DNA of 64,000 nucleotides, from the NCBI GenBank assembly GCA_037176885.1, contig JAWWNJ010000029.1, positions 1,302,001 to 1,366,000 on the forward strand, in the 5' to 3' direction. Below, piece after piece: positions 1-64,000 of this stretch; the stretch's first letter is position 1; each line of letters opens with the position of its first letter. This DNA comes from Favolaschia claudopus (lineage: Eukaryota > Basidiomycota > Agaricomycetes > Agaricales > Mycenaceae). The notes below the pieces were generated by a model. That model searched no databases. It was not told where the DNA came from and saw nothing but the letters and a program-made list of their open reading frames with translations. A program made the position numbers and the translations under genes.

Positions 1-1200
1 CAAGTGATGCCTTGGCACTTGGGACGCGTAAACTCAAACGCTGACTAGCCCGCGGTTCCGAGCTCCATTGACGCAAAACATCTTCCCATGAGAGCGATCC
101 CGAAAGCGTCATTCCATCCTCTATACCTAGACGCTGAGAATGCCTCAACACCCCAGTAAAATCTACTGGATGTGAGCATGACCAAAACGGGAAAATTTTA
201 AGAACCATGTTCACCTTTCAATACATAACCAGGAGACGTGCCCAGACGGTATAGGTTTCGGAAGCAGAGAACTTTCGCATTCCATTGTAACTCCCCAACA
301 GGGTCATCTGGTAAACGCACCACCAGATTTGAAGGCAAGTCGCAGTAGAGAGTGAACTCAAATGTGGCGCTTCCGCTGCAGAGCAGACGGAATAGAGGAA
401 TGTCCCATGCCATGGGATTCAACTCATTGTCAAAGTGAGCCGCGAGCGCCGTCTGCAATGCCTTGGTCTCATAGAAGTGAGAATTGGAGGGAAGGTGATC
501 CGCAGTTTTTTTCTTGATGTATAGTAGGTTGACTCTGCAGAGAATCCGGTCCAGATCATCCCTCTGATCATATGAAACTGGATATACTTGAGACTTTATG
601 CGCAGGAAGGAAAGTAGCACTTGCATGTCCAATGATTTTGGCTATTGTCTACTAATTCCGTGTGGGAGAGTCGAATCTTCACGTTACCCTGGTGCTTTAA
701 ATTCAGGGCCTTAGCTTTGCGTTCTTTGTATCGGGCATCGACCTCGGTCGTTTTTGCAGCCCGCCCAGAGTCCCTCCCGTATGCTATTCGCCACTCGTTG
801 TCGAAGGCCACAAAGTTCTTCTCTGGGAAAACTTGGGTCAGAAAAATCCTGAGCGGCACTGCTTCGGGATCTTGCTGTGACTTTCGGGTTTGAATAAGCT
901 CCGTAGACAGGCGAAGCTTTTCGTAGAATCTATGAATTTCTTTTCAACCGGAGGAGCTGACCCTCAGCGAGAAAGAAGGTACTCATGAGCGTCAAAGTCT
1001 TTTTCAGCGGGAGAAACTTCTCGGTAGAGTTTGACGAGAACTTTGAATTGATGAAGCCCCTTGGTATGATGCCTCATAAACATGCAAACTAGGCTGGCGA
1101 CTTCTTCTCGGAAAGTTTCGACTAGCGGCATTCGGCGTTCGACAACGTAATGGGCGGTTCGGGCTAGAAGCGAGTTCGAGTATTTTTCTTTCACTTCTAT
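1..1200 (-). CDS. Unrecognised multi-exon protein, cut by the left edge
   Basis: I do not recognise this product. Four coding segments on the minus strand join in frame through three short introns: one of about 55 nt near 935-985 (donor GTACCT, branch-like CTGAG), one at 594-652 (59 nt, GTAGAC to AAAG), and one at 166-214 (49 nt, GTGAAC to CCAG). The spliced reading frame then stays open to base 1, so the C-terminus lies outside the window. The protein is mixed charged and hydrophobic, with no signal peptide, membrane segment or zinc motif that I can see. A lysine/arginine-rich stretch (KERKAKALNLKH) lies in the central exon. The 5' end is unresolved: coding continues to about 1194, and upstream exons may extend to about 1500. 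Three clean introns with frame continuity make a real gene likely. Confidence 0.55.
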
Positions 1201-1509
1201 GTTTTACGAACGTACCGTCCGGAGTCCGCGAGCCGCAGTCAAAGGAGTAGGCACACACTCTACGTTGAGCCCGGTGTACCGTTGGTACAAGCTGTGTTGT
1301 GGTCAACGTGAAACATTCATGACTAGTATGCCAACTTCCCGGGATTCGACCATACCACACTCCACGAGGAAACCTGTGGAGTTTGTGCCCGTCTGTAACG
1401 ATAAGCAATTGCGACCGTGTACCTGGAAGCAGGGCGCCTAAGGAAGACGAGAGATGGAACAACACATGCTCCCGTTCACATCTGCGCAGGTCTTGACCAG
1501 CCAATGAAG

Positions 1510-4040
1510 CGTGTCACAAGGAAGATCCTTAGCAGAAAATTTTAATTACTCGTTAAATGTTTCATATTTCGCTGTATACCAGCTCACCTAAATGTTGCGC
1601 CTCCATCGGAATGAAAAATATGTGAACGAGAGAGCGAGATCACGAAAGTTTTCCCGGTATACAGGGACAATGACAAGAAAAATGACTTACCTACGAGAAC
1701 ATAACGTGCATGTACGTTCAACTTTCTGCTGCATATAACCTTACAGATTGGGCGATCAACTCGATGAAAGAATATAGTTTATCGACGTACACGTTGAAGC
1801 AAAATTAGTCCTGCAACCCTATAGGTCGTTGGCCGAACATTGCGGAAAGGTGCTGGATGCATGCCTACAAAATTGAAACCGTGAACTGCGTGCTCAGCAG
1901 GCGCTCACCGGAAACATTGTAGCGCCGGATTCTGCCGTAAATTCGACCATCAGTCTATCGAGATTAAATCCGAGAAGGAGACGAGTTTCTCCGATGCCCG
2001 GATGACCGAAAACTACTCACTGACGGAAGCAAACAAAATAGGTACATATGCTTTCCACAATCTCTGAGAGATATTGTGGACAAGTGACTTCCAGACGACG
2101 ATTTCTGGGAGGTCAGTTGAGCCCAGTACCTTGCAACCTGATAAACTGCTCAGTCGATACTTGGAATACCTCAAATAGAGATGCTCACCTGTATGCCCTC
2201 ACAAGACCACGACAGAAACTTGTCCCAGAACACACCGAAATACATGCCTACCTGGCGGAGGCTGAGCCAAGTGCACATTCGAGGAAGGAAGCGCCGAGGG
2301 ATTTGAATGGATATAATTGAAATCACTCTACCAGCTACCAGACCATGAGTCGAAAGCAAGGCAAAGTCGGTTGCGTACCTGATGATCTGGCGCCTTATCC
2401 GGAAACAATGGCCAGCGTTTCAAGACAGCCCCGTAAGCGCCATGTTCCTGGGCGAGGCACGGCGGATATGAACACGTATTTCCCAAAGGGGGGAGTATGA
2501 ACACCAGCCGTAAAAAGTAGGGATTCAAAGGAAGAGACACGACATAGGAGAGACTGAGAGGAATCATCGATGATTTCTGGAGGGAGATCCGAACGATGGA
2601 CAAGGAACTGCGTTCCACCGGGCTCGAAGACTTTCAAGATGCAATCAAGAGTTCGTGTTCGATCCACGTTGGACCGAGCTAGGGTTAGGGAAGAGTCCAA
2701 TGAGAAGAAAGAGACGCCTGCTCGGAATGGACATTCGATTGGCTTGATGAGTGGACAATATTATCGTTTCTTAGAGTGTTGTCAATGAATGATGATAGTC
2801 ATAAAACTATAGCACGCACTAGTCGACAGGCTGCTACTGCGCGATCGAAATTCCATCCCCCGCCGGGAAACCCTTCGATTGTGCGTCTTGACAAGTAGAG
2901 AGAACAGTCGTCAAACGAGGAAAAGGTTTGAAAAGTGTGTTAGTCCAAGGCGCGGAGTAGCAAGCTTGAGACATCCTCAAAGTAGACCAACTTCAAAGGT
3001 ATTCCGATCCGCGATATCCGGACCAGAGGTACACCTTGATTTTTTTTTCGGCGACTTTGACCAGCCACGACGATTTCAGGGCGGAATTCCGAGATTACCC
3101 GAGCAATTGCAGAATTTGAGCCGTCCGGCTCAGCAACGCATCCATACCAGAGGCTGCATGAAGGCGCAAGTAGCGGTGAGTCGACGCTAGGCGTGGTGGT
3201 GGCAAGGGTGGTGGCGGTCGGAAGGAAGCGAAGCGTGACGTGATCAACGGCATGTGTCACCCGACGACGCGAACAACAAACAAAGCCAAGCGCGCGATCC
3301 CTCTTGTTCTTGACCATCATCATCGTCGTCAGCAGCGCTGAAAGTACCGCCGCAAACGGTACTTAATATCAATTCACAAACTGCCTATAATCTGGAAGCT
3401 TACTTCAATCTCCACCTGCGGCTGACGGTCGGGGTTTCAAGTTGGGCTCAGGGTTTCCCTGTTTCCCCAACTTGAAATGCTTCTGCTGCCTGAGTATTGT
3501 TTGGAAATAGACTCAATTCGGTCACCCAGCTGCGTCTATTCAATCTTCATTTACCTCTCGCTTCTGAATTGTCCGCGAAACCAGATGTATTTCTATGTCG
3601 CTCCACAAAAGCGCTTTGTCGACCTACGCCGCCAACCGTCCACTTAAGTTTCTACTCAGTCAGCACTGTAGCTCTCCAACCCAAGAAATGTCGACGACGT
3701 ATAATGTCGTCTTCAAAAACTCTCAGTCTTACCGTTCACGTTTGGGCTCTCTCAGGCGAAGGCAACACAGGCGCCGGTGCCGGCAACACTCTTCCTCGAG
3801 CTTTGACAAAGAGCAAACTTGACGGCGGCATCCTTTCGAAACCAATATTTCGTGCTCCCTGCGCTTCACTTATACTTGTTTTGGGTCTTGCTGCGAAGAA
3901 CTGTACTCGTATGGTTTTCTTTCGTTCTTTTTGATTGATTTTCATTTTTTCTTCTCCTCAATTTCTTACCTCTCACTCGAAATATCCTTCGGCTCCCTCT
4001 GCTACATATTCCGTCTTCAGGATCCGCCATAATCATGAAT
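1510..4040. other. Intergenic, no gene supported
   Basis: No open frame here shows a recognisable domain or a chain of exons joined by good splice sites. A minus-strand frame at about 2395-2700 contains LPPEII, which faintly recalls an F-box start, but nothing follows it. Base composition is ordinary. The first tRNA-like element begins just to the right. Confidence 0.5.
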
Positions 4041-4046
4041 CCCATC

Positions 4047-4133
4047 GGCTCGATTGCGAGAGGCTCGCATCTGCATCACTTGCTATTGTCTCCTGCAATG
4101 TCGCAGGTCTCCCGTTCGACTCGGGACGAGCTC
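4047..4133 (+). ncRNA. tRNA-like Pol III element, subfamily F
   Basis: Paired ends GGCTCG/CGAGCT (one G.U). A strong D-like hairpin, TGCGAG-AGG-CTCGCA, lies at 4055-4069. The middle stem ATCTGC/GCAGGT encloses a loop of about 28 nt. The T-arm is CCCG-TTCGACT-CGGG at 4111-4125. A TTTTT run at 4155-4159 fits a Pol III terminator. The expected anticodon loop is replaced by the long loop and no anticodon can be assigned. Confidence 0.6.
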
Positions 4134-4239
4134 TGGTGTGATACAGATGTATTCTTTTTGGACGATTCATCTCACGAGTTGACTAGATACTCGAAGTTCA
4201 AGCCACTAACTGTGGCTTCAATTCTCTGGAGCATACACG

Positions 4240-4320
4240 GCTCATTGGCGATCATTCCGCACCAATTCCTCGTAGTTTAGGCAGTCAGCGCGCAGGGTCT
4301 CCATTATTCGGGTCTAGCCA
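4240..4320 (+). ncRNA. Decayed tRNA-like element
   Basis: The 5' end GGCTCA and a D-like GGCGATCATTCCGC arm match the family, and a GCGCAGGGTCTCC stretch stands where the middle-stem 3' strand and T-stem should be. The B-box core is degraded (CCATTATTCGGG instead of CCGTTCGANTCGGG). Probably an inactive relic. Confidence 0.4.
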
Positions 4321-4420
4321 CATTGATGATCGAAGACTTTCTGGGTTTCCCTTTTGTTCAGTTCAGCGAGTGACACCATTACTAGTGAACTCATCAACCT
4401 CCCGCTGTCCCATTTCGAAA

Positions 4421-4495
4421 AGCTCGTTAGGCTGCACTTGTTGTCTCGTCCGCAATTGACCGTCATAGGTCACCCGTTCAACTCGGGACGAGCTC
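4421..4495 (+). ncRNA. tRNA-like element with a weak D arm
   Basis: Perfect 7-bp terminal pairing AGCTCGT/ACGAGCT and an intact T-arm, ACCCG-TTCAACT-CGGGA, at about 4472-4487. The D-like hairpin is not well formed. A TTTTT run at 4516-4520 follows after about 21 nt. Probably a partly decayed copy. Confidence 0.45.
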
Positions 4496-4634
4496 TCGTG
4501 TGATACGGAGGTACCTTTTTCCACGCCATCCATCTCACATATCGACTAACTAGGTACTCGAAGGTTCTAATCAAATGAAGCAACACAACTCCTCTCTGCT
4601 TTACCTCCGACTCAAACCTTTCCTGAACACACAC

Positions 4635-4726
4635 GGCTCGTTCGCGGTGCGTCCGCACCTGCACCCAATTCCTCCATGATTACGTCGTTGGTGCGCAGGT
4701 ATCCCGTTCAATTCGGGTCGAGCTAT
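4635..4726 (+). ncRNA. tRNA-like Pol III element, complete
   Basis: Ends GGCTCG/CGAGCT. D-like arm GCGG-TGCGT-CCGC. Perfect 6-bp middle stem ACCTGC/GCAGGT with a long loop. T-arm ATCCCG-TTCAATT-CGGGT at about 4701-4717. A T-run at 4737-4741 follows within 15 nt. Confidence 0.6.
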
Positions 4727-5006
4727 GGGATGGGTATTTTTACGTTCCTTTTTTTCCCTCGTTTCTCAATCCTTGCTGGAACGCTATTTTTTGACTGATT
4801 TCTCAATGGTTCTATTCTAGTGGAACGTCTCCGGAATGAGCATAGCAACATTGATGTTGTGCGCCGGAATTCAATCAGCTAAGCCGGCTTTTTATCCTCG
4901 GGTAATGATTTATTCAATAGATCCTTGCCGTAGACGATACGCCCTTGTTTGCAAGCACAAAAACAATCGCATTTCACTGTAAACATCGATAGAGTGCACG
5001 ATTTCT

Positions 5007-5072
5007 GCTCGTCAGCAGACGGACCATTGAACCGTCGATGCTCGACCCTCCGTTCGACTCGGGGGGCGAGCC
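5007..5072 (+). ncRNA. Minimal tRNA-like element without a middle stem
   Basis: Terminal pairing GCTCGTC/GGCGAGC (7 bp with one wobble). D-like hairpin ACGG/CCGT with a 9-nt loop. T-arm CTCCG-TTCGACT-CGGGG. Only about 66 nt long, with no room for the middle arm seen in other copies. A TTTTT run lies at about 5088-5092. Confidence 0.45.
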
Positions 5073-5245
5073 TACCAAGTGGCAATGTTTTTCTCTGTTT
5101 GCTCTTGGTTTCACGGAAGGTTCACGCGCAATTGCAGGTGAGTAATTCGTTTTGTTGAATGCAGAGAACTAGTCTTGTTGTCTTGGAAGAGCACCAGCGA
5201 ATACACCCATCTCGTCCGAGAAAAAAGGGCAACGGACGATTTCGA

Positions 5246-5350
5246 ATGCGCGCCCCCGAGTCGAACAGGGCTATCCCCGCTAAATTCAATTCATCAACCT
5301 TTAGGTTTTGGAATACGGCGTGTGGACGTGGTCCCCCGCTAACGGGCGTT
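5246..5350 (-). ncRNA. Decayed tRNA-like element related to subfamily C
   Basis: On the minus strand it carries GTTAGCGGGGGACC, close to the subfamily C D-like arm, and a T-arm CCCTG-TTCGACT-CGGGG. Terminal pairing is poor. An A-run at about 5221-5226 (T-run on the minus strand) stands where a terminator is expected. Confidence 0.4.
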
Positions 5351-5813
5351 GTTGGAGATAACAATTACAGTGAATAGTCTCAGAAACCATTCGTGAGTCC
5401 CTTCCACTGTACTGCGGTCGCGAATCTCTGAAGAGAAATTAAGTAAGGTTGCATTCCGTCCTCCTCAGTCACGAATGTTCAACTCATATTGCTGCAAATT
5501 GCCGCATGATAAACGAGTATCTGCCAGATGACTGTCGCCTCGTCGACAGATCTCCTCGTTCGCGAATTTCTCAAAGGATCGAATTCGGTGCATCTCGGGG
5601 CGTCCGATTTATACGGGGACGTATCCTATCTCGGTAACCTCTGATCAGCATCCTCCTTCTTCACTACTCATCCTCATGACTCCTCCTTCAAGTCTGCACG
5701 GTAACCTCGAAACCCCAACATTCCAGCCGGCCCCTCAAAATGCACTAAGCAAGCAAGTCGAAGTATCCCTCGTTTGACTTGCGCAATATGCATCCAAATT
5801 TGCACACCACTAC

Positions 5814-5902
5814 AGCTCGTTAGCGGGAGACCGCGTCTGCGCTTGCTGCAGTGTTCCACCTGACACAGCAGGATAATCCCCGTTCGAATCGGGGGCGAGC
5901 TA
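5814..5902 (+). ncRNA. tRNA-like Pol III element C1
   Basis: Ends AGCTCG/CGAGCT pair perfectly. Box-A-like TTAGCGGGAG and D-like arm GCGG-GAGA-CCGC (GNRA-type loop). Middle stem TCTGC/GCAGG with a loop of about 28 nt. T-arm CCCCG-TTCGAAT-CGGGG. T-run at 5920-5926. Paralogues lie at 12926 and 16520. Confidence 0.65.
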
Positions 5903-6226
5903 TGGAGTTTCAGGGTCAATTTTTTTCTCTCTCTTTTAACCGCAGTGGTGCACACTGTAAAGATTTTTCCTTTTGCTGAGGAGTTTTGGATTTGATTTCC
6001 CAGGATCTCCGAGTCCATGCAATCACTGTTGGCGACGGCGTGATATAAACTCTCTCAGTTCCATGACACATTATGCAATTCGTGGACGAGCTCGTCCGCG
6101 AACCGAATCGGTTGAATCTGGCTTCAAGAAAAAGTAAAGCCACAGTTCATTGAAGAAAGCAATCCTGAACCCTGAGATACCAAAGTCGAATAACAAAAAA
6201 AAAATTGCAAACTAATTCAGGTGCAC

Positions 6227-6318
6227 GGCTCGTTCCCGAATTGAACGGGAGTGTCTCTGCTGTGTTAATCCAAATTCTCAGTAAAATTGCGCAAGTGCGG
6301 TGTGCCCGCCAACGAGCC
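6227..6318 (-). ncRNA. tRNA-like Pol III element D1
   Basis: Perfect 8-bp ends GGCTCGTT/AACGAGCC. Box-A-like TTGGCGGGCA with D-like arm GCGG-GCACA-CCGC. Middle stem TTGC/GCAG. T-arm CTCCCG-TTCAATT-CGGGA. Ten consecutive A at 6195-6204 give a strong minus-strand T-run. It points towards C1, so the two are convergent. Confidence 0.6.
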
Positions 6319-6374
6319 GTTACTCAAGTTGGTGATGCACGCTACAATATTCTGCAAGGCCGAGGTTCGATGAA

Positions 6375-6470
6375 GACTCGCGAATCCCGAATTAAACAGG
6401 AGCGGGCGTCGGAGACCCTGCAGCATACAAAAATTACGCACATGCGGTGTACCATTTACCTTCCAAGCTG
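6375..6470 (-). ncRNA. Decayed tRNA-like element E1
   Basis: The 3' half is clear on the minus strand (CCTG-TTTAATT-CGGGATTCGCGAGT), but the B-box is mutated (TTTAATT), no 5' partner for the ACTCGCG end is visible, and there is no nearby T-run. The matching copy is at 13751-13845. Confidence 0.35.
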
Positions 6471-6578
6471 TAGTAGGTACTCCACTGACGCCGAGGATCA
6501 TTGAAACGAATGGGTTTGAACTCAACGAACGAAGGAGAGGAATGCGCAAAAAAATTGAAACGCAACTCAAAGTTCCTC

Positions 6579-6610
6579 ATGCCTTGTGCCGAGTCGAACG
6601 GAGCCATACA
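6579..6610 (-). ncRNA. Isolated T-arm remnant
   Basis: Minus-strand GCTCCG-TTCGACT-CGGCAC followed by AAGGCATG. No 5' half was found. An A-run at about 6548-6554 lies downstream on the minus strand. The duplicate remnant is at 13927. Confidence 0.3.
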
Positions 6611-6879
6611 AGACCATTGGTCCCAGCGACTTCAAGCATCAATATCTTCTTACAGCGAGACTGCTTCACGGCTTCTCGACTCCCGAGTCCTTCTTGACAC
6701 TTTTCTTGTGGTGAAAGCTTCAGATGGTGTTAAAAATCGTGGAGATAGCGAGGGCCGGCACGTCTGCGAGTACCGGGGACCGATGAAGGACAAACTAGAT
6801 TTTTTCGATACAGACTGCTCACTTTCCCGCCGGAACAACGTTCCGATCAAATTCTGATCATTTACCAAGCTGCGACAAA

Positions 6880-8350
6880 TAGCACGATGTACCCTCTCCT
6901 CGAAAATCTTTCACTCCCGCCCCGTGTATCGACCAATCCTCGCCGGAGCAGCAAAAGACGATGGTCAGCAGTGAAGACCGGCGAAAACCCTGGCAAGACA
7001 CGGCAGTCTCCCCTGTGGATAGACTAAAAAACGACACCCGAAGTGCCTCGGTCAGTGGGAGTACAAGGGATAAGACGAGTGGATTGACTCGGAGGAGGAC
7101 GGGGCGGACGGGGAGGGGATGAGGGAACGCTGGTGAGGGTGTTTCGTGCCCGTGCTTGCGAGTGGGTGGGAGGTGAGTAGGGGTATTCCGATTCGACATC
7201 CACGGCTAGAGCTGACGACGGCGGGGAAAGGTTAGCGGCATGGGTCATGCGCGCCATCACGGTGAGGCACATTCTGCCGAAGTAAGACTAGGATCTCGCA
7301 CAGTTTAGCTCCAGGCTAATCCGTCGGTCGAGGAAGCGTTGCCGAGAATCAGCGGCTACAGTCTCCTTCCCGCACATCCATTCGGGATCGCTTCCAGCCT
7401 GCATCCCCGTCGTCTCCGAAGGTAGCGAGAGATTCCTGTCACCCATCGACACTACCACGTCCTCAACTCATATTCGCTCGTGCAGCCCAGCGAGCCTCGC
7501 AAGGACAACGACTCTAGCTCTCACTTGTCCGCAGCTCCGGCCCCGCCCGACGCCGTTCCTCTCGTTCCGCGCTGCAGCCTGCCCCGTCTCTTTCACTGCA
7601 AGCCCTCGGCGCTCCTCTCCCCCCTCCTCTCCGCGCCCCCTCATCCGCACCTCACTCCGCCACGTATTCGCCCCTGGCTGTTTCGGCGCAATGTAATACC
7701 TTCGTTCTTTCTCCCCCTCCCCTCGACGCCATTCCAATTCCCCCTTTACTTGGATCGTGACTCTCCCTCCCCTCAACGCAGTTGCATCCCGCCGTGATCC
7801 CATCGTCTTATCGGCTCCCGCACCCCCATCGCACGTCCCTGGGCAGCGAGATCACTCCCTTGCCCATTCGAGAGCGCGTACGGAGGAGTCGCCGCCACCG
7901 CCGTTCGTACAAGCGAGCTGGTAGGGGAGATGAGAACGGTGTATAGGCACGCGGGCGCAGGATGGAGGGGAGTGTGAGGGTGGACGAGGGAGAAAGGCGA
8001 GGAGAGTGGGAAGGTGAGGATACGATTCCCGCGAGGGGTGCACCCAGCCGTGCGTTTGCGGGTATATCGATGTCAGGGATGAGGGAGTCGAAAGGCATGA
8101 GACGTCGACAGTCGTTGCGTACGAGGACGAAGATCTTCGATGGGGAATGGGGCGACGACGTGTGACGGGGATACTGGAAGACGAGGAGGGGATTGAAAGG
8201 GATGGAAGGGGAGGAGGCGCGTGTGCGAGGAGACAATAAGATTCACGAATGCAGTGGGCTAAGTGCGCGATCCTTGTCGTCTTTCCTTCCCACCAATCTA
8301 ATCTGCCCATAGCTCATCTCACTTCCACTTTGTCCTCATCCCCCCATTGT
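6880..8350. other. GC-rich non-coding stretch
   Basis: CT- and GA-rich DNA with many overlapping spurious frames on both strands and no domain or convincing exon chain. It includes the block GACATCCACGGCTAGAGCTGA ... TAGCTCCAGGCTAATCCGTCG (about 7195-7326), which is unusually well kept in the second duplication copy (about 14600-14832). Confidence 0.45.
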
Positions 8351-8356
8351 AATCAG

Positions 8357-10102
8357 CTACAAACTTCGTATAGTTTCTATGATGCGTATGGGTTTTCGGG
8401 GAGGTGGCGTCGGCGGAGGGGTGGGCCACGTCATATCAAAAACATCGTGGTTCCACTTTCGCCACCATGCGGGGTTGTAGCCAGCAAGATACATGGAGTC
8501 CAGCATGGCAAACGATACAGATTGGAGAGTCTTGTGGCTCGAGAGGAACCAGCGAGCAGTGACTTCTTGAGAGTGATAAAAATCAGAATCTCGCGGGAAA
8601 TTCATCGTTATCCGCAGATGAAGTAGATGAGGGAAGCGATTCAAGGCGGCGAGGATGCCCGGCTGTATGTGTGGCGAAGACTTGAGTGATGGAGACTCGG
8701 AAGCAAAGGAGACACTCACATCTCGGTCTTGTTCTCTGAAACGAGGAGGATCATCGATAAACATGTACCGAGGGACGCTGAACTCGAGGACCTCAAGGTC
8801 AGGGAGCACAGTCGCGATCTGTTCAATGAGAGGAGCAGTGACAAAGAAGTCGAGATCTAAGCATAACTCCCTCAGATCTTGAAGGTGTGACATCTGCCGG
8901 AGGGCTGTTGGCAGCGTATGGTCGTCGAACGGAGAGTATGCCTTCCTGGGAAACGACTTGCTGGTATCATACACGTCGACTGGTGCTCGAAGACGGAGAC
9001 AGCTTAGCATAGCTGGCAGCTGTGCGAAGATGGAGTCGGTAGACGATACATTCCCAAGCGTCACACTCGAAAGCAAACGACAGCGGGTCGAAAGAAGTTG
9101 ACCGCTATCGTCTCCGAGATGAAACAACGGAAACGCACCCTTCCCGTACGTGCCGCGACTGATGTCGACGGTATATAGGACGTCGAGCTGACGCAAGTTG
9201 CCCATATTTGCGACAAGACCAGGGATGGCAATGTACGGATTGGGAGGGTGCTCTGTTATCGCGAGTCGTCGAATATTCCGCCAGTCGAGGGTGGGGAAGG
9301 TAGAAGGAATGAGGTCGCCCGAAATGCTAAGCTCTGTGAGGCGAGGGGCAACGGCTCGAAGCAGAAAATCCACATCGCTGAATTGTTTGCTGTGATCGAC
9401 GTCTTCCTGGCTGGAGATACTCCGGAAACCGGCAATCGAGACTAGAAGATTTTCGAGAGCGCAAAAGGGAAGCGCACAGGAAGTAAAACTTCCGTCAAAC
9501 CGCGCTTGATAAATCTCCAGATGCAGCAGCGACGGAGCCAGCGAGAGGGCATGGATAAGATCCGGATGAATAGAGGATTCAAGACGAAGTGTCACTTTCA
9601 CTAGTGAAAACATCATTGAGAGCGAATCTATCGTTTCCTGTGATATTTCGAGTTTCCTTGGATTGTGAGCGGTGCGATCCCTAATATGCACGATCCTTTA
9701 AAAATTCTGTTGATTACCGGAATAGATGACAATCCAGGACAACACTTACCTGAAGTAAGGCCATAGTGATTCTGGCCACACTTTTCCCCGCGCAGATTCC
9801 CAATTATAAACCTCACGATATATCCATGGCATAGTTTGAGCGCGAAGAGCTCGACACGTCGAAGAGATTCCCAGCAGAAATTGGCCTTGGCATCGCTCGT
9901 GGTCGAAGCGAGGCTGCGTACGAAATTTGGGGTGTATATCGACCAGCCATTCATCGTACAGAAGCTTGAATATGAGACCCAAGACGTCAGCGGGTAAGGT
10001 AGCAAGAGTAGCCGAAAATGATTTGTGCAGTAGCGCAATAGTTAGGTCGGCAGACGCAGCCCTGTGAGGGATCCCTTGGTCTGAGGAGGGCGAAGCGGCC
10101 AT
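8357..10102 (-). CDS. F-box protein with LRR-like C-terminal region
   Basis: Predicted substrate receptor of an SCF-type ubiquitin ligase, by family analogy. Two exons (9750-10102 and 8357-9695) joined by a 54-nt intron (GTAAGT to TTTAAAG) give exactly 564 codons. Residues about 30-80 form an F-box-like helix bundle (LATLPADVLGLIFKLLYDEW, then ISSTCRALRAQTMPWIYREVY). The rest (about 130-550) has repeated leucine-rich strand and helix patterns (LLHLEIYQA, LTELSISGDL, LRQLDVLY, LRELCLDLDF, LEVLEFSV) typical of agaricomycete F-box/LRR-like proteins. The C-terminus is proline-rich (TWPTPPPTPPP). I chose the ATG at 10102 because it opens the F-box exon. The substrate is unknown. Confidence 0.85.
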
Positions 10103-10390
10103 GTGGTTGCCGCAAAACGTGTCACGGCAAGTGCCGTGGCGTGACTGTGAGTCATGTGACTGTGACTATCACTTGAGTGCTTGATCTCAACGGCGGCGAG
10201 TCGGAGTCAACAGACCAACCGACGACGGCCGATGTTGCGATCACCCGACAAACACACGGCAATACATATTGATCCGAGCGCACCTTGTCTTTTCCCACCA
10301 CCTGCAACCACCTTCGAGCAACCTTCGAGCCTCGCGCTTTGTCTTTCGTCTGCAAATTGGCTGAAAATGCGGATAGTATTTAAGCTGCTA

Positions 10391-10539
10391 CTGTAGTATT
10401 TCGTTCAATTCGTAGGGTCACACGTCACAAGGCCCTCTGGAAAGCCCCAAGGATAGCGGCAATAATTTTTTCTCGATTTTTCGGATTTTCGATCGCGAAA
10501 AATTTCAAAAAATCTTACGAATTGAACGAAATACTACAG
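10391..10539. mobile_element. Palindromic MITE, Tc1/mariner-like
   Basis: Terminal inverted repeats of about 24 nt begin CTGTAGTATTTCG and continue GTTCAATTCGTA. TA lies at both ends (10389-10390 and 10540-10541), consistent with a TA target-site duplication. It is 149 bp long with no coding capacity, and the centre is AT-rich. Confidence 0.75.
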
Positions 10540-10690
10540 TACTCTTCGGGTCAGTTGGCAGCATGATCATCTCCGTCAAGACTCAAGTTAAAACACGCCA
10601 GTGAACCAACTTTGTTTTCAGAATCCTCGCATCAGTCGCTCTCACGTCCAATACCCGTAATATTCACTCACCTGCTCCTCAATTTTTGTC

Positions 10691-10778
10691 GGCTCGATTG
10701 CGGTGGTCCGCTCCTGCACACCACGGCACCTTTTGAACAGCTCGCTAGCAGGGCACCTGTTCAATTCGGGGCGAGTCA
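10691..10778 (+). ncRNA. tRNA-like Pol III element A1
   Basis: Ends GGCTCG/CGAGTC (one G.U). D-like arm GCGG-TGGT-CCGC. Middle stem CCTGC/GCAGG with a long loop. T-arm CACCTG-TTCAATT-CGGGG. T-run at 10798-10802 and a longer one just after. The middle stem differs from A2 (CTTGC/GCAAG) but keeps its pairing. Confidence 0.65.
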
Positions 10779-10990
10779 TAGCGTCATGGCTGGGATGTTT
10801 TTCTCTTTTTTGCCCACTCATTTGATTCTCGACCTGCGAATATGTTTCCTGCAACACAAATCCGGAGGAGGGCGAGCCCGAAGCCAGAAGAAAAATACAG
10901 CGGGGATGAGGCCAGATGTAAGCTTCTCTTCCTCGTCTCGATCACCCCAACACTCCACATATCCACTAACACACCCAGCGATTTTCATAC

Positions 10991-11068
10991 GGCTCGACAG
11001 GGGTGGTCCGCTCTTGCACAAATTAGTATTAATTACCGCAAGGCTTCCGTTCGATTCGGGGCGAGTCA
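10991..11068 (+). ncRNA. tRNA-like Pol III element A2
   Basis: Ends GGCTCG/CGAGTC. D-like arm GGGG-TGGT-CCGC with one mismatch. Middle stem CTTGC/GCAAG with a 20-nt loop. T-arm TTCCG-TTCGATT-CGGGG. T-runs at 11090-11093 and 11095-11099. First member of an A-B pair with B1. Confidence 0.65.
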
Positions 11069-11288
11069 GGTAGTAATGTGGTGTTAGACTTTTCTTTTTC
11101 CTGACACCACGTCTTTCAATATTTTCACCGACTGATCAGTTTATCCCAGTCTACGCCTCTTGCGACCCGCGTTATCCTCGTTCAGACGAGTTAACTCAGG
11201 CTTTCAATCAAAATTATCTTCGTCTATGTATTTCACTCTTGATGCTCACTTTCCTTCGCCACCGGTGCTCGCACTTTGATTCTTGAGA

Positions 11289-11394
11289 GGCCTGATAGTG
11301 GTGGGTCCACATCCGCACAAAGTAACGTATTGATTCCACGCACAACACTTTTCACGGAGAACTCAGGTATCCCGTTCGACTCGGGATCAGGCCA
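11289..11394 (+). ncRNA. tRNA-like Pol III element B1
   Basis: Perfect 8-bp ends GGCCTGAT/ATCAGGCC. D-like arm GTGG-TGGGT-CCAC. Middle stem TCCG/CGGA with a loop of about 37 nt. T-arm TCCCG-TTCGACT-CGGGA, a perfect 5-bp stem. Eight T at 11413-11420. The best-formed member of the family. Confidence 0.7.
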
Positions 11395-11628
11395 TCTCTT
11401 CGCATTCTGCAATTTTTTTTCAGTTCTGTTTTTGCGAATAACAAGACACTGCATCTAAGACGTTTTATTGCAGCCGTACGTCCGGTCAATATTGCCCAGG
11501 AAAATGTCTTGTGTGAAGGATTGATTACTTAAGTCAGCCGTCCACCGCCTTTCCTTCCTTTAGTACTATGGTGCACCAAATTTAAATTTCTGAACATCTA
11601 CACACATTCAAAACTCCATCCGTCGAAC

Positions 11629-12167
11629 GGCTCGACAGCGGTGGTCCGCTCTTGCACAAATTAGCAATGTTGTAAACGTAATACGAAATCCCGCAAGGCT
11701 TCCGTTCGATTGGGGACGAGAGGACCCCGGTTTATACCTTTGAAGGCTAGGTCCAAACGTCGACTGATTCGCCAATTTTTGTCCGGACGTGTTTGGGACC
11801 CAAAATTTGTTTTTTGTCCGGACACGACCTAGCCTAGGATGACGTAACGCGCCAAACAGGGCAAATTTTCTTTCCCACGAGGGAAAAAAAGCTGAAAATT
11901 TCTCCGCAACTACCGTTTCTGGTGATTTCCGTCCCAATTGGCGTCGTTGAACACAGCTGGAGGGGACGGAGATTTTGTCCCGCCTATTTCGGCCGACCCA
12001 ACCTCCGAAATCTGAAAGATTTTGTCCGGACGAGAACCTAGCCAACCCGGCCGTCAGGGTGCATTTTTGTCCGGTTGGGACCTAGGTTTCGAGGCCAAAA
12101 TCGTTGATTTTTGTCCGGACCGTGGGCTACCCTTCAAAGGGATAAACCGGGGTCCTGGGACGAGTCA
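11629..12167 (+). ncRNA. tRNA-like element A3 split by a MITE
   Basis: The 5' part (11629-11720) has GGCTCG, the GCGG-TGGT-CCGC arm, middle stem CTTGC/GCAAG and the T-arm core TTCGATTGGGG. The 3' acceptor-like end CGAGTC resumes at 12161-12166 after an insertion at 11721-12156. Removing one 8-bp target duplication restores a normal subfamily A element. A TTTTTT run at about 12185 follows. Confidence 0.65.
11721..12156. mobile_element. hAT-like MITE inside element A3
   Basis: The ends are inverted repeats of about 27 nt starting AGGACCCCGGTTTAT and running to CTTTGAAGG. Flanking GGGACGAG at 11713-11720 and 12157-12164 is an exact 8-bp target-site duplication, the size made by hAT transposases. 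It is 436 bp and non-coding. The subterminal regions carry several copies of TTTTGTCCGG, a feature often seen in hAT ends. Confidence 0.8.
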
Positions 12168-12925
12168 TGGAAAATCGGGGTCAGTTTTTTGCAATCCCCA
12201 TTTGCCGATGTTTCACTAACACTACTGAAGCTTAAGGGTTATCGGTCAATCACAGTTGACGCCTTTCGCGATCCTCGACCGGCTGCTTTCATTGTCAACT
12301 GAGTTTCAATCAAACGGTTCATGCGGAGTATCGCCTGGGGATCAGACCGTTAATTCGCTTGTCACACCTTTTTACTCTGTGTTGTAAGCGGCTGCGGGAA
12401 GTTCTTGTCTTTCTTAGGATGAACGCCTTGGAATCGATTGAGAGCTGGAAAATTTGATCTTGTGTTGAATCTATTTTCGGAGAATCTGTCCAGGTTTAAA
12501 TTAGTGTGAGCACACAGTCTTCAAACCTCAGAACAAAGGACTGCTGGATATCAGTGAGATTGATAGAACGTTCTTGACTTGGGACAGACGATTATCTGCC
12601 AGATGACTAGTACTGTACTGTAACTGCTTCGACAGTTCTCCCCGTTCGCGTACTTCTCAAAGGATTGAGTCTCGCGCATCTTTCCTTTATAATGTCAGGT
12701 CGGCGATTTTCACGAGAAGTTATTCGACCTCGCTGCCCTCTAAGAATTGGGAGTCTGCACGGTAAATTCAATCGCAATTCAAGCCTACATACATCATTCT
12801 AGTCGGCCTCTCAAAATGCACAAAGCAAGTCATTCAGCGAAGTAAGTATCCGAGTCCCTTGAACATCTGCATGGTTGACTTGCGAAATCTATACCCAATA
12901 TACATCGAAAATCTCATACCACTAC

Positions 12926-13021
12926 GGCTCGTTAGCGGGAGACCCGCGTCTGCAGTTGCTGGATGGTATGAGACCAAGGTGTACCGGCAGGATACTCCCC
13001 GTTCGAATCGGGGGCGAGCTA
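12926..13021 (+). ncRNA. tRNA-like Pol III element C2
   Basis: Ends GGCTCG/CGAGCT with one G.U where C1 has A-U. D-like arm GCGGG/CCCGC. Middle stem TCTGC/GCAGG with a loop of about 34 nt. T-arm CCCCG-TTCGAAT-CGGGG. TTTTT at 13032-13036. Confidence 0.65.
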
Positions 13022-13413
13022 TACATGCGAATTTTTCGAATGCTTTTTCTTTCTTTTTTTCCGCAGTGGTGCACACCGGAAAGATCTTTCTTTTTTGCTT
13101 GAAAACTTCGGTCGCGCCTATGTGATGTAAAATCTCTTAGTTCCATGACACCCGATGACTCGTGGAACGAGCAAGAGCAAGAATCGCTGCGAAAAGCAAC
13201 TACGTTATCCAAGCGTTTGGATGTAAGTAATAATATAATAATTAAAGTATACGCCAGGATCGTGCACCGAATCGAACGAAATCACCCAAAAGATCTAAGT
13301 CTTAGTCAACCCAAATTTGATGCTCATCGGGACCACCACGACGGTTCTCAAACGATGCCAACGAGCGCCTAGGTAAAAATCGCAAAAAATGGCCATGGCG
13401 GAATACTGGGCAA

Positions 13414-13514
13414 GGCTCGTTCCCGAATCGAACGGTAAGTTTCTCTGCTGTGCTAATTTCAATGAGTCACCACCTCAATAAACTGCGCAGATGCGGTATG
13501 CCCGCCAACGAGCC
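13414..13514 (-). ncRNA. tRNA-like Pol III element D2
   Basis: Perfect 8-bp ends GGCTCGTT/AACGAGCC. D-like arm GCGG-GCATA-CCGC. Perfect middle stem TCTGC/GCAGA, where D1 has TTGC/GCAG. T-arm TACCG-TTCGATT-CGGGA. A-run at about 13384-13389 (minus-strand T-run). Confidence 0.6.
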
Positions 13515-13750
13515 ATGATTGTGGGAGATGAACGCCACGATATAAGTACTGTATTCTGCAATGTTGATGTTGAATGAAATCTGAGCAACGGACAAGGAAA
13601 CGAAAGGAAAAGAGAGGCTGGATCCGACGCACTGACAAACGGAATGGGTGTTTACCCTGCCGGAAAACCACTTGTGCAATATAATCTTTGGGCTTACTTT
13701 GAACTTCACCGAGATTCAAATTCGGGAAAAAAGAACTTCGCAGAATCAAA

Positions 13751-13845
13751 ACTCGTGAATCCCGAATCGAACAGGAACAGAGAATCCGGTAGCCGAGGAA
13801 TTACGCAGATGCGGCATTCACTGTACCCACCAAAGTACGTGTACT
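13751..13845 (-). ncRNA. Decayed tRNA-like element E2
   Basis: Minus-strand T-arm TTCCTG-TTCGATT-CGGGA followed by TTCACGAGT. The 5' part keeps GCCGCATCTGCG but not a partner for the 3' end. An AAAAAA run at about 13727 lies in the terminator position. Confidence 0.4.
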
Positions 13846-13926
13846 ACAACGGTGAGGATGTGAACTCAAACAAAGAGGAAAATTAGGAATATGGATACTA
13901 ATGCGCAAAAAAAGACAAACGCGACA

Positions 13927-13950
13927 TCATGCCTTGTGCCGAGTCGAACG
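13927..13950 (-). ncRNA. Isolated T-arm remnant, copy 2
   Basis: GTCG-TTCGACT-CGGCACAAGGCATG on the minus strand, the duplicate of the remnant at 6579. AAAAAAA lies just downstream on that strand (about 13905). No 5' half. Confidence 0.3.
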
Positions 13951-14379
13951 ACGAACACCATCCAAAGAATGGGACTCTCTTTCAAATTTTTAATGGGTCC
14001 CAACGAATTCTAGCATCTTCCAAGAGCTTCACGGATTCCCATTCCCGAGTCTTGACTCTTTTCTGGCGGCAGTGATGCAACTGTTTGAAATGGTTCAAAT
14101 TAAATTCAATACCTATTGGCTCGATTGACAATTTCGCGCCGGAAGACCTCGCGATACCAGTCGGGCGCCGGAGCTTCAGATGTTGTTGGAATTTCACGCT
14201 CGAGAACATAACTCGAATCAACGAAAGCCGAACAAGATTTTTGGTCACGGAACAATCACGGAATATCATTGATCAAACCGCGACAAATAGCGCGACATAC
14301 CTCTTCCCCGAAAATCTTCCACTCCCGGTGCGTCTATCGCCTCAAGCTTGGAGGAGCAGCAGTAGATGATGCCGCACGG

Positions 14380-16090
14380 GTCACACCGGCAAAAACCCTG
14401 GTAAGACAGAGCCGTCTCCACTCCTCGACGACCCGATAACGACGTGCTACGTCAATTTGATTTTGATAGTGGAGAACGGAGAAGACGAGTGCGTTGAGGG
14501 CTCGAAGGAAGCGGTGGATGGGGAGGAGACGAGGGAATGCCGGGGAGGGTATTTCATGACCGTTATGCGAGTGTGCGGAGGTGAGTAGGTGGAGTCCGAT
14601 TCGACATCCACGGCTAGAGCTGACCTGGCGACTACAACAACCGCAGGTACGAGGACATATGTTGTAGCGTCTGTCTACGAGAGACTACCTGGCGACCGCA
14701 GCGGAGAAAGATTGCGAGATAGGTCATGCGGGCGCTATCGATGGAGGCGCTATGGCCGTCGGTGGGGCACATTCACCTAGGTAAGTTAAAGAGGGTCTCT
14801 TCACGCAGTATAGCTCCAGGCTAATCCGTCGATCGCGGAAGCGTCGCCCAGAGTCAGCGATCAGAGTGTCTCCCACCCTCCCAACCCATCCATCGATCCT
14901 TGCTCGCCCTCCGTCCATTCAAACTCCACGTTCACGCCGTCTCCAACGATCAAGACGAGTGCGCTGCGGCTCTTCATCCAGTGACATGGTGGATCCACAC
15001 CATGCATAGACACCGTCCCGTCCCCGCCTCTGCATCTCCGCCTGCCCGTCGTTCCACGCACTTCTGCGACACCCCTCCCTTTATTTGCTATATTCCCGCT
15101 TCAGACTAGGGGTAGGGGCGAGGAGATGCTACGCAGCGTACGAAGGTAGACAGACAGAGGCTTGTACGTGACGTGCGATTCGGATCCTCGTTTCTCGCCT
15201 TCTGCTCTAAGTTCTAACTTCGTCGTCCAGTCCTTGATCTCGCCCTCGCCCTACTTCACTGCAGTCGTTCTCCGCGTTGCGACGCTATACGGGCAAGATG
15301 GGAGTAGATGGAGCGGTGTTGGCGCCGGAGAGAGCGAGGGAGCGATGATGCTGAGAGGCGTGTAGCGTATCGATGCGAGGAGGTACGACTGCGATGTGGA
15401 GGAGGGTGTCGTCGGTCGAACACGGCTTGTGAATTCACCCCCGCTTCCCATCCTCAGCGTCAACGCCACCGCCGTCAGGTGTCGGCGGTTTACGATTCCC
15501 GTCCCTCGCCTCACGCGCCCTACACGCCCATATCCAAGTTTCCCCCACCTCGTCTACGCTCGACAAGTATAGGCGCAATACCTTCATCTTCCCTCTCTCC
15601 CCCTCGACGCCACTCCCGCCCGCCTACGAGTGCTCCTCTCTCCTGCATTCGACGCCCCCCGCCCTCCCCGACCTAATCCCACCCTCCCGTCGTCGCATCC
15701 TTTCCCGCATCCCGCCATCTTCTCAACAGCGAGATCACTCCCCTGCCCATTCGGCATCACGCGCGGACGTATAGAGCAGTCAGAGTATACGGCTGGACGA
15801 GGTGGCGATGGCGATGGCGATGATGTCGTTCGTACAAACGACGCCGGTGGGAGGGAGGAAGGTGTGTGTAAGGGCGAGCGAGAAGAGGGGAGGGATTGAG
15901 GAGCAAGGGGAGTGCGGGATAGTCGCGTTAGCGTGCGTCGTTGGCGGGGATTCGGTGGAGGACGGGGAGGGGAGGGGAGGGCACGCCTGATGATCGCCCT
16001 GGGTGAATACCGCAGGGACAAGCCAAATGGTCTGTTCCTCATCCTCGTTACCCTTGGGTATTCTCATATCACCTAACATACCCCTTGATT
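14380..16090. other. GC-rich non-coding stretch
   Basis: Counterpart of 6880-8350. Many overlapping frames of low complexity (proline-, serine- and arginine-rich in all frames), no domain, no convincing introns. I see no gene here. Confidence 0.45.
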
Positions 16091-16096
16091 ACCACC

Positions 16097-16135
16097 GGCT
16101 CTACAGCGGTGGTCCGCTCCTGCATACCATAGGTG
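16097..16135 (+). ncRNA. Truncated tRNA-like element A4 (5' half)
   Basis: GGCTCTACAGCGG and TGGTCCGCTCCTGCA match the subfamily A 5' half, including the GCGG-TGGT-CCGC arm. No T-arm follows within 130 nt. Confidence 0.4.
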
Positions 16136-16283
16136 AAGATGAAACAATGCATTCGTCGACCTTTAGAGTCTGAAGTATGCGATCAATTCAACCGTACGCC
16201 GCCTTTCTTTCTTTCTTCTCAACGCATTGTACGTGCCAAGTGTCTAACACCCACAATACAGGCTCCACGCTTAATTTCTATAC

Positions 16284-16320
16284 GGCTCGACAGCGGTGGT
16301 CCGCTCTTGCACAACTTATG
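16284..16320 (+). ncRNA. Truncated tRNA-like element A5 (5' half)
   Basis: Carries GGCTCGACAGCGG then TGGTCCGCTCTTGCACAA, as in A2, but no middle-stem 3' strand and no T-arm. Upstream it keeps CTAACACCC, shared with A7. Confidence 0.4.
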
Positions 16321-16441
16321 GTCGCTTGTGTGTCAGCCTGAGTACAACAGCAGCTTCATTTTTCTACTCCCCGGTTTTTGATGTTTCGACGCTACCGAGC
16401 GATTAATGAGTTGGACCCACATCTCGACTCTCACCTCGAAC

Positions 16442-16482
16442 GGCCTGACAGTGGTGGGTGGGTCCACATCCGCACAAATTTC
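16442..16482 (+). ncRNA. Truncated tRNA-like element B2 (5' half)
   Basis: GGCCTGACAGTGGTGGG with an extra GTGG insertion, then TCCACATCCGCACAAATT as in subfamily B. It ends where the subfamily C3 block begins, so the B copy was cut by the rearrangement that placed C3. Confidence 0.45.
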
Positions 16483-16519
16483 ATACCCAATAGTCATCCA
16501 ATCCAGTGCCACCATGTAC

Positions 16520-16615
16520 AGCTCGTTAGCGGGAGACCGCGTTTGCGGTTGCTGGATAGTGAGTGGACCTGCGTAACCTGGCAGAATCCTCCCCGTTCGA
16601 ATCGGGGGCGAGCTA
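16520..16615 (+). ncRNA. tRNA-like Pol III element C3
   Basis: Ends AGCTCG/CGAGCT. D-like arm GCGG-GAGA-CCGC. Middle stem TTTGC/GCAGA, a paired change relative to TCTGC/GCAGG in C1 and C2. T-arm CCCCG-TTCGAAT-CGGGG. T-runs from about 16626. Confidence 0.65.
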
Positions 16616-16899
16616 TACGTACGGATTTTGGGGTGCTTTTTCTTTCTTTTTTTCTTTCTTTGTCCGCCTGGACTGTGGTGCATACCCTAATCATTTCCTG
16701 TTTCCTTGAAACTTCCATTTCATTCCATGCAATCAGTTTGTTGGCGGTGACTAGGCGCGCCTGCGTGGTCTCAATTCTCTCATTCCATGACACGTGGTGA
16801 CCCCATGGAATTCGTGGATGAGCGAGTCCTGCACACTCAAACTCGCACGAATCAAAAACCATTGAATCTGACCTGTTCTTATAGGCTTAGATCCGTTCA

Positions 16900-17740
16900 G
16901 TTCGAACGCATGTTTTGATATTTGTCGTTTCTTTCTTTTCATCTTTGGTTTCACACTGAGACTGAGATTTTGCTAGAAACGAGACTATCTTGGCCGCCAT
17001 TGCTTCAAATAACCCGCCTCTGGAACGAGGCACTCATTACATCAGATCGATAAATGATATGCGACGATCGTGAGTTTCCTTCGCACCATCAACATCGTCG
17101 CAGACTGAACTCGAGGGCTAATCATACCCGTGAAACCATCCAAGTCGGGACTCCCAAAATATCCGTGTCGGAATCTCCACGTCCTGTTAGTTAATCTCTA
17201 GGTACGGCGTGTCCATTCCGCCGTGGCCCGTTACAGGACCCTGAGGCAACCAACAACCAGCAGCGGGTTCACATTTTCGCGGCCGTGAGGCACAACCGAA
17301 CCTTGTACCTCCAAACTGACATTTCTTGGGCCAGTCGTTGCGCTACAAAACATTTTTTTGCGGTATTCATCGCGGTCCTTGAGTCGTTTTGACCACACGC
17401 AGTCTTTGAGCTCATGCAAACGCCCGGGAAATTCTCCGTGAGTAGACTGGAGCTTTCTTGTGTCTGCCTTGTTGAAGATCTTTCCCTTCGCTGTTCTGCA
17501 ACAAGAAGCTACGGGGTCATGGCAGTTCCCTGACGAACAGCCACTCCTTCTATCCGTACCTGGAGTGCGATGTGTATGAAACATATGTTCTTGTCGACGA
17601 TCTTTGCCTCTTCGTGTGGGAACTACGGTAGATGATCGCATATATCTTCAACACTTGATTGATTCCCAACTCCTTCCCGCAGATACTCAACTATAAGTGA
17701 GCCCACTCTCCGACATTCATTCTCTTCAGCGCCCCAACGC
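16900..17740. other. Intergenic, no gene recognised
   Basis: A minus-strand frame at 17231-17641 has a lysine/arginine-rich stretch ending in a stop, but no domain and no splice support. The 60 bases before 17742 are the presumed promoter and leader of the next gene. Confidence 0.4.
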
Positions 17741-17741
17741 C

Positions 17742-19672
17742 ATGCTTTCCCTTCGCCATAGTGCCATTCCACTTGACAACGTGCTGGGACCCTGGTTTCT
17801 GGGTGTTGTTGTTTCGTCCATGTAAGTCGTCGAAAACTTTCGCTCCATGTTTATCAACCATTTCTCCGTCAGCATTTTCGGAATCACCTCGCTACAAGTG
17901 AGCATGCAAATTCACAACCGTCCAATCTGATCATGTATGACAAAGGTCTATGGATACTATACCCGATTTTCGTCTCGAGATCCTCTATTTCTCAAAATCT
18001 TTGTGCGCTCAAAGCTTTCCATTCATTTATTGAATAATCACTGAATCGCAGTAGGTTGCAGCCCTGTGGTAAGATTCACAGCAAGGACCCATTTTTATTG
18101 TTCCTCTTGGTAGACTCAATTCACAGTGCCCTTCAAACGTTTCATTTGGCGTTGCTTATCATGTCCTATTACGCTGCGTCAGTAACGAACTTCGGAGACT
18201 ACGTTGGACTCGGCATAGAGCCATGGTACCCGTGATATACTTCGAGCGCGATTTGCTGATTGACAATATCTACAGGAGCTTACGCGTACGAACGAATAAT
18301 TCTCTCTCTCTCGGTGTGCTGACGCCACAACTCACAGGCGCAAGTTGTCGTCGGCGGTACTCAATGGCTTCTTCTGTCCGCATAGTTCCCCACTCACCGT
18401 CTTCAGCTGTTCTTGCAACTCTGGTTCAAACGTTGGTCCCTCCGGCTCTCTGAGCGATTGCAATCCCTCACACGGTCCAGATTCTATGCCTACCGTATCT
18501 GGACTCTATCCGGGAAATCAGAACATAGATACATGGCTTCCGGCCTGCCCGCTTTCATTGTCAGTGACTTGTCCATCCCATACGAAAACAATCAGAAATT
18601 CTTGCAGCTCCTTTTTTCCGCCGGTGAACTGGGTGAGCGGCACTCCGATTCAGAGGGATGCAAATCTGACGATTTGTAATATCCATAGCTATGAGTATCG
18701 GTTTGTCCCCACTGTTCTCAAGTTCTGTGATACTGGCATGACGATTCATAGCTTACACTGTCAAAATGCAAGTTTGATCCTGTCTCAAATTTTGCGGCTC
18801 TCACTGAGCAAGTAGATCGCCGAACCTCACTCGAAATCCGCCGGATATCGCCGTGCGCGAATTTTCATGCGCTTGCAGGTCCGTTTTGACCAGTTTACAG
18901 CACTTCATCATTAGTGGGCTATCCTTAGAGATGATCTGCAATTTGTTAATCACCGGTGGGATCGTGACCAACCTTCGGAAATCGCGGTCCAAATTCGAAA
19001 GGTGTCCCTCCTTGTTCCACGTTGATTTTGAATTCTCATGTCCGTACTCCAGATCAAACCGAGTGATCAACATTCTCATTGTATACATTGTTAATAGCAA
19101 TGCGCTTACATTGTAGAATGAAGTTCAATTCTCCGTATCCTTGCTCTGAATTAACAACCCCATTCCTCCTTAGGCTGTTTGCTGTGTGCACTATTGCAGT
19201 GGTGAGCTATATGGGCCGACATACTAGTCCATTATTGACAAGACTCCAGTACGTTTGTTCCCAAACGACGTTGGTTTATCTGTTGTAAGAAGAGAGAGAT
19301 TTTTCGTTTCTAATATGCGCTGACTATAGTCCATCACACATACTTAGCTTCTTTCTTGTTCTTGTCCATCGTAAGAACTTTTCACAACTACCGAGTCCCT
19401 CACTCTGAGGCGAATTACAGTCTATGCGTGCAGCTTCATGTCGATGTGGGTTCCCTCTTCGTACTGTTCTTTCAAGCCGCTGAAAACGGTGGGGCACATG
19501 TTGCAGACTCAATTCTCGTCAATACCTTCAAACTCAACTGCAGAGTGCCCAAGAAATGGTTTTGGTTGCGACGGACCAGTTGGATACGAGAGGAACACGA
19601 GGCACAGAAAATACAGGTGCAGTAGCATTTAAGAAGGCCAAGGAGAGGGACGCGGAAGCGTTCGAAATGTAG
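17742..19672 (+). CDS. DUF6534-type multi-pass membrane protein
   Basis: Predicted integral membrane protein of unknown role, from a family greatly expanded in agaricomycetes. The ATG at 17742 opens a short exon with an LGPWFLGVVVSSM helix that splices (GTAAGT) to a frame with FGITSLQVYGYYTRF. Later exons supply a second and third helix (LVDSIHSALQTFHLALLIMS), FYAYRIWTLSGK, the family-typical lead-in LRKSRSKFER followed by VINILIVYIVNSNALT, and FAVCTIAVVSY. The last exon (LNSRQYLQTQLQ to AFEM) ends with TAG at 19670-19672. At least six introns are needed and some junctions near 18300-18480 are uncertain, so a mild defect cannot be ruled out. Confidence 0.65.
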
Positions 19673-20033
19673 CGAATCGTCGCATAAACGTCATCTAAAG
19701 CTTTCTCGTTGCAACCTACATGAGCTTTAATTCGTTCGCACAGAGTTGGACACTAGAGCTGCGACTTTGCTCAATAAATTTGTTCGGGAATTCGTGTGGG
19801 CAGGAGAAGATTTACTATCTTGATATAGTCAGATTCGATTAGGTCTATGTCGTGGTAATGCCACGCGCAGAGTGTCGTTTTTCCTCCCTTCATTTCTCAA
19901 CGCTGAACCTGCAGTAATGTTTTTTTTTGCCTGCAGCTGTTCAGACATCTCTTTTTCCGTTCGTTCACCGTCATCTCATCTAGGTCACCCGAAAGCACGC
20001 TGATATCCAATAACATGCCCCTCGATTTTCGTC

Positions 20034-20124
20034 GGCTCGACAGCGGTGGTCCGCTTCTGCATACCATGATTGGAAACACAAAGCATCCCTGCCAGGGCAC
20101 CTCCGTTCGATTCGGGGCGAGTCA
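20034..20124 (+). ncRNA. tRNA-like Pol III element A6
   Basis: Ends GGCTCG/CGAGTC. D-like arm GCGG-TGGT-CCGC. T-arm CTCCG-TTCGATT-CGGGG. The middle stem is imperfect (CTGC against GCCAG). TTTTT at 20147-20151. Upstream TAACATGCCCCTCGATTTT is shared with A4 and A8. Confidence 0.6.
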
Positions 20125-20312
20125 TGCGTCTCATCCAATCCGTTTGTTTTTCTCGACTCCCCGTTCACCGTTTTGACGCTACTGCCCCTCTACATTCATG
20201 CGTCTGACTCTCGGCTCGGTAGTCTCGTCGGGCGTCGTTCAATCAAATCCTGCTTCACAACTACTTACTGTCTTGCATACAACAAAATCTCAAGTTATAC
20301 TCTGCCTCAAAA

Positions 20313-20412
20313 GGCCTGATTGTGGTGGTCCACATCCGCACAAAATTCGAAAATCGTTCCCAACACTTTCTGCGGGTTACTAAAGTATCCCGTTCGACTC
20401 GGGGTCAGGCCG
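20313..20412 (+). ncRNA. tRNA-like Pol III element B3
   Basis: Ends GGCCTGAT/GTCAGGCC. D-like arm GTGG-TGGT-CCAC. 6-bp middle stem ATCCGC/GCGGGT. T-arm TCCCG-TTCGACT-CGGGG. Seven T at 20433-20439. Second member of the A6-B3 pair. Confidence 0.65.
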
Positions 20413-20642
20413 TTGATCTGCTTTCCGCAACCTTTTTTTGTTTTGTTTCTGCAGGTGTTGTTAGCACTACATGCGAGGCTTTTCGTTTCGTACGTCTGGT
20501 CAATAATCCCCAGTGAATTGCAGTACCTTTGCGCCAGATCGATCAATTTCATTTCCACTGTCCATCGCCTTTCCTTCTTCTCAACGCAATGTGCCAGACA
20601 CAAAATAGCTAACACCCGCGATGCAGAGCCGGATCTTCGTAC

Positions 20643-20735
20643 GGCTCGAAAGCGGTGGTCCGCTCTTGCACAAATTAACATGTCGAAAGTGTCATATTAA
20701 ATCCCGCAAGCCTCTGTTCGATTCCGGGCGAGTCA
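20643..20735 (+). ncRNA. tRNA-like Pol III element A7
   Basis: Ends GGCTCG/CGAGTC. D-like arm GCGG-TGGT-CCGC. Middle stem CTTGC/GCAAG. T-arm CTCTG-TTCGATT-CCGGG, with a shifted T-stem. TTTTT at 20750-20754. Upstream CTAACACCC as in A5. Confidence 0.6.
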
Positions 20736-20971
20736 TGCAGTGTGGCGAGTTTTTGCGTTTTGTTTTGTGACTCCAGGTACTTCAATCTTGTTGACGCTAT
20801 TGGGAGATTCGTCAGTTGAGTCCAGGGTCGTCCTTTAGTTCAGCGCCCTTGAATGAAAAAGTATCGTCGTCTTCTTGAACACTGGCAAGACTTTCGACTT
20901 CTCCCGCTTCACATCTTACCATGTTTCATAGAACGAACAACAAACCTTGCAGCTCGACCCTCATCTTGAAC

Positions 20972-21087
20972 GGCTTGATGGTGGTGGGTCCACATCCGCG
21001 CAAATTGGAAGATTGATTCTGTCCCCAGCACTTCATGCGGAGTAATCAAATATGAGTAGGTATCCCGTTCGACTCAAAATCAGGCTT
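20972..21087 (+). ncRNA. tRNA-like element B4 with a broken T-stem
   Basis: Ends GGCTTGAT/ATCAGGCT. D-like arm GTGG-TGGGT-CCAC. Middle stem TCCGC/GCGGA. The 5' T-stem TCCCG and loop TTCGACT are intact, but the 3' strand reads CAAAA instead of CGGGA, so the T-stem cannot form. T-run at about 21109-21115. Likely recently inactivated. Confidence 0.55.
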
Positions 21088-21403
21088 GTCGAAATATCCC
21101 TGGACGCCTTTTTTTGCACGATAGGCGTGCAGCATTTAGCAACCTTGGCTGTTGTAGCAAATTTTAGCTTGCGCACGCGCATCTGTGTGAGAAATCGAGC
21201 ATCCGCGCGAGCGTTTCGGTGCATAGAAGAAACCGTTACACCGTATAATAAGTATAGTACGTACAAGTGTACAAGTACCGAGACGAAGCCTGAGTAGACT
21301 TTTTGCAGAGCTTAAGCAAGCAAGATGAAGATGATTAGTTAGCAAGTCGGAGTAGCGAGACGGAGTCGACACACGCACAAAACCGCCAGAACACACCTCC
21401 CCC

Positions 21404-22227
21404 CTACAACGCCAACACACTATTCTGCGACACCCTCTCCCTCTCCCTAACCTTCCTCCCAGGCCTCGTCACACACATCTGCAAATGCTCAAACCACCGC
21501 TCATCCCGCGGCGCCAGCCGAATATCGCTCGGCAGCATGAACGGCGTCGTATAGCTCCACGGATACTTCCTATCTAGTAGCAGGATGCGCATCATGCCCG
21601 GGCGTGGCGCAAGGTTGCGGTCGAAGGACTCGAGCTGTTCCGGGGAGATGGAGAGGGCTTTGAGGCGGAGGGTGGCTAGCGGGAGGACTTCGGCGTCGAT
21701 GATGTCGTGTGTGTATGGGGATTTTGCGGTGGGGCCGAGGTAGTCGACGTAGATGATGAGGACGTAGGAGTCTATATGGGGAGGGTTAGAAAAGCACAGC
21801 AAAGGATGGTATGGGATGAGGTGAGAGGAATCGAGGCGAAACGCACCGACGTGCTCGGGGTGGTGCATCAAGTCTAACGCACTGGCACTCGCACACCCGA
21901 TCGGGATGCTGAAATCGTCGCACCACTTTCCGATGGCTTTCAGCTGCTCGCTGTAGTCCGGCCCCAGCGCCTCCGCCTGCTTCGCGCGCTCGATATTCGA
22001 CTGGCAGTACGGCTTGTGCTCTTTCCAGTGCGCCTTTTGGCATTCTTTTGACTGCGGGCAAAAAAGGTGGGGTGAGTCCATCAATTTTATATTCCCTCGC
22101 GGTGGGGTGAGTAGGGAGGAGGAAGGAGACGCACACAGTATCGCACGACCCCACACCCTGCGCATCTCCGGAGGTCTATCCGCCTTGCAGTGCAATTTTC
22201 GCAGATTTCCGTCGGTTTTGCGGGCAT
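21404..22227 (-). CDS. Short MYND zinc-finger protein
   Basis: Three exons (22135-22227, 22051-21847 and 21771-21404) joined in frame (introns GTGCGT to CCGCAG and GTGCGT to ATATAG) give 222 codons including the stop. The N-terminal MYND finger spans residues about 9-50: C-E-N-C, RRCAGC, RYCSKECQ, HWKEHKPYC, with all eight zinc ligands present. MYND domains usually bind proline-rich partner peptides. After it come a helix-rich stretch (ERAKQAEALGPDYSEQLKAIGKWCDDF) and a conserved-looking block (DSYVLIIYVDYLG, LDRKYPWSYTTPFMLP). No SET or other catalytic domain is seen. The longer uninterrupted frame reading through intron 1 lacks the finger core and was not used. The promoter side (22230-22600) is non-coding. 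Confidence 0.8.
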
Positions 22228-22940
22228 CCTGTGTAAGGCCGCTCGAGCGGGTGACGAGTGAGGGAGAACGGATATAGAGAGGGAGGAGAGTCGGAGAGAG
22301 ATTTTTTGCGAAGAAGAGGCGGCTGGGAGACGAGGGCGACAACAAGGAGGGGTGTACAAGGGGGGAAGAGACGAGGTGAAAAGCACAGCCACGGAGTGAT
22401 TGTGTGTTTGGGCAGAAGGATGCCGGTGCCGATCCGGGATGTGCCGAGTTCTGATGGACGAATGGGAAACAATTGGAGACAATAAGGTAGCGAGAGAAGG
22501 GTGGTGGACGTTGGGGTGCGTCGGTGTGCCAGAATGGAATGGAAGGCAATTTGATTGGCAGGCCTGATTTGTTGTTTGAAGCGGGGATGGCAGTTCAGTG
22601 AGCACTGAGCAATTAATTACTCAACACGTCCGAGTCGATGGACCCGAAGTTGAAGTGATCCCAACGTATAGATCGATCGGGAAAAACAAGAGAAAATAAA
22701 GCATAAAAAACAGGTCTCTCATGCACAGAAGAAAGCCGCTAGTTCGAGAAAAATATACATCGATACCTTGCACGCATCCACGCATCCCACCTTCGAAGTT
22801 TCATGAAATGATCACTACAAACAGATTCAGCTGGCTGTTCGCGAGATGAAGCCAAGGCGACCCGTGCATACGTAACGAACACCTCGAATGGAACACTCGC
22901 AACATTAACAAAATTGAAAAACAATGCGGAAAGCTCGTAG

Positions 22941-23039
22941 CGACCTAATCCCGAGTCGAACGGGATACTCAGGCACTCCGCATAAACTGCTGGGGATGTT
23001 TCTGAATTTGTGCGGATGTGGACCCACCACCATCAGGCC
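22941..23039 (-). ncRNA. tRNA-like Pol III element B5
   Basis: Ends GGCCTGAT/ATTAGGTC (8 bp with two wobbles). D-like arm GTGG-TGGGT-CCAC. Middle stem TCCGC/GCGGA. T-arm TCCCG-TTCGACT-CGGGA. AAAAA at about 22917-22921 is the minus-strand T-run. Pairs with A8 in the same A-then-B order on this strand. Confidence 0.65.
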
Positions 23040-23286
23040 GTTCAAGGTTGGAGTCGAGCTGCAGGTTCAGTCCTACAAAGCGCCCGCAATAATGAGTGTG
23101 AAGTGAGAGAGCTTGAAGAAGGAATTCCGGAGCCCGACGGAGTATAAACCTTGAAAGAGACTCAGTTGAATGGAGGCCGAACGTAAAATAGGACACCTGG
23201 AGTCCTGCACTCAACCGAGAATCCCAAGGTAGCCTCAAAAGGGTTGAGAAACGCGGAGGCAAAAAAGAGAGAATCAAAGTTGCGCA

Positions 23287-23366
23287 TGGCTCGCCCCGAG
23301 TCGAACGGAAGCCTTGCTGCATTGCGAAGTATGTGTGCATCCAGAGCGGTCCACCGCTGTCGAGCC
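23287..23366 (-). ncRNA. tRNA-like Pol III element A8
   Basis: Ends GGCTCG/CGAGCC pair perfectly (other A copies have one G.U). D-like arm AGCGG-TGG-ACCGCT. T-arm TTCCG-TTCGACT-CGGGG. AAAAAA at 23261-23266 is the minus-strand T-run. Upstream flank TAACATACCCCTTAATTTCC as in A4 and A6. Confidence 0.6.
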
Positions 23367-23644
23367 GATGGAAATTAAGGGGTATGTTAGTAGATCTCAC
23401 AATATGTTAGGTCGACAGAGACGAGGAACACACCATTTGGTTCATCCCTGCTGTTAGTTGTCAGGCTCGCCCTTCTCTGTATCTTCCGTCCAAGACAAGC
23501 GGAATTCCTGATCACCTCCTTTCCTTCTTCCGAACCAGAATTCAACCAACAAGTAGACACGCATATATGTATACCGTATGTTGGAACGCGGTGCTTACCT
23601 CCTTCTCCACGAGTTCCAAGATCTGCGAAGACCGAGCCCTGTAA

Positions 23645-23725
23645 TTCATCCACCACGCCGGTGGGGAACGCATACGCACAACCTATCCTCAAGCACAGAC
23701 ACCTACCGTTCGATTCGGGTGACGG
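23645..23725 (+). ncRNA. Possible decayed tRNA-like element
   Basis: A T-arm-like CTACCG-TTCGATT-CGGGTG lies at about 23702-23719, with TTTT about 20 nt later. The 5' half is not recognisable. Confidence 0.25.
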
Positions 23726-23989
23726 CGGTTGTTAGAATTGTTTTATTTTGAGCTGTGACGAGTCGACGGCATCGTGAGCTTGTCAATGCCCATACCGTCG
23801 TGTTGTCTCAGTGGAAGTGGAGGAAGGATGTAATGACATAGCAGTTCTTTTCTTCAGTATATACCTCGTGCATCGTACATCGGCAAGCAACTTCTTTTTA
23901 GCTAGCAGCTAGCGACTTGACATGTTCATGATAGATGATAACTTGCCTCGAACACTGACGGCTGAGATCTCGACGGCCGAGATGGATTT

Positions 23990-25573
23990 TCAAGCCTCGG
24001 CGGCGTTGGTGGTGGGGCAGTCGCGGGAGATGTGTCTGTGGAGGAGGGGGTTAGTTGGGTGCGTGGGTGCGGAGAGGGAGAAGAAATGGGATGAAGGAGG
24101 GAAGGGGGAAGGGAAGGAACGAGGAACGAGGCGAGGGAGGGAGGGGGAACGACGAAGGGGGTCGGGTCAATGGGGAGGGATGGAGAGGCGAGAAGAGGAG
24201 GGAGTATAGCAAAGAATAAAAGAGAGGGAGGCGACGAAGGTGCGCCGATATGAGCAAGGGAGAACGGCGACAACAAGCGACGACGGAAGGAAAGAAGAAA
24301 CAAAGAAACAAAGACAAACGAAACACAAAAACGCACCCCTCGCTACCACACGTATAACACGCGCGCTTCTGCGCCTGCGTACAGTCGCGACTGATGTGGC
24401 CCTGTAAACGTCGATGTCAGTCAAGACTCCTACAAAATAACAGCAAAACAACGAAACAACGCACCACGCCCCCACAATTATAACACTTGCTCCCCTGCAC
24501 GCAGTCGCGGCTTAGATGCCCGACGCCGCCGCACGAGTAGCACGTCTTCGTGTGGTTCCCTCCGCCTCCGCCGCTGGAGCCGAAGGCGCCACTGGAGGCG
24601 TAGCCGGAGGAGTACCCGGAGGAGGAGGAGCTGAAAGGTTATAAGAAATACGGGCGATAGGAGGAAGGGAGAGGGAGGGGAGAGGGAGGGCAGGGATGAA
24701 AGAATAGGGGACGGGTGGGGTTGGGATTGGAGGAGAAAAGAGGAGACGCACCCAGACTCGGGGCACGACCTCGCTATGTGGCCCGTCTTGCCGCACTTGT
24801 AGCATTCAGGGCCCGAGCGCGCGTTGTTGCCGCCGCCTGAGGAGGTGGAGTCGGGGCAGTCGCGGGACTGTGTGCGTACGTCCGTCAGTATTATGATGCG
24901 AAGTAACACGAAGAGCAAGGGGAATGAAGAGGAGAGAGGGGGGAGAGGGCGAGAAAGAAATGGGAGAGACGCACGATATGTCCCTCCTGCCCGCACTTAT
25001 AGCACGACTTGGGCTTCGCCTCCATAGTGCAGTCGCGCGAGACGTGGCCTTCCAGGCCGCCTGTGCATTGGGTCGGATTAGCGTTTGTTGATTGAGAGGC
25101 GGAAGGCGAGGATGGGGTGGGGACGTACAGTTGTAGCTGAATAAATCGCAGGGGACGGGATCACGATTCCGCAAATATCAAGAATAAGAAGAGGGCATCC
25201 GCACCAGGTGGGCGTCCCAGCCTTGGGGCACGAAGCGGCTTGGTGGCCGACTGTATGCATCCCATCCATGCACGACGAAGAGAGATCGACGCATTTGATT
25301 TGTCGGTCACGGTTTGACGAATCCACAGCGAGGCACGATGAACGACAGCGAAAAGTTGTATTCCACCCACGCCGTCGACAGGTGTATAGTGAGTGTATTT
25401 TCGATGGACATTGATATTGATATATGAAGGAGAAAAAGATCATGTAAATCGTCAGCATCCGCGTCCCCGATAGGTAAGAGGTGAGAGATATAGGGGCAGG
25501 GGGGGGAAAGGCACAGCAACAACGACGACAACGCACATCCACCGCAGTTAAAGCATCCTCGAGCACCTGACAT
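23990..25573 (-). CDS. GIS2: GIS2/CNBP-type protein with seven CCHC zinc knuckles
   Basis: Predicted single-stranded nucleic-acid (mRNA) binding protein of the CNBP/Gis2/Byr3 family, linked in other fungi to translation and RNA granules. The ATG at 25573 starts MSGARGCFNC. Exon joining gives seven C-X2-C-X4-H-X4-C knuckles: CFNCGGFGHQAASC, CYNCGLEGHVSRDC, CYKCGQEGHIVRDC, CYKCGKTGHIARSC, CYSCGGVGHLSRDC, then two more near the end (HISRDC twice), closing with TTNAAEA and TGA at 23990-23992. A Gly/Ser-rich linker sits between knuckles 4 and 5. Seven knuckles is the usual number for the family. Most introns split a knuckle, and the first is unusually long (about 280 nt). Upstream (25740-25800) are repeated GTGACG/CACGTC-like motifs. 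Confidence 0.85.
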
Positions 25574-25970
25574 CTTCTTTTCAATACTCGTCTTCAAATT
25601 CTTCTGCGGTCAAGGGTAAGTAAAGGGTGAGCTAGAGGTAGATGGGGGTCAGCAAGACGGGACGGAGGCAGCAGGGAGCGGGATGGGCGGACCTGGGGCG
25701 GGGGTGGTGGTGGTGGGAGGAGGAAGAGGAGCGAAAATGCTGGATGTCACGCGGTCACGACACGTCATGATGGGTGATGTGGTGACGGAGTGACGGACAC
25801 CACTTGCTCGCGGATTTCATTGAGATTTCATGTGGCTCGCCGACGAGCGGTCTGCTCTAGCTATCGACTGGTCTCGATTCTGGGATGCCCTCAACCATGA
25901 ACCAACAGGCCAAAGACAGTCAAACACTGCCCCACCCAGACGACCGGAATCCGAAGAACTGTAAATTCCG

Positions 25971-26250
25971 ACTTCTTCGGGTTTTGGAAGTCTACTTACA
26001 ATCTGGAACGATGAATGAAATGTGGACTGGACCCAGCTCTTTCGAAACCCCTTCGAACGCCTACTATCACCTTTCTCGAAGTCGAGCACGAAGACACCGC
26101 ATCTTTCAAATTTCACCTCACCTAAGACTTCTTCGGGTTTTGGAAGTCTACAATCCGGAACGATGAATGAAATGTTCAAATACAGTTGTATCATAGCACA
26201 GCACGAACGTCACGCATCTTTCAAGACTTTCTCCTCATCTAGCAATCATG
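25971..26250. repeat. Local direct repeats
   Basis: The block starting CTTCTTCGGGTTTTGGAAG and running to GATGAATGAAATGT occurs at about 25972-26022 and 26127-26177. A second block (GCATCTTTCAA ... CTCA.CTA) occurs at about 26099 and 26214. The array is a partial duplication with a period of about 110-157 bp, with no gene in it. Confidence 0.6.
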
Positions 26251-26307
26251 ATCACTGTTCTTATTCGAATCCGAGTCGGATATCCCCCGGTATGTGTATA
26301 TTCCCCT

Positions 26308-26405
26308 TGCTGATCGATTGCGGAGGGTCCGCCCACGTCTCAGGTGCTAATTCATGTACGATGGCTGACTGAGCGTGATGCCCGTTCGACTCGGGGTCGA
26401 GCAGA
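26308..26405 (+). ncRNA. tRNA-like Pol III element G1
   Basis: D-like arm GCGG-AGGGT-CCGC. Perfect middle stem CTCAG/CTGAG, a sequence unlike the other subfamilies. T-arm GCCCG-TTCGACT-CGGGG. The end pairing (TGCT..TCGA with TCGAGCA) needs a 2-nt bulge. TTTTT at about 26439-26443. Confidence 0.55.
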
Positions 26406-26640
26406 ATGGGTCTCCGTTCTCGACTGCTTTATGTTCTCTTTTTCAGGTGACTGGTATTTTCGTTTGCCGCTCTTTTACTTACCTTGAAGTAAATTAAGTA
26501 GATCCCATCTATTGCACCAAACTGCTCTTATCGCATCTCTACCAAATGTCAGCACACTCCTCGCTCGATAGCAAGGAACACAAAATTTGCATCCGCATGC
26601 AATGTCACTCATCCTACACAGACAACCCTTGATGAACTTG

Positions 26641-26730
26641 CTGCTCGATGGCAGTCGTTCCGCCTCTAGAGCTCTTCAGCAAATGCCGAGGATCTTGGTG
26701 GACGACCCGTTCGATTCCGGGTCGAGCAGA
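26641..26730 (+). ncRNA. tRNA-like Pol III element G2
   Basis: Perfect 8-bp ends CTGCTCGA/TCGAGCAG. D-like arm GGCAG/CCGCC with one mismatch. T-arm GACCCG-TTCGATT-CCGGGTC. Possible middle stem CCTC/GAGG. TTTT at about 26753. Confidence 0.55.
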
Positions 26731-26840
26731 TTCGCCGTCTATTCTTCCGTTATTTTACCCTGCATTTCTTTCGTTTTACCCCACAAACAAACAAATATTC
26801 ATTGCTAATCAAGTTATACTCCCAGTCTAGAGGTCGCATA

Positions 26841-26930
26841 TGCTCAATGGTGGCTCCTCCGCATGCACACGTGAATATATCCCGTCCCTATCCACTCAGA
26901 GGAAAGCCCGGTCGATACGGGTTCGAGCAG
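26841..26930 (+). ncRNA. tRNA-like Pol III element G3
   Basis: Ends TGCTCAA/TTCGAGCA (one bulge). D-like arm GTGG-CTCCT-CCGC. The T-arm loop is mutated to GTCGATA within GCCCG/CGGGT. TTTTT at about 26954. Probably decaying. Confidence 0.45.
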
Positions 26931-27014
26931 ATGCAACACTCGCCTCCGTTCTCTTTTTGTCTGATTCCTAGTAAGTTCGGTCTCATCAGCCCTTCATTTC
27001 GAGTGAAAACTGAT

Positions 27015-27125
27015 AGCCTGATAGTGGTGGACACCGCATTTGCACCAGGTCAGCAAGGGTTGAGCCCGAGAGCACGCCATCACAGTCACAGATGCGCGGC
27101 ACCCGTTCGACTCGGGGTTGGGTTA
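27015..27125 (+). ncRNA. tRNA-like Pol III element, B-like
   Basis: Ends AGCCTGA/TTGGGTT pair through wobbles. Box-A-like TAGTGGTGG as in subfamily B. D-like arm GTGG/CCGC. T-arm CACCCG-TTCGACT-CGGGG. TTTTT at about 27145-27149. Confidence 0.5.
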
Positions 27126-27540
27126 TGTAGCGACCGCTGACATCTTTTTCGTTTTTTCCTTTCTCCGATAAGGTTATCTCCTAATGCCTTGTCAGTGTGT
27201 CGCAAAGTCCGGCGGAAACAAGTTTTTGTCGGAGCGGTGAGCCATGCCTCGGTGATTCAACAGCAAATTGACTTGGAATGCACATTTCCCCTCAACATTC
27301 TGCATTATATCAATATCTCATCCACTTCGAACCACGAGTCCATGACGAATCCTGTTCTGGTCGATAGCGATTGCACAGTCCAGTACCGCATTTTCGTGCA
27401 GCTCGAAATGACAGAAGCTGACGTTCAGTAGGCCGACTGTCCTAGAGTACACCGGCGGGGTGACTTTATGTCTCTCCTTTCGTGAGTGAATTTCTGGCTC
27501 AAATGCAGCAGGCAATGAGTCGCTCATTATTCATAGCACT

Positions 27541-27634
27541 ATGCAAGGCGATGGCCACCGAATCAAGATCAAATCTACTACTTAGCTCCAGTCCATAACG
27601 TTGGAGCTCTCATTCGAGTCGGGGTTGGAGCATA
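27541..27634 (+). ncRNA. Decayed tRNA-like element
   Basis: Ends ATGCAA../TTGGAGCAT, D-like GGCGATGGCCACC, B-box variant TTCGAGT with only one T-stem strand intact (CGGGG). TTTTTT at 27651-27656 in terminator position. Confidence 0.4.
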
Positions 27635-27844
27635 TACGTCTCGGTGTCGATTTTTTCTCTTCTTTTTGTGCGTTCGATCCGAATTATATATCTGATCAAA
27701 GTTTTGTGGAGATTTTAGTGCTGCTGGATTTCGAATTCCATCAAGTACTTAGTTCCGATGGGGAGAGAAGTGCCGGCGTGGTGAGCCTTCTCCAATTTCA
27801 TTTACAATGCTTCAGTGACCTGTTATAGGTCTGTCTGTTCGAGA

Positions 27845-27926
27845 GGTTCGATGACGGGCAGCCTGCATATGAGGTTAATCGCCAACGTCGATGAACAGAA
27901 TGCCTGTTCAACTCGACATCGAGTCA
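27845..27926 (+). ncRNA. Decayed tRNA-like element
   Basis: Long end pairing GGTTCGATG/CATCGAGTC (9 bp with two wobbles), T-arm core CCTG-TTCAACT-CGACA with a poor stem, and no T-run soon after. Confidence 0.35.
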
Positions 27927-28065
27927 TAAGTCTTCGAGCCTGCTGTTGTTGCACCATGGGATCCCTCGCTTCCTCTACCAAGCTTGATAAGGTACTTACC
28001 CCACGGGCCAAGCAGTTCTGTCAACAAATCGTCGAGTGGGAGGAAGCACAGCAGGTCATGACTCG

Positions 28066-28148
28066 GGCCCCGAATTCTCATTCACTGTGACAGGGATGGC
28101 GGAAACTCACTGCATGTGCAGGTTTCCCGTTCGATTCGGGAGGGGCAT
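28066..28148 (+). ncRNA. Partial tRNA-like element
   Basis: A good T-arm TCCCG-TTCGATT-CGGGA at about 28127-28143 follows a CTGCA..TGCAG hairpin. Only a short GCCCC/GGGGC end pairing is found. TTTTT at about 28169-28173. Confidence 0.35.
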
Positions 28149-28409
28149 TTGATCGTGGTGTTGGGACCTTTTTGGATCAACTTCGGTGCCCCTATGTACT
28201 AGTCAATATTACCGACTGTGATTTCCGCATATTCTTGAAGCTGGTAGGTATGTTTCAACCCCGTTATTCAACCCAATTTGAACCTGAGTAATTGATATTA
28301 TTTCTGAAAAGGACAAATTGAATACAGTATATCTGCCTGACAGTCAACTTTAACCGTGGCCATCTGACATAATGCAAGGGAAGTGTGTAGCTGCAGCGCC
28401 GCCAGTAGA

Positions 28410-28545
28410 AGAAATTCATCCAACGATAGAAGAAATACGGCTTCAACGGCGGAATAACTGTCGACGCGGCAAGAATATCGGCGTACGTCGAGAGGAAGTC
28501 AACCCATGCCCACACGCGCGGCCATAGATCTGGGACGATGGACAC
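28410..28545 (-). pseudogene. Relic of a MYND-family protein
   Basis: The minus-strand frame contains LWPRVWAWVDFLSTYADIL followed by PPLKPYFFYRWMNFF, which aligns with ALWPRVWAWIDFLSTFANLL and PLTPDFIYEGMCF in the intact 603-aa MYND protein at 39113-41083. Neither the MHPxLxL start nor the zinc finger is present nearby, and flanking frames are broken. Probably a fragment left by duplication and decay. Confidence 0.6.
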
Positions 28546-28599
28546 GGGGGAAGGAAATGGCTTGGCGACGAGACAGGAGACATGAATCATCCATCAGAC

Positions 28600-29226
28600 A
28601 GACTTGAGAGGACGTTTTAGAATACACGCGCAGACAACGCATAGTTGCTGAGGACCCGAATGCCAGTGACGTACTGAGATTGAACAGGGTTAGCACGAAC
28701 ATACCCGGGCAATTTGAGTAGTGCCAGTGAGATCTCTAGAGTCTAGTAGACTTTGAGTTTGGTCATGGAACATATGTTTGCTAGTGCCACGAAAAGGGCT
28801 TCACTCCCAAAAGAAGCGCAATGGGGTCGGCGAGTTTGCTAATTCAGCGAATCCATCGGGCAGAGGAGCAGGAAGTGCTGCGCGGTGGTGGTTTGGTGGT
28901 GGTGGTGGGGACGAGGGAAGTGTCACACTCACGTGATGTTGGTTGATCTTCGTCACATCAATCGGACCCGCAAGACTTACTTGTCCTATGAGTGCTGAGG
29001 GGAAGTTCAAATCAAGTCGCTCTGCCTGAAGCTCCACTTTTATCATCATGACCGTGTAACAGAAAGGGTAGGGTGTAGCTGCAAGTTGCGGCGTAAGACG
29101 AGCAGGTTTCAGTTTTCGTCCGGATCATGCCCAAATCATGCCGAGGTGGCAAACAAAGCAATAACAAATGGCCGTGACCTGTGTGACACTCGTCTTTGTC
29201 CTTCTCCCTCATCATTGACGTCCACA
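28600..29226. other. Intergenic, no gene supported
   Basis: Upstream region of the next gene. Contains a GGTGGTGG repeat run at about 28882-28911 and no coding signal that I can defend. Confidence 0.4.
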
Positions 29227-30280
29227 ATGCCCCTACAAAACATTCGACCTGCGTTCCCGCCAGAAATCGAACGAGAGATATTCGAAATCTGCGCTTTGAT
29301 GCGCCCCGTCTCTGTCCCCAATCTCATGCTTGTAGCGTGGCGGGTGAAAGAATGGTTCGTCTGCTTCCCGAAAAATAATCTGAAATATTCGAATCACTGT
29401 TAAAATCAGGGTTGAGCCACTTCTCTATCATACAATTGCAGTGGAATACACCGCCGCATTAGAGCCATATCCAATTTTCACCTGGGAAGCTCTGCTCTCC
29501 GCTCTACGTACCAAGCCGACGACATTCTTCGCCGGCGCGGTCAGAAACCTCAGTGTTCTAGGCCGTCCGTCATCAATCGAGACGCACCAGATCGCTGATC
29601 AAGCCTCTCAGTTCGTGTCCGTCTGCACCGGCGTCAAGAATCTGGATCTCTATTGCATACCGTTCCACGACCATATCGCGGTCCTTGGCAATCTACGCCC
29701 CATCCGCCTTGCGATGGAATCCGCATATATCTCACCCAATGGAGGCATTCCAGCAACGCATCCTTTTTTCTCCCGAGTCACTCACCTGCAGCTCGGATCT
29801 TACACAGCAGCACGGGAAATGCATGATGAACTTGATCTAGGGGCGCAGCTGGCCTCCCTGCCCTGCGTCACTCACATTTCCGGCGAAGACCTCAGCGATG
29901 CCGAAATCTCAGGGATTTTAGCCGTCTGCGCGGGACTGCAAGTCTTTGTCAACATCGTGATGGTAGACTCGGATGACGACATGGATTCGATTTGCGACCG
30001 ACGCTATGTCAAGCTGCGTTGCAGTTTGCCTCTATTTGACTGGCAGCTCGGAGTTTATGCCGGCAAAGATTATTGGAGGCGGGCGGAAGAAATCATCGCT
30101 TCACGCGCGGAAGGGGAGCTCGATCGTGCGTCGGTTTCTGTCCCATATGCGCCTAATTTTTCCTTATACTGACAACTGGCTACAGCGGACACATTCTGCG
30201 TGTACGATGATGAACTTCAACAAAACCCTCCGTCGGTCCGTCACACGGTATCTTCAGACTCCGAAGACGAAGAGGAATAG
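29227..30280 (+). CDS. F-box-like protein
   Basis: Three exons. The ATG at 29227 starts MPLQNIRPAFPPEIEREIFE, an F-box-like helix followed by the family-typical PNLMLVAWRVKEW. The first intron (GTTCGT to AAAATCAG, ending at about 29408) joins TG to G and restores WVEPLLYHTIAVE. The long middle exon runs from there to about residue 280 with LRR-like strands (VRNLSVLG, VKNLDLYCI, VTHLQLGS). The last intron (GTGCGT to CTACAG) leads to an acidic tail (SSDSEDEEE) and TAG at 30278-30280. By family it would be an SCF adaptor, though the F-box is divergent and the substrate is unknown. Confidence 0.7.
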
Positions 30281-30299
30281 ATATCTACCAGTTCGCGTC

Positions 30300-31680
30300 G
30301 CTGTGATATAGGACAACGAAGTCTCAACTCACCCGTAACACGGAGCTGTTCTTTTGCTCCAATTTCAGCGTTTCAGCGTTTCCTCAGATATCTCAAACCG
30401 AGCTCCATCAGTAAGCAACATCCCATGAGCTTTTTTACCTTCCGCTCGTGCATTCTAACTATCCATAGGAATCCCACCTCTACCTGGAACATTTCATCAG
30501 CAGCCGTCCATTTCTCCAGTCTGGGATCATTACTGTCAAAACTGCGAAAGTCGAACTCCGGTTCGATCTGGGTAACGAGGCATCCGAAGATGTTGTCGCA
30601 TATCCTTTTTTACTGAATGCATATCGATCGATACTAGTTTGTCTTGCTTCCAATGTCAGCTTTCCGCGTGACTGCATCGCTGCTGATAGGACCTTCAGGC
30701 AATTGCAGCTGATGTAGAATGATTCACTCACCCCCAGCGGGAATATTATGCAACAAACCGTGGGCCGTCAAATGCAAGACTGAATTTTATTAAACCTTTT
30801 CCAAGGCCTCGCTCATTCACCGGCAATTGCCGTTGTTTAGCACATTCAGATTCCTGAGCTTGCTCACTGGTTGCTCGATCTTCGGTTGCCTCGAATTCCT
30901 GCGACAAATTCTGGAGTCGGGAAGGTGCGTTCTGTTTCCGTCTTTCTTTCGTACTCGACCTATCATATATCATTATAGGCGATCGGCGCCCATCCATCGC
31001 TCTCCCTGATTCTCCGTGCACTTATGTTCATCATCTCAGAACACACGACTTGGACAGATGGCAACGAAGCCTCCCGATCACCTTCACCCTCGCTTTCTTT
31101 GCTTTGACCTCAGTTCCGTCCATTCGATCTCCCAGCACCTCCACCAATCTGCTTAACGTACGCCCGCTTATGGTCGAGTGTATCAGCACCGTTGCTACAT
31201 CGTCTGTGGGACACGATTCGACGAATAATGAAGCTCTAATGCAAGACCTTCGGCGCGGCATCTTCACGATCATCATGTATATGGACTCAGCTGGAATCAA
31301 GCTCTCACGCATCCCTGGTGAGTCGTGATCAAGGTTATTGGGTATTCTTGGAATGAACGTGCGCAGCATTACAGGTTTTCTCGACATTCTATTCTACTTC
31401 CAAACTCGCTCTACGAGCGAGCACCTCCCTGTTCTTATCGTGACTGGCAGGAAGGACCTCCGGAGGGAGTCGCGTTTTCGGCCTGATATCTTTTGCACTG
31501 CGTTACATTGCGCACTGATACCTGTGCGGGATTCGCATGCTTCCTCACATTCCACGCGACTCACCGTGAAATCTCATTTAGATCCCGGAATTGAAACAGC
31601 ATCTTAACTCCCACCTATAATTGTGCTTGGCATTATTTAGAGCCTTGGGAAGCGGCTCAGCAACATCTCCACCCGTCTCC
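30300..31680 (+). other. Unassigned coding-like fragments
   Basis: An open stretch at about 30480-30715 (HLYLEHFISSRPFLQSG ... FRQLQLM, then stop) begins at a good acceptor (CATAG). Another at about 31160-31320 (LMVECISTVATSS ... KLSRIP) ends at a GTGAGT-like donor. I could not join them into one gene or recognise a family. They may be exons of an unrecognised or decayed gene. Confidence 0.3.
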
Positions 31681-31689
31681 TCGTCGCCC

Positions 31690-33278
31690 ATGGATCTAAG
31701 CGTTTCCCCAGATATTCCCCCAAATATTCCATTAGGTGTTCCTTCTGCACTCGACGTAGCACAGTTGTAAGTTCCGAGCAATCTCCTAAAATTTGCTCAA
31801 TTCCGCTTCGAGAGCCGCGCCAGAGGTGAGTCGTCCTCGACATCCCGCAAATAATCCTGAGATGACCGCAGCTTATCACCTGCCTCGCGGAATGGTCCCT
31901 CTTTTCCGTGCTCACAATCCAACTCTGTACGTCCCTGCTCACCTTCCACTTTCCTCTTGGATTCACACCCGATTCAAGACATCTACTACCAAGCCTTCCC
32001 AAGCGACAGACGATCGACTAAAAGTCTAGTCTACTTCGTATACACCATCCACCTCGTCGAGATCATCCTCGTCTCGATCGACGCATACAAAACCTTTGCC
32101 TCTGGATTCGGCCAGCTTTCTGCGCTAGCGTCGTTTGGGGTGTCGGCGATTTGGCGGGAGATTATGCCTGCGCTGGGTGCGTTCTCTCGTTCAAGTCTTT
32201 CGAATCAAATGTTGAGTATCTCATCTGCGTGCGTCTGGGTAGTCTCATTCATCGTCCAGTCGTTTTATGCGTATCGACTGTTCCTGCTGTCGAGGTCGTA
32301 TATTATACCTTCGGTGATCGTCTTCGTGAGCATCCCGTTGGTTAAGTTCATGATGATACTCTGACGACGTGTTTGCGAACAGGCTTCATTGGCGATGAGC
32401 GTCTGCGGGTTCATCACCGTCGCGTTCGTCTTGGAGGGTGCGTCAATTTGAGTTTTTTCCTTCAATATCACCTCAACTGGAATAACCAGCCGGCGACGTA
32501 TCGCTCCTGGGCAGCAAACGAATTTCGATATTCGGAGGAGTGAGCCGATTGTCACTTTGCCAAGCATTCGACGACTACTACTAAAAAAACTGCTCTACAG
32601 ATTTGGCTCGGAGGCTCAGCTCTGATCGACATCGTCAATGCCGGGTGCATGACCTACTACGTGCGTCCCAATCTCCATGTGAACCCCCGTAATGTTCTAA
32701 CCCCATCTAATTGCGTTTCAGTTCGCCACCAGTAACAGCTCATTCGGTTGACGATCGAGACTGGAACCTTGACAGGTACGTTCCAATTGGCGGCGATATT
32801 CACCGCTACGTTCTTCCTTATAAAAATGCGAAATAAATCCAGCGCTGGTCGCACTAACGACTCTCATCCTCTTCTTCGCCTTCCCGCATAACATCTACTA
32901 CACCACACCCGTCTCCGTGATGCCCTTCATCTACGCCAATACCATGTACATGGTCTTCAACGCGCGCGCGCAGATCGTTGGCGGGCGGGGGGCGAGTACA
33001 AATTCGACTGGCGCAGGAGGCTCAGGGGCGGGGTATTCGAATACGAGAGAGACGGCGGGGATGATGCCAGCTACGTCCTTGACGCGGCCATCGCACATGG
33101 TGTCGATCACGAGGGAGGTGTTCTCGCGCGCTGATGATCTGGATATGGATTCAGTTGAGTTGAAGACGCTGCGAGGCCGGGTGTGTGCTCTCTTTCTGTT
33201 TCTTTTTCGTTCGCGAGTGATGACATGTTCAATGATATACAGGGGGCAGAAAATGATTCGATAGGCTATGCGATATAA
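31690..33278 (+). CDS. DUF6534-type multi-pass membrane protein
   Basis: Predicted membrane protein of the same family as the gene at 17742. Readable exons give IYYQAFPSDRRSTKSLVYF with a first helix, then VQSFYAYRLFLLSRSY, LAMSVCGFITVAFVLEG, IWLGGSALIDIVNAG, LTIETGTLTA, LILFFAFPHNIYY and IYANTMYMVFNARAQI, the order typical of DUF6534 proteins. A Gly/Ser/Thr-rich cytosolic tail follows. The last intron (GTGTGT to ATACAG) gives an ending GAENDSIGYAI with TAA at 33276-33278. The start is uncertain: ATG at about 31690 (MDLSVSPDIPPNIPLGVPSAL) fits, but the usual first helix between it and IYYQ is not clearly seen. Convergent with the next gene. Confidence 0.65.
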
Positions 33279-33455
33279 TGCGATATAAAGCTGCGTTTAG
33301 AAACGGATCTCCCTTGCTCTAGAGAGTGTGAATACCGGCTCGGGTTTGTTGTACCTGCGGGATTGTATAGATGCTCTCTTCCTTCTCTTATTTCTCATCA
33401 TTATCATTTACTGATTTCGCTGAGATATCTCGTTGATTTTAAGTAAATCGTTCAA

Positions 33456-34918
33456 CTACACCTCCATCACCGACGACTGTTTCCCCTTCGCCGGCGAGTC
33501 CTGCTCCATCAGCCCAAACACGTTATCCTGACCCTCAACTTCCCCTGGACCAGAGCACACGATATATGTTTCTGCTCTTGTGGGAGAATGGAAGCTACAG
33601 AAGTTGAAGGCGATGGAGGTGCTGAGGCTATGCTCGCGCATGGAGTGGGGATGTTGTTGCTTGTCGGCGGCTCTGATTAGGATCAAATTAAAGGTAATTC
33701 CGACGCTTTGAAGCTCCTGTGACGATAAAATCAATTCCAGTTATTTTGTATAAACCAAAATGCTCACGATCGCAGAGAATGGGTAGAGGAGGTTGCTGTC
33801 GGCGGTGTAGGCGCCGAGTGTAAGTATTGATGCCACTTCATTGTTGAGTTAATCAATCAATTCACGAAGATTGAGCAAAACTAGCCAGTGTAAATCATTC
33901 CCGACTCAACAATATTTCGCATGGCCCGGCTCAAAGCACTCTTGGGCGGGTGTGATTGAGTCTGAGTCGACTCTACGCTCATGCGGTAACGTTTATTCTC
34001 TCGCTCAACTTGCCAGATGCGGAGGACGATCAAGGCTGATCAAAGAAAAAGGATACAGATTAGAAGGGGTTGACAGGAAACAGCTTACACGTTGCCAAGA
34101 TGTTGATTGCGATTGTGAGACTCCAAAAACTTTGTGAGAAGAACAAGAGGTGCAGCGAAACCATCAATGAGCGTTGCACAGAACAGGCGTCCAGACTCTC
34201 GACTGACTGACCTTTGCATCCATGGTTGAATGAGACTAGATAGAATGAGACCTTGGGAGGCTTGGGTGAGCAGAACGATGGCGCGGGTGGCGCAACTGAG
34301 GTTAGTTAACCAGAGTACCGCGCCACAGCCAAGGACCAGCTTTGACTTGTTGTAGACGATCCAGCAGCGATAAATCTGGCGGAGAATGATTCATTATATA
34401 TTGTATTGCATAGAGCCGGAGTGGTCGGGAGTTTACTCACAAGAAATCCATCCCCGGTGAGACTTTGTACGACAACGCAAATAGACTTTTCAAACCAATA
34501 AGTAGCTGGCTAGGGATACTTTCGGGGGAAATATGTTCCGCTCACCTTAGTGATGGTCTGATAACCCGAAGAATGTTCGAAAATATGGGTAGCGCCACCT
34601 GGTCCAGAATACAGGACGAAAGCTTGCATCAGCGTAATCGTAGCCATAACAAGATCCAGAGTGGTATTGACGAATAAAAGAATGGACACCGCGACGAGGA
34701 CCCAGCGGATTTCGGACGCACGCCGCCAGCGCCCTGATTCGACGGTAAGCAAGATACGTCCGGCCATGCCCCACGTCACTAATTTAGCCCGTGAAATTGG
34801 CGCTCGCGGATTTCGAATTGACAGGACTGGATTCACCTAGGTATATCCCATAGAGAACGCAGGAGAATACTTCCTGGATCAGCTCTGCGGCGGACAGGGA
34901 GAGCGGTGCGGGTGCCAT
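33456..34918 (-). CDS. Multi-pass membrane protein, agaricomycete family
   Basis: Predicted integral membrane protein of unknown role. The ATG at 34918 starts MAPAPLSLSAAELIQEVFSC, splicing soon after YGIYL to a multi-exon frame with RWRRASEIRWVLVAVSIL, LDLVMATITLMQAF, a loop with TGDGFLIYRCWIVYNKSK and further helices (LVLGCGAVLWL, ATRAIVLL). The CWIVYN motif is common in multi-pass proteins of mushroom genomes. The C-terminal tail (ETYIVCSGPGEVEGQ ... KGKQSSVMEV) is polar and probably cytosolic. At least six introns; some junctions in 33750-34450 were not resolved. Only about 180 bp separate its stop from that of the convergent DUF6534 gene. Confidence 0.65.
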
Positions 34919-34949
34919 TGTCAGAGGTAAAGAATGGGGTTGGATGGAA

Positions 34950-37260
34950 GGTTGAAGTTGCGAAGGTCGCTAGCTTGCTTTCAGCAGAGAGCGGGGAGGA
35001 ACGTGCTTCTGCTGTTTATAACGTATCACAGTCGTCACCAGTGATGAACAACAGACGAAAAAGCGGTGGGAGCAATCTACCCTGTGCGGAGTCCCGAAAG
35101 ATCGACACCACTTGGTACAGCGTATCGGAGCATGGGGAGAGCATCATTTGAGATTAACCGACACGGTCACCATCCAAGGCGCCGAAATGGCCAATGAGCA
35201 CACTAGGATGCGGCGAAGAGGTCACGGAACAGCTTCGTCAGACTCGGTGAATGATCTTATTGTTGCACTCACAGATGCGCCCACTGTCGAGAGTCAAGAT
35301 GGAGTATCAGGAAACTATATCAGAGTCCAGAGGCTGGAATAGATCTTCTGGCGGCGCCGGTGGAGTGGGTCTAGACTCGTCGTGTGAGGATGCTATTTGA
35401 GTGAAAGACGCGAAAATAGAGGCCCATATCACAGCTAATTGGCGCATTGAAGAGCGCTCAGACAGCGCCCAAGTACAGTTGTCGCGTCAGGCTTGAAACG
35501 AACGCCCATAGCCACATCTGAATAGAACTCGGTACTATACAGCTCCCTGACCCCAGCTCCCCGAACAAACGTCATACCTTGGGGAAAACGTAAACGAAAG
35601 ATTGAGGTGTAGAGAGATAGCTCAAAGATAGCTACTCATGGAGGGTAACACACCCACTGGCACCCACTCTGACCCTCCCTCCCCCCTTGCTAATGAGCTT
35701 CCTCGCCGCAAATGCGTCGGATTGAGATAGTGCGACGATGCCGCTGGCGAGGAAGCGACAATGAGAAGAGACCGGCGTGTGGACAGGAGGCCCTGTAGGA
35801 ACCAGGTAAACCGGAATGCTGAGCAGCGAGGAGAACTCGAGGGAGGACAGCGGTGAGTGGGGATGGTGGAAGGAGAGGAAGCGAAGTATGCAAATATTTG
35901 TTCCGAACCTTTCCGAACCGAAAGTGACTAAGTCACGTGCTTGTGACTTGTCACTGATTTGCGGACTTCACTCAGTCCACGTTTCCAATGTCCATCTCGC
36001 TCTACCGGACTCCAGGGTCTCTTCGCACTCCGTCACTGTTCAACTCGACTCTCCACCGAAGCATGGTCTTCCGCATTAACCGCGTTAACCGTCACAATCG
36101 GTCTTTTCGATGACGCCTAACGCCGAGCAACTCGCCTTCAAGCAGAGATTATCGTGAGGAAGAACGACAAGGCGACAATGGCTTTGGCCCCGCCGGTAGC
36201 AACACTTGCCAGGAATGCGTTACATGCCGGCGGGTCGCTGACTCGCTCTTGCTAGGGATTCCGTTCGTGGGTCCTTCTGTTCTCTTGCCCTGTTAGTAAC
36301 CGGTGCAGGTGCCTCCTCAATGGCCTGACCAAGGTGCCAGTTGTCCTTCTTCCGCTGGCACTACTGACGACACCAAAACAGATGACATCGAATGCGAAGC
36401 ACAACCCCACCCCTCTTCGCTGTCTCCGCCACGTCCCACAGCAACGAAAACCAACCACATCAACACCACATCCTCGCTCTCCTGTTTACCCAGGTACTCG
36501 ACGCTTCCCGCCCGCAAACACTCCTCGCCATCCTCCTTTGCTGCTAGTCAGCGTTCATCAGCTTCTCAATGCCTTATACACCACGCCCACCCTTCATCCT
36601 ACCCCAGCCTCGTCACCACGTCGCCCTCGACGCGGTTGATGCTCTCGAAGGCGACCCGCTACCAACGCCGCCTCTACAGACATGCACAGTAGAATCATCA
36701 TTCACGATCGCTGAACCGAGAGGGAGTTTCAAGTAAGCTATCCCTTCATTTTTTCTTCTTCGTTCAACAACTTTCCTCTTCCCCCATTATTCCTTGCTCC
36801 ACCTCATATCGTCAGGCTCGTCCATGGTGGTCGAAGTCCGCATCCAGTCATGTTGAATCCGGCACGGTGCGGGCTTGAACACGCTTTCGAAACTTCAATC
36901 AAGCGAGCCCCAAACTCCATTTTCAGTCATGTATCGATCGCATATGCATGGCCTTTATCCGTACATCCGTGTGGCGTACGGCTACACGGACAAAAAAAAA
37001 CAACCAAATTAGGGAGCGGGCCGTTCCGTTTTACCGATTAACGTGTGTCATCCTGAACTATAAAGCAATTTCTCCTCTATTCAATGATATCCCGGGAATC
37101 TCGGTCTTCTCGGAGCCTGCCAGATTCAGAACAATGACTAAGTAGCGCGCTTCCAAAATCCAGGCACCCGCCCACGGCTCGGAATCGATCAACTGTCGTA
37201 CGATATAAGAAAGACCAAGCGAGATCAGCAATTTATTTCTCTTGCTTCCCCCCCACAACT
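34950..37260. other. Intergenic, no gene recognised
   Basis: A plus-strand stretch at about 36570-36735 (HHVALDAVDALEGDPL ... FTIAEPRGSFK) is open and could be an exon, but it has no recognisable partner. The rest shows no domain or splice chain. The segment 36300-36600 is CT-rich. Confidence 0.35.
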
Positions 37261-37265
37261 CAAGC

Positions 37266-38852
37266 ATGTCCCAATACGCCCACCTATCAACACCCGACCC
37301 CACTGTCCCCGCCATTCCCAAGTTCCCTGGAGTAATCGACAGAGAAACTATGCCGGCTATGCGGGAACGGTTCCAAGTTCCGCCCGAGCAGAGGATCGCT
37401 CAGTACGAGGGGAGGCTTCCAGCTGGTGCGTTCGAAATCTGTTCTCCGCTTTCGCTTCTTTTCATTTACATTTTCTCGGTCGCTCCTCCGTAGAAACTGC
37501 GTACAAACTCACAGACCACACTGTCCCAGTCGACGGCGGAGATATCACTGTACGCGTGATTATCCCCACCCCCACAGCGCAGGAAGGCGTGGAATTTGAG
37601 TTTCCCGTGTTGGTGCACTATCATGGAGGAGGTACGTCTTTTCTTTATGCCTATGTTTTATCAATATTGTCAATGCGCAATTTTATTCACTGGTATGTAC
37701 TTTAGGCTGGTCGATCGGGAGCATCGACGGAGACGATTTGGGGCTCCGCATTCTCAGCGTCGAAACCCGCGTCGTCACCGTCAACGTCGGATATCGGCAG
37801 GTCGACAACATTGGAGATTATAATCTTGAAATCTGACGAAAGACTTACTTCCAGGCTGGCACCAGAAAATCCCTTCCCTATCCCGCTCAACGATTCATAC
37901 ACCGCACTCAAATGGGTGAGCAAATCACCAACGAGTTTACTCTTCTTTGTGTTAATCGAGATCTTATTTCTGCGTGGCAGACTGTGTCCAATGCTAAATC
38001 TCTTCACATTTCTCTCGCCAAGGGATTCTTCGTCGGCGGCATTTCCGCCGGGGCCGAGCTTACTGCTGTGGTGACGCAGAAGTCTATTCAAGACTCGTTC
38101 TTTGCCAATGACAAGATCACCGGCAATATCCTGTCGGTTCCACTAATAATCCATCCAGAGGCGTATCCGGCCGAGTAAGCACTCGATATATATATTCGAA
38201 AATATGTCTTCGCTGAAATCAACTAATTGATGTTTTTTTTTTGCGATCGTTCAGATACGCAGACGAGCTGCTCTCGGTCAAGCAAAATGCTAACGCCCCA
38301 ATCTTGGATAGAACTCTGATGGACGCTTTTTTGGGTTCGGATTTCGATTTCATTCCCTCAACATCAATCGATTCAACCATAACCACAGACTGCCATCGCG
38401 CTCCCCCGACTTCCCCCGACTTCTCTCCACTCCTCGGCTCCCGTGAAGGTCTCCCTCCAACTTACCTACAGATCTGCGGACTCGACCCGTTGAGAGACGA
38501 GGGACTACTGTGGGAGCGACTCCTCCGCGAACAGGGAACACCGACGAAATTAGACATGTGCGTTACTTCGCCTATTTTTCTTTTGATCTCACACTGCTTC
38601 CAAACATCACTTCTTTCGCTGCCCAATTTCCTTCGATCGTATTTCGTAAATTTTGCTTCGACTTCGACTGTTCAATGTCGAGGCTCTCTTTCCTTGCCTC
38701 ACTAATCGCTATTGATTACTCACCTGACTTACAGATATCCTGGGGTCCCACATGGTTTCCCAACGATCTTCCCTGGCTCTCCCTTGGGGAAGAAATGGCA
38801 TGCGGATTGGGAGGGTGGGGTAAAGTGGCTTCTTAGCCTCGTCAAGGCGTAG
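37266..38852 (+). CDS. Alpha/beta-hydrolase (HSL-type esterase/lipase)
   Basis: Predicted carboxylesterase that hydrolyses short acyl esters. The first exons are 37266-37425, 37494-37631 and 37706-37796, and several more follow to TAG at 38850-38852. Motifs appear in order: the oxyanion-hole HGGG (VLVHYHGGGWSIG), YRLAPENPFP, the nucleophile elbow GISAG (Ser), the acid Asp in ICGLDPLRDEG and the catalytic His in YPGVPHGFP. All three catalytic residues and HGGG are present, placing it in the hormone-sensitive-lipase-like fold-3 group. No signal peptide, so probably cytosolic. To keep the YRLAPE reading frame, the third intron must use a GC donor (CG|GCAGGT) at 37797 and an AG acceptor at 37854. 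The next intron begins GTGAGC after KW. Confidence 0.88.
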
Positions 38853-39112
38853 ATATCATTTACACCCAGAAGTTGAATTTTCACCGTTCGAGAAACGTAA
38901 CAAATAGTGTCGCGAGCTCGGCTGTCGACGATCTTTCAAATATCGCGAGGTTCACGTTCAAGGAAGTGATATTGCGTGCATGCTGAACGTTGGAGAATAG
39001 ATTGTTCGAGTGAGCGCACATACAGATAGTCAGCCAAGTACTTCCAGTACAACTACTGTACTACTGCGTTCGTGGCACACAGAGCAAATCACTGAGCCAC
39101 ATTCGACCTACT

Positions 39113-41083
39113 CTACACATGATTGACTTGTCTTTGAGCCTCCTCCGACTCCGTCTCAATAACCTCTCCATCCGAAATCCGCCTCAACGGCAAGACAAAA
39201 TCTCTCAACGTGTTTCCTACCCACACACGAATCACCTCCAAACCCCACCGCTCCTCACCACCGCGTTCCACCCGATCAATTATATCCTTCCACTGCTCAC
39301 CCTGATCGCAGCCATCCGGCGAGGGATCACCCCAGGTCACAGTCACCGTAGGAGGCAAGCAGGAATAATCGTATCGAGTCCATAGCACGACGTCTGAATT
39401 CTCTGCCTGCAGCGTATCGTGCTCTTTTCTGAGCTTAATTTTCTGATGCTCGTAGTCGATGTTTTGGAGGTAGCGTAGGAACGAGTATTCTCGGGATGTG
39501 AATGCGGCAACTCTGTCTTTTACCACGAGATTCAGTGCGTGATGACACAGATGACTTGAATTACTTACTTGCTCGCAATTTTGCGTACCAGTCGCATGAG
39601 GTGCGATGACCCCTCTTCCAGTCGATGGCCTGGCATTTTCTGGAACAGTAAAACAAGTCCATACATGATGAACAGTGCTTGAGTTCCGACTTCGGGAAGA
39701 ACGACCCGCACTAAAAATGAATCGAGTCAGGATAAAATTTAAGGAGAAGGATAATTCACCTCAACATTATCACAAGCCCGCTGGGTCAGTCTATCCTCGG
39801 AATTGAATCGTGCCAGCACCCGCAGTCGGCGAGAAAGAACCATAACGAAGGAGTCCCATGCTTGTTGGACTTCAGGCACTACGAATTCGCGGTGCTCAGT
39901 AACGCGCGCAAACGCCTTCCCGATGTCGGCAAGGGTGTAGCACAAGACAGTGGATGGGGCAAGAATGTCGTTCAAGAGATCCTCCAGTGCCGTTTCGGGA
40001 TTATCAGAGAAGTCAATTCGAGCAGCGGAAAGGATGGCGTCTAAGATACCGTGTCGGATCGCCATCGGAAGAATGAACTTTCCGGGGATTTTTATGAAGG
40101 TGGAGCGCAAGTGGATGAGGCACAGCTGCAGGCACATGCGGTGCAAATAGAATGAGGAGGAAGATAGAATGTTGCCCAAAGCACGGGCTGCGAATGTGAG
40201 CGTTTTTACGAGCCCCAGGGGGATGAGGGCGAGGGAAAGGGCACGTCTCTCCGGGCTGCAGGTATCGACTGCGAACAAGATGTTCAGCGTCAGCCGCAGC
40301 GTCTCCGAGTTCAGTACGTCAATGTGGGGTTCAGCCCTGTCCAGAGGAACAATGGTGTTTAAATGCCGGGACATGACCTTCGCGAATTTGTTCAGGTCCC
40401 CATCTGTCGCCTCGAGCACGTCGCGATAACAGTCTCCCAGAACGTGAATCAGGATGTTTTCGACCATGACCAAATAGACGATTTGACGGCTAGCATCAGT
40501 TTCGTTGATCCAAAGGCGTAGCGCCAAAACACAGAAGCCTGGCGATGAGGCGATCATCATCTCCTTATCAGGGCGTTTGCTTAATAGACGGTTGCAGAAA
40601 CACATCCCTTCGTAAATGAAATCAGGCGTGAGAGGAGTGAGTACCGTCTCTGAGAGAAGATTAGCGAATGTAGACAGGAAATCAATCCATGCCCAGACAC
40701 GCGGCCACAGGGCCTGAACGATTTCTGCAGCAGGAGCTGTGCTGAAGAGGCCTGTGAGAGCCGTCACTGCGAGGATGATGTATGTAGTCTGGGTAATGGT
40801 GGGGGGATCGAGCTCCTCTGGCTTCGGTATACGCGCCGGGTTGAGGACATAGTAAAACGCAGGGATAAATTCTGCGAGGGTGACTTTGGGAATCTGTTTT
40901 AGCACCAGTTTGTGAAAGCGAGAGACGTCTTGGAGAGTCGGTTCGACGTGGAGTATTGGGGTTATAAATCGCTGAAAACAGATAGCAAACTTCGTCAAAT
41001 GCTTTGGGGGAAAAGAGATGGAAGGTTACCCGCAACGAAATTGAAAGGCGCTGGAGGTTATTGAGATGCAGAGCTGGGTGCAT
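39113..41083 (-). CDS. MYND-type zinc-finger protein, large agaricomycete family
   Basis: Four exons (41030-41083, 39760-40971, 39569-39710 and 39113-39516) sum to exactly 604 codons. The short first exon encodes MHPALHLNNLQRLSISLR, the signature start of this family. The long second exon is an all-helical region, probably armadillo-like, with ALWPRVWAWIDFLSTFANLL. Residues about 418-455 form the MYND finger: CDNVEC, HCSSC, YCSRKCQ, WKRGHRTSC, all ligands present. The C-terminal domain (REYSFLRYLQNIDYEHQKIKLRKE ... QVNHV) is conserved in the family. The MYND finger suggests protein-protein contacts; the function is unknown. Introns: GTAACC to TTTTCAG, GTGAAT to TTTTTAG, GTAAGT to AAAAG. A relic of the family lies at 28410-28545. 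Confidence 0.88.
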
Positions 41084-41299
41084 TGTGACCACGTTGAGTT
41101 GAGAGGGAGATGATGGTCGTGTGCAAGATGCGACCCCTGAGTAGTGAGACAGGGGGTGACGAATCAAAATTCCGTCCCATCTCTGCTTTGAGCCAATCGA
41201 CGGAAGCGCTCGACGCTATCTGTTCATTTTCATTTTATGTCTCGAATTGTGCCCTTACCTTCTCATTATCGCTGGCAGATCAATTGCTACCTATTGCTA

Positions 41300-41496
41300 C
41301 AAATTTCTCGTTACGATTTCATTGAATTCGTCAGTGCTGCCGCAGAGCGAACCTATGAACGGGCCACCAAGGCACAGGAAATGAAATCTGGGGTAGATCC
41401 ATTCAAAAAGCTGCAATAGTGGTGCAAAAGTTCTTGGACTTCGAGTGGGTCCTGCCGTGGCATGGTGGCCGACGGTGGTGGAAGCAAAGAGGTGGA
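41300..41496 (-). pseudogene. F-box-like N-terminus with an early stop
   Basis: The minus-strand frame starts MSTSLLPPPSATMPRQDPLE and continues ELLHHYCSFLNGSTP then ISCALVARS, the usual opening of agaricomycete F-box-like proteins, in which VSRSW or VARSW follows. Here the Trp codon position is TAG, so translation stops, and only a few in-frame residues (VRSAAA) of the next helix follow. No LRR part is found before the MYND gene at 41083. A truncated relic. Confidence 0.55.
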
Positions 41497-41499
41497 CAT

Positions 41500-42387
41500 C
41501 ACGGTGGTCACAGCTTGAGTCACATTCCGTTCGTTTCGCAGGGTCACGGGGACAAATATGGAAGGCTCGTTATCGTTCTTGGGATCCTGAGACTGTCTAT
41601 CGGCGCCGCTTTCCAGGATTCGATTGGTTGTGCCTTCGTTAATTAGGGCTGGGATGCCCTCGACGTTCAAGTTGATCAACAACGGGGCGAGGTTTCAAAG
41701 GATCGTCCGCTTGATTTCCCCGTTTTTAGCCCACTGGCCTCATCTTTTTGATCGAAGTTCAATGAACTCATTTATGATAAGCATACTTATCGATCTCACC
41801 AGCAATTCATTCAAGTTTGGAAGTGGTTATAGTTGGACGAAGCTCTTGACCGCTGTGACTGTTAATTTTCAACTTGAACATGCCGGTTCGGCATGCCGTG
41901 TCAGCTGGTGGCCGAGAGCCACACTTGTTCGCCTTCGCTGTTCCTCGGCTACAAGCGATGCAGTCCCCCTGGGCCTGAGCGCGATAATTCACTGAGACAA
42001 CTTCGGAGCGCTTTCAGGCTTCCAAATCCAACGAGAATTTCCGTATTGATATTCGAGCCGTGACGGCGCTCCGCGGGCCGTAGTTGGCCGCTCAGGTACA
42101 TCACGGGCTGTACTCACGTATCACCCAAGTATCACCATGTTGATGTTGAATTCCAAAATGAGTAGTATACACCGCATAACGCTCACCGCCGCTAATCCGA
42201 GACATCATGACTACAGATAGTCTAACGAGCCAATTATTGAACGCCGGTTTGAAACTTTTCGACACGTTTCTGATCGCTCACCATGAGGTAGATCCATCCG
42301 CATGTTAAATGCCCGCTCCCGGCGGGATTTTTGCAGCAAAATTACGATTACATTTCCCAACGATACACGACATGTATACGACTAAAT
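41500..42387. other. Intergenic, nothing recognised
   Basis: No coding signal with domain or splice support. Lies between the F-box relic and the 3' end of the aminotransferase gene. Confidence 0.4.
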
Positions 42388-44428
42388 TTAGTGTCCATTC
42401 ACCTTCACCTTTTTCCCGTTCACCGCTGGCTTGAAGGCGATGCTCTCCTCCTCAATCTTAACATCCCGGAACGGCGCTGGCTCGACGCCGAATGCCCTCT
42501 CAATTCTTCTCAGCGCCAACTACGGTAATCAAACATCAGTTCCAAAGAAAAACGAGGTAAGGCACAGGGTACGTACAGCCATAGTACCGCGGGCCTGGGT
42601 AAAAATAAGCCTAAAGCGTGTCGGAATTGGGTCTGCCATAAGGTTTGTAGGCTTCTGAGAATAAAGAACATAGCGGCAGCTTATTAGGACATAGAGATTG
42701 AACCGCGGAGAAGTAGTCTTTACCATGAATACCCCTTCTCTGAGTAAGGCTGCTACCCCGAGGTCGAGTTTCTCGATAGGATACGCTGAAGGAGGGGAAA
42801 TTCGTGCGAGGAATGGTGCAAAGTTGACGACGACGAAAACGCCTGCGTTTGCTCGGGTGAATCTGGGTTAATCGTCATGAGTCTAAGTAATCTTGGGCCA
42901 GGGATAGCTTGAACTGACTCGAGATTGTGGAACATGAGCCACTCTGCAACGAATTCGTACGCCTCAGCGAGGGCGGCGCGATTGTCTGCGAGGAATCGTT
43001 CGACGAATGACCGATCTTGCAAGACACGGGTGAAGAGAACATCGCTGACAGACGAAATTGGTGTGGCGAAAAAAAGAGGGCGGAGGAGTTTGAGGAGCCC
43101 TGGGTTCTCTGGAGAGATGAGGAGACCCACTAGCATACGCTTCATTTAGCATGTGTATTGAATTGAATGAATGAAGAAGGAATGGCTAACGCTTGAGTCC
43201 GCTTGCGCCGAAGTCTTTGGTTGGGCCAGCGAGAACATGGACGCGAGACGGATCCACTCCGATCGCAGGTAGATCGTAGGTCAGAACCGACTCAAATGCC
43301 ACATTTCGAGCAGGAGGATAAGCGGAATGAAATGTAGAGAGTCCGTATACCTCGTCGACGATTAAATGAAGATTATACTGTGAGATTGAAAAAGTCAATT
43401 ATGCTCGACGAGGAAATTGAGATTCGATCATACCTTTTGCGCGAGAAGAGCATACCCTGTTATTACCTCCTTCGGAACCACCTGAGGAATTGGATTGTGG
43501 GGGTTAGGAATGAGGAGCGCCTTGATCTTGATGCCGATTCTCTCGCTATCCAGAAGTTTTGCCTCGAGATACGGAAGGACGTCTTCTGAGAGGGAATGCA
43601 CGTCTGGAGGAATATCGGCTCTGACCAGAGTGGCCAAAGCGGGGTGAGAGATGTCCCGCACATAGTCGTCTGCGAGAGGTGAGCAAGTTTCGACACAATC
43701 TGTCTTTACATACCATAGAAGGGCTAGTTCAGGGAAAATAAGTCATCAAATCGCACGGAAGGGGATGGCCTGAATCGGGACGCACAACACTCATCAAGAC
43801 GCCTTCACCTTCTCCGGCTAAGGCCCAAACCAATTGAGCTAGGAGCGCCCCAATTCCCGGTCCTGTTACAGAATTCTCCCCTAAAAGGAATGACTTCAAC
43901 AAGCGACACCTACTTCGTCTAGTTCACACGTACGCGTGATCAGAACTCGCGGATTGAAATGGTCGTTGATGTATTCAGGAAGGAGATCCTCTACCGTCGG
44001 AAGAGTCGTTTTGATGAGCGTAGCACGGTACCTGAGATGTTGAGTGTGAAGAGTGGTTATGGGGCGAGAAAAGTGCTATACGACAGAAACAATCAGTTCT
44101 CGAACCACAGAACATGGCGAGATCACACGATACCTCGATGAGACGTTCGCTTAACAGCGAGTTCTCCGCGATTGACAGGTTGATAGTACCGTTGGGGTAC
44201 AATTCGGGGTCATAAAATGGTCCCTCTGGGGGTGAACTAGAGGAAAGGAAGGTGATCAGCGAACCTCAGAATTTCGAGACACGAGAGAGGAATGGTAAAG
44301 AGGGTATTCGCCGAACTTCTGGGTCCGACTAGTTGATCTAAATTGAACCCTCTGACTCACTACGCATGTGGTGAGGGGAAACCGAGACGTTTCAGGGCGC
44401 GATTCGAAAGTTGGGGGAACTCGGACAT
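42388..44428 (-). CDS. PLP-dependent aminotransferase, ACC-synthase-like
   Basis: Predicted fold-type I pyridoxal-phosphate enzyme, class I/II, closest in motif order to 1-aminocyclopropane-1-carboxylate synthase-like proteins of fungi. The ATG at 44428 gives MSEFPQLSNRALKRLGFPSP; splicing leads to FYDPELYPNGTINLSIAENS and LLSERLIEVSYRATLIKTTL. Downstream exons hold IPNPHNPIPQVVPKEVI, YNLHLIVDEVYGLSTFH (the Asp/Tyr cofactor-contact motif), and VHVLAGPTKDFGASGLKRG with the Lys that would bind PLP. The small-domain end is GVFVVVNFAPFLARI, LLREGVFM, ADPIPTRFRLIFTQARGTMAV and a last exon LRRIERAFGVEP to VNGH, TAA at 42388-42390. About nine exons. The core catalytic residues I can see are present. 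True ACC synthase activity cannot be told from related aminotransferases by sequence reading alone. Confidence 0.85.
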
Positions 44429-44429
44429 G

Positions 44430-47400
44430 GGGAAGGCAATGGAGGATGGTAGGGTCAGACCCTCTGCTTTTAAAGTGTCGCCTCAAGCAGAACGGGGATC
44501 AATGCAGCAATATCCGGATCCCCGTTAGGTTTGAACCAGATCGGGCGAGTTTGATGGCATCTCCGGTTTATGGGCGCTTATTTGGCATGAGCTTCTGCAC
44601 GAGGTTGTCCTCTTACCACCATCCAGGGCTCGACATGTCATTTCTCTGGAGGCCCACATTCCTTTTTCCACGCTGATCCTAATGCGAACGGCAGTAAATA
44701 CCGTAAAATCAAGCACTCAGTTACAGCTCTATCGGCTTGGTCTGGGCTGTCAGCGGATTTTTAACGCGTCACCAAGGTCCAGTGTCGACATACATCGAAA
44801 CGGATCCATGATTCCATTAAGCACGGAAAATAAAATGTGGTGAGTATGCTCACCCCACAGTTTGGCTCAGTTCAATTCAGCGACTTAGTCCTGTACATGC
44901 ATGTACATTTCACACGTTTCTAGTTGCGATGCGAAGCTTTGCGGAGTTTCAAGTTGCATTTGGGACGAAATTTGGTCTACTCATCAAGGAGCTTCCTCGA
45001 AATATTCAAGCGCATCTCTACTTCCTGTACTCCGAATGGCTGCGACACGTGTAAGTTTCAGCACCTCCATACAGTAGCGCTGTATGAGATGCGTTCCTCA
45101 CTTCTTGTCCAATACAGAGACCATCCCCGTGTGCGTGAGAGTGGCGCATTCCCGGAGAAGCTTGACCCTGTTTTCCTCTTTGTGCGTCCGCCCCTTCGAT
45201 CCAGGACCACCATGTCAAAAGGTTTCCGCAGAGGATCATCGATTCAGCTCTCGAGCTCCCTGGCGAGATCCCATTTCCACGTTCATCGGGGGTGGCATCC
45301 CCGGCCGCCGTTTGCACAGTGTGTTTTGACATCGAGGCCCGCGGCTTGTAAGTGCTGAGCAGAACGGCTGGTACCAAAACTCGAAATTAATATCGCAATT
45401 GTTCTAGGCCCAAGATTCCGTTGTCGAACGCTCACCATTACCTACACCTTACTTCATTTCTTGGCCTAGTTGCATCATTTTGGCACGTATTTTTGTTTCC
45501 ATTCGTTTCGTGCCTGCATTTGTTGACTTTGTCATGCCTTTGGCGCACGATACTGAAAGTCGTGCGATTCGATTCAGATTAAGCCACACAGTTCTGCCTC
45601 CTGGCCGCGGCAAAGGTTCGAGGGGATCCGCATAACCCTGGGCCTCTTCCCTCCTACTCACACGAATGTCAGCAAACAACGCCACCGATAACTAGAAGCT
45701 CTTGTATGCCGGCACTCTATGAGGATCTCTCCCTATCTATCAAGCACATCGGTCACGGTTGCAGACTAGTGTTTCGCTAAAGGGCTTGAACACCCACGGT
45801 ACAAAATTCCCATCCTCCTACTGCATCTCCAAGATGAACACGTCTGTCAAACTGCGCCGGTTTTCATCGCCACCGTTGGAATTTGAAATCAATTACAACT
45901 TCTTTGAACGGACTGGTGCGTTTTGTTTCGTCATCCAGTTGTTGTTCGACCCTGACTACATGTTACAATCCTTCATTAATGGCAGAACTCTGCGCAATGA
46001 GCTATGAGCTACATGCGACCTTTTCATTCGATGAGCCCCGCAGTCTTCGCATCGTTCCCTCTCTCATTTCATTTACAGGTGAAATAGCAAAACGGGAGAC
46101 TTTTTCCCTGCGTAAACTGGCACACCTCGACTTGCAACGGCAAGTGCAACGGTCAAAGCTTATCTACCATGATCCGGGCGTCACTGACGTTCTCTGTACG
46201 TGCATAGACTGTTACCAACTCGCAAAGATATCGCCTAATGTCTACATCCCCACGTTTCATCCCGGTTTGCTAACCTACACGACTTCTGTTAAATATTAAC
46301 GGCATCCATGTCAGTTAGTTCCACTTCCCTTTACGTTCGCTGATCATGGCCAGGGTCGGGCACCTTTGTACTGGTTCGAGAGGGTGGAACGTGAATGCCT
46401 CGACGACGCAGCAGCAGTCGTTCAGCGATTCGCAGGACTTGGCTGGGAAAGAAATCAACGCCGTTTGCGACCCCCCGGGCATTTATTCTCTACCTCACCG
46501 CGAGGTAGCGCCGGAAACCCGGTACGACTCCTCATATCCGACGTACGTCTTGGTCAGTCATCCCGTCCGGTTAATAGGTTCTCGTTCCCGGTTCCGAGCG
46601 TCCAGACAGGACCCTGGCGGAGATCATTGTCTACGTCCACTGCTCGACAAACCGGCCCTCTGTTTGACCGAATGCATTCATCAATATTGCAATTGGACGC
46701 GCCAAGCTCCGTCTCCACAGTGACTGAATAACATATCTCTCTGATTTTGGTGGGCTTCGCTGGTCCGTGGAGGTGACTCAGGTTGTCAAACAAGCGTGTT
46801 CTCCTCCAATTGTCCCTGGAACAGATTTACGTATCTACGTTCTTGGTGCGTTAGACTTTTTCTCCGCTATTGCTTGGCTATTGCATCATCTACCCGCGGA
46901 TAGTCGAATTCTTTCTCAACACTCCAAAGATACTCCAAATACGAGTTACGGCTTAACAGCTCGAGTTCCGTCCGTGGACCCCTACAAATCAACAATAGTG
47001 CATTTCGTTTTCCGAGCGATTGATCAACATGCAACACCGAAATCTGGTCAAGCGCATGTAGTCGAGTTCCGTCTCCAGCTCTCTGGTACGTGTCATGTGT
47101 TCGTGGTTCTGCCTTATTGCATCATCTTCAGTTTATATGTACCAAAAGGCAAGCCCAACTCCTAAGCCCGTTTCCTATTGCTTGACGAGTTGAGTTCCGT
47201 CCGTGTTTTGTTTTTCATCATCCTATCACTCCGGCCCGAACACCTAACATAGTAGCGTCCTCTGCTCGCGCTTGCTCCGAGATCTATGTTTTGTTGCATC
47301 ATCCTCCGATGAGAGTGTTTGACTCCAAACATACTCCAAAATTGACTTGAGTTCCGGCCGTATGCTGCGGGCGACCTCTCGTTGATTTCCTGTTTTTTTG

Positions 47401-47529
47401 CGATCCGACTTGTTCCGTGGCGATTTGGTATCGATTCGGCAGGTATGTAACTTCAACGAGATTAATCTCCACGGCGTACCCTCCGTCAAGTCGGGATGTT
47501 AACCTGACCCCCACAAACTTCAGGTAGCC
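44430..47529. other. Mostly non-coding, with weak exon-like stretches
   Basis: At about 44930-45050 (+) MRSFAEFQVAFGTKFGLLIK and following residues are open up to a GTAAGT donor, and a frame after an ATACAG acceptor (VDHPRVRESGAFPEKLDPVF) stays open for about 200 nt. No family is recognised. Between 46880 and 47370 are loose repeats: GAGTTCCGTC, TTGCATCATC and ACTCCAAAxATACTCCAAA each occur two to four times. Confidence 0.35.
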
Positions 47530-47534
47530 CGAAT

Positions 47535-47783
47535 TGTTGTAGATTAAGCGGGGAGGGCGAGATTAGAGAACGAGAGTAAAATAGATTGCAATAGCACTGT
47601 TTGGTTAGAAGGCTGCTTTAGAGCAATCAGATGCTCTAGCAGGGAATTTACATGCTGCTTATATACTGTACAGAATAATATCTAGAGAGTTCTATGTGTA
47701 TCTGAACTGTTCCTTGTCTTACTAATTGATTACCGAGATGCCCGAAGGCCGAAGCTGTCTTATCTAATCTCCAAATTCCAACA
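47535..47783 (-). repeat. 3' LTR of the gag-only element
   Basis: 249 bp, starting TGTTG and ending CAACA. Adjacent polypurine tract on its inner side. Confidence 0.92.
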
Positions 47784-47958
47784 CTCCCCCTCAGCGAGGA
47801 CTTTCCAAAATATTCCCTATGCTCGTGATTGACCTGTGCTTGACAGCCTTCAGACGTTGTGGACCGGATCCCATCCCTACACCGTTCCGCCCTACTGCCT
47901 CGACACTCTAATCATTGCATCAAAAATTCTTCATCAAATAATTTGGTGGTTGCGCTAT

Positions 47959-48810
47959 TTAAAACGCGAAATCGGATAGTTCTTCATCGTCATATTGGTC
48001 GTATGCACCGAATGCGAAGTTGGCTTGGTCCGGGTTTGGAGCATCACTCTGTGATGGGCAAACTCGCGCAATATGGCCTTTGCCTCCACATTTGTGGCAA
48101 ATGGCATTCTTCCAATTTGGTGTACTGAATGCGGACGGAGCATTCGGCACGGCAACATTGGATTGACGAGTTGGGATGCGACGGTGATGGGAGATCATTG
48201 CACGGTCGGCAATGTTAATTTCTCCTTCTTGGTCGTTGCGACGGCGTTCCTCCGTGAGGATGGACGCGATGACGGATAAGGAAGTGGGGGTGGTTGATTC
48301 GTTGAGTGTGGCGCGTACGAAGGAATCCCATGCCTTCGGAAGTGAGCTGAGAAGAGCGACGGCAAAGTCCGAATCACTGATGGCTCGTCCGAGTGAGGTA
48401 AGCTCCCCCTGCAACTGGCGCATCATTTTGATGTGAGGCTCGAGAGCGACGTCTTCAAGTGCGCGAGCACTGTAGAATTTGTGGCGAGCAAGTACAAGGC
48501 CCATTTTGCCTTTCAGCTCAAATAGCTGTGACAGCATCTGCCATGCACCAAGAGCGGTAGTCTCCCCCTGGATGTGCTGAACAACATCGGAGCCTACTCG
48601 GAGTCGGATCGACGAAAGCGCGCGGCGATCAGCTTTGTCCCACGCTGTCTTCTTGTCGGAATCGGCGGGTACGACGAATTTGGCATCAATGTGGTCGCTA
48701 CAGTTCTGCTCGGTGAGAATATCCTCCATCTGGATTTTCCAAGAGCTGTAGTTGGAGGCACCGGCGAGGAGTTCAATACGGTACGCATTGAAAGTGACTG
48801 TGTCCGCCAT
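47959..48810 (-). CDS. gag: Copia-type Gag with one zinc knuckle
   Basis: A single-exon 283-aa structural protein that would form the virus-like particle. MADTVTFNAYRIELLAG at the start and NYSSWKIQMEDIL are typical of the Ty1/copia UBN2/DUF4219-type Gag, followed by helices with LSQLFELKGKMGLVLARHKF, LSSLPKAWDSFVRATL and a CCHC knuckle, CHKCGGKGHIARVC, at residues about 237-250. The tail (YDQYDDEELSDFAF) is acidic and ends in a normal stop. The intact frame agrees with the near-identical LTRs. Confidence 0.92.
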   Translation of the reverse strand: MADTVTFNAYRIELLAGASNYSSWKIQMEDILTEQNCSDHIDAKFVVPADSDKKTAWDKADRRALSSIRLRVGSDVVQHIQGETTALGAWQMLSQLFELKGKMGLVLARHKFYSARALEDVALEPHIKMMRQLQGELTSLGRAISDSDFAVALLSSLPKAWDSFVRATLNESTTPTSLSVIASILTEERRRNDQEGEINIADRAMISHHRRIPTRQSNVAVPNAPSAFSTPNWKNAICHKCGGKGHIARVCPSQSDAPNPDQANFAFGAYDQYDDEELSDFAF

Positions 48811-48848
48811 GTCGTCGGGTTATCGGTGACGTAACCGAGATCTGATTG

Positions 48849-49097
48849 TGTTGTAGATTAAGCGGGGAGGGCGAGATTAGAGAACGAGAGTAAAATAGAT
48901 TGCAATAGCACTGTTTGGTTAGAAGGCTGCTTTAGAGCAATCAGATGCTCTAGCAGGGAATTTACATGCTGCTTATATACTGTACAGAATAATATCTAGA
49001 GAGTTCTACGTGTATCTGAACTGTTCCTTGTCTTACTAATTGATTACCGAGATGCCCGAAGGCCGAAGCTGTCTTATCTAATCTCCAAATTCCAACA
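48849..49097 (-). repeat. 5' LTR of the gag-only element
   Basis: 249 bp, one substitution from the other LTR. The sequence just inside it on the minus strand (CAATCAGATCTCGGTT) is where a primer-binding site would lie; I could not match it to a particular tRNA. Confidence 0.92.
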
Positions 49098-49124
49098 CGA
49101 ATACTTGTTGAAACAATTACTTAA

Positions 49125-49305
49125 TGCAAGCTCAGTCGTGACGAGCTTGCGAGTGCGGCTGAGTGAGAGGCAAGGTAGTGACGTAAGAGTGGTATTGTCA
49201 TTGACAGTTGATCCCCGATCATTCTCTTTTTCCTCCCGCTCTCGCGTCCGCTGCGGCGTCGACAGCGCATCGTCCTCCCTCGCGCTATCACCGGTGTTTT
49301 TGTCA
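49125..49305. repeat. 181-bp direct repeat X, copy 1
   Basis: Identical by eye to 54554-54734. Starts TGCAAGCTCAGTCGTGAC and ends GGTGTTTTTGTCA. It holds an 8-bp hairpin near its start, GCAAGCTC/GAGCTTGC. Unequal flanks (CTTAA before copy 1, CCCAC after copy 2) do not support an LTR pair with a target duplication. Confidence 0.8.
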
Positions 49306-49309
49306 AGAT

Positions 49310-52300
49310 ATTCGGACCTCTTTGGTCCTCTCTCACAGCTCTTCCCTCTCGGGCCCTTGACTTCATGTCGGGCATGTCTTGACTTCATGTCAGACTTCCT
49401 CGTACAGCGTACTCCATCCTGGACCAGCCTCTCCCGTTCTCAACTCTCCCGTGCATTCCAGCTTTGGGAACCGATCTCTCAGCGCTTTTCTATTACATTC
49501 CAGCCCATGGCTCAACGAAACTTCTCCGCTTTCGCATTCATTTGTTGCTCTACCTCTGTCTCCCTCAAGACCTGATTCCGCAACTGCGCTTTGTTCGTCG
49601 AAACGCACGGGGAAATCTCGCCAGTAACTTGTTAACAGAGCACGGGAAAATATTGTAATGGTGTGTTATCTACTCACTCTTTTTCTTTCTTGCTTCCTTT
49701 GTCCACCTCCCACTCGCTGGGTCACTACGGCGACGCTTCTGGCACTCCAATGTTGTACATCAGAGTCCTGGAATGAGGTCGTCGCGGTATGTTGTATCTA
49801 ACTCCTATTCGGCCTCCTCTGTATCTCAGTCTTGCGTACGAAAATCTGTCGCGCGACACTCGTCCGCCCGTGTAGACAACCTTTGTCCTTACCATCAATT
49901 CTTCCGCTGCTATCATTACTGTCATCATCATCACTCGCCGGTGCAGGTGTGCCCGTCATGGACGGTGTACACCTCATGATCTATTCTCCATCACCTTCAG
50001 TGCAGAGATGTTCGTTTTTGACGGCGCATCTTGCGGAACAATCTATATTCTATTCTCAGCAGTGTAGCCTCTATTATCCTCAGTGCAGACGCGTTCCTCT
50101 TCGATCCCATATATCATTTATTTATCTTCTATCCTCTGACGGTGCAGACGCGTTCGTCTTTGACGACGATCTCACCTAAAGATCTATCCTCGGAGAAGTT
50201 GTGCTCGTCTTTTGACGACGCGACGGATCCTCTATCCCGGTGAGGTTGTGTTCGTCCTTGACGGCACAATCAAGCCTCTATCTTCGGTGAAGTTGTGTTT
50301 CGCCTTTCGACGGCGCAATGGATCCTCTATCCCGGTGAAGTTGCGTTCGTCCTTGACGGCGCAGCCTAGCCTCTATCTTCGGTGAAGTTGTGCTTGTCTT
50401 CCGACGGCGCAGCCTAGCCTCTATCCCGGTGCAGTTGCGTTCGTCTTTTGACATCGTGATGAATCCTCTATCTCGGTGAAGTTGTGTTCGTCCTTGACGG
50501 CGCAGCCTAGCCTCTATCCCGGTGAAGTTGCGTTTCGCCTTTCGACGGCGCGATGGATCCTCTATCCCGGTGAAGTTGTGTTCGTCCTTGACGGCGCGAT
50601 GGAGCCTCTATCCCGGTGCAGTTGCGTTCGTCCTTGACGATGTGATGGAGCCTCTATCTCGGTGACGTTGCGTCTGTCTTTCGACAGCGCGACCTGGCCT
50701 CTATCTTCGGTGAAGTTGCGTTCGTCCTTGACGGCGCGATGGAGCCTCTATCCCGGTGCAGTTGCGTTCGTCTTTCGACAGCGCGATGAATCCTCTATCC
50801 CGGTGAAGTTGTGTTCGTCCTTGACGGCGCGATGGAGCCTCTATCTCGGTGAAGTTGCGTTCGTCTTTTGACGGCGCGACGGATCCTCTATTCTCTGACG
50901 GTGCAGGTGTGTTGGCTTTCGACGACGACCTCACTCGAAGATCTACCTTCTATCCTCAGTGGTGCAGATGCGTTCGTCTTTGACGACGATCTTATTGAAC
51001 GATCTATCTCGTGCCTCGGCACTCCATCTTTCATCGCGGACGCCGGCTATCTTTCCTCGCATGACAATTCACTCTATCCCGTGCCTCGGCACTCTATACC
51101 ATCTACCATGATATGCCAACCATCTTCGTTCCATGATTTGTTCGTCCTCGGCGACCTCATTCAATGATCCATCCCCTATCCCCTGCGGTGCAGCTGCACT
51201 GGACATTGACGGCGCATTCCGCTGTGTCCTATATCACATATCAGCGATCTATTCTCTATCTTCTGCGGTGCAGATGTGTTCGTGAATTCGCGGCGCACAT
51301 CTCCCTACCTTCTCTATCCTCTATCTTCTATCATCCCAATCCTGCAACATCCTCGCCGGTAGAGACACGCTTCGTGATCGGCCGTGTATCCTGATGTTTC
51401 CCTCATCACCCTCATCATGCAACATCCCTATCCCATCCTCGCTTTATTCTAATGCACGATACAGTCCTCATTTATCCAGACATCCATTTCATCTTCTCCT
51501 CTTCCATCATCTCCTTCGTCTCTATGCGAGTCATACATAACCTTTCCATCTATACCATCATAGCCTTCATACACCATCCACATTCCATCTCATCCTCGTC
51601 TCATCCTCCTTTCATGGACCATGAGTAGGGGCTCACGATGCTTTCCTCCCTATCTTCAACTCAAACCACCGGACACTGGCACAAATTCGGCCGAGGACCC
51701 TACACAGTCAATGAACATTGGGCGTGGTGCGTCCTTACTCATCAATTTTCCATTCTCTCCCACTTTCACTTCTTCTTCTTGGCGATTTGGGGCTACGACA
51801 CCGAATCGCCGAAGCCACATTCATCGAGACGGCATGTTTGGTTTATTTTTGCTCTCGATCTATCAGCGGTTCAAGCCTATCACACCGGCTCAACGGAGAT
51901 GACTTCGTTGAGACGGTTAGGTTGGTGGCCCACGTTGCACTCCTTGCATGGTTTTCGATGTTGACCTCCGTGGAGCCTTTTTTATTCTCCGCAGTTTCTT
52001 TTGTTCTCCCCAATTTCTTTTTTTTCTCAGCCACTTCGCAACGCCTTGGCGTTGAGGTTCTGGGCTACATTGCGCTCGGCTCATCTTCGGTGTCCCGCTT
52101 CTCACGGGCGAACTTGCTGATTAACTTTCTGGTTCCCTCCCGTTCACATTCTGCAGTGGTGGGTCAGCGGGATATCATGGTTACACCCATGATTTCCCAT
52201 GTTCGATTTCGGGAGAATTGCTGTGCGCGTCATTTTCTCGGTCTCTCTTCTCTGATCGTTTGTCTACGACGGCAATATCTCAGTTGAGGCACTCCGTTTC

Positions 52301-54340
52301 CCGAGGCATTTTTCGTTTGACGCATCAATTCGATGTTCAGCTGTTGTGGATTACATTCCCCGGGATTTCTTCCTTCCAATCTACGGCGGTTTGGTGCCAT
52401 TTCATGGTCCTCAATAGGGAAGCTTTCTCAATTCGCTAGGCTGCGTAACCACGTTACACGCTACACGATTTTGGCTCTCGGGATGTTACCCCTATCGAGA
52501 CAATGACGACAGAGTGGCGTCGTACTCAGTCGCACCGGATTTCATTTCTCTTAATCTCCATCTCCTGGCGGAATGTCAGCCCGATAGAGTCATCTGTCGA
52601 GATGTTAGATTGCTATGGCTAATTTTCTGCGCGACCGTGCATTTGGGCCGTTTCTTATGGGTCTTATCTTCTTTCTTTCGAACTCCATTCTTTCCCAGAA
52701 TCTGAACAGCGTTACGTCTGTCGCTATGGTAAAGTCACCAAGCGACATTGCGTTCAATTGCAACTTGGACTTGTTGAATACTTCTGAACTTTGTTTCTTC
52801 CGGACCGTCACCGAGCTGACGGAGTTCTTCTGTTGAGGCGGTCAGACTGTAGCACTGCTCCGCGATGCTGTATTGCACCTTCTCCATTCCTTTGGAAAGA
52901 GCAACTTACATCCGACGGTACGATCATTCAGACTCATATCACGAGTTCTGAATTCCGGATTTATTTCTCTCTTTGTTGCATGCTTTCTCCCCCACGGTTG
53001 TGTTCCGGCCAAGCGACCTTCGTAGTGTGTCATTCCGCTATGTCGCCAGTGCCAACGCACTCGTCATAAACGACATATCAGCACCGGCCGATCTTATTTC
53101 GTTCGGTGATCTCATTCACTCTATTCCCATCCCGTTACAATTCTTTTTTTTTCATTCTCTTTCTTCATTGCCATCCTGCAAAATACGCTCCCCTGCGGCA
53201 CAAATATTGCGCCATCAGAGGATGCCGCATCTCCTTATAATTTTCCGCATCCTGTGACATATTCGGTCATTGCACAATCGGTTCTACTAACCAACCATTC
53301 GCCGCTAACGACACACGATTGTCATATTTTTGTTTTTATTTCTCTCTAGGCACCAATCTTTCCATCTCATTCTCTATCTTCTCGTGATTATACCCCGAGC
53401 TTATTTCAGGTCTATCCACACCTATTTCAACGAGGATCTTGTCGCGGAACATCTATTTCTGCTTGACTTCACCTCTTTCTTCTCCGATTTCGTGGATCGG
53501 GACACTCCATTCCCCATCGTCGATTCACTTGCGCAACAACGGGACATTTCCCGCGGGTGCGTAGTCGTTCGTTCAACATTAACCTGATTCTCCGGCGATC
53601 ATACAGCTCCTACTGTCTATTCAACTCTGTTTACGCCTCCATTTCGATTACCCCCATTTTGTCATTTCAGATCTAGCCGACTCGGAGTATCTCGGGTGTA
53701 CATTCAACTCGCTCAATCACCCTCTACATCTCGGCGCAGCGCAGATTGTCTGTCTATAGCCTCTGGGGCTCCCGGGTATACCCAAGAGGGTCCTCTGTTC
53801 TTGGCAACGGCAAATCCTTGCAAGGTTTCCTGTTTCAACATCACAACTATTCTTCATTCAGGGCAGACTGGCATCTCACACAATCTCCATCCTTTCACCT
53901 CTCTAATCCACTCCCGGCCGCGCTCATCGCGGATACTTCGGGACATAAAACAGCTTCCTCACCTCTACTTACGAGGACTTCGGCAAATCGGGCCTGCCGG
54001 AATTCACGACTCTTCGATCTCCTCATTCTTTTGGGATTCTAGCCGAACCCCCCATCTCGTGGGCGGTAACGTTCTCTGCTCCCGGACATTCAACTCCGCA
54101 TCAATGAGCCGCCACCACCTTATGAACCTCCTTTGCACTTCGGTGTGATGGTAACTTCGTGCTATTTTCTCCATATATTCTTCCTTTCTTTCTGCCATTC
54201 ATCATCGTACAGCTGCATATGCTAGTGCTACCTTTCCAATCTTCTTTCTTTGTTTTCTCTTTTCTTCTTTCTCTCAGCTCTTGTTGGGACCTCGTGTCGT
54301 TTCTCGCCCTCGCGCGAGTCTTCGACTCTTTGAGCTTCGC
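49310..54340. other. Pyrimidine-rich non-coding region with minisatellite
   Basis: CT-rich plus strand with many short overlapping frames, no domain and no exon chain. Enclosed between the two X repeats. The central part is the repeat array at 49975-51300. Confidence 0.55.
50181..50890. repeat. Minisatellite of about 15 units of 46-49 bp
   Basis: The unit core is CCTCTATCCCGGTGAAGTTG, then (T/C)GTTCGTCCTTGACGGCGCG, with a variable end (ATGGAGC, CAGCCTAGC, ATGGATC). Unit length varies, so no frame is maintained and it is not protein-coding. More diverged units (GGTGCAGATGCGTTCGTC type) extend the array to about 49975 on the left and 51300 on the right. Confidence 0.85.
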
Positions 54341-54345
54341 TCCAT

Positions 54346-54553
54346 TGGGTCGCTCTGGGTCTCATTCCGACCCTCGGTGTCCTTTGCGTACGGTTTGGCC
54401 GTGCCTGCTGCCCACGCGGAGCGCCTGGAGACGAAATATCGCTCCCGGCCCCAGCCGCGTCGGTCAGGGCGGCCATTCCCCGCACACACCCCAAAAACCC
54501 ATTTCCTCCTCCTCATCTCCTACAAATCTGACGAGTACGTCGACCTACCTTGC
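54346..54553. repeat. 208-bp direct repeat Y, copy 1
   Basis: Identical by eye to 54782-54989. Starts TGGGTCGCTCTGGGTCTC and ends CGACCTACCTTGC. Directly abuts repeat X copy 2. Confidence 0.8.
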
Positions 54554-54734
54554 TGCAAGCTCAGTCGTGACGAGCTTGCGAGTGCGGCTGAGTGAGAGGC
54601 AAGGTAGTGACGTAAGAGTGGTATTGTCATTGACAGTTGATCCCCGATCATTCTCTTTTTCCTCCCGCTCTCGCGTCCGCTGCGGCGTCGACAGCGCATC
54701 GTCCTCCCTCGCGCTATCACCGGTGTTTTTGTCA
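54554..54734. repeat. 181-bp direct repeat X, copy 2
   Basis: Second copy of the 49125-49305 sequence, placed between the two Y repeats. The Y end CTACCTTGC and the internal GCAAGGTAG of X make a 9-bp inverted repeat across the junction. Confidence 0.8.
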
Positions 54735-54781
54735 CCCACCCACCCTTCGCTCAGGCTCTTTTCCTCGTTTGATTCTTACGC

Positions 54782-54989
54782 TGGGTCGCTCTGGGTCTCA
54801 TTCCGACCCTCGGTGTCCTTTGCGTACGGTTTGGCCGTGCCTGCTGCCCACGCGGAGCGCCTGGAGACGAAATATCGCTCCCGGCCCCAGCCGCGTCGGT
54901 CAGGGCGGCCATTCCCCGCACACACCCCAAAAACCCATTTCCTCCTCCTCATCTCCTACAAATCTGACGAGTACGTCGACCTACCTTGC
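54782..54989. repeat. 208-bp direct repeat Y, copy 2
   Basis: Second copy of Y, separated from X copy 2 by 47 bp. The flank after it differs from that after copy 1. Confidence 0.8.
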
Positions 54990-54999
54990 CTTTGTGCAC

Positions 55000-55815
55000 G
55001 CGAGTCGGACACGCCCCCGAGGAGGTAGCGACGTCGGCCATGCCTTCTCGAATTATTTTCGATCCGCATTGCTGAACATTAACGCCCTACAAACTTTCTT
55101 TTCTTGACGAGCCTGAGTTGAGTTCCACCCAATGCCAACCTCGCTGCTGATAAATTTCGGCTAATCGATTTTCATTTACTGGGCAGGCTAGCATACGGCG
55201 GTGGCGATCCACTGTTAAACCAGGTACGATCCTCCTCCCTCTTTAATAATGCAAGAATAATAAGTGATTCGCTACTAGGCCAAGGTAAACCCCGACGTGC
55301 GCGGTAATTTCGTTCCCCGGTAGGCCGTATAACACAATATTCTATTAATACAAATGAACCATAAATTACAGTACAGGTTCACTGTCTTGCGTGCATGCAT
55401 GAGATTTCATGTAAGCTCTTTACCCAACAAGCTTGATCCACGGCGCACACTTTTCGAGCGACGAGGCAAAACTCAAAGTCGGAAATTTCGAAATATATTA
55501 TCCGCCTCAGACATATCATTCCAGACCGATTGCCTGGATTTAATGTTTGTCGTGATAATCGTATCTAGCTCGTCTATCCGACTTTAACAGTTGGTTGACG
55601 ATCGTCACTTGGTTCGGCGGTCGTGGGCCGTTCGGCATATTTCGGCCTTATGTCTCTGGCGCCGCGTTATCGGTGGGAAGTACTTGGTATCGGTGGTGCT
55701 CGCATCCAGCAGCATCCACGGCGTGTATTTACTGAGATTCTACATATTCTCACACATTCTGTCTCCGCTCCACTGGCAAGGGACTCAATAGTGGTGCCAC
55801 AATCTTATCGTCGAA
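55000..55815. other. Intergenic, nothing recognised
   Basis: AT-richer DNA upstream of the tRNA gene. No gene seen. Confidence 0.4.
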
Positions 55816-55821
55816 TGTCCG

Positions 55822-55904
55822 GCATTAATGGGGTAGTGGTAACCTGGGTCGTTGCCATTCGAGTCTGTCTCGACCGGCCGGGGGTTCGATTCCCCCTTAA
55901 TGCA
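55822..55904 (+). tRNA. tRNA-Gly(GCC) with a 12-nt intron
   Basis: Acceptor GCATTAA/TTAATGC (7 bp). D-arm GGGT-AGTGGTA-ACCT. Anticodon stem GGTCG/CGACC with loop TTGCCA plus T, anticodon GCC at 55854-55856. T-arm GGGGG-TTCGATT-CCCCC. Discriminator A. The 12 nt at 55858-55869 (TTCGAGTCTGTC) sit between positions 37 and 38, the standard intron site. The mature length is 71 nt, usual for tRNA-Gly. TTTTT at 55921-55925 terminates Pol III. Confidence 0.9.
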
Positions 55905-56570
55905 TATGTGCGCAGCTGCGTTTTTGCTGCGGCAACGGGTGCACCACTCACAATATCCTTTGTACTCTATTACCCTCGCGTCCTGACTCGAAGTGCCTTT
56001 GGTCGAATTCCAGCGTGGAACTATTCAAATGTTCAGAGGTCGGACTGACAAATTGCGTTTCATCATCCAGTAACGATACGTGCCATGCGCGGATGCCGAG
56101 CATTCATTTCCTAACGCCCGACAATCTGGCAGCGGAAAGTTACCGCGGGATGGTCGTGGACGAACAACTCTAGTGGTCAATGCATATGAGTTGAATCAAA
56201 ATTACATACCGTGTACTGCATTGCTAGTTCTCTCGGACTTGCTTTCAAACGAACTCACAATATCTCTTACAAAAAAAACAAAACTGTAGCCCACTTTAAG
56301 GGTTGTGGCAACATCAAGACCCGAAAGCGAATCAACTATTGTGCGAGTCCAGTGCTCATCATATACCGATACAGAGAACCTTGAGTTTAGCGCACTTGAC
56401 TATACAGTATACTGCGTCCCCATCATACAAGAAAATCAGGGTGTACATTCAATCTACATTTCACGTTATCAACTCGACATCGTCACCAATATCTATACAT
56501 TTCGCCCTCTCAAACTTTGCGTTAACGCGCCCCGCCCCGATGGCGAGATGTATGTTGCGACAACCGACAA

Positions 56571-57112
56571 CTACTTCTTTCCGGCCTTCTTGGCCGCGGT
56601 GCGCGCGCGGGTGATTTGCTTCTTCCAGCCGTAACATTGGTTGCAGGCTGCGAAGAAGATTAGTATCGGTGTGTGCGGGGATAGAGACTAGAGACAAGGA
56701 AAATAGAAGGAGAGGGCGGAAAGAATGGAATGAGTCGAGGAATCGGAATGGAGACGCAAAGGATACTACGTCGGCGGTCGTCTTCGACGGTAGCGAAGGA
56801 ATCAAAACAGAACGAAGGAAAGAGAAACACACAAGTCGACGCATGCTTCTTGCACTGGTACACTCCGTCCTTATTCACGATAGCGGGTGGAGCCTCGATC
56901 CCCTCACGGTCAATGAAATCGAATCCGAAGAAGGCGTCATTCTCCTCGCGGCCGTCGAAGCTGCAGTCATCGCACTAAGGAGCGTATCGTATCAGTTCAT
57001 CGCGACGATGAAGGGAGAGACGAAAGGCGACACGCACGACCTCCTTGAAGTGAGTGCAGAAGACCCCGTCGTTGATCTCGATGGTGGCAGGGGCGGGAGC
57101 AGTCTCGGCCAT
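56571..57112 (-). CDS. Small conserved Cys/His protein, basic tail
   Basis: Unknown function, with the look of a small zinc-binding protein. Three exons: 57041-57112 (MAETAPAPATIEINDGVFCT to HFKE), a middle exon of about 140 nt (CDDCSFDGREENDAFFGFDF to KKHAST) and a last exon ending TAG at 56571-56573 (SCNQCYGWKKQITRARTAAK, then KAGKK). Introns GTCGTG to CCTTAG and GTGTGT to CGCAG keep frame. Possible ligands occur as C-X2-H (FCTH), C-X2-C (CDDC), C-X3-H (CKKH region) and C-X2-C (CNQC), enough for two zinc sites. About 98 aa. The lysine-rich end could bind nucleic acid or act as a nuclear signal. Confidence 0.75.
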
Positions 57113-57114
57113 AG

Positions 57115-59330
57115 CTACTTATCAACGAAGAAGGAAGAAGGTGCAGAGAGAATCTAGCGAGCGCCGGCGACGACGACGGGTGAGATCGATAAGGCTATGG
57201 GGAGAGGAGGGGTGGTGAGAGTGTGGGATCAGGCGTCGTCACCTTGGCTCTGCTTATATTGTGCCGGGATTTGCCGAGCTTTATGGTGATTGGGAACTTT
57301 GATGCCCCAGATCAGCTGATGTGGGGAAATGTGGGGTAAATTGTGGGGTTTCGTGCGGAGGGTAATCTAGGGTAATTGGTTGAGGTGAGCGACAGAGAGA
57401 CAACTAAATTCAAGTGTACACGAACAGGATGTTTTGGTAGGAGAATTGGCTTTGAGGATGGACTTGCCAGGGTGGGTCTAGTTTTCGGGCAAGGCGGGGC
57501 TAGAAGTGGGTCGTGTGACTGATTCAGGGCGATGACGCAAAAGAATCGGTGAAGGTCGGGTTGGGAGACTCCGACATTCCCGGTGGATGATTGGATTGTC
57601 GTGTTGTGAACAAAAATAGTATGTCGTCAGGTTCGAGACGTTCGCATAATTATCTTCGAGTCCAACGTTCGTGTGGTCCACCATCGAGGGAGTCAAACGC
57701 TTTCCAAATCCAGTTCGGGAAGCGGAGAGTGTTGAAAACTTGGTGGAAGTCAAGAGAAACCTGTTTTCGTTGCAGATCAGAGCGTGGTTCCTTAGTTTTG
57801 TCTGTGGCCAGAATTCGAGTTCTTCCACACTCGAGAGGAGTGAAGGTAGAAGACGTAGTGCCTGAATTTGAATATCGTTGATCGGATCCGTCGTAGAGCC
57901 CTGTCAATAGCATCGCAATGGTGAACAAAGTGAAGCGAAAAAACACGAATTCGAATCACATGAGTCTCGCGAAGGAGTCACTAAGAATCCTGCGCTGAGT
58001 CATAAGTTCCAGGCTTAGCGGCTGAAATTGAACAATGGGGGCATATGCTAAGAAAAGTAAAACAGATAGGCAAGCGAAACATACAATGGGTTGTTCAGGG
58101 ACAGGTTCAACAAAGTGTAGCAATATGAGATCCAGGCAAAGAATTGCCAATGAAGAATTGGCATCCACTCACTTACTGAAGGTTCAGCGCCTGGTCGAGT
58201 ATCAGAACCCACATATCGAATGTGTCGAGGACAAAAGCGAAGCGAACGATTAGATGGTGTTCAAATTGATAGGTAGTTTTGACTCGATGGCTGACCTCTA
58301 AAGGACAAGATAGAAATCAGCGTGGAGTGTGCACAGGCGACCCGTCGCCGTCCGAATCGAATTCGAGAAAGGCTTGATAATCACGGGGTCGTTTCCGTTG
58401 AGGAGGCTCAGGCTGAGTTGTGCTGCGAAAGAGTCAATAAAGATGTTCGCTGAAAAAAAGACTTGCGACAATCTCGATGACACCCGTACTTCGAATCGAA
58501 CGAGGTTCCGACTGTGAATGTTGATCTGTCCAGATTTCAGATAATCACAGACGGAGTAGAAGCTATTTTCTCCTCCGAGTCCCTTTGTGAGGCAGCCATA
58601 GATGTGCGATCAGTCCGAGCTCTCAAAATAAGAAAACCGCAGCGCTCTGAGCGGGCAAATGACAGCTGAGTACGGCCGTTGCGAGCAGAGATAACACCGA
58701 GATCTCTTCAAGAAGCGTGCTAGAACAGGCAGAGAGTAGCGATTCAAGGGCGGGGTGTATGGTTTTGATTGTTTGCCTTCATTGAGAGATTCGGTATAGT
58801 TATTATTTCAAGTTGCCTAGAAATTGAAGACAGGTAGCTTGACAGGTAGCCGTGGAAGTGCATCGCTGTAACTCAATGCCAGCGCAGGTAGCGTTCTGCT
58901 GAGTCGCAAGGGAGGTGCTTCGGACATCGTCCAAGCACGGCCGATCGTTGTGGTGTGGAGGAAAGAGAGATGCGTGACGTGACATTCACAATGATCGTCA
59001 GCGGATCATGATGTGACTGTAACGCGTTACTTTCCTCTTCTCAAACCACCACCATCGACTTGGGGCTTGCGCTACTCTGAGTCTCGACTTCTAGGACTTG
59101 TACCTCTCTACCTTGCTTGATACCACTCTGTCCTACCTCACCATTGAACTTTACGAATGGCGCAACTCGAGAGACTCCGAGCAAGACTTGCGCTTTTTCG
59201 CCGGAGGCAACTCCATTTTCTTGTTCGAGCTCTGACCGTCGAGTCGCATGGCAACATTGCTCTTTGCATATGTTCATACTGTTACATGGACTCTGCCTCT
59301 ATCAAATCATACACTGTTGCACCTCCTTCA
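57115..59330. other. Intergenic, no gene supported
   Basis: No exon chain with a domain. A minus-strand B-box-like CTCG-TTCGATT-CGAAG at about 58485-58505 has no other tRNA-like feature. Confidence 0.4.
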
Positions 59331-59338
59331 TTGCACCC

Positions 59339-61064
59339 CTAAGCAGGTCTGCCCAGCCCGTCCACAATCTTGAGCCACTCCTGTTGTTCTTCGTCCGGAT
59401 CTCCCTGTGCATCGTCTCCATAACGCTCATACCAGCTTAATACCGTCTCTGAACAACGTTTGGACACAACCTTGACTCCAAACACCTTCCAAACCTCCGC
59501 CGCAAACTGAAGAATACGACCAGGCGATTTCTTTGGCAAGTCGGCGACCTCCGAAGTAAATCCCGTAGTTAAGACCACGGTTTCAAGTGCCACAGCATCT
59601 TGCTGCGGCGCACATCGAGAGTTGACAAATTTGATGGCGCAATCTAGGTGTTGAGCGGGAAGAACTTTACACGTAAAGTGTTTAAGACGAGGAATCAAAA
59701 CTGCGCGCGGGCGTAGAAGTGCATCCCAGAACGATCCTTTGCACTCGGAGAGCTGTAGCCGTTCGAGCTTCGGCTGAGTTTCAAGTATCTTGTGAAGCTC
59801 GACTCTTCCCAACGGTTTGATTCTGTCCAGACTGAGAGAAATCAGTCTGCATTCCGAATGCTCGAGAAACCGCAAGAGTGCTTGTCCGTCATAACCCGAC
59901 CCGTCCACCCAGGAAACATGGGTAAAATGCTGCAAGGCGGGAGCACGAAGTCTTCCGTAGAAATCGTATGCAGCCTCCGACCAATAGCATTTGATTGTAA
60001 GAGTGCGAAGAGAGGAGAGGGTGGTTGGAGATTCATCCATCTCCTCTTGCTCTGGGTCGTCTGACTCCACGGAGACGAGAATCAATGCTAAAGTTTCCAA
60101 GCAAACACAGAGGCGGAGAACGCGCAGGAATGAATGATGAGGGATGTTCACCATGAGCTTCAGTTCACGGAGTTGACCGAAATTAATGCCGATAGAAGTC
60201 GGGAGGAGCATGCAATGACAGATCGTACCCCGAATACAAGAAGCGTTGACTAGAAGGTGGGAGAGAACCGGCGTCACTCGGGACAAAGCTTCACTAGTCG
60301 AAGCTTCTTGTTCCGGCCGACAGATCAGCCATCGCGAGCAGTTGACGTGGTAAACGAAAAGCTGCAGCTTCTTGAGGGCGGGAAAGCTGTTGGCAGCGAG
60401 GCACAGAAATTCCTCGACGGCAACAGTGGCGAGCTGAAGGCACAGTTCGCTAATGAGATTCGAATAAGGAACGACCATATTGTGTAGGGAACGGGTGGAA
60501 GTGACTCCATTGTCGTCCAAGGCATCCTGTACTCTGATGTCGAGCAGCCTCTGGGATCTCTGAGCCAGGACAACCTGGAGTTGATGCAAAGCCCGCGGGT
60601 ACGAAGCCGGGTCAATTTGGAGCTCAATGCGATTCCAAAGAGCACTTTGCATCGCAACGGTTCTCCAGCGAGATGACACACGGGGAAGTATGAGGGATGG
60701 ATGCTGGTACGCCATCGCCGATTGCGGGAGAGTGCAAGGCTTGCTCCCAGCTGCGACCCATGCGAATATCTCCTCCAAGATTTCTACCGGGAGCTGCCTG
60801 AAGCCCATTACGATTGACTTTGAAAGACGGAGCAATTCTCTGAGTTGGGGCACATGTTCGGTGTTGTATCCTCCCATGATGCCCCCCTTGAAGTCTGCAA
60901 TCAACCCGCCGATCTGTCTAGCCTCTGATGGTGTCGGACAGACATTGGCTTTGTAGAATGGGAGGAGATGTCGAGGCTAAAGACATGACCTCTGAGTGAG
61001 ATGTTCGAAATTTGTGCCAATATGCAGGACTCACGATGTCCCAGACCGGTGGCAGTGGCAACAT
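59339..61064 (-). CDS. F-box protein, 555 aa
   Basis: Predicted SCF substrate adaptor. Two exons, 61035-61064 (MLPLPPVWDI) and 59339-60976, joined by a 58-nt intron (GTGAGT to TTTAG), give exactly 556 codons. Exon 2 opens PRHLLPFYKANVCPTPSEARQ, the usual spacer before the F-box in these proteins. The F-box is at residues about 65-110 (FRQLPVEILEEIFAWVAAG, then LPRVSSRWRTVAMQSALWNRI). The remainder shows LRR-like strands (LKKLQLFVYHV, LRELKLMV, LETLALILVSV, LRTLTIKCY, LERLQLSECK). The C-terminus is acidic (DDAQGDPDEEQQEW). The ATG at 61064 was preferred because it is the only one that splices into this frame. Confidence 0.88.
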
Positions 61065-61069
61065 GAGTC

Positions 61070-62590
61070 TAAAGAGACGAGTTGCCCGACGAAAGAAAGC
61101 TCACCCCGTCCCTCTTAAGTATCTCCAACATGTACAAAGACAGCCGTTCCGAGCACATTGTTGTCTTGGATACTGCAACAGTGCAAGACAAAAGGTTTCG
61201 AAGGAACAGTCTGGGTATTCACGCTCATAGCGTTACACCGCCGAACATGACGAGATTTCGGACCACGAGCACTTCAAGGAGAACAAGGGGGGAGAGTGGT
61301 CCAGAATAGCGAAACAAAGACTGCACCTTGTTCCCGTGGAATCCGTCAACAAGACGAAATTCAGGATGATTCCTTCTCAGAAGAGAACAATGAGCGAGCC
61401 TCCATTGGTTACGCCCCGGATTAGTATGATGGAAGAAAACAAAGTAGTACCTGATGCCGTCAAACTTTGATCCCCGTAGACAAGACTCGGTGTTGAAGAC
61501 AGGTTTAGAATTCCAAACGAATGTGCGGTCGTAACAAGATCCCACTTAATCCCCTGGTTTTTATCCTTTGTATTCCTGAGAATCGCCCGGGTCGAGTCTA
61601 CCAACAAGTGTTGGTAGTGCAATGATATCACAAGGTGCCGAGGCGACGTGCAACCCTGTTGGCATGGAAAGTGTCCATTGATGCGCTACAAGAGCTCCAT
61701 ACGCGATGAGAAACATGTGGATAAAACGTCTTCGCACATGAGCGGAGCGCGCAGACGGCCCCAAGCAGATCGCGATTGAGAGGTCCTTGTTGCGGGTTGC
61801 CACGTTGGTTATGATTCCAAGGTATCCAGAAGAAAGCGGCAAGCCGCTAAGCGCTCAATTTCGATGTTGCCTTTCAGCCGCCAGTCAGAGTCACAAAAAT
61901 TGTTAATTCGACACGAATTCCGGTTCGAGTTCCAGCCTCTGACGAGAATCAAGCGTTATTTCACCGATAGAATTAGTTTGGTGTTAACAAAGGCCAAGAC
62001 CGACTGCATTGAGCTGGCGCCTTGTTCGACATTGTGGTACGAGGTCAAGCCTAGATGATGGCTGTGCTCGGGTGTGCATCAATTTGATGGCCGAAAACAG
62101 TACGACAAACAATGATGAGAACAGTGATGAAGGGTGACCTCGTGTACGGACTGGACCCGCATGGCGCCGGTTTGGCAGATGGATTTTCGCCCCGCCATTT
62201 CAGAGGGGGGGACTTAGAAAAAACGCGTCGAAAGTCTCTGAAAAGTCGTTCCGAAGTGTCCTAATGAAAAATGGGTTATTTTGGATTCTCTATCGATTGA
62301 TGAATTTCGGGTTTCTTGTCGAAATAACTCCGAGTTCAATGCAAATTAGGCTACAACTATGTTAACAAGATACATGATATTCCTCTGAAACCAAGAAGCC
62401 TCCCAGAATGTGGCTAAACCGCGCTGCGTTGACAAAAGTTTCTCTGTGTGTCCAAATTGGGCTCAAGATGTGGCTGTGCGAAGCCGATCATTCCACGACT
62501 CGGAGACAGCCAGCGCGTCAACATTGAACAAACCTCGCCGTCGTGTCTGCATAACATTCCAACCTCAAGCTACTACTACTTGGTCTTCCT
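61070..62590. other. Intergenic, no gene supported
   Basis: A minus-strand frame at 61561-61842 (SSGYLGIITNVATRNKDLSI, then further hydrophobic stretches) could encode membrane-like segments but lacks a partner exon or a family. The rest shows nothing. Confidence 0.35.
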
Positions 62591-62600
62591 CTATATGCTA

Positions 62601-62735
62601 CTACTCATCCTCCTCCTCTGAGTCTTCATCATCAGTCTCAGAGTCCCCATTCTCGCTGTCTTCATCATCCAAATACCACTCTGGGACTTCATCGATATCG
62701 AGCTCGACGTTGTAGTGGGGTTTCTGGGTCGCCAT
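62601..62735 (-). CDS. Short acidic ORF behind the DUF6589 gene
   Basis: A 44-codon frame, MATQKPHYNVELDIDEVPEW, followed by an almost wholly Asp/Glu/Ser tail ending EEEDE and two stop codons. It lies 80 bp downstream of the DUF6589 stop on the same strand. It may be a final alternative exon of that gene or a chance frame. Acidic tails are common in agaricomycete transposon-related proteins, so I list it cautiously. Confidence 0.35.
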   Translation of the reverse strand: MATQKPHYNVELDIDEVPEWYLDDEDSENGDSETDDEDSEEEDE

Positions 62736-62814
62736 CACTTTGGTTCTGTTTGGCAGCAGCCTTTAGTGTAGATCACCTCAGCTTGTCCTTAGCTATCGCT
62801 ATCGAGTCCTTTGC

Positions 62815-64000
62815 TTAGCTTTCCCGCAGGATCTCCGGCTTCAGGACCACCACTCTGCCATTCCTCCCGGACACATCTGGTGACGAGAGTGATATTCTTT
62901 CCCAGGAAGCGCCATATCCCGCTGCTTTTTGCTTACCTGCCGCCACGTCGACATCCGGATAGCTTTTTTCAGTCGCATCACTGTCAACAGCCGACGTCTG
63001 AGGAGGGTCCTCGCGAGCATTGATGAGGCTCAGCAGATCAGCCACTGGGGTCAGACGGCGCCGTTCACGAAGAACCTCGAATTGCTGATTGAACTCAGCG
63101 AGCGGGGTAGTTGTCGTTCCGTGGGTCAACGCTGCCATACCCACAGAGATGGCATCTGGTGCAGGTTTTTCATCGTCGTCCAGAACACGTCCCTCCTTCT
63201 CAACGTAGACTTCGTGTTCATCGAGACTTGCCATCAAAGCAGCAATATCGGCCGCGAGGTCCGGGGTAGCGTGTTTGGATCCTTGTCGAGTCCCGAGCTC
63301 GACATTCATTCGAGTCGCTAACTGCCGAAGGATATCGACACACGGAGACACAAGCGCAAGCCAGTCCCATGAGTGACCAGCTCCGTCTGCCTTGTATATC
63401 TTCTAAAGGTGTGTTTCAGCTATTGTTTTCAATACAGTCTTTACCTGCTTACCTTTATCCAGAAGTTGAGATGCTCATGTACAAGGTCTATCTCGACAAA
63501 GGCCTTGATCTTTCCCTGTGGATTTGCCAACCAGTTCTGCAGCACAATGTACCTTCGAGTAAAGTTAGTGTGTTCCGCGTGTTTGTCTATTGTGATTTAA
63601 CTCACCGCAGTTCGTTCGTCCAGACACATATCAAGTTGTGTAATATGTGGAGCATCTCATGCGCATATTTGGTGCGTCCGTTTCCTCGGTACGAGAACGC
63701 CCAGAGACGTAAAATAATAACAATGCGCCCAGAGTCCCCGCTCTTGATTGCGTCGGCAAACTCGCGGGTCAGCAGCGCGTCACGAAGAAACAGCACGGCA
63801 TTTTCGAAGACCATATCTCCTTTCCGGATGTGCGGAGGATGCTCCTTGGCGGTTTCGGCAGGTTTCTTCTTGCCTTTCGCGGCTGCTTTGGCTGCAATCT
63901 CCCGCGCCCTTTCTTCTGGAATTCGACGTTCACGAAGCTCCTGGACGCGATCAACGTCGGTGTAAGTTTCATATATGTTTTCTGCGTGTTTGACAAGTGT
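62815..64000 (-). CDS. DUF6589-domain protein, cut by the right edge
   Basis: C-terminal part of a large basidiomycete protein whose many genomic copies suggest a mobile-element origin (inference). From the edge the frame reads TLVKHAENIYETYTDVDRVQ, a Lys/Ala-rich stretch, MVFENAVLFLRDALLTREFA, YRGNGRTKYAHEMLHILHNL, then an intron, IVLQNWLANPQGKIKAFVEI, LVHEHLNFWIK and, after another intron, YKADGAGHSWDWLALVSPCV. These are the DUF6589 landmarks (ALLTREFADAIKSGD; KYAHEMLHI; VQNxLVNxxG; DLxxEHLNxWIK). The variable tail ends VVVLKPEILRES and a stop at 62815. Introns are at about 63602-63545 and 63445-63405. No break is seen in the visible part. Confidence 0.8.

Follow-up and report, generated by a model that had tools for sequence, protein, structure and literature searches.

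A genome-wide, mostly clustered family of putative RNA polymerase III elements with a tRNA-like fold in Favolaschia claudopus

To our knowledge, tRNA mimics have been known as single genes or small viral clusters; mascRNA and menRNA come from one gene each. The MHV68 TMERs are described as Pol III genes, eight of them within 5.5 kb, that carry a tRNA-like element and undergo tRNase Z processing; a TMER is 200 to 250 nt long, with two pre-miRNA hairpins downstream (PMC4838037). In the account given in PMC11693755, mascRNA and menRNA are tRNA mimics cut from long RNAs that have a reduced D arm in which two loop guanines form the elbow, are not aminoacylated, and have a longer stem with a compact loop as the anticodon-equivalent arm. 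In fungi, Neurospora milR-4 is reported as a Pol III transcript with tRNAs that has a T-run terminator and an RNase Z step and gives a small RNA (PMC3547838), and tRNA-derived SINEs, fungal ones included, are described as multicopy elements that have target-site duplications and an internal, tRNA-like Pol III promoter (PMC5063351).

The elements that we describe here resemble the TMERs, as presented in that source, in being clustered tRNA-like genes with Pol III signals; however, they form a fungal nuclear family and have no downstream pre-miRNA hairpins, for which there is no room because a T run lies about 20 nt downstream. Unlike mascRNA and menRNA as described, they appear to number in the hundreds, are mostly clustered, and have a long middle loop, and the Rfam mascRNA-menRNA model did not match anywhere in the cluster at E ≤ 10. 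They also differ from milR-4, reported as a transcript with two alanine tRNAs from one locus (PMC3547838), and from the SINEs of the cited account, since they lie mostly in clusters, no body or tail was noticed, and the fold is kept on the acceptor side too.

The window is a 64-kb stretch of Favolaschia claudopus contig JAWWNJ010000029.1 (C29; assembly GCA_037176885.1, positions 1,302,001-1,366,000), and element positions are window positions. Cultured isolates of this fungus have been obtained. A covariance model (R1) built from 16 window elements was used to scan the whole window with filters off, and 27 copies were recovered at E < 0.01, every one inside 4,047-28,147 (Table 1); these comprised the 16 elements of the model-building set and 11 additional ones. 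Outside this interval, there were only two R1 matches, both at chance level, at 3440 (E = 0.39) and 29354 (E = 0.91). The initial annotation had estimated about 36 elements, some 20 of them well formed, which broadly fits the 29 matches at E < 0.02, some of them degenerate. Each copy follows one blueprint: an acceptor stem, a small D arm, a 5-bp middle stem closing a loop of some 32 nt, and a T arm with a B box. Copies are carried on both strands, a correction to the first description, and its length range of 66-115 nt shifts slightly to 68-116 nt for the 27 matches; its middle loop of 20-35 nt is also corrected: 57 of 65 loops fitted at three loci measured 26-38 nt (full spread, 15-78 nt). 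The B-box core GTTCRANTC, named in that description as common to the elements, occurs 33 times inside the interval (Markov expectation, 2.7) and 6 times outside it; CCGTTCRANTCGG is present at 20 places in the interval and nowhere else in the window. The observation of a tRNA-like element family is confirmed as real, and the cluster is present on three diverged contigs (C29, C101, and C8).

Table 1. Window positions of the R1 matches at E < 0.01, with one ordinary tRNA gene for contrast
Feature	Position	Strand	R1 E value	T run	Remarks
tRNA-like element	4047..4133	+	1.3e-13	4155-4159
tRNA-like element, D arm degenerate	4421..4495	+	6.1e-5	4516-4520
tRNA-like element	4635..4725	+	3.4e-15	4737-4741
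tRNA-like element, degenerate	5006..5073	+	0.0014	5088-5092
tRNA-like element	5246..5348	-	5.5e-6	5221-5226
tRNA-like element, type A	5814..5902	+	5.2e-16	5920-5926
tRNA-like element	6226..6318	-	6.1e-17	6195-6204
tRNA-like element, type B	10691..10778	+	2.1e-11	10798-10802
tRNA-like element, type B	10991..11068	+	1.3e-11	11095-11099
tRNA-like element, type C	11289..11394	+	3.4e-18	11413-11420
tRNA-like element, B-like	11629..11723	+	1.7e-8	11776-11780 (nearest)	T run within insert
tRNA-like element, type A	12926..13021	+	2.1e-17	13032-13036
tRNA-like element	13413..13514	-	3.1e-19	13384-13389	Best match
tRNA-like element, fragment	16284..16394	+	0.0084	None
tRNA-like element, type A	16520..16615	+	3.2e-15	16637-16641	Orthologues on C101 and C8
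tRNA-like element, type B	20034..20124	+	6.1e-12	20147-20151
tRNA-like element, type C	20313..20412	+	3.7e-16	20433-20439
tRNA-like element, type B	20643..20735	+	2.1e-15	20750-20754
tRNA-like element, C-like	20972..21087	+	3.5e-12	21109-21115
tRNA-like element, type C	22941..23039	-	4.1e-16	22917-22921
tRNA-like element, type B	23287..23366	-	3.9e-9	23261-23266
tRNA-like element, degenerate	23656..23728	+	0.0021	No T5 run within 60 nt
tRNA-like element, type D	26311..26404	+	1.3e-13	26439-26443
tRNA-like element, acceptor D-like	26642..26729	+	4.5e-8	No T5 run within 60 nt
tRNA-like element, type D	26841..26930	+	1e-5	26954-26958	Orthologue on C8
tRNA-like element	27015..27125	+	1.6e-7	27145-27149
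tRNA-like element, degenerate	28067..28147	+	0.00035	28169-28173
Ordinary tRNA-Gly(GCC), short intron; non-member	55822..55904	+			ARAGORN; Rfam tRNA 49 bits, sensitive mode

By sequence comparison, we have shown that the elements keep a predicted tRNA-like secondary structure by compensatory change, that they carry a B box and a T run, and that they are mostly clustered. In 16 hand-aligned elements, 96.1% of cells were paired and 10 of 21 pairs had changed on both sides; in 78 further R1 matches from other contigs, 175 doubly changed cells were counted versus 40.7 ± 7.2 after shuffling (0/500). The acceptor, D, anticodon-position, and T helices occur in tRNA order and spacing. With anchors taken from sequence only, a perfect acceptor was found in 71% of 28 own pairs versus 29% of cross pairs (0/5,000 permutations); sliding by +1 kept 43% perfect acceptors, because two registers were allowed, and other slides kept 0-7%. 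In other clusters, the best acceptor score was 5.87 within the same element, 4.37 with another locus, and 4.00 after shuffling, own exceeding other-locus in 37 of 48 T arms, and a second set gave 7.47, 4.45, and 3.66 (18 of 19). Conservation of the stems outside the locus, a check proposed in the initial annotation, was found on other contigs and in other clusters; this check, like the Rfam scan described below, favours the reading proposed there. Among fitted acceptors, which were selected for pairing, at most one position was unpaired in 84 of 90, and these made up 54 distinct duplexes. Against the fold, RNAalifold run without constraints on an alignment made with MAFFT returned the D and T hairpins only, and single-sequence folds recovered the acceptor in 51 and the middle stem in 25 of 65 elements (mean z, -1.1).

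A GG in the D loop is a signature of the tRNA elbow, and its retention is a further correction to the initial annotation. It was present in 45 of 65 fitted elements, which are related and not independent copies, versus 30.2 ± 2.8 when the loops were shuffled as a pool or 32.4 ± 3.3 when each loop was shuffled within itself, and was absent from the other 20, the GAGA type included. The T arm with its B box was the best conserved part; T-loop conservation and D-loop length are partly built in, because the fits, which rewarded pairing, were anchored on the T-loop motif and allowed only D loops of 3-6 nt. This conservation, together with the density of the clusters, would also suit Pol III/TFIIIC sites that work at the DNA level, as boundaries or organizers of chromatin, and make RNA as a by-product, and B-box clusters do serve as boundaries in fission yeast. 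However, acceptor pairing lies outside the promoter boxes and yet covaries and is conserved, and we regard boundary sites as quite unlikely.

Between orthologues, stems had diverged at 20/540 positions versus 374/3,663 in flanks (Fisher p = 1.3e-7). Indels per base were 0.036 in the loop, 0.018 in flanks, and 0.0064 in the rest of the element, and the middle loop is shown to evolve no more slowly than the flanks. A point against a maintained fold is that the 3' strand of the middle stem (7/65 diverged) changed at about the flank rate. Decaying, locally duplicated tRNA genes, in which the fold is inherited and not maintained, could explain the several degenerate copies and the differences in 13 close orthologue pairs, some sharing elements (0 compensatory, 10 one-sided, and 12 pair-breaking), and an origin from tRNA genes is plausible because copies in the L087 cluster have an 8-nt, more tRNA-like D loop. 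Nevertheless, compensatory changes far above the shuffled level, stems that diverge more slowly than flanks, the anchor-test excess of acceptor pairing, the pairing of the (pairing-selected) fitted acceptors, and the retention of T runs described below all argue against pseudogenes, which we consider unlikely.

Runs of five or more T residues (T5+) are Pol III stop signals; T runs were absent from the initial annotation. Such a run follows 24 of the 27 window copies, one of these being 52 nt away inside a MITE. Within 60 nt, T5+ runs were found downstream of 73 and upstream of 4 of 80 fitted elements (random places, 6.7%), and in other clusters T runs followed 48 of 48 elements versus a background of 11.8%. 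The median distance was 20 nt; in ordinary tRNAs the run lay 3-4 nt downstream in two examined and 17 nt in a third. The trailers of 60 elements had a mean folding energy of -1.5 kcal/mol, which speaks against downstream pre-miRNA hairpins of the TMER kind. The elements' own T runs point to separate, putative Pol III units rather than to excision from a long RNA as in mascRNA. The central proposal of a large Pol III tRNA-like family, still putative, is supported.

Judged by their predicted structure, the elements are not ordinary tRNAs. They share with canonical nuclear tRNA genes a 7-bp acceptor, a 5-bp T stem, a UUCRANU loop, a B box, and tRNA spacing; however, they have no 7-nt anticodon loop, the D loop spans 4-5 nt in the elements aligned by hand, and the T run lies about 20-25 nt downstream. 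A normal 7-nt anticodon loop with a constant U33, or an intron-bearing equivalent, was not found in 65 fitted elements, of which 21 have T at the U33 position, and the window tRNA-Gly gave no R1 match at E ≤ 1. A sensitive Rfam scan of 24.4 kb (E ≤ 10) gave five matches (E, 0.95-7.1); no tRNA family was among them, and all five fell outside the 27 elements. Element 5814, scanned alone, likewise had no match at E ≤ 10. The same mode detected tRNA-Gly and L086 (51.8 bits) but missed ordinary L085, one of three ordinary tRNAs, so the power of this negative is incomplete; the gathering-threshold negative proves little because that scan missed tRNA-Gly too.

Real tRNA genes with long anticodon-loop introns, spliced to decoding tRNAs, would accord with the introns that ARAGORN places in ordinary tRNAs here (the window tRNA-Gly and two others) and with the isotypes it assigns to some copies. 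With introns allowed, 13 copies were called in 254 kb, scattered over Arg, Thr, Ser, Val, Tyr, Ile, Glu, and Gly (C29 1314926 is Thr), and two of three orthologues of element 16520 were read as Ser gct (C29 1318520 and C8 2966576). The third (C101 721134), however, was read as Val and most copies were uncalled; with the infrequent T33, the short D loops, and no tRNA match over the cluster in the sensitive Rfam mode, such intron-bearing genes seem most improbable. The earlier remark that U33 is often missing and the anticodon inconsistent holds. In tRNA-Sec the acceptor is long and the D loop very short, and three GGGG-type elements (L081, L083) matched the Rfam tRNA-Sec model weakly (21.5-22.7 bits, E 0.78-1.5; gathering score, 47); the long variable arm of tRNA-Sec was not identified in the elements, and the model had no match over the window cluster at E ≤ 10.

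Pattern searches of the genome (264.6 Mb) revealed numerous other clusters, whose acceptor stems are unrelated. On the forward strand, the counts were 289 and 468, with 1 each for forward controls, which suggests about 1,500 places, some of them ordinary tRNAs. The emphasis first placed on a local concentration beside a single normal tRNA is superseded: that phrase does not describe the genome, because this locus is one of many. High copy number, a tRNA-like promoter, and the single occurrence of some listed copies could reflect tRNA-derived SINE-like retroelements without a body that insert near one another. However, among the matches listed, most copies are clustered at a spacing of a few hundred base pairs, a block of two elements occurs twice on C101, and the stems of family E are 82% alike with loops and flanks near random, a pattern that is consistent with constraint on old copies rather than with a recent spread. 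A SINE-like origin is thus very unlikely, in line with the original view that the organization is not that of SINEs. No earlier description appears among the matches listed from the open-access literature.

We consider it probable that this genome-wide family consists of Pol III genes whose products are non-decoding tRNA mimics. TFIIIC would bind at the B box and at a stretch of the D arm that resembles an A box, and the Pol III transcript would comprise about 90 nt plus a trailer of 20-25 nt. Most copies would form an L-shaped elbow from the T loop and the D-loop GG, and therefore RNase P and RNase Z could process both ends to give a mimic of tRNA size and a trailer RNA with a U tail. Having neither a normal anticodon loop nor a constant U33, the mimic would be incapable of ordinary decoding. 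Since selection keeps the acceptor/T/D half, that half is most likely the working part, and it may act by tRNA mimicry or as a carrier processed to small RNAs, with the long loop mainly a spacer. The family may have grown by local segmental duplication, with birth and death of copies.

Much more tentatively, it can be envisioned that these roughly 1,500 places (about 500 in each haplotype if the assembly has three) are a new class of nuclear RNA genes, possibly rivalling or outnumbering ordinary tRNA genes, whose non-decoding mimics are processed by the enzymes of tRNA maturation into two products, an L-shaped RNA in which the long loop is free and a U-tailed trailer of 20-25 nt, and regulate by mimicry or through small RNAs. 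If hundreds of folded, non-decoding tRNA-like genes are maintained, they would be a large unrecognized set of clients for Pol III and the tRNA processing enzymes, a gene class missed by annotation pipelines, and a natural experiment that could reveal the parts of the tRNA fold that are still required when there is no decoding.

Individual window copies vary in their state. The 3' end of element 11629 is split by a MITE-like insert (11721-12156) with an 8-bp direct repeat, and element 16284 has a well-formed 5' half and a 3' half that is not recognizable. Element 5814 was read by ARAGORN as tRNA-Gln ttg in one mode and as tRNA-Arg tct with introns allowed, and it has a 96% copy on C101.

Scans for T arms and D arms located the repeated tRNA-like elements of the window at 4.0 to 28.2 kb, in either orientation. 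Their common spacing in our hand alignment (n = 16) is a 7-nt acceptor, a 2-nt linker and a 4-bp D stem with a 4- to 5-nt loop, followed by 1 nt, a 5-bp middle stem with a 20- to 38-nt loop and a 1- to 21-nt linker, and finally by a 5-bp T stem with a 7-nt loop, a 6- to 7-nt acceptor strand and the discriminator; some acceptors are of 6 bp. When the covariance model built from these 16 elements (R1) was run over the whole 64 kb with filters off, all 27 matches at an E value of <0.01 fell within 4,047 to 28,147. The motif GTTCRANTC occurs 33 times inside the cluster interval, against a Markov expectation of 2.7, and 6 times outside it. Among the 16 elements, 96.1% of the cells at paired columns were paired and 10 of the 21 pairs had changed on both sides; pairing fell to 28 to 46% when the partners were shifted by one to three columns. 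The model matches and this pairing bear out the initial annotation, which had reported repeated tRNA-like elements with paired ends in this interval.

Over the 150 kb fetched from the three contigs that carry diverged copies of the cluster (C29, which holds the window, C101 and C8), R1 gave 79 matches at an E value of <0.1. In 78 distinct R1 matches, 175 cells were doubly changed, compared with 40.7 ± 7.2 after shuffling (0 of 500 shuffles reached the observed value), and both-side changes were present at 17 of the 21 pairs; this alignment was fitted to R1 and therefore favors the structure; moreover, the copies are related to one another. A second test used sequence-only anchors, so that the acceptor was not selected by pairing, and covered 28 of the 33 anchored arms, the five with two D anchors being omitted. 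Acceptor pairing was perfect in 71% of the 28 own combinations versus 29% of cross combinations, and the observed mean was reached in 0 of 5,000 permutations; slides left 0 to 7% perfect acceptors, save for the +1 slide, which gave 43% because two registers were permitted. Two results count against the fold. Of 65 elements folded as single sequences, 51 formed the acceptor, 41 the T stem, 32 the D stem and only 25 the middle stem (mean z, −1.1). Unconstrained consensus folding returned the D and T hairpins only, without the acceptor and middle stem, and a structure-blind MAFFT alignment misplaced the middle stem. Copies on C170 and C133 (stretches L065 and L066) have longer middle stems and acceptors seemingly of 8 to 9 bp through linker pairing (e.g., CTTGGTA beside the D stem with TGCCAAG).

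Among 13 orthologue pairs, 20 of 540 stem sites differed, compared with 374 of 3,663 flank sites (Fisher P = 1.3e-7); no compensatory changes were found in these close pairs, in which 10 changes were one-sided and 12 broke a pair, and the 3' strand of the middle stem was poorly conserved (7 of 65 sites differed). For family-E paralogues on the same contig (25 pairs; 18 elements without an assigned type were omitted from the family comparison), stems were 82% identical, whereas identity was near random in the loops (0.51 versus 0.49 when shuffled) and in the flanks (0.55 versus 0.52 for random sequence). The slow stems and near-random loops and flanks indicate that the fold, chiefly its acceptor, T and D part, outlasts its surroundings. 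We considered and rejected the idea that the long loops act as antisense guides: orthologous middle loops diverge like the flanks (30 of 366 sites; P = 0.24) and have more indels than the flanks, which argues against a conserved guide. Long loop matches in a local search are not evidence for such a role, since that search includes copies from either strand as well as degenerate ones left unmasked.

Fitting across the three loci yielded 112 fits, 81 of them scoring at least 15.5, 73 at a cutoff of 16.5 and 65 at 17.5. In the set of 80 (the 81 minus the known tRNA-Gly, with C101 764982 retained twice along with some weak decoys), a run of five or more T residues lay within 60 nt downstream of 73 elements and within 60 nt upstream of 4, compared with 6.7% of random places; the median downstream distance was 20 nt. 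Such a run followed 24 of the 27 R1 matches in the window, one of the 24 within a MITE-like insert. In ordinary tRNAs of the same genome the run stands 3 to 4 nt past the acceptor in two cases and 17 nt past it in the window's tRNA-Gly.

Based on these sequence features, we postulate that the B box and the A-box-like sequence of the D arm would recruit TFIIIC and that the T run would stop Pol III. By analogy with mascRNA, whose elbow and acceptor/T stack are described as the shape that RNase P and RNase Z accept as a substrate (PMC11693755), the putative elbow of these elements (GG in 45 of 65 fitted D loops) and their acceptor/T stack may present a similar shape, and cleavage would yield a mimic the size of a tRNA and a 20- to 28-nt trailer. 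Among fungi, Neurospora milR-4 is a precedent for an RNase Z step that supplies a small-RNA pathway (PMC3547838). Conservation of the upper half of the fold would point to tRNA mimicry, whereas a trailer of rather uniform length would point to small RNAs. Pairing of each loop with its own trailer was rejected, since the 60 of 65 elements with a near T run showed no excess (−8.34 kcal/mol versus −8.18 kcal/mol for cross pairs).

The view that the elements are not standard tRNAs agrees with the presence of T at the U33 position in 21 of 65 fitted elements and with ARAGORN isotypes that shift between copies (in one case, two of three orthologues receive the same isotype). The annotation had also made that view depend on Rfam assigning them to no known tRNA. 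In sensitive mode, the Rfam tRNA model had no match over the cluster at an E value of ≤10 (five unrelated matches had E values of 0.95 to 7.1) and none on the element at 5814 alone, and the window's tRNA-Gly, as a positive control, scored 49 bits; this mode found the ordinary tRNA of stretch L086 and missed that of L085, so that the exclusion is imperfect. A gathering-mode scan misses the tRNA-Gly as well. Nor, as also proposed, do the elements resemble typical SINEs, since the listed copies are mostly clustered, a two-element block occurs twice on C101 and no body was seen.

Copies in stretch L087 have an 8-nt D loop, AGAGGTTA, near that of a normal tRNA, which suggests that the family may have descended from tRNA genes; these copies may connect the short-D-loop family with ordinary tRNAs. 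Weak Rfam tRNA-Sec matches of three GGGG-type elements (21.5 to 22.7 bits versus a gathering threshold of 47) provide a lead towards tRNA-Sec as the origin. Relatives in viral contigs were considered and rejected: a pattern search gave 37 loci, and R1 had 17 matches at an E value of ≤1 and 9 at <0.01, of which 7 coincide with tRNAs called by ARAGORN and the other two, in L038 and L044, are uncalled by ARAGORN.

The family is widespread in the genome. The D-arm/T-arm pattern had 78 matches (reversed control, 0) on many contigs, often in clusters and some singly; the exact T arm CCCGTTCRANTCGGG had 419, with 186 and 233 on the two strands (control, 0), the 13-mer CCGTTCRANTCGG 656 (control, 57) and GGGGTTCGANTCCCC 218 (control, 1). 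T arms with a T run at the right distance numbered 289 (C-G type) and 468 (G-C type) on the forward strand, with one control match each, and 721 and 1,019 on the reverse strand (controls, 7 and 3), the latter counts being too high because a long T run is counted more than once. On the assumption of even strands, twice the forward counts would give about 1,500 places; the G-C type includes ordinary tRNAs, the tRNA-Gly of the window among them.

At 14 CCCG-type loci, with T arms close to the locus end excluded, a T run followed 48 of 48 T arms (background, 11.8%), and the acceptor complement scored 5.87 within its own locus versus 4.37 with other loci, own being higher for 37 of the 48. Six of the 48 T arms were unfitted; the 25 fits scoring at least 14 entered the pooled acceptor-duplex comparison. 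Six GGGG-type loci with 19 T arms (18 fitted) gave acceptor scores of 7.47 versus 4.45 and 18 T runs. The stems are therefore conserved outside this locus, a check that the annotation had proposed. Acceptors are wholly unlike between clusters (e.g., GGTCCAT/ATGGACC, AACCCGT/ACGGGTT, AGCCTGG/CCAGGCT and GCACCGG/CCGGTGC); at most one acceptor position was unpaired in 84 of 90 fits, which were selected for pairing, with 54 distinct duplexes. In L087 to L091, acceptors scored 5.57 versus 4.03 when shuffled (1 of 16 unfitted), and the T runs at 16 of 16 are circular because the selecting patterns require one. Among the entries listed from the open-access literature, titles and abstract openings contained no prior description of such a family.

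The window spans positions 1,302,001 to 1,366,000 of C29 in an assembly of 264.6 Mb, and the genome paper gives 265 Mb with 86.8% of BUSCO genes duplicated (PMC10905254). Diverged copies of the cluster locus, for the most part collinear, occur on C101 and C8, and its F-box gene is present three times at 97 to 100% identity (next best match, 74%), which three haplotypes would fit. An association of the elements with the neighboring F-box family (70 matches) was rejected over the minority of contigs that could be compared: the cluster's own three copies aside, the nearest T arms among those listed were 23 to 24 kb off (C10:801638 and C5:2647020, the latter an ordinary tRNA-Glu), and all others on comparable contigs were >50 kb off. 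Pfam searches of 10 ORFs gave no match for 6; the matches were an F-box-like domain and a copia gag with a zinc knuckle outside the cluster, and a weak MYND match and a CCHC zinc knuckle inside it, and these ORFs are irrelevant to the tRNA-like elements.

Coordinates of individual features in the window and in other stretches
Stretch	Position	Feature	Remarks
Window	8357-10125	Gene; homologues named F-box proteins	96-98% identical across three contigs; other aligned pieces around it about 64-92%; possibly recent gene conversion or strong constraint
Window	10389-10414 / 10516-10541	Perfect 26-nt inverted repeat	Arms ~100 nt apart; contains GTTCAATTC; possibly a small hairpin element
Window	11721-12156	MITE-like element	Inverted ends AGGACCCCGG...CCGGGGTCCT; 8-bp direct repeat GGGACGAG; interrupts a tRNA-like element at its 3' end
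Window	47959-48810	Copia-type gag with zinc knuckle	Retrotransposon piece, outside cluster
Window	55822-55904	tRNA-Gly	Ordinary tRNA
L044	2980-3046	R1 match, viral contig	
L081	154-245	Weak tRNA-Sec match	
L081	743-830	Weak tRNA-Sec match	
L083	834-1042	Long hairpin between elements	Sub-threshold MIR530 match on both strands; probably a mere inverted repeat
L083	1401-1492	Weak tRNA-Sec match	
L087	C4:3044501-3047100	Copies with 8-nt D loop
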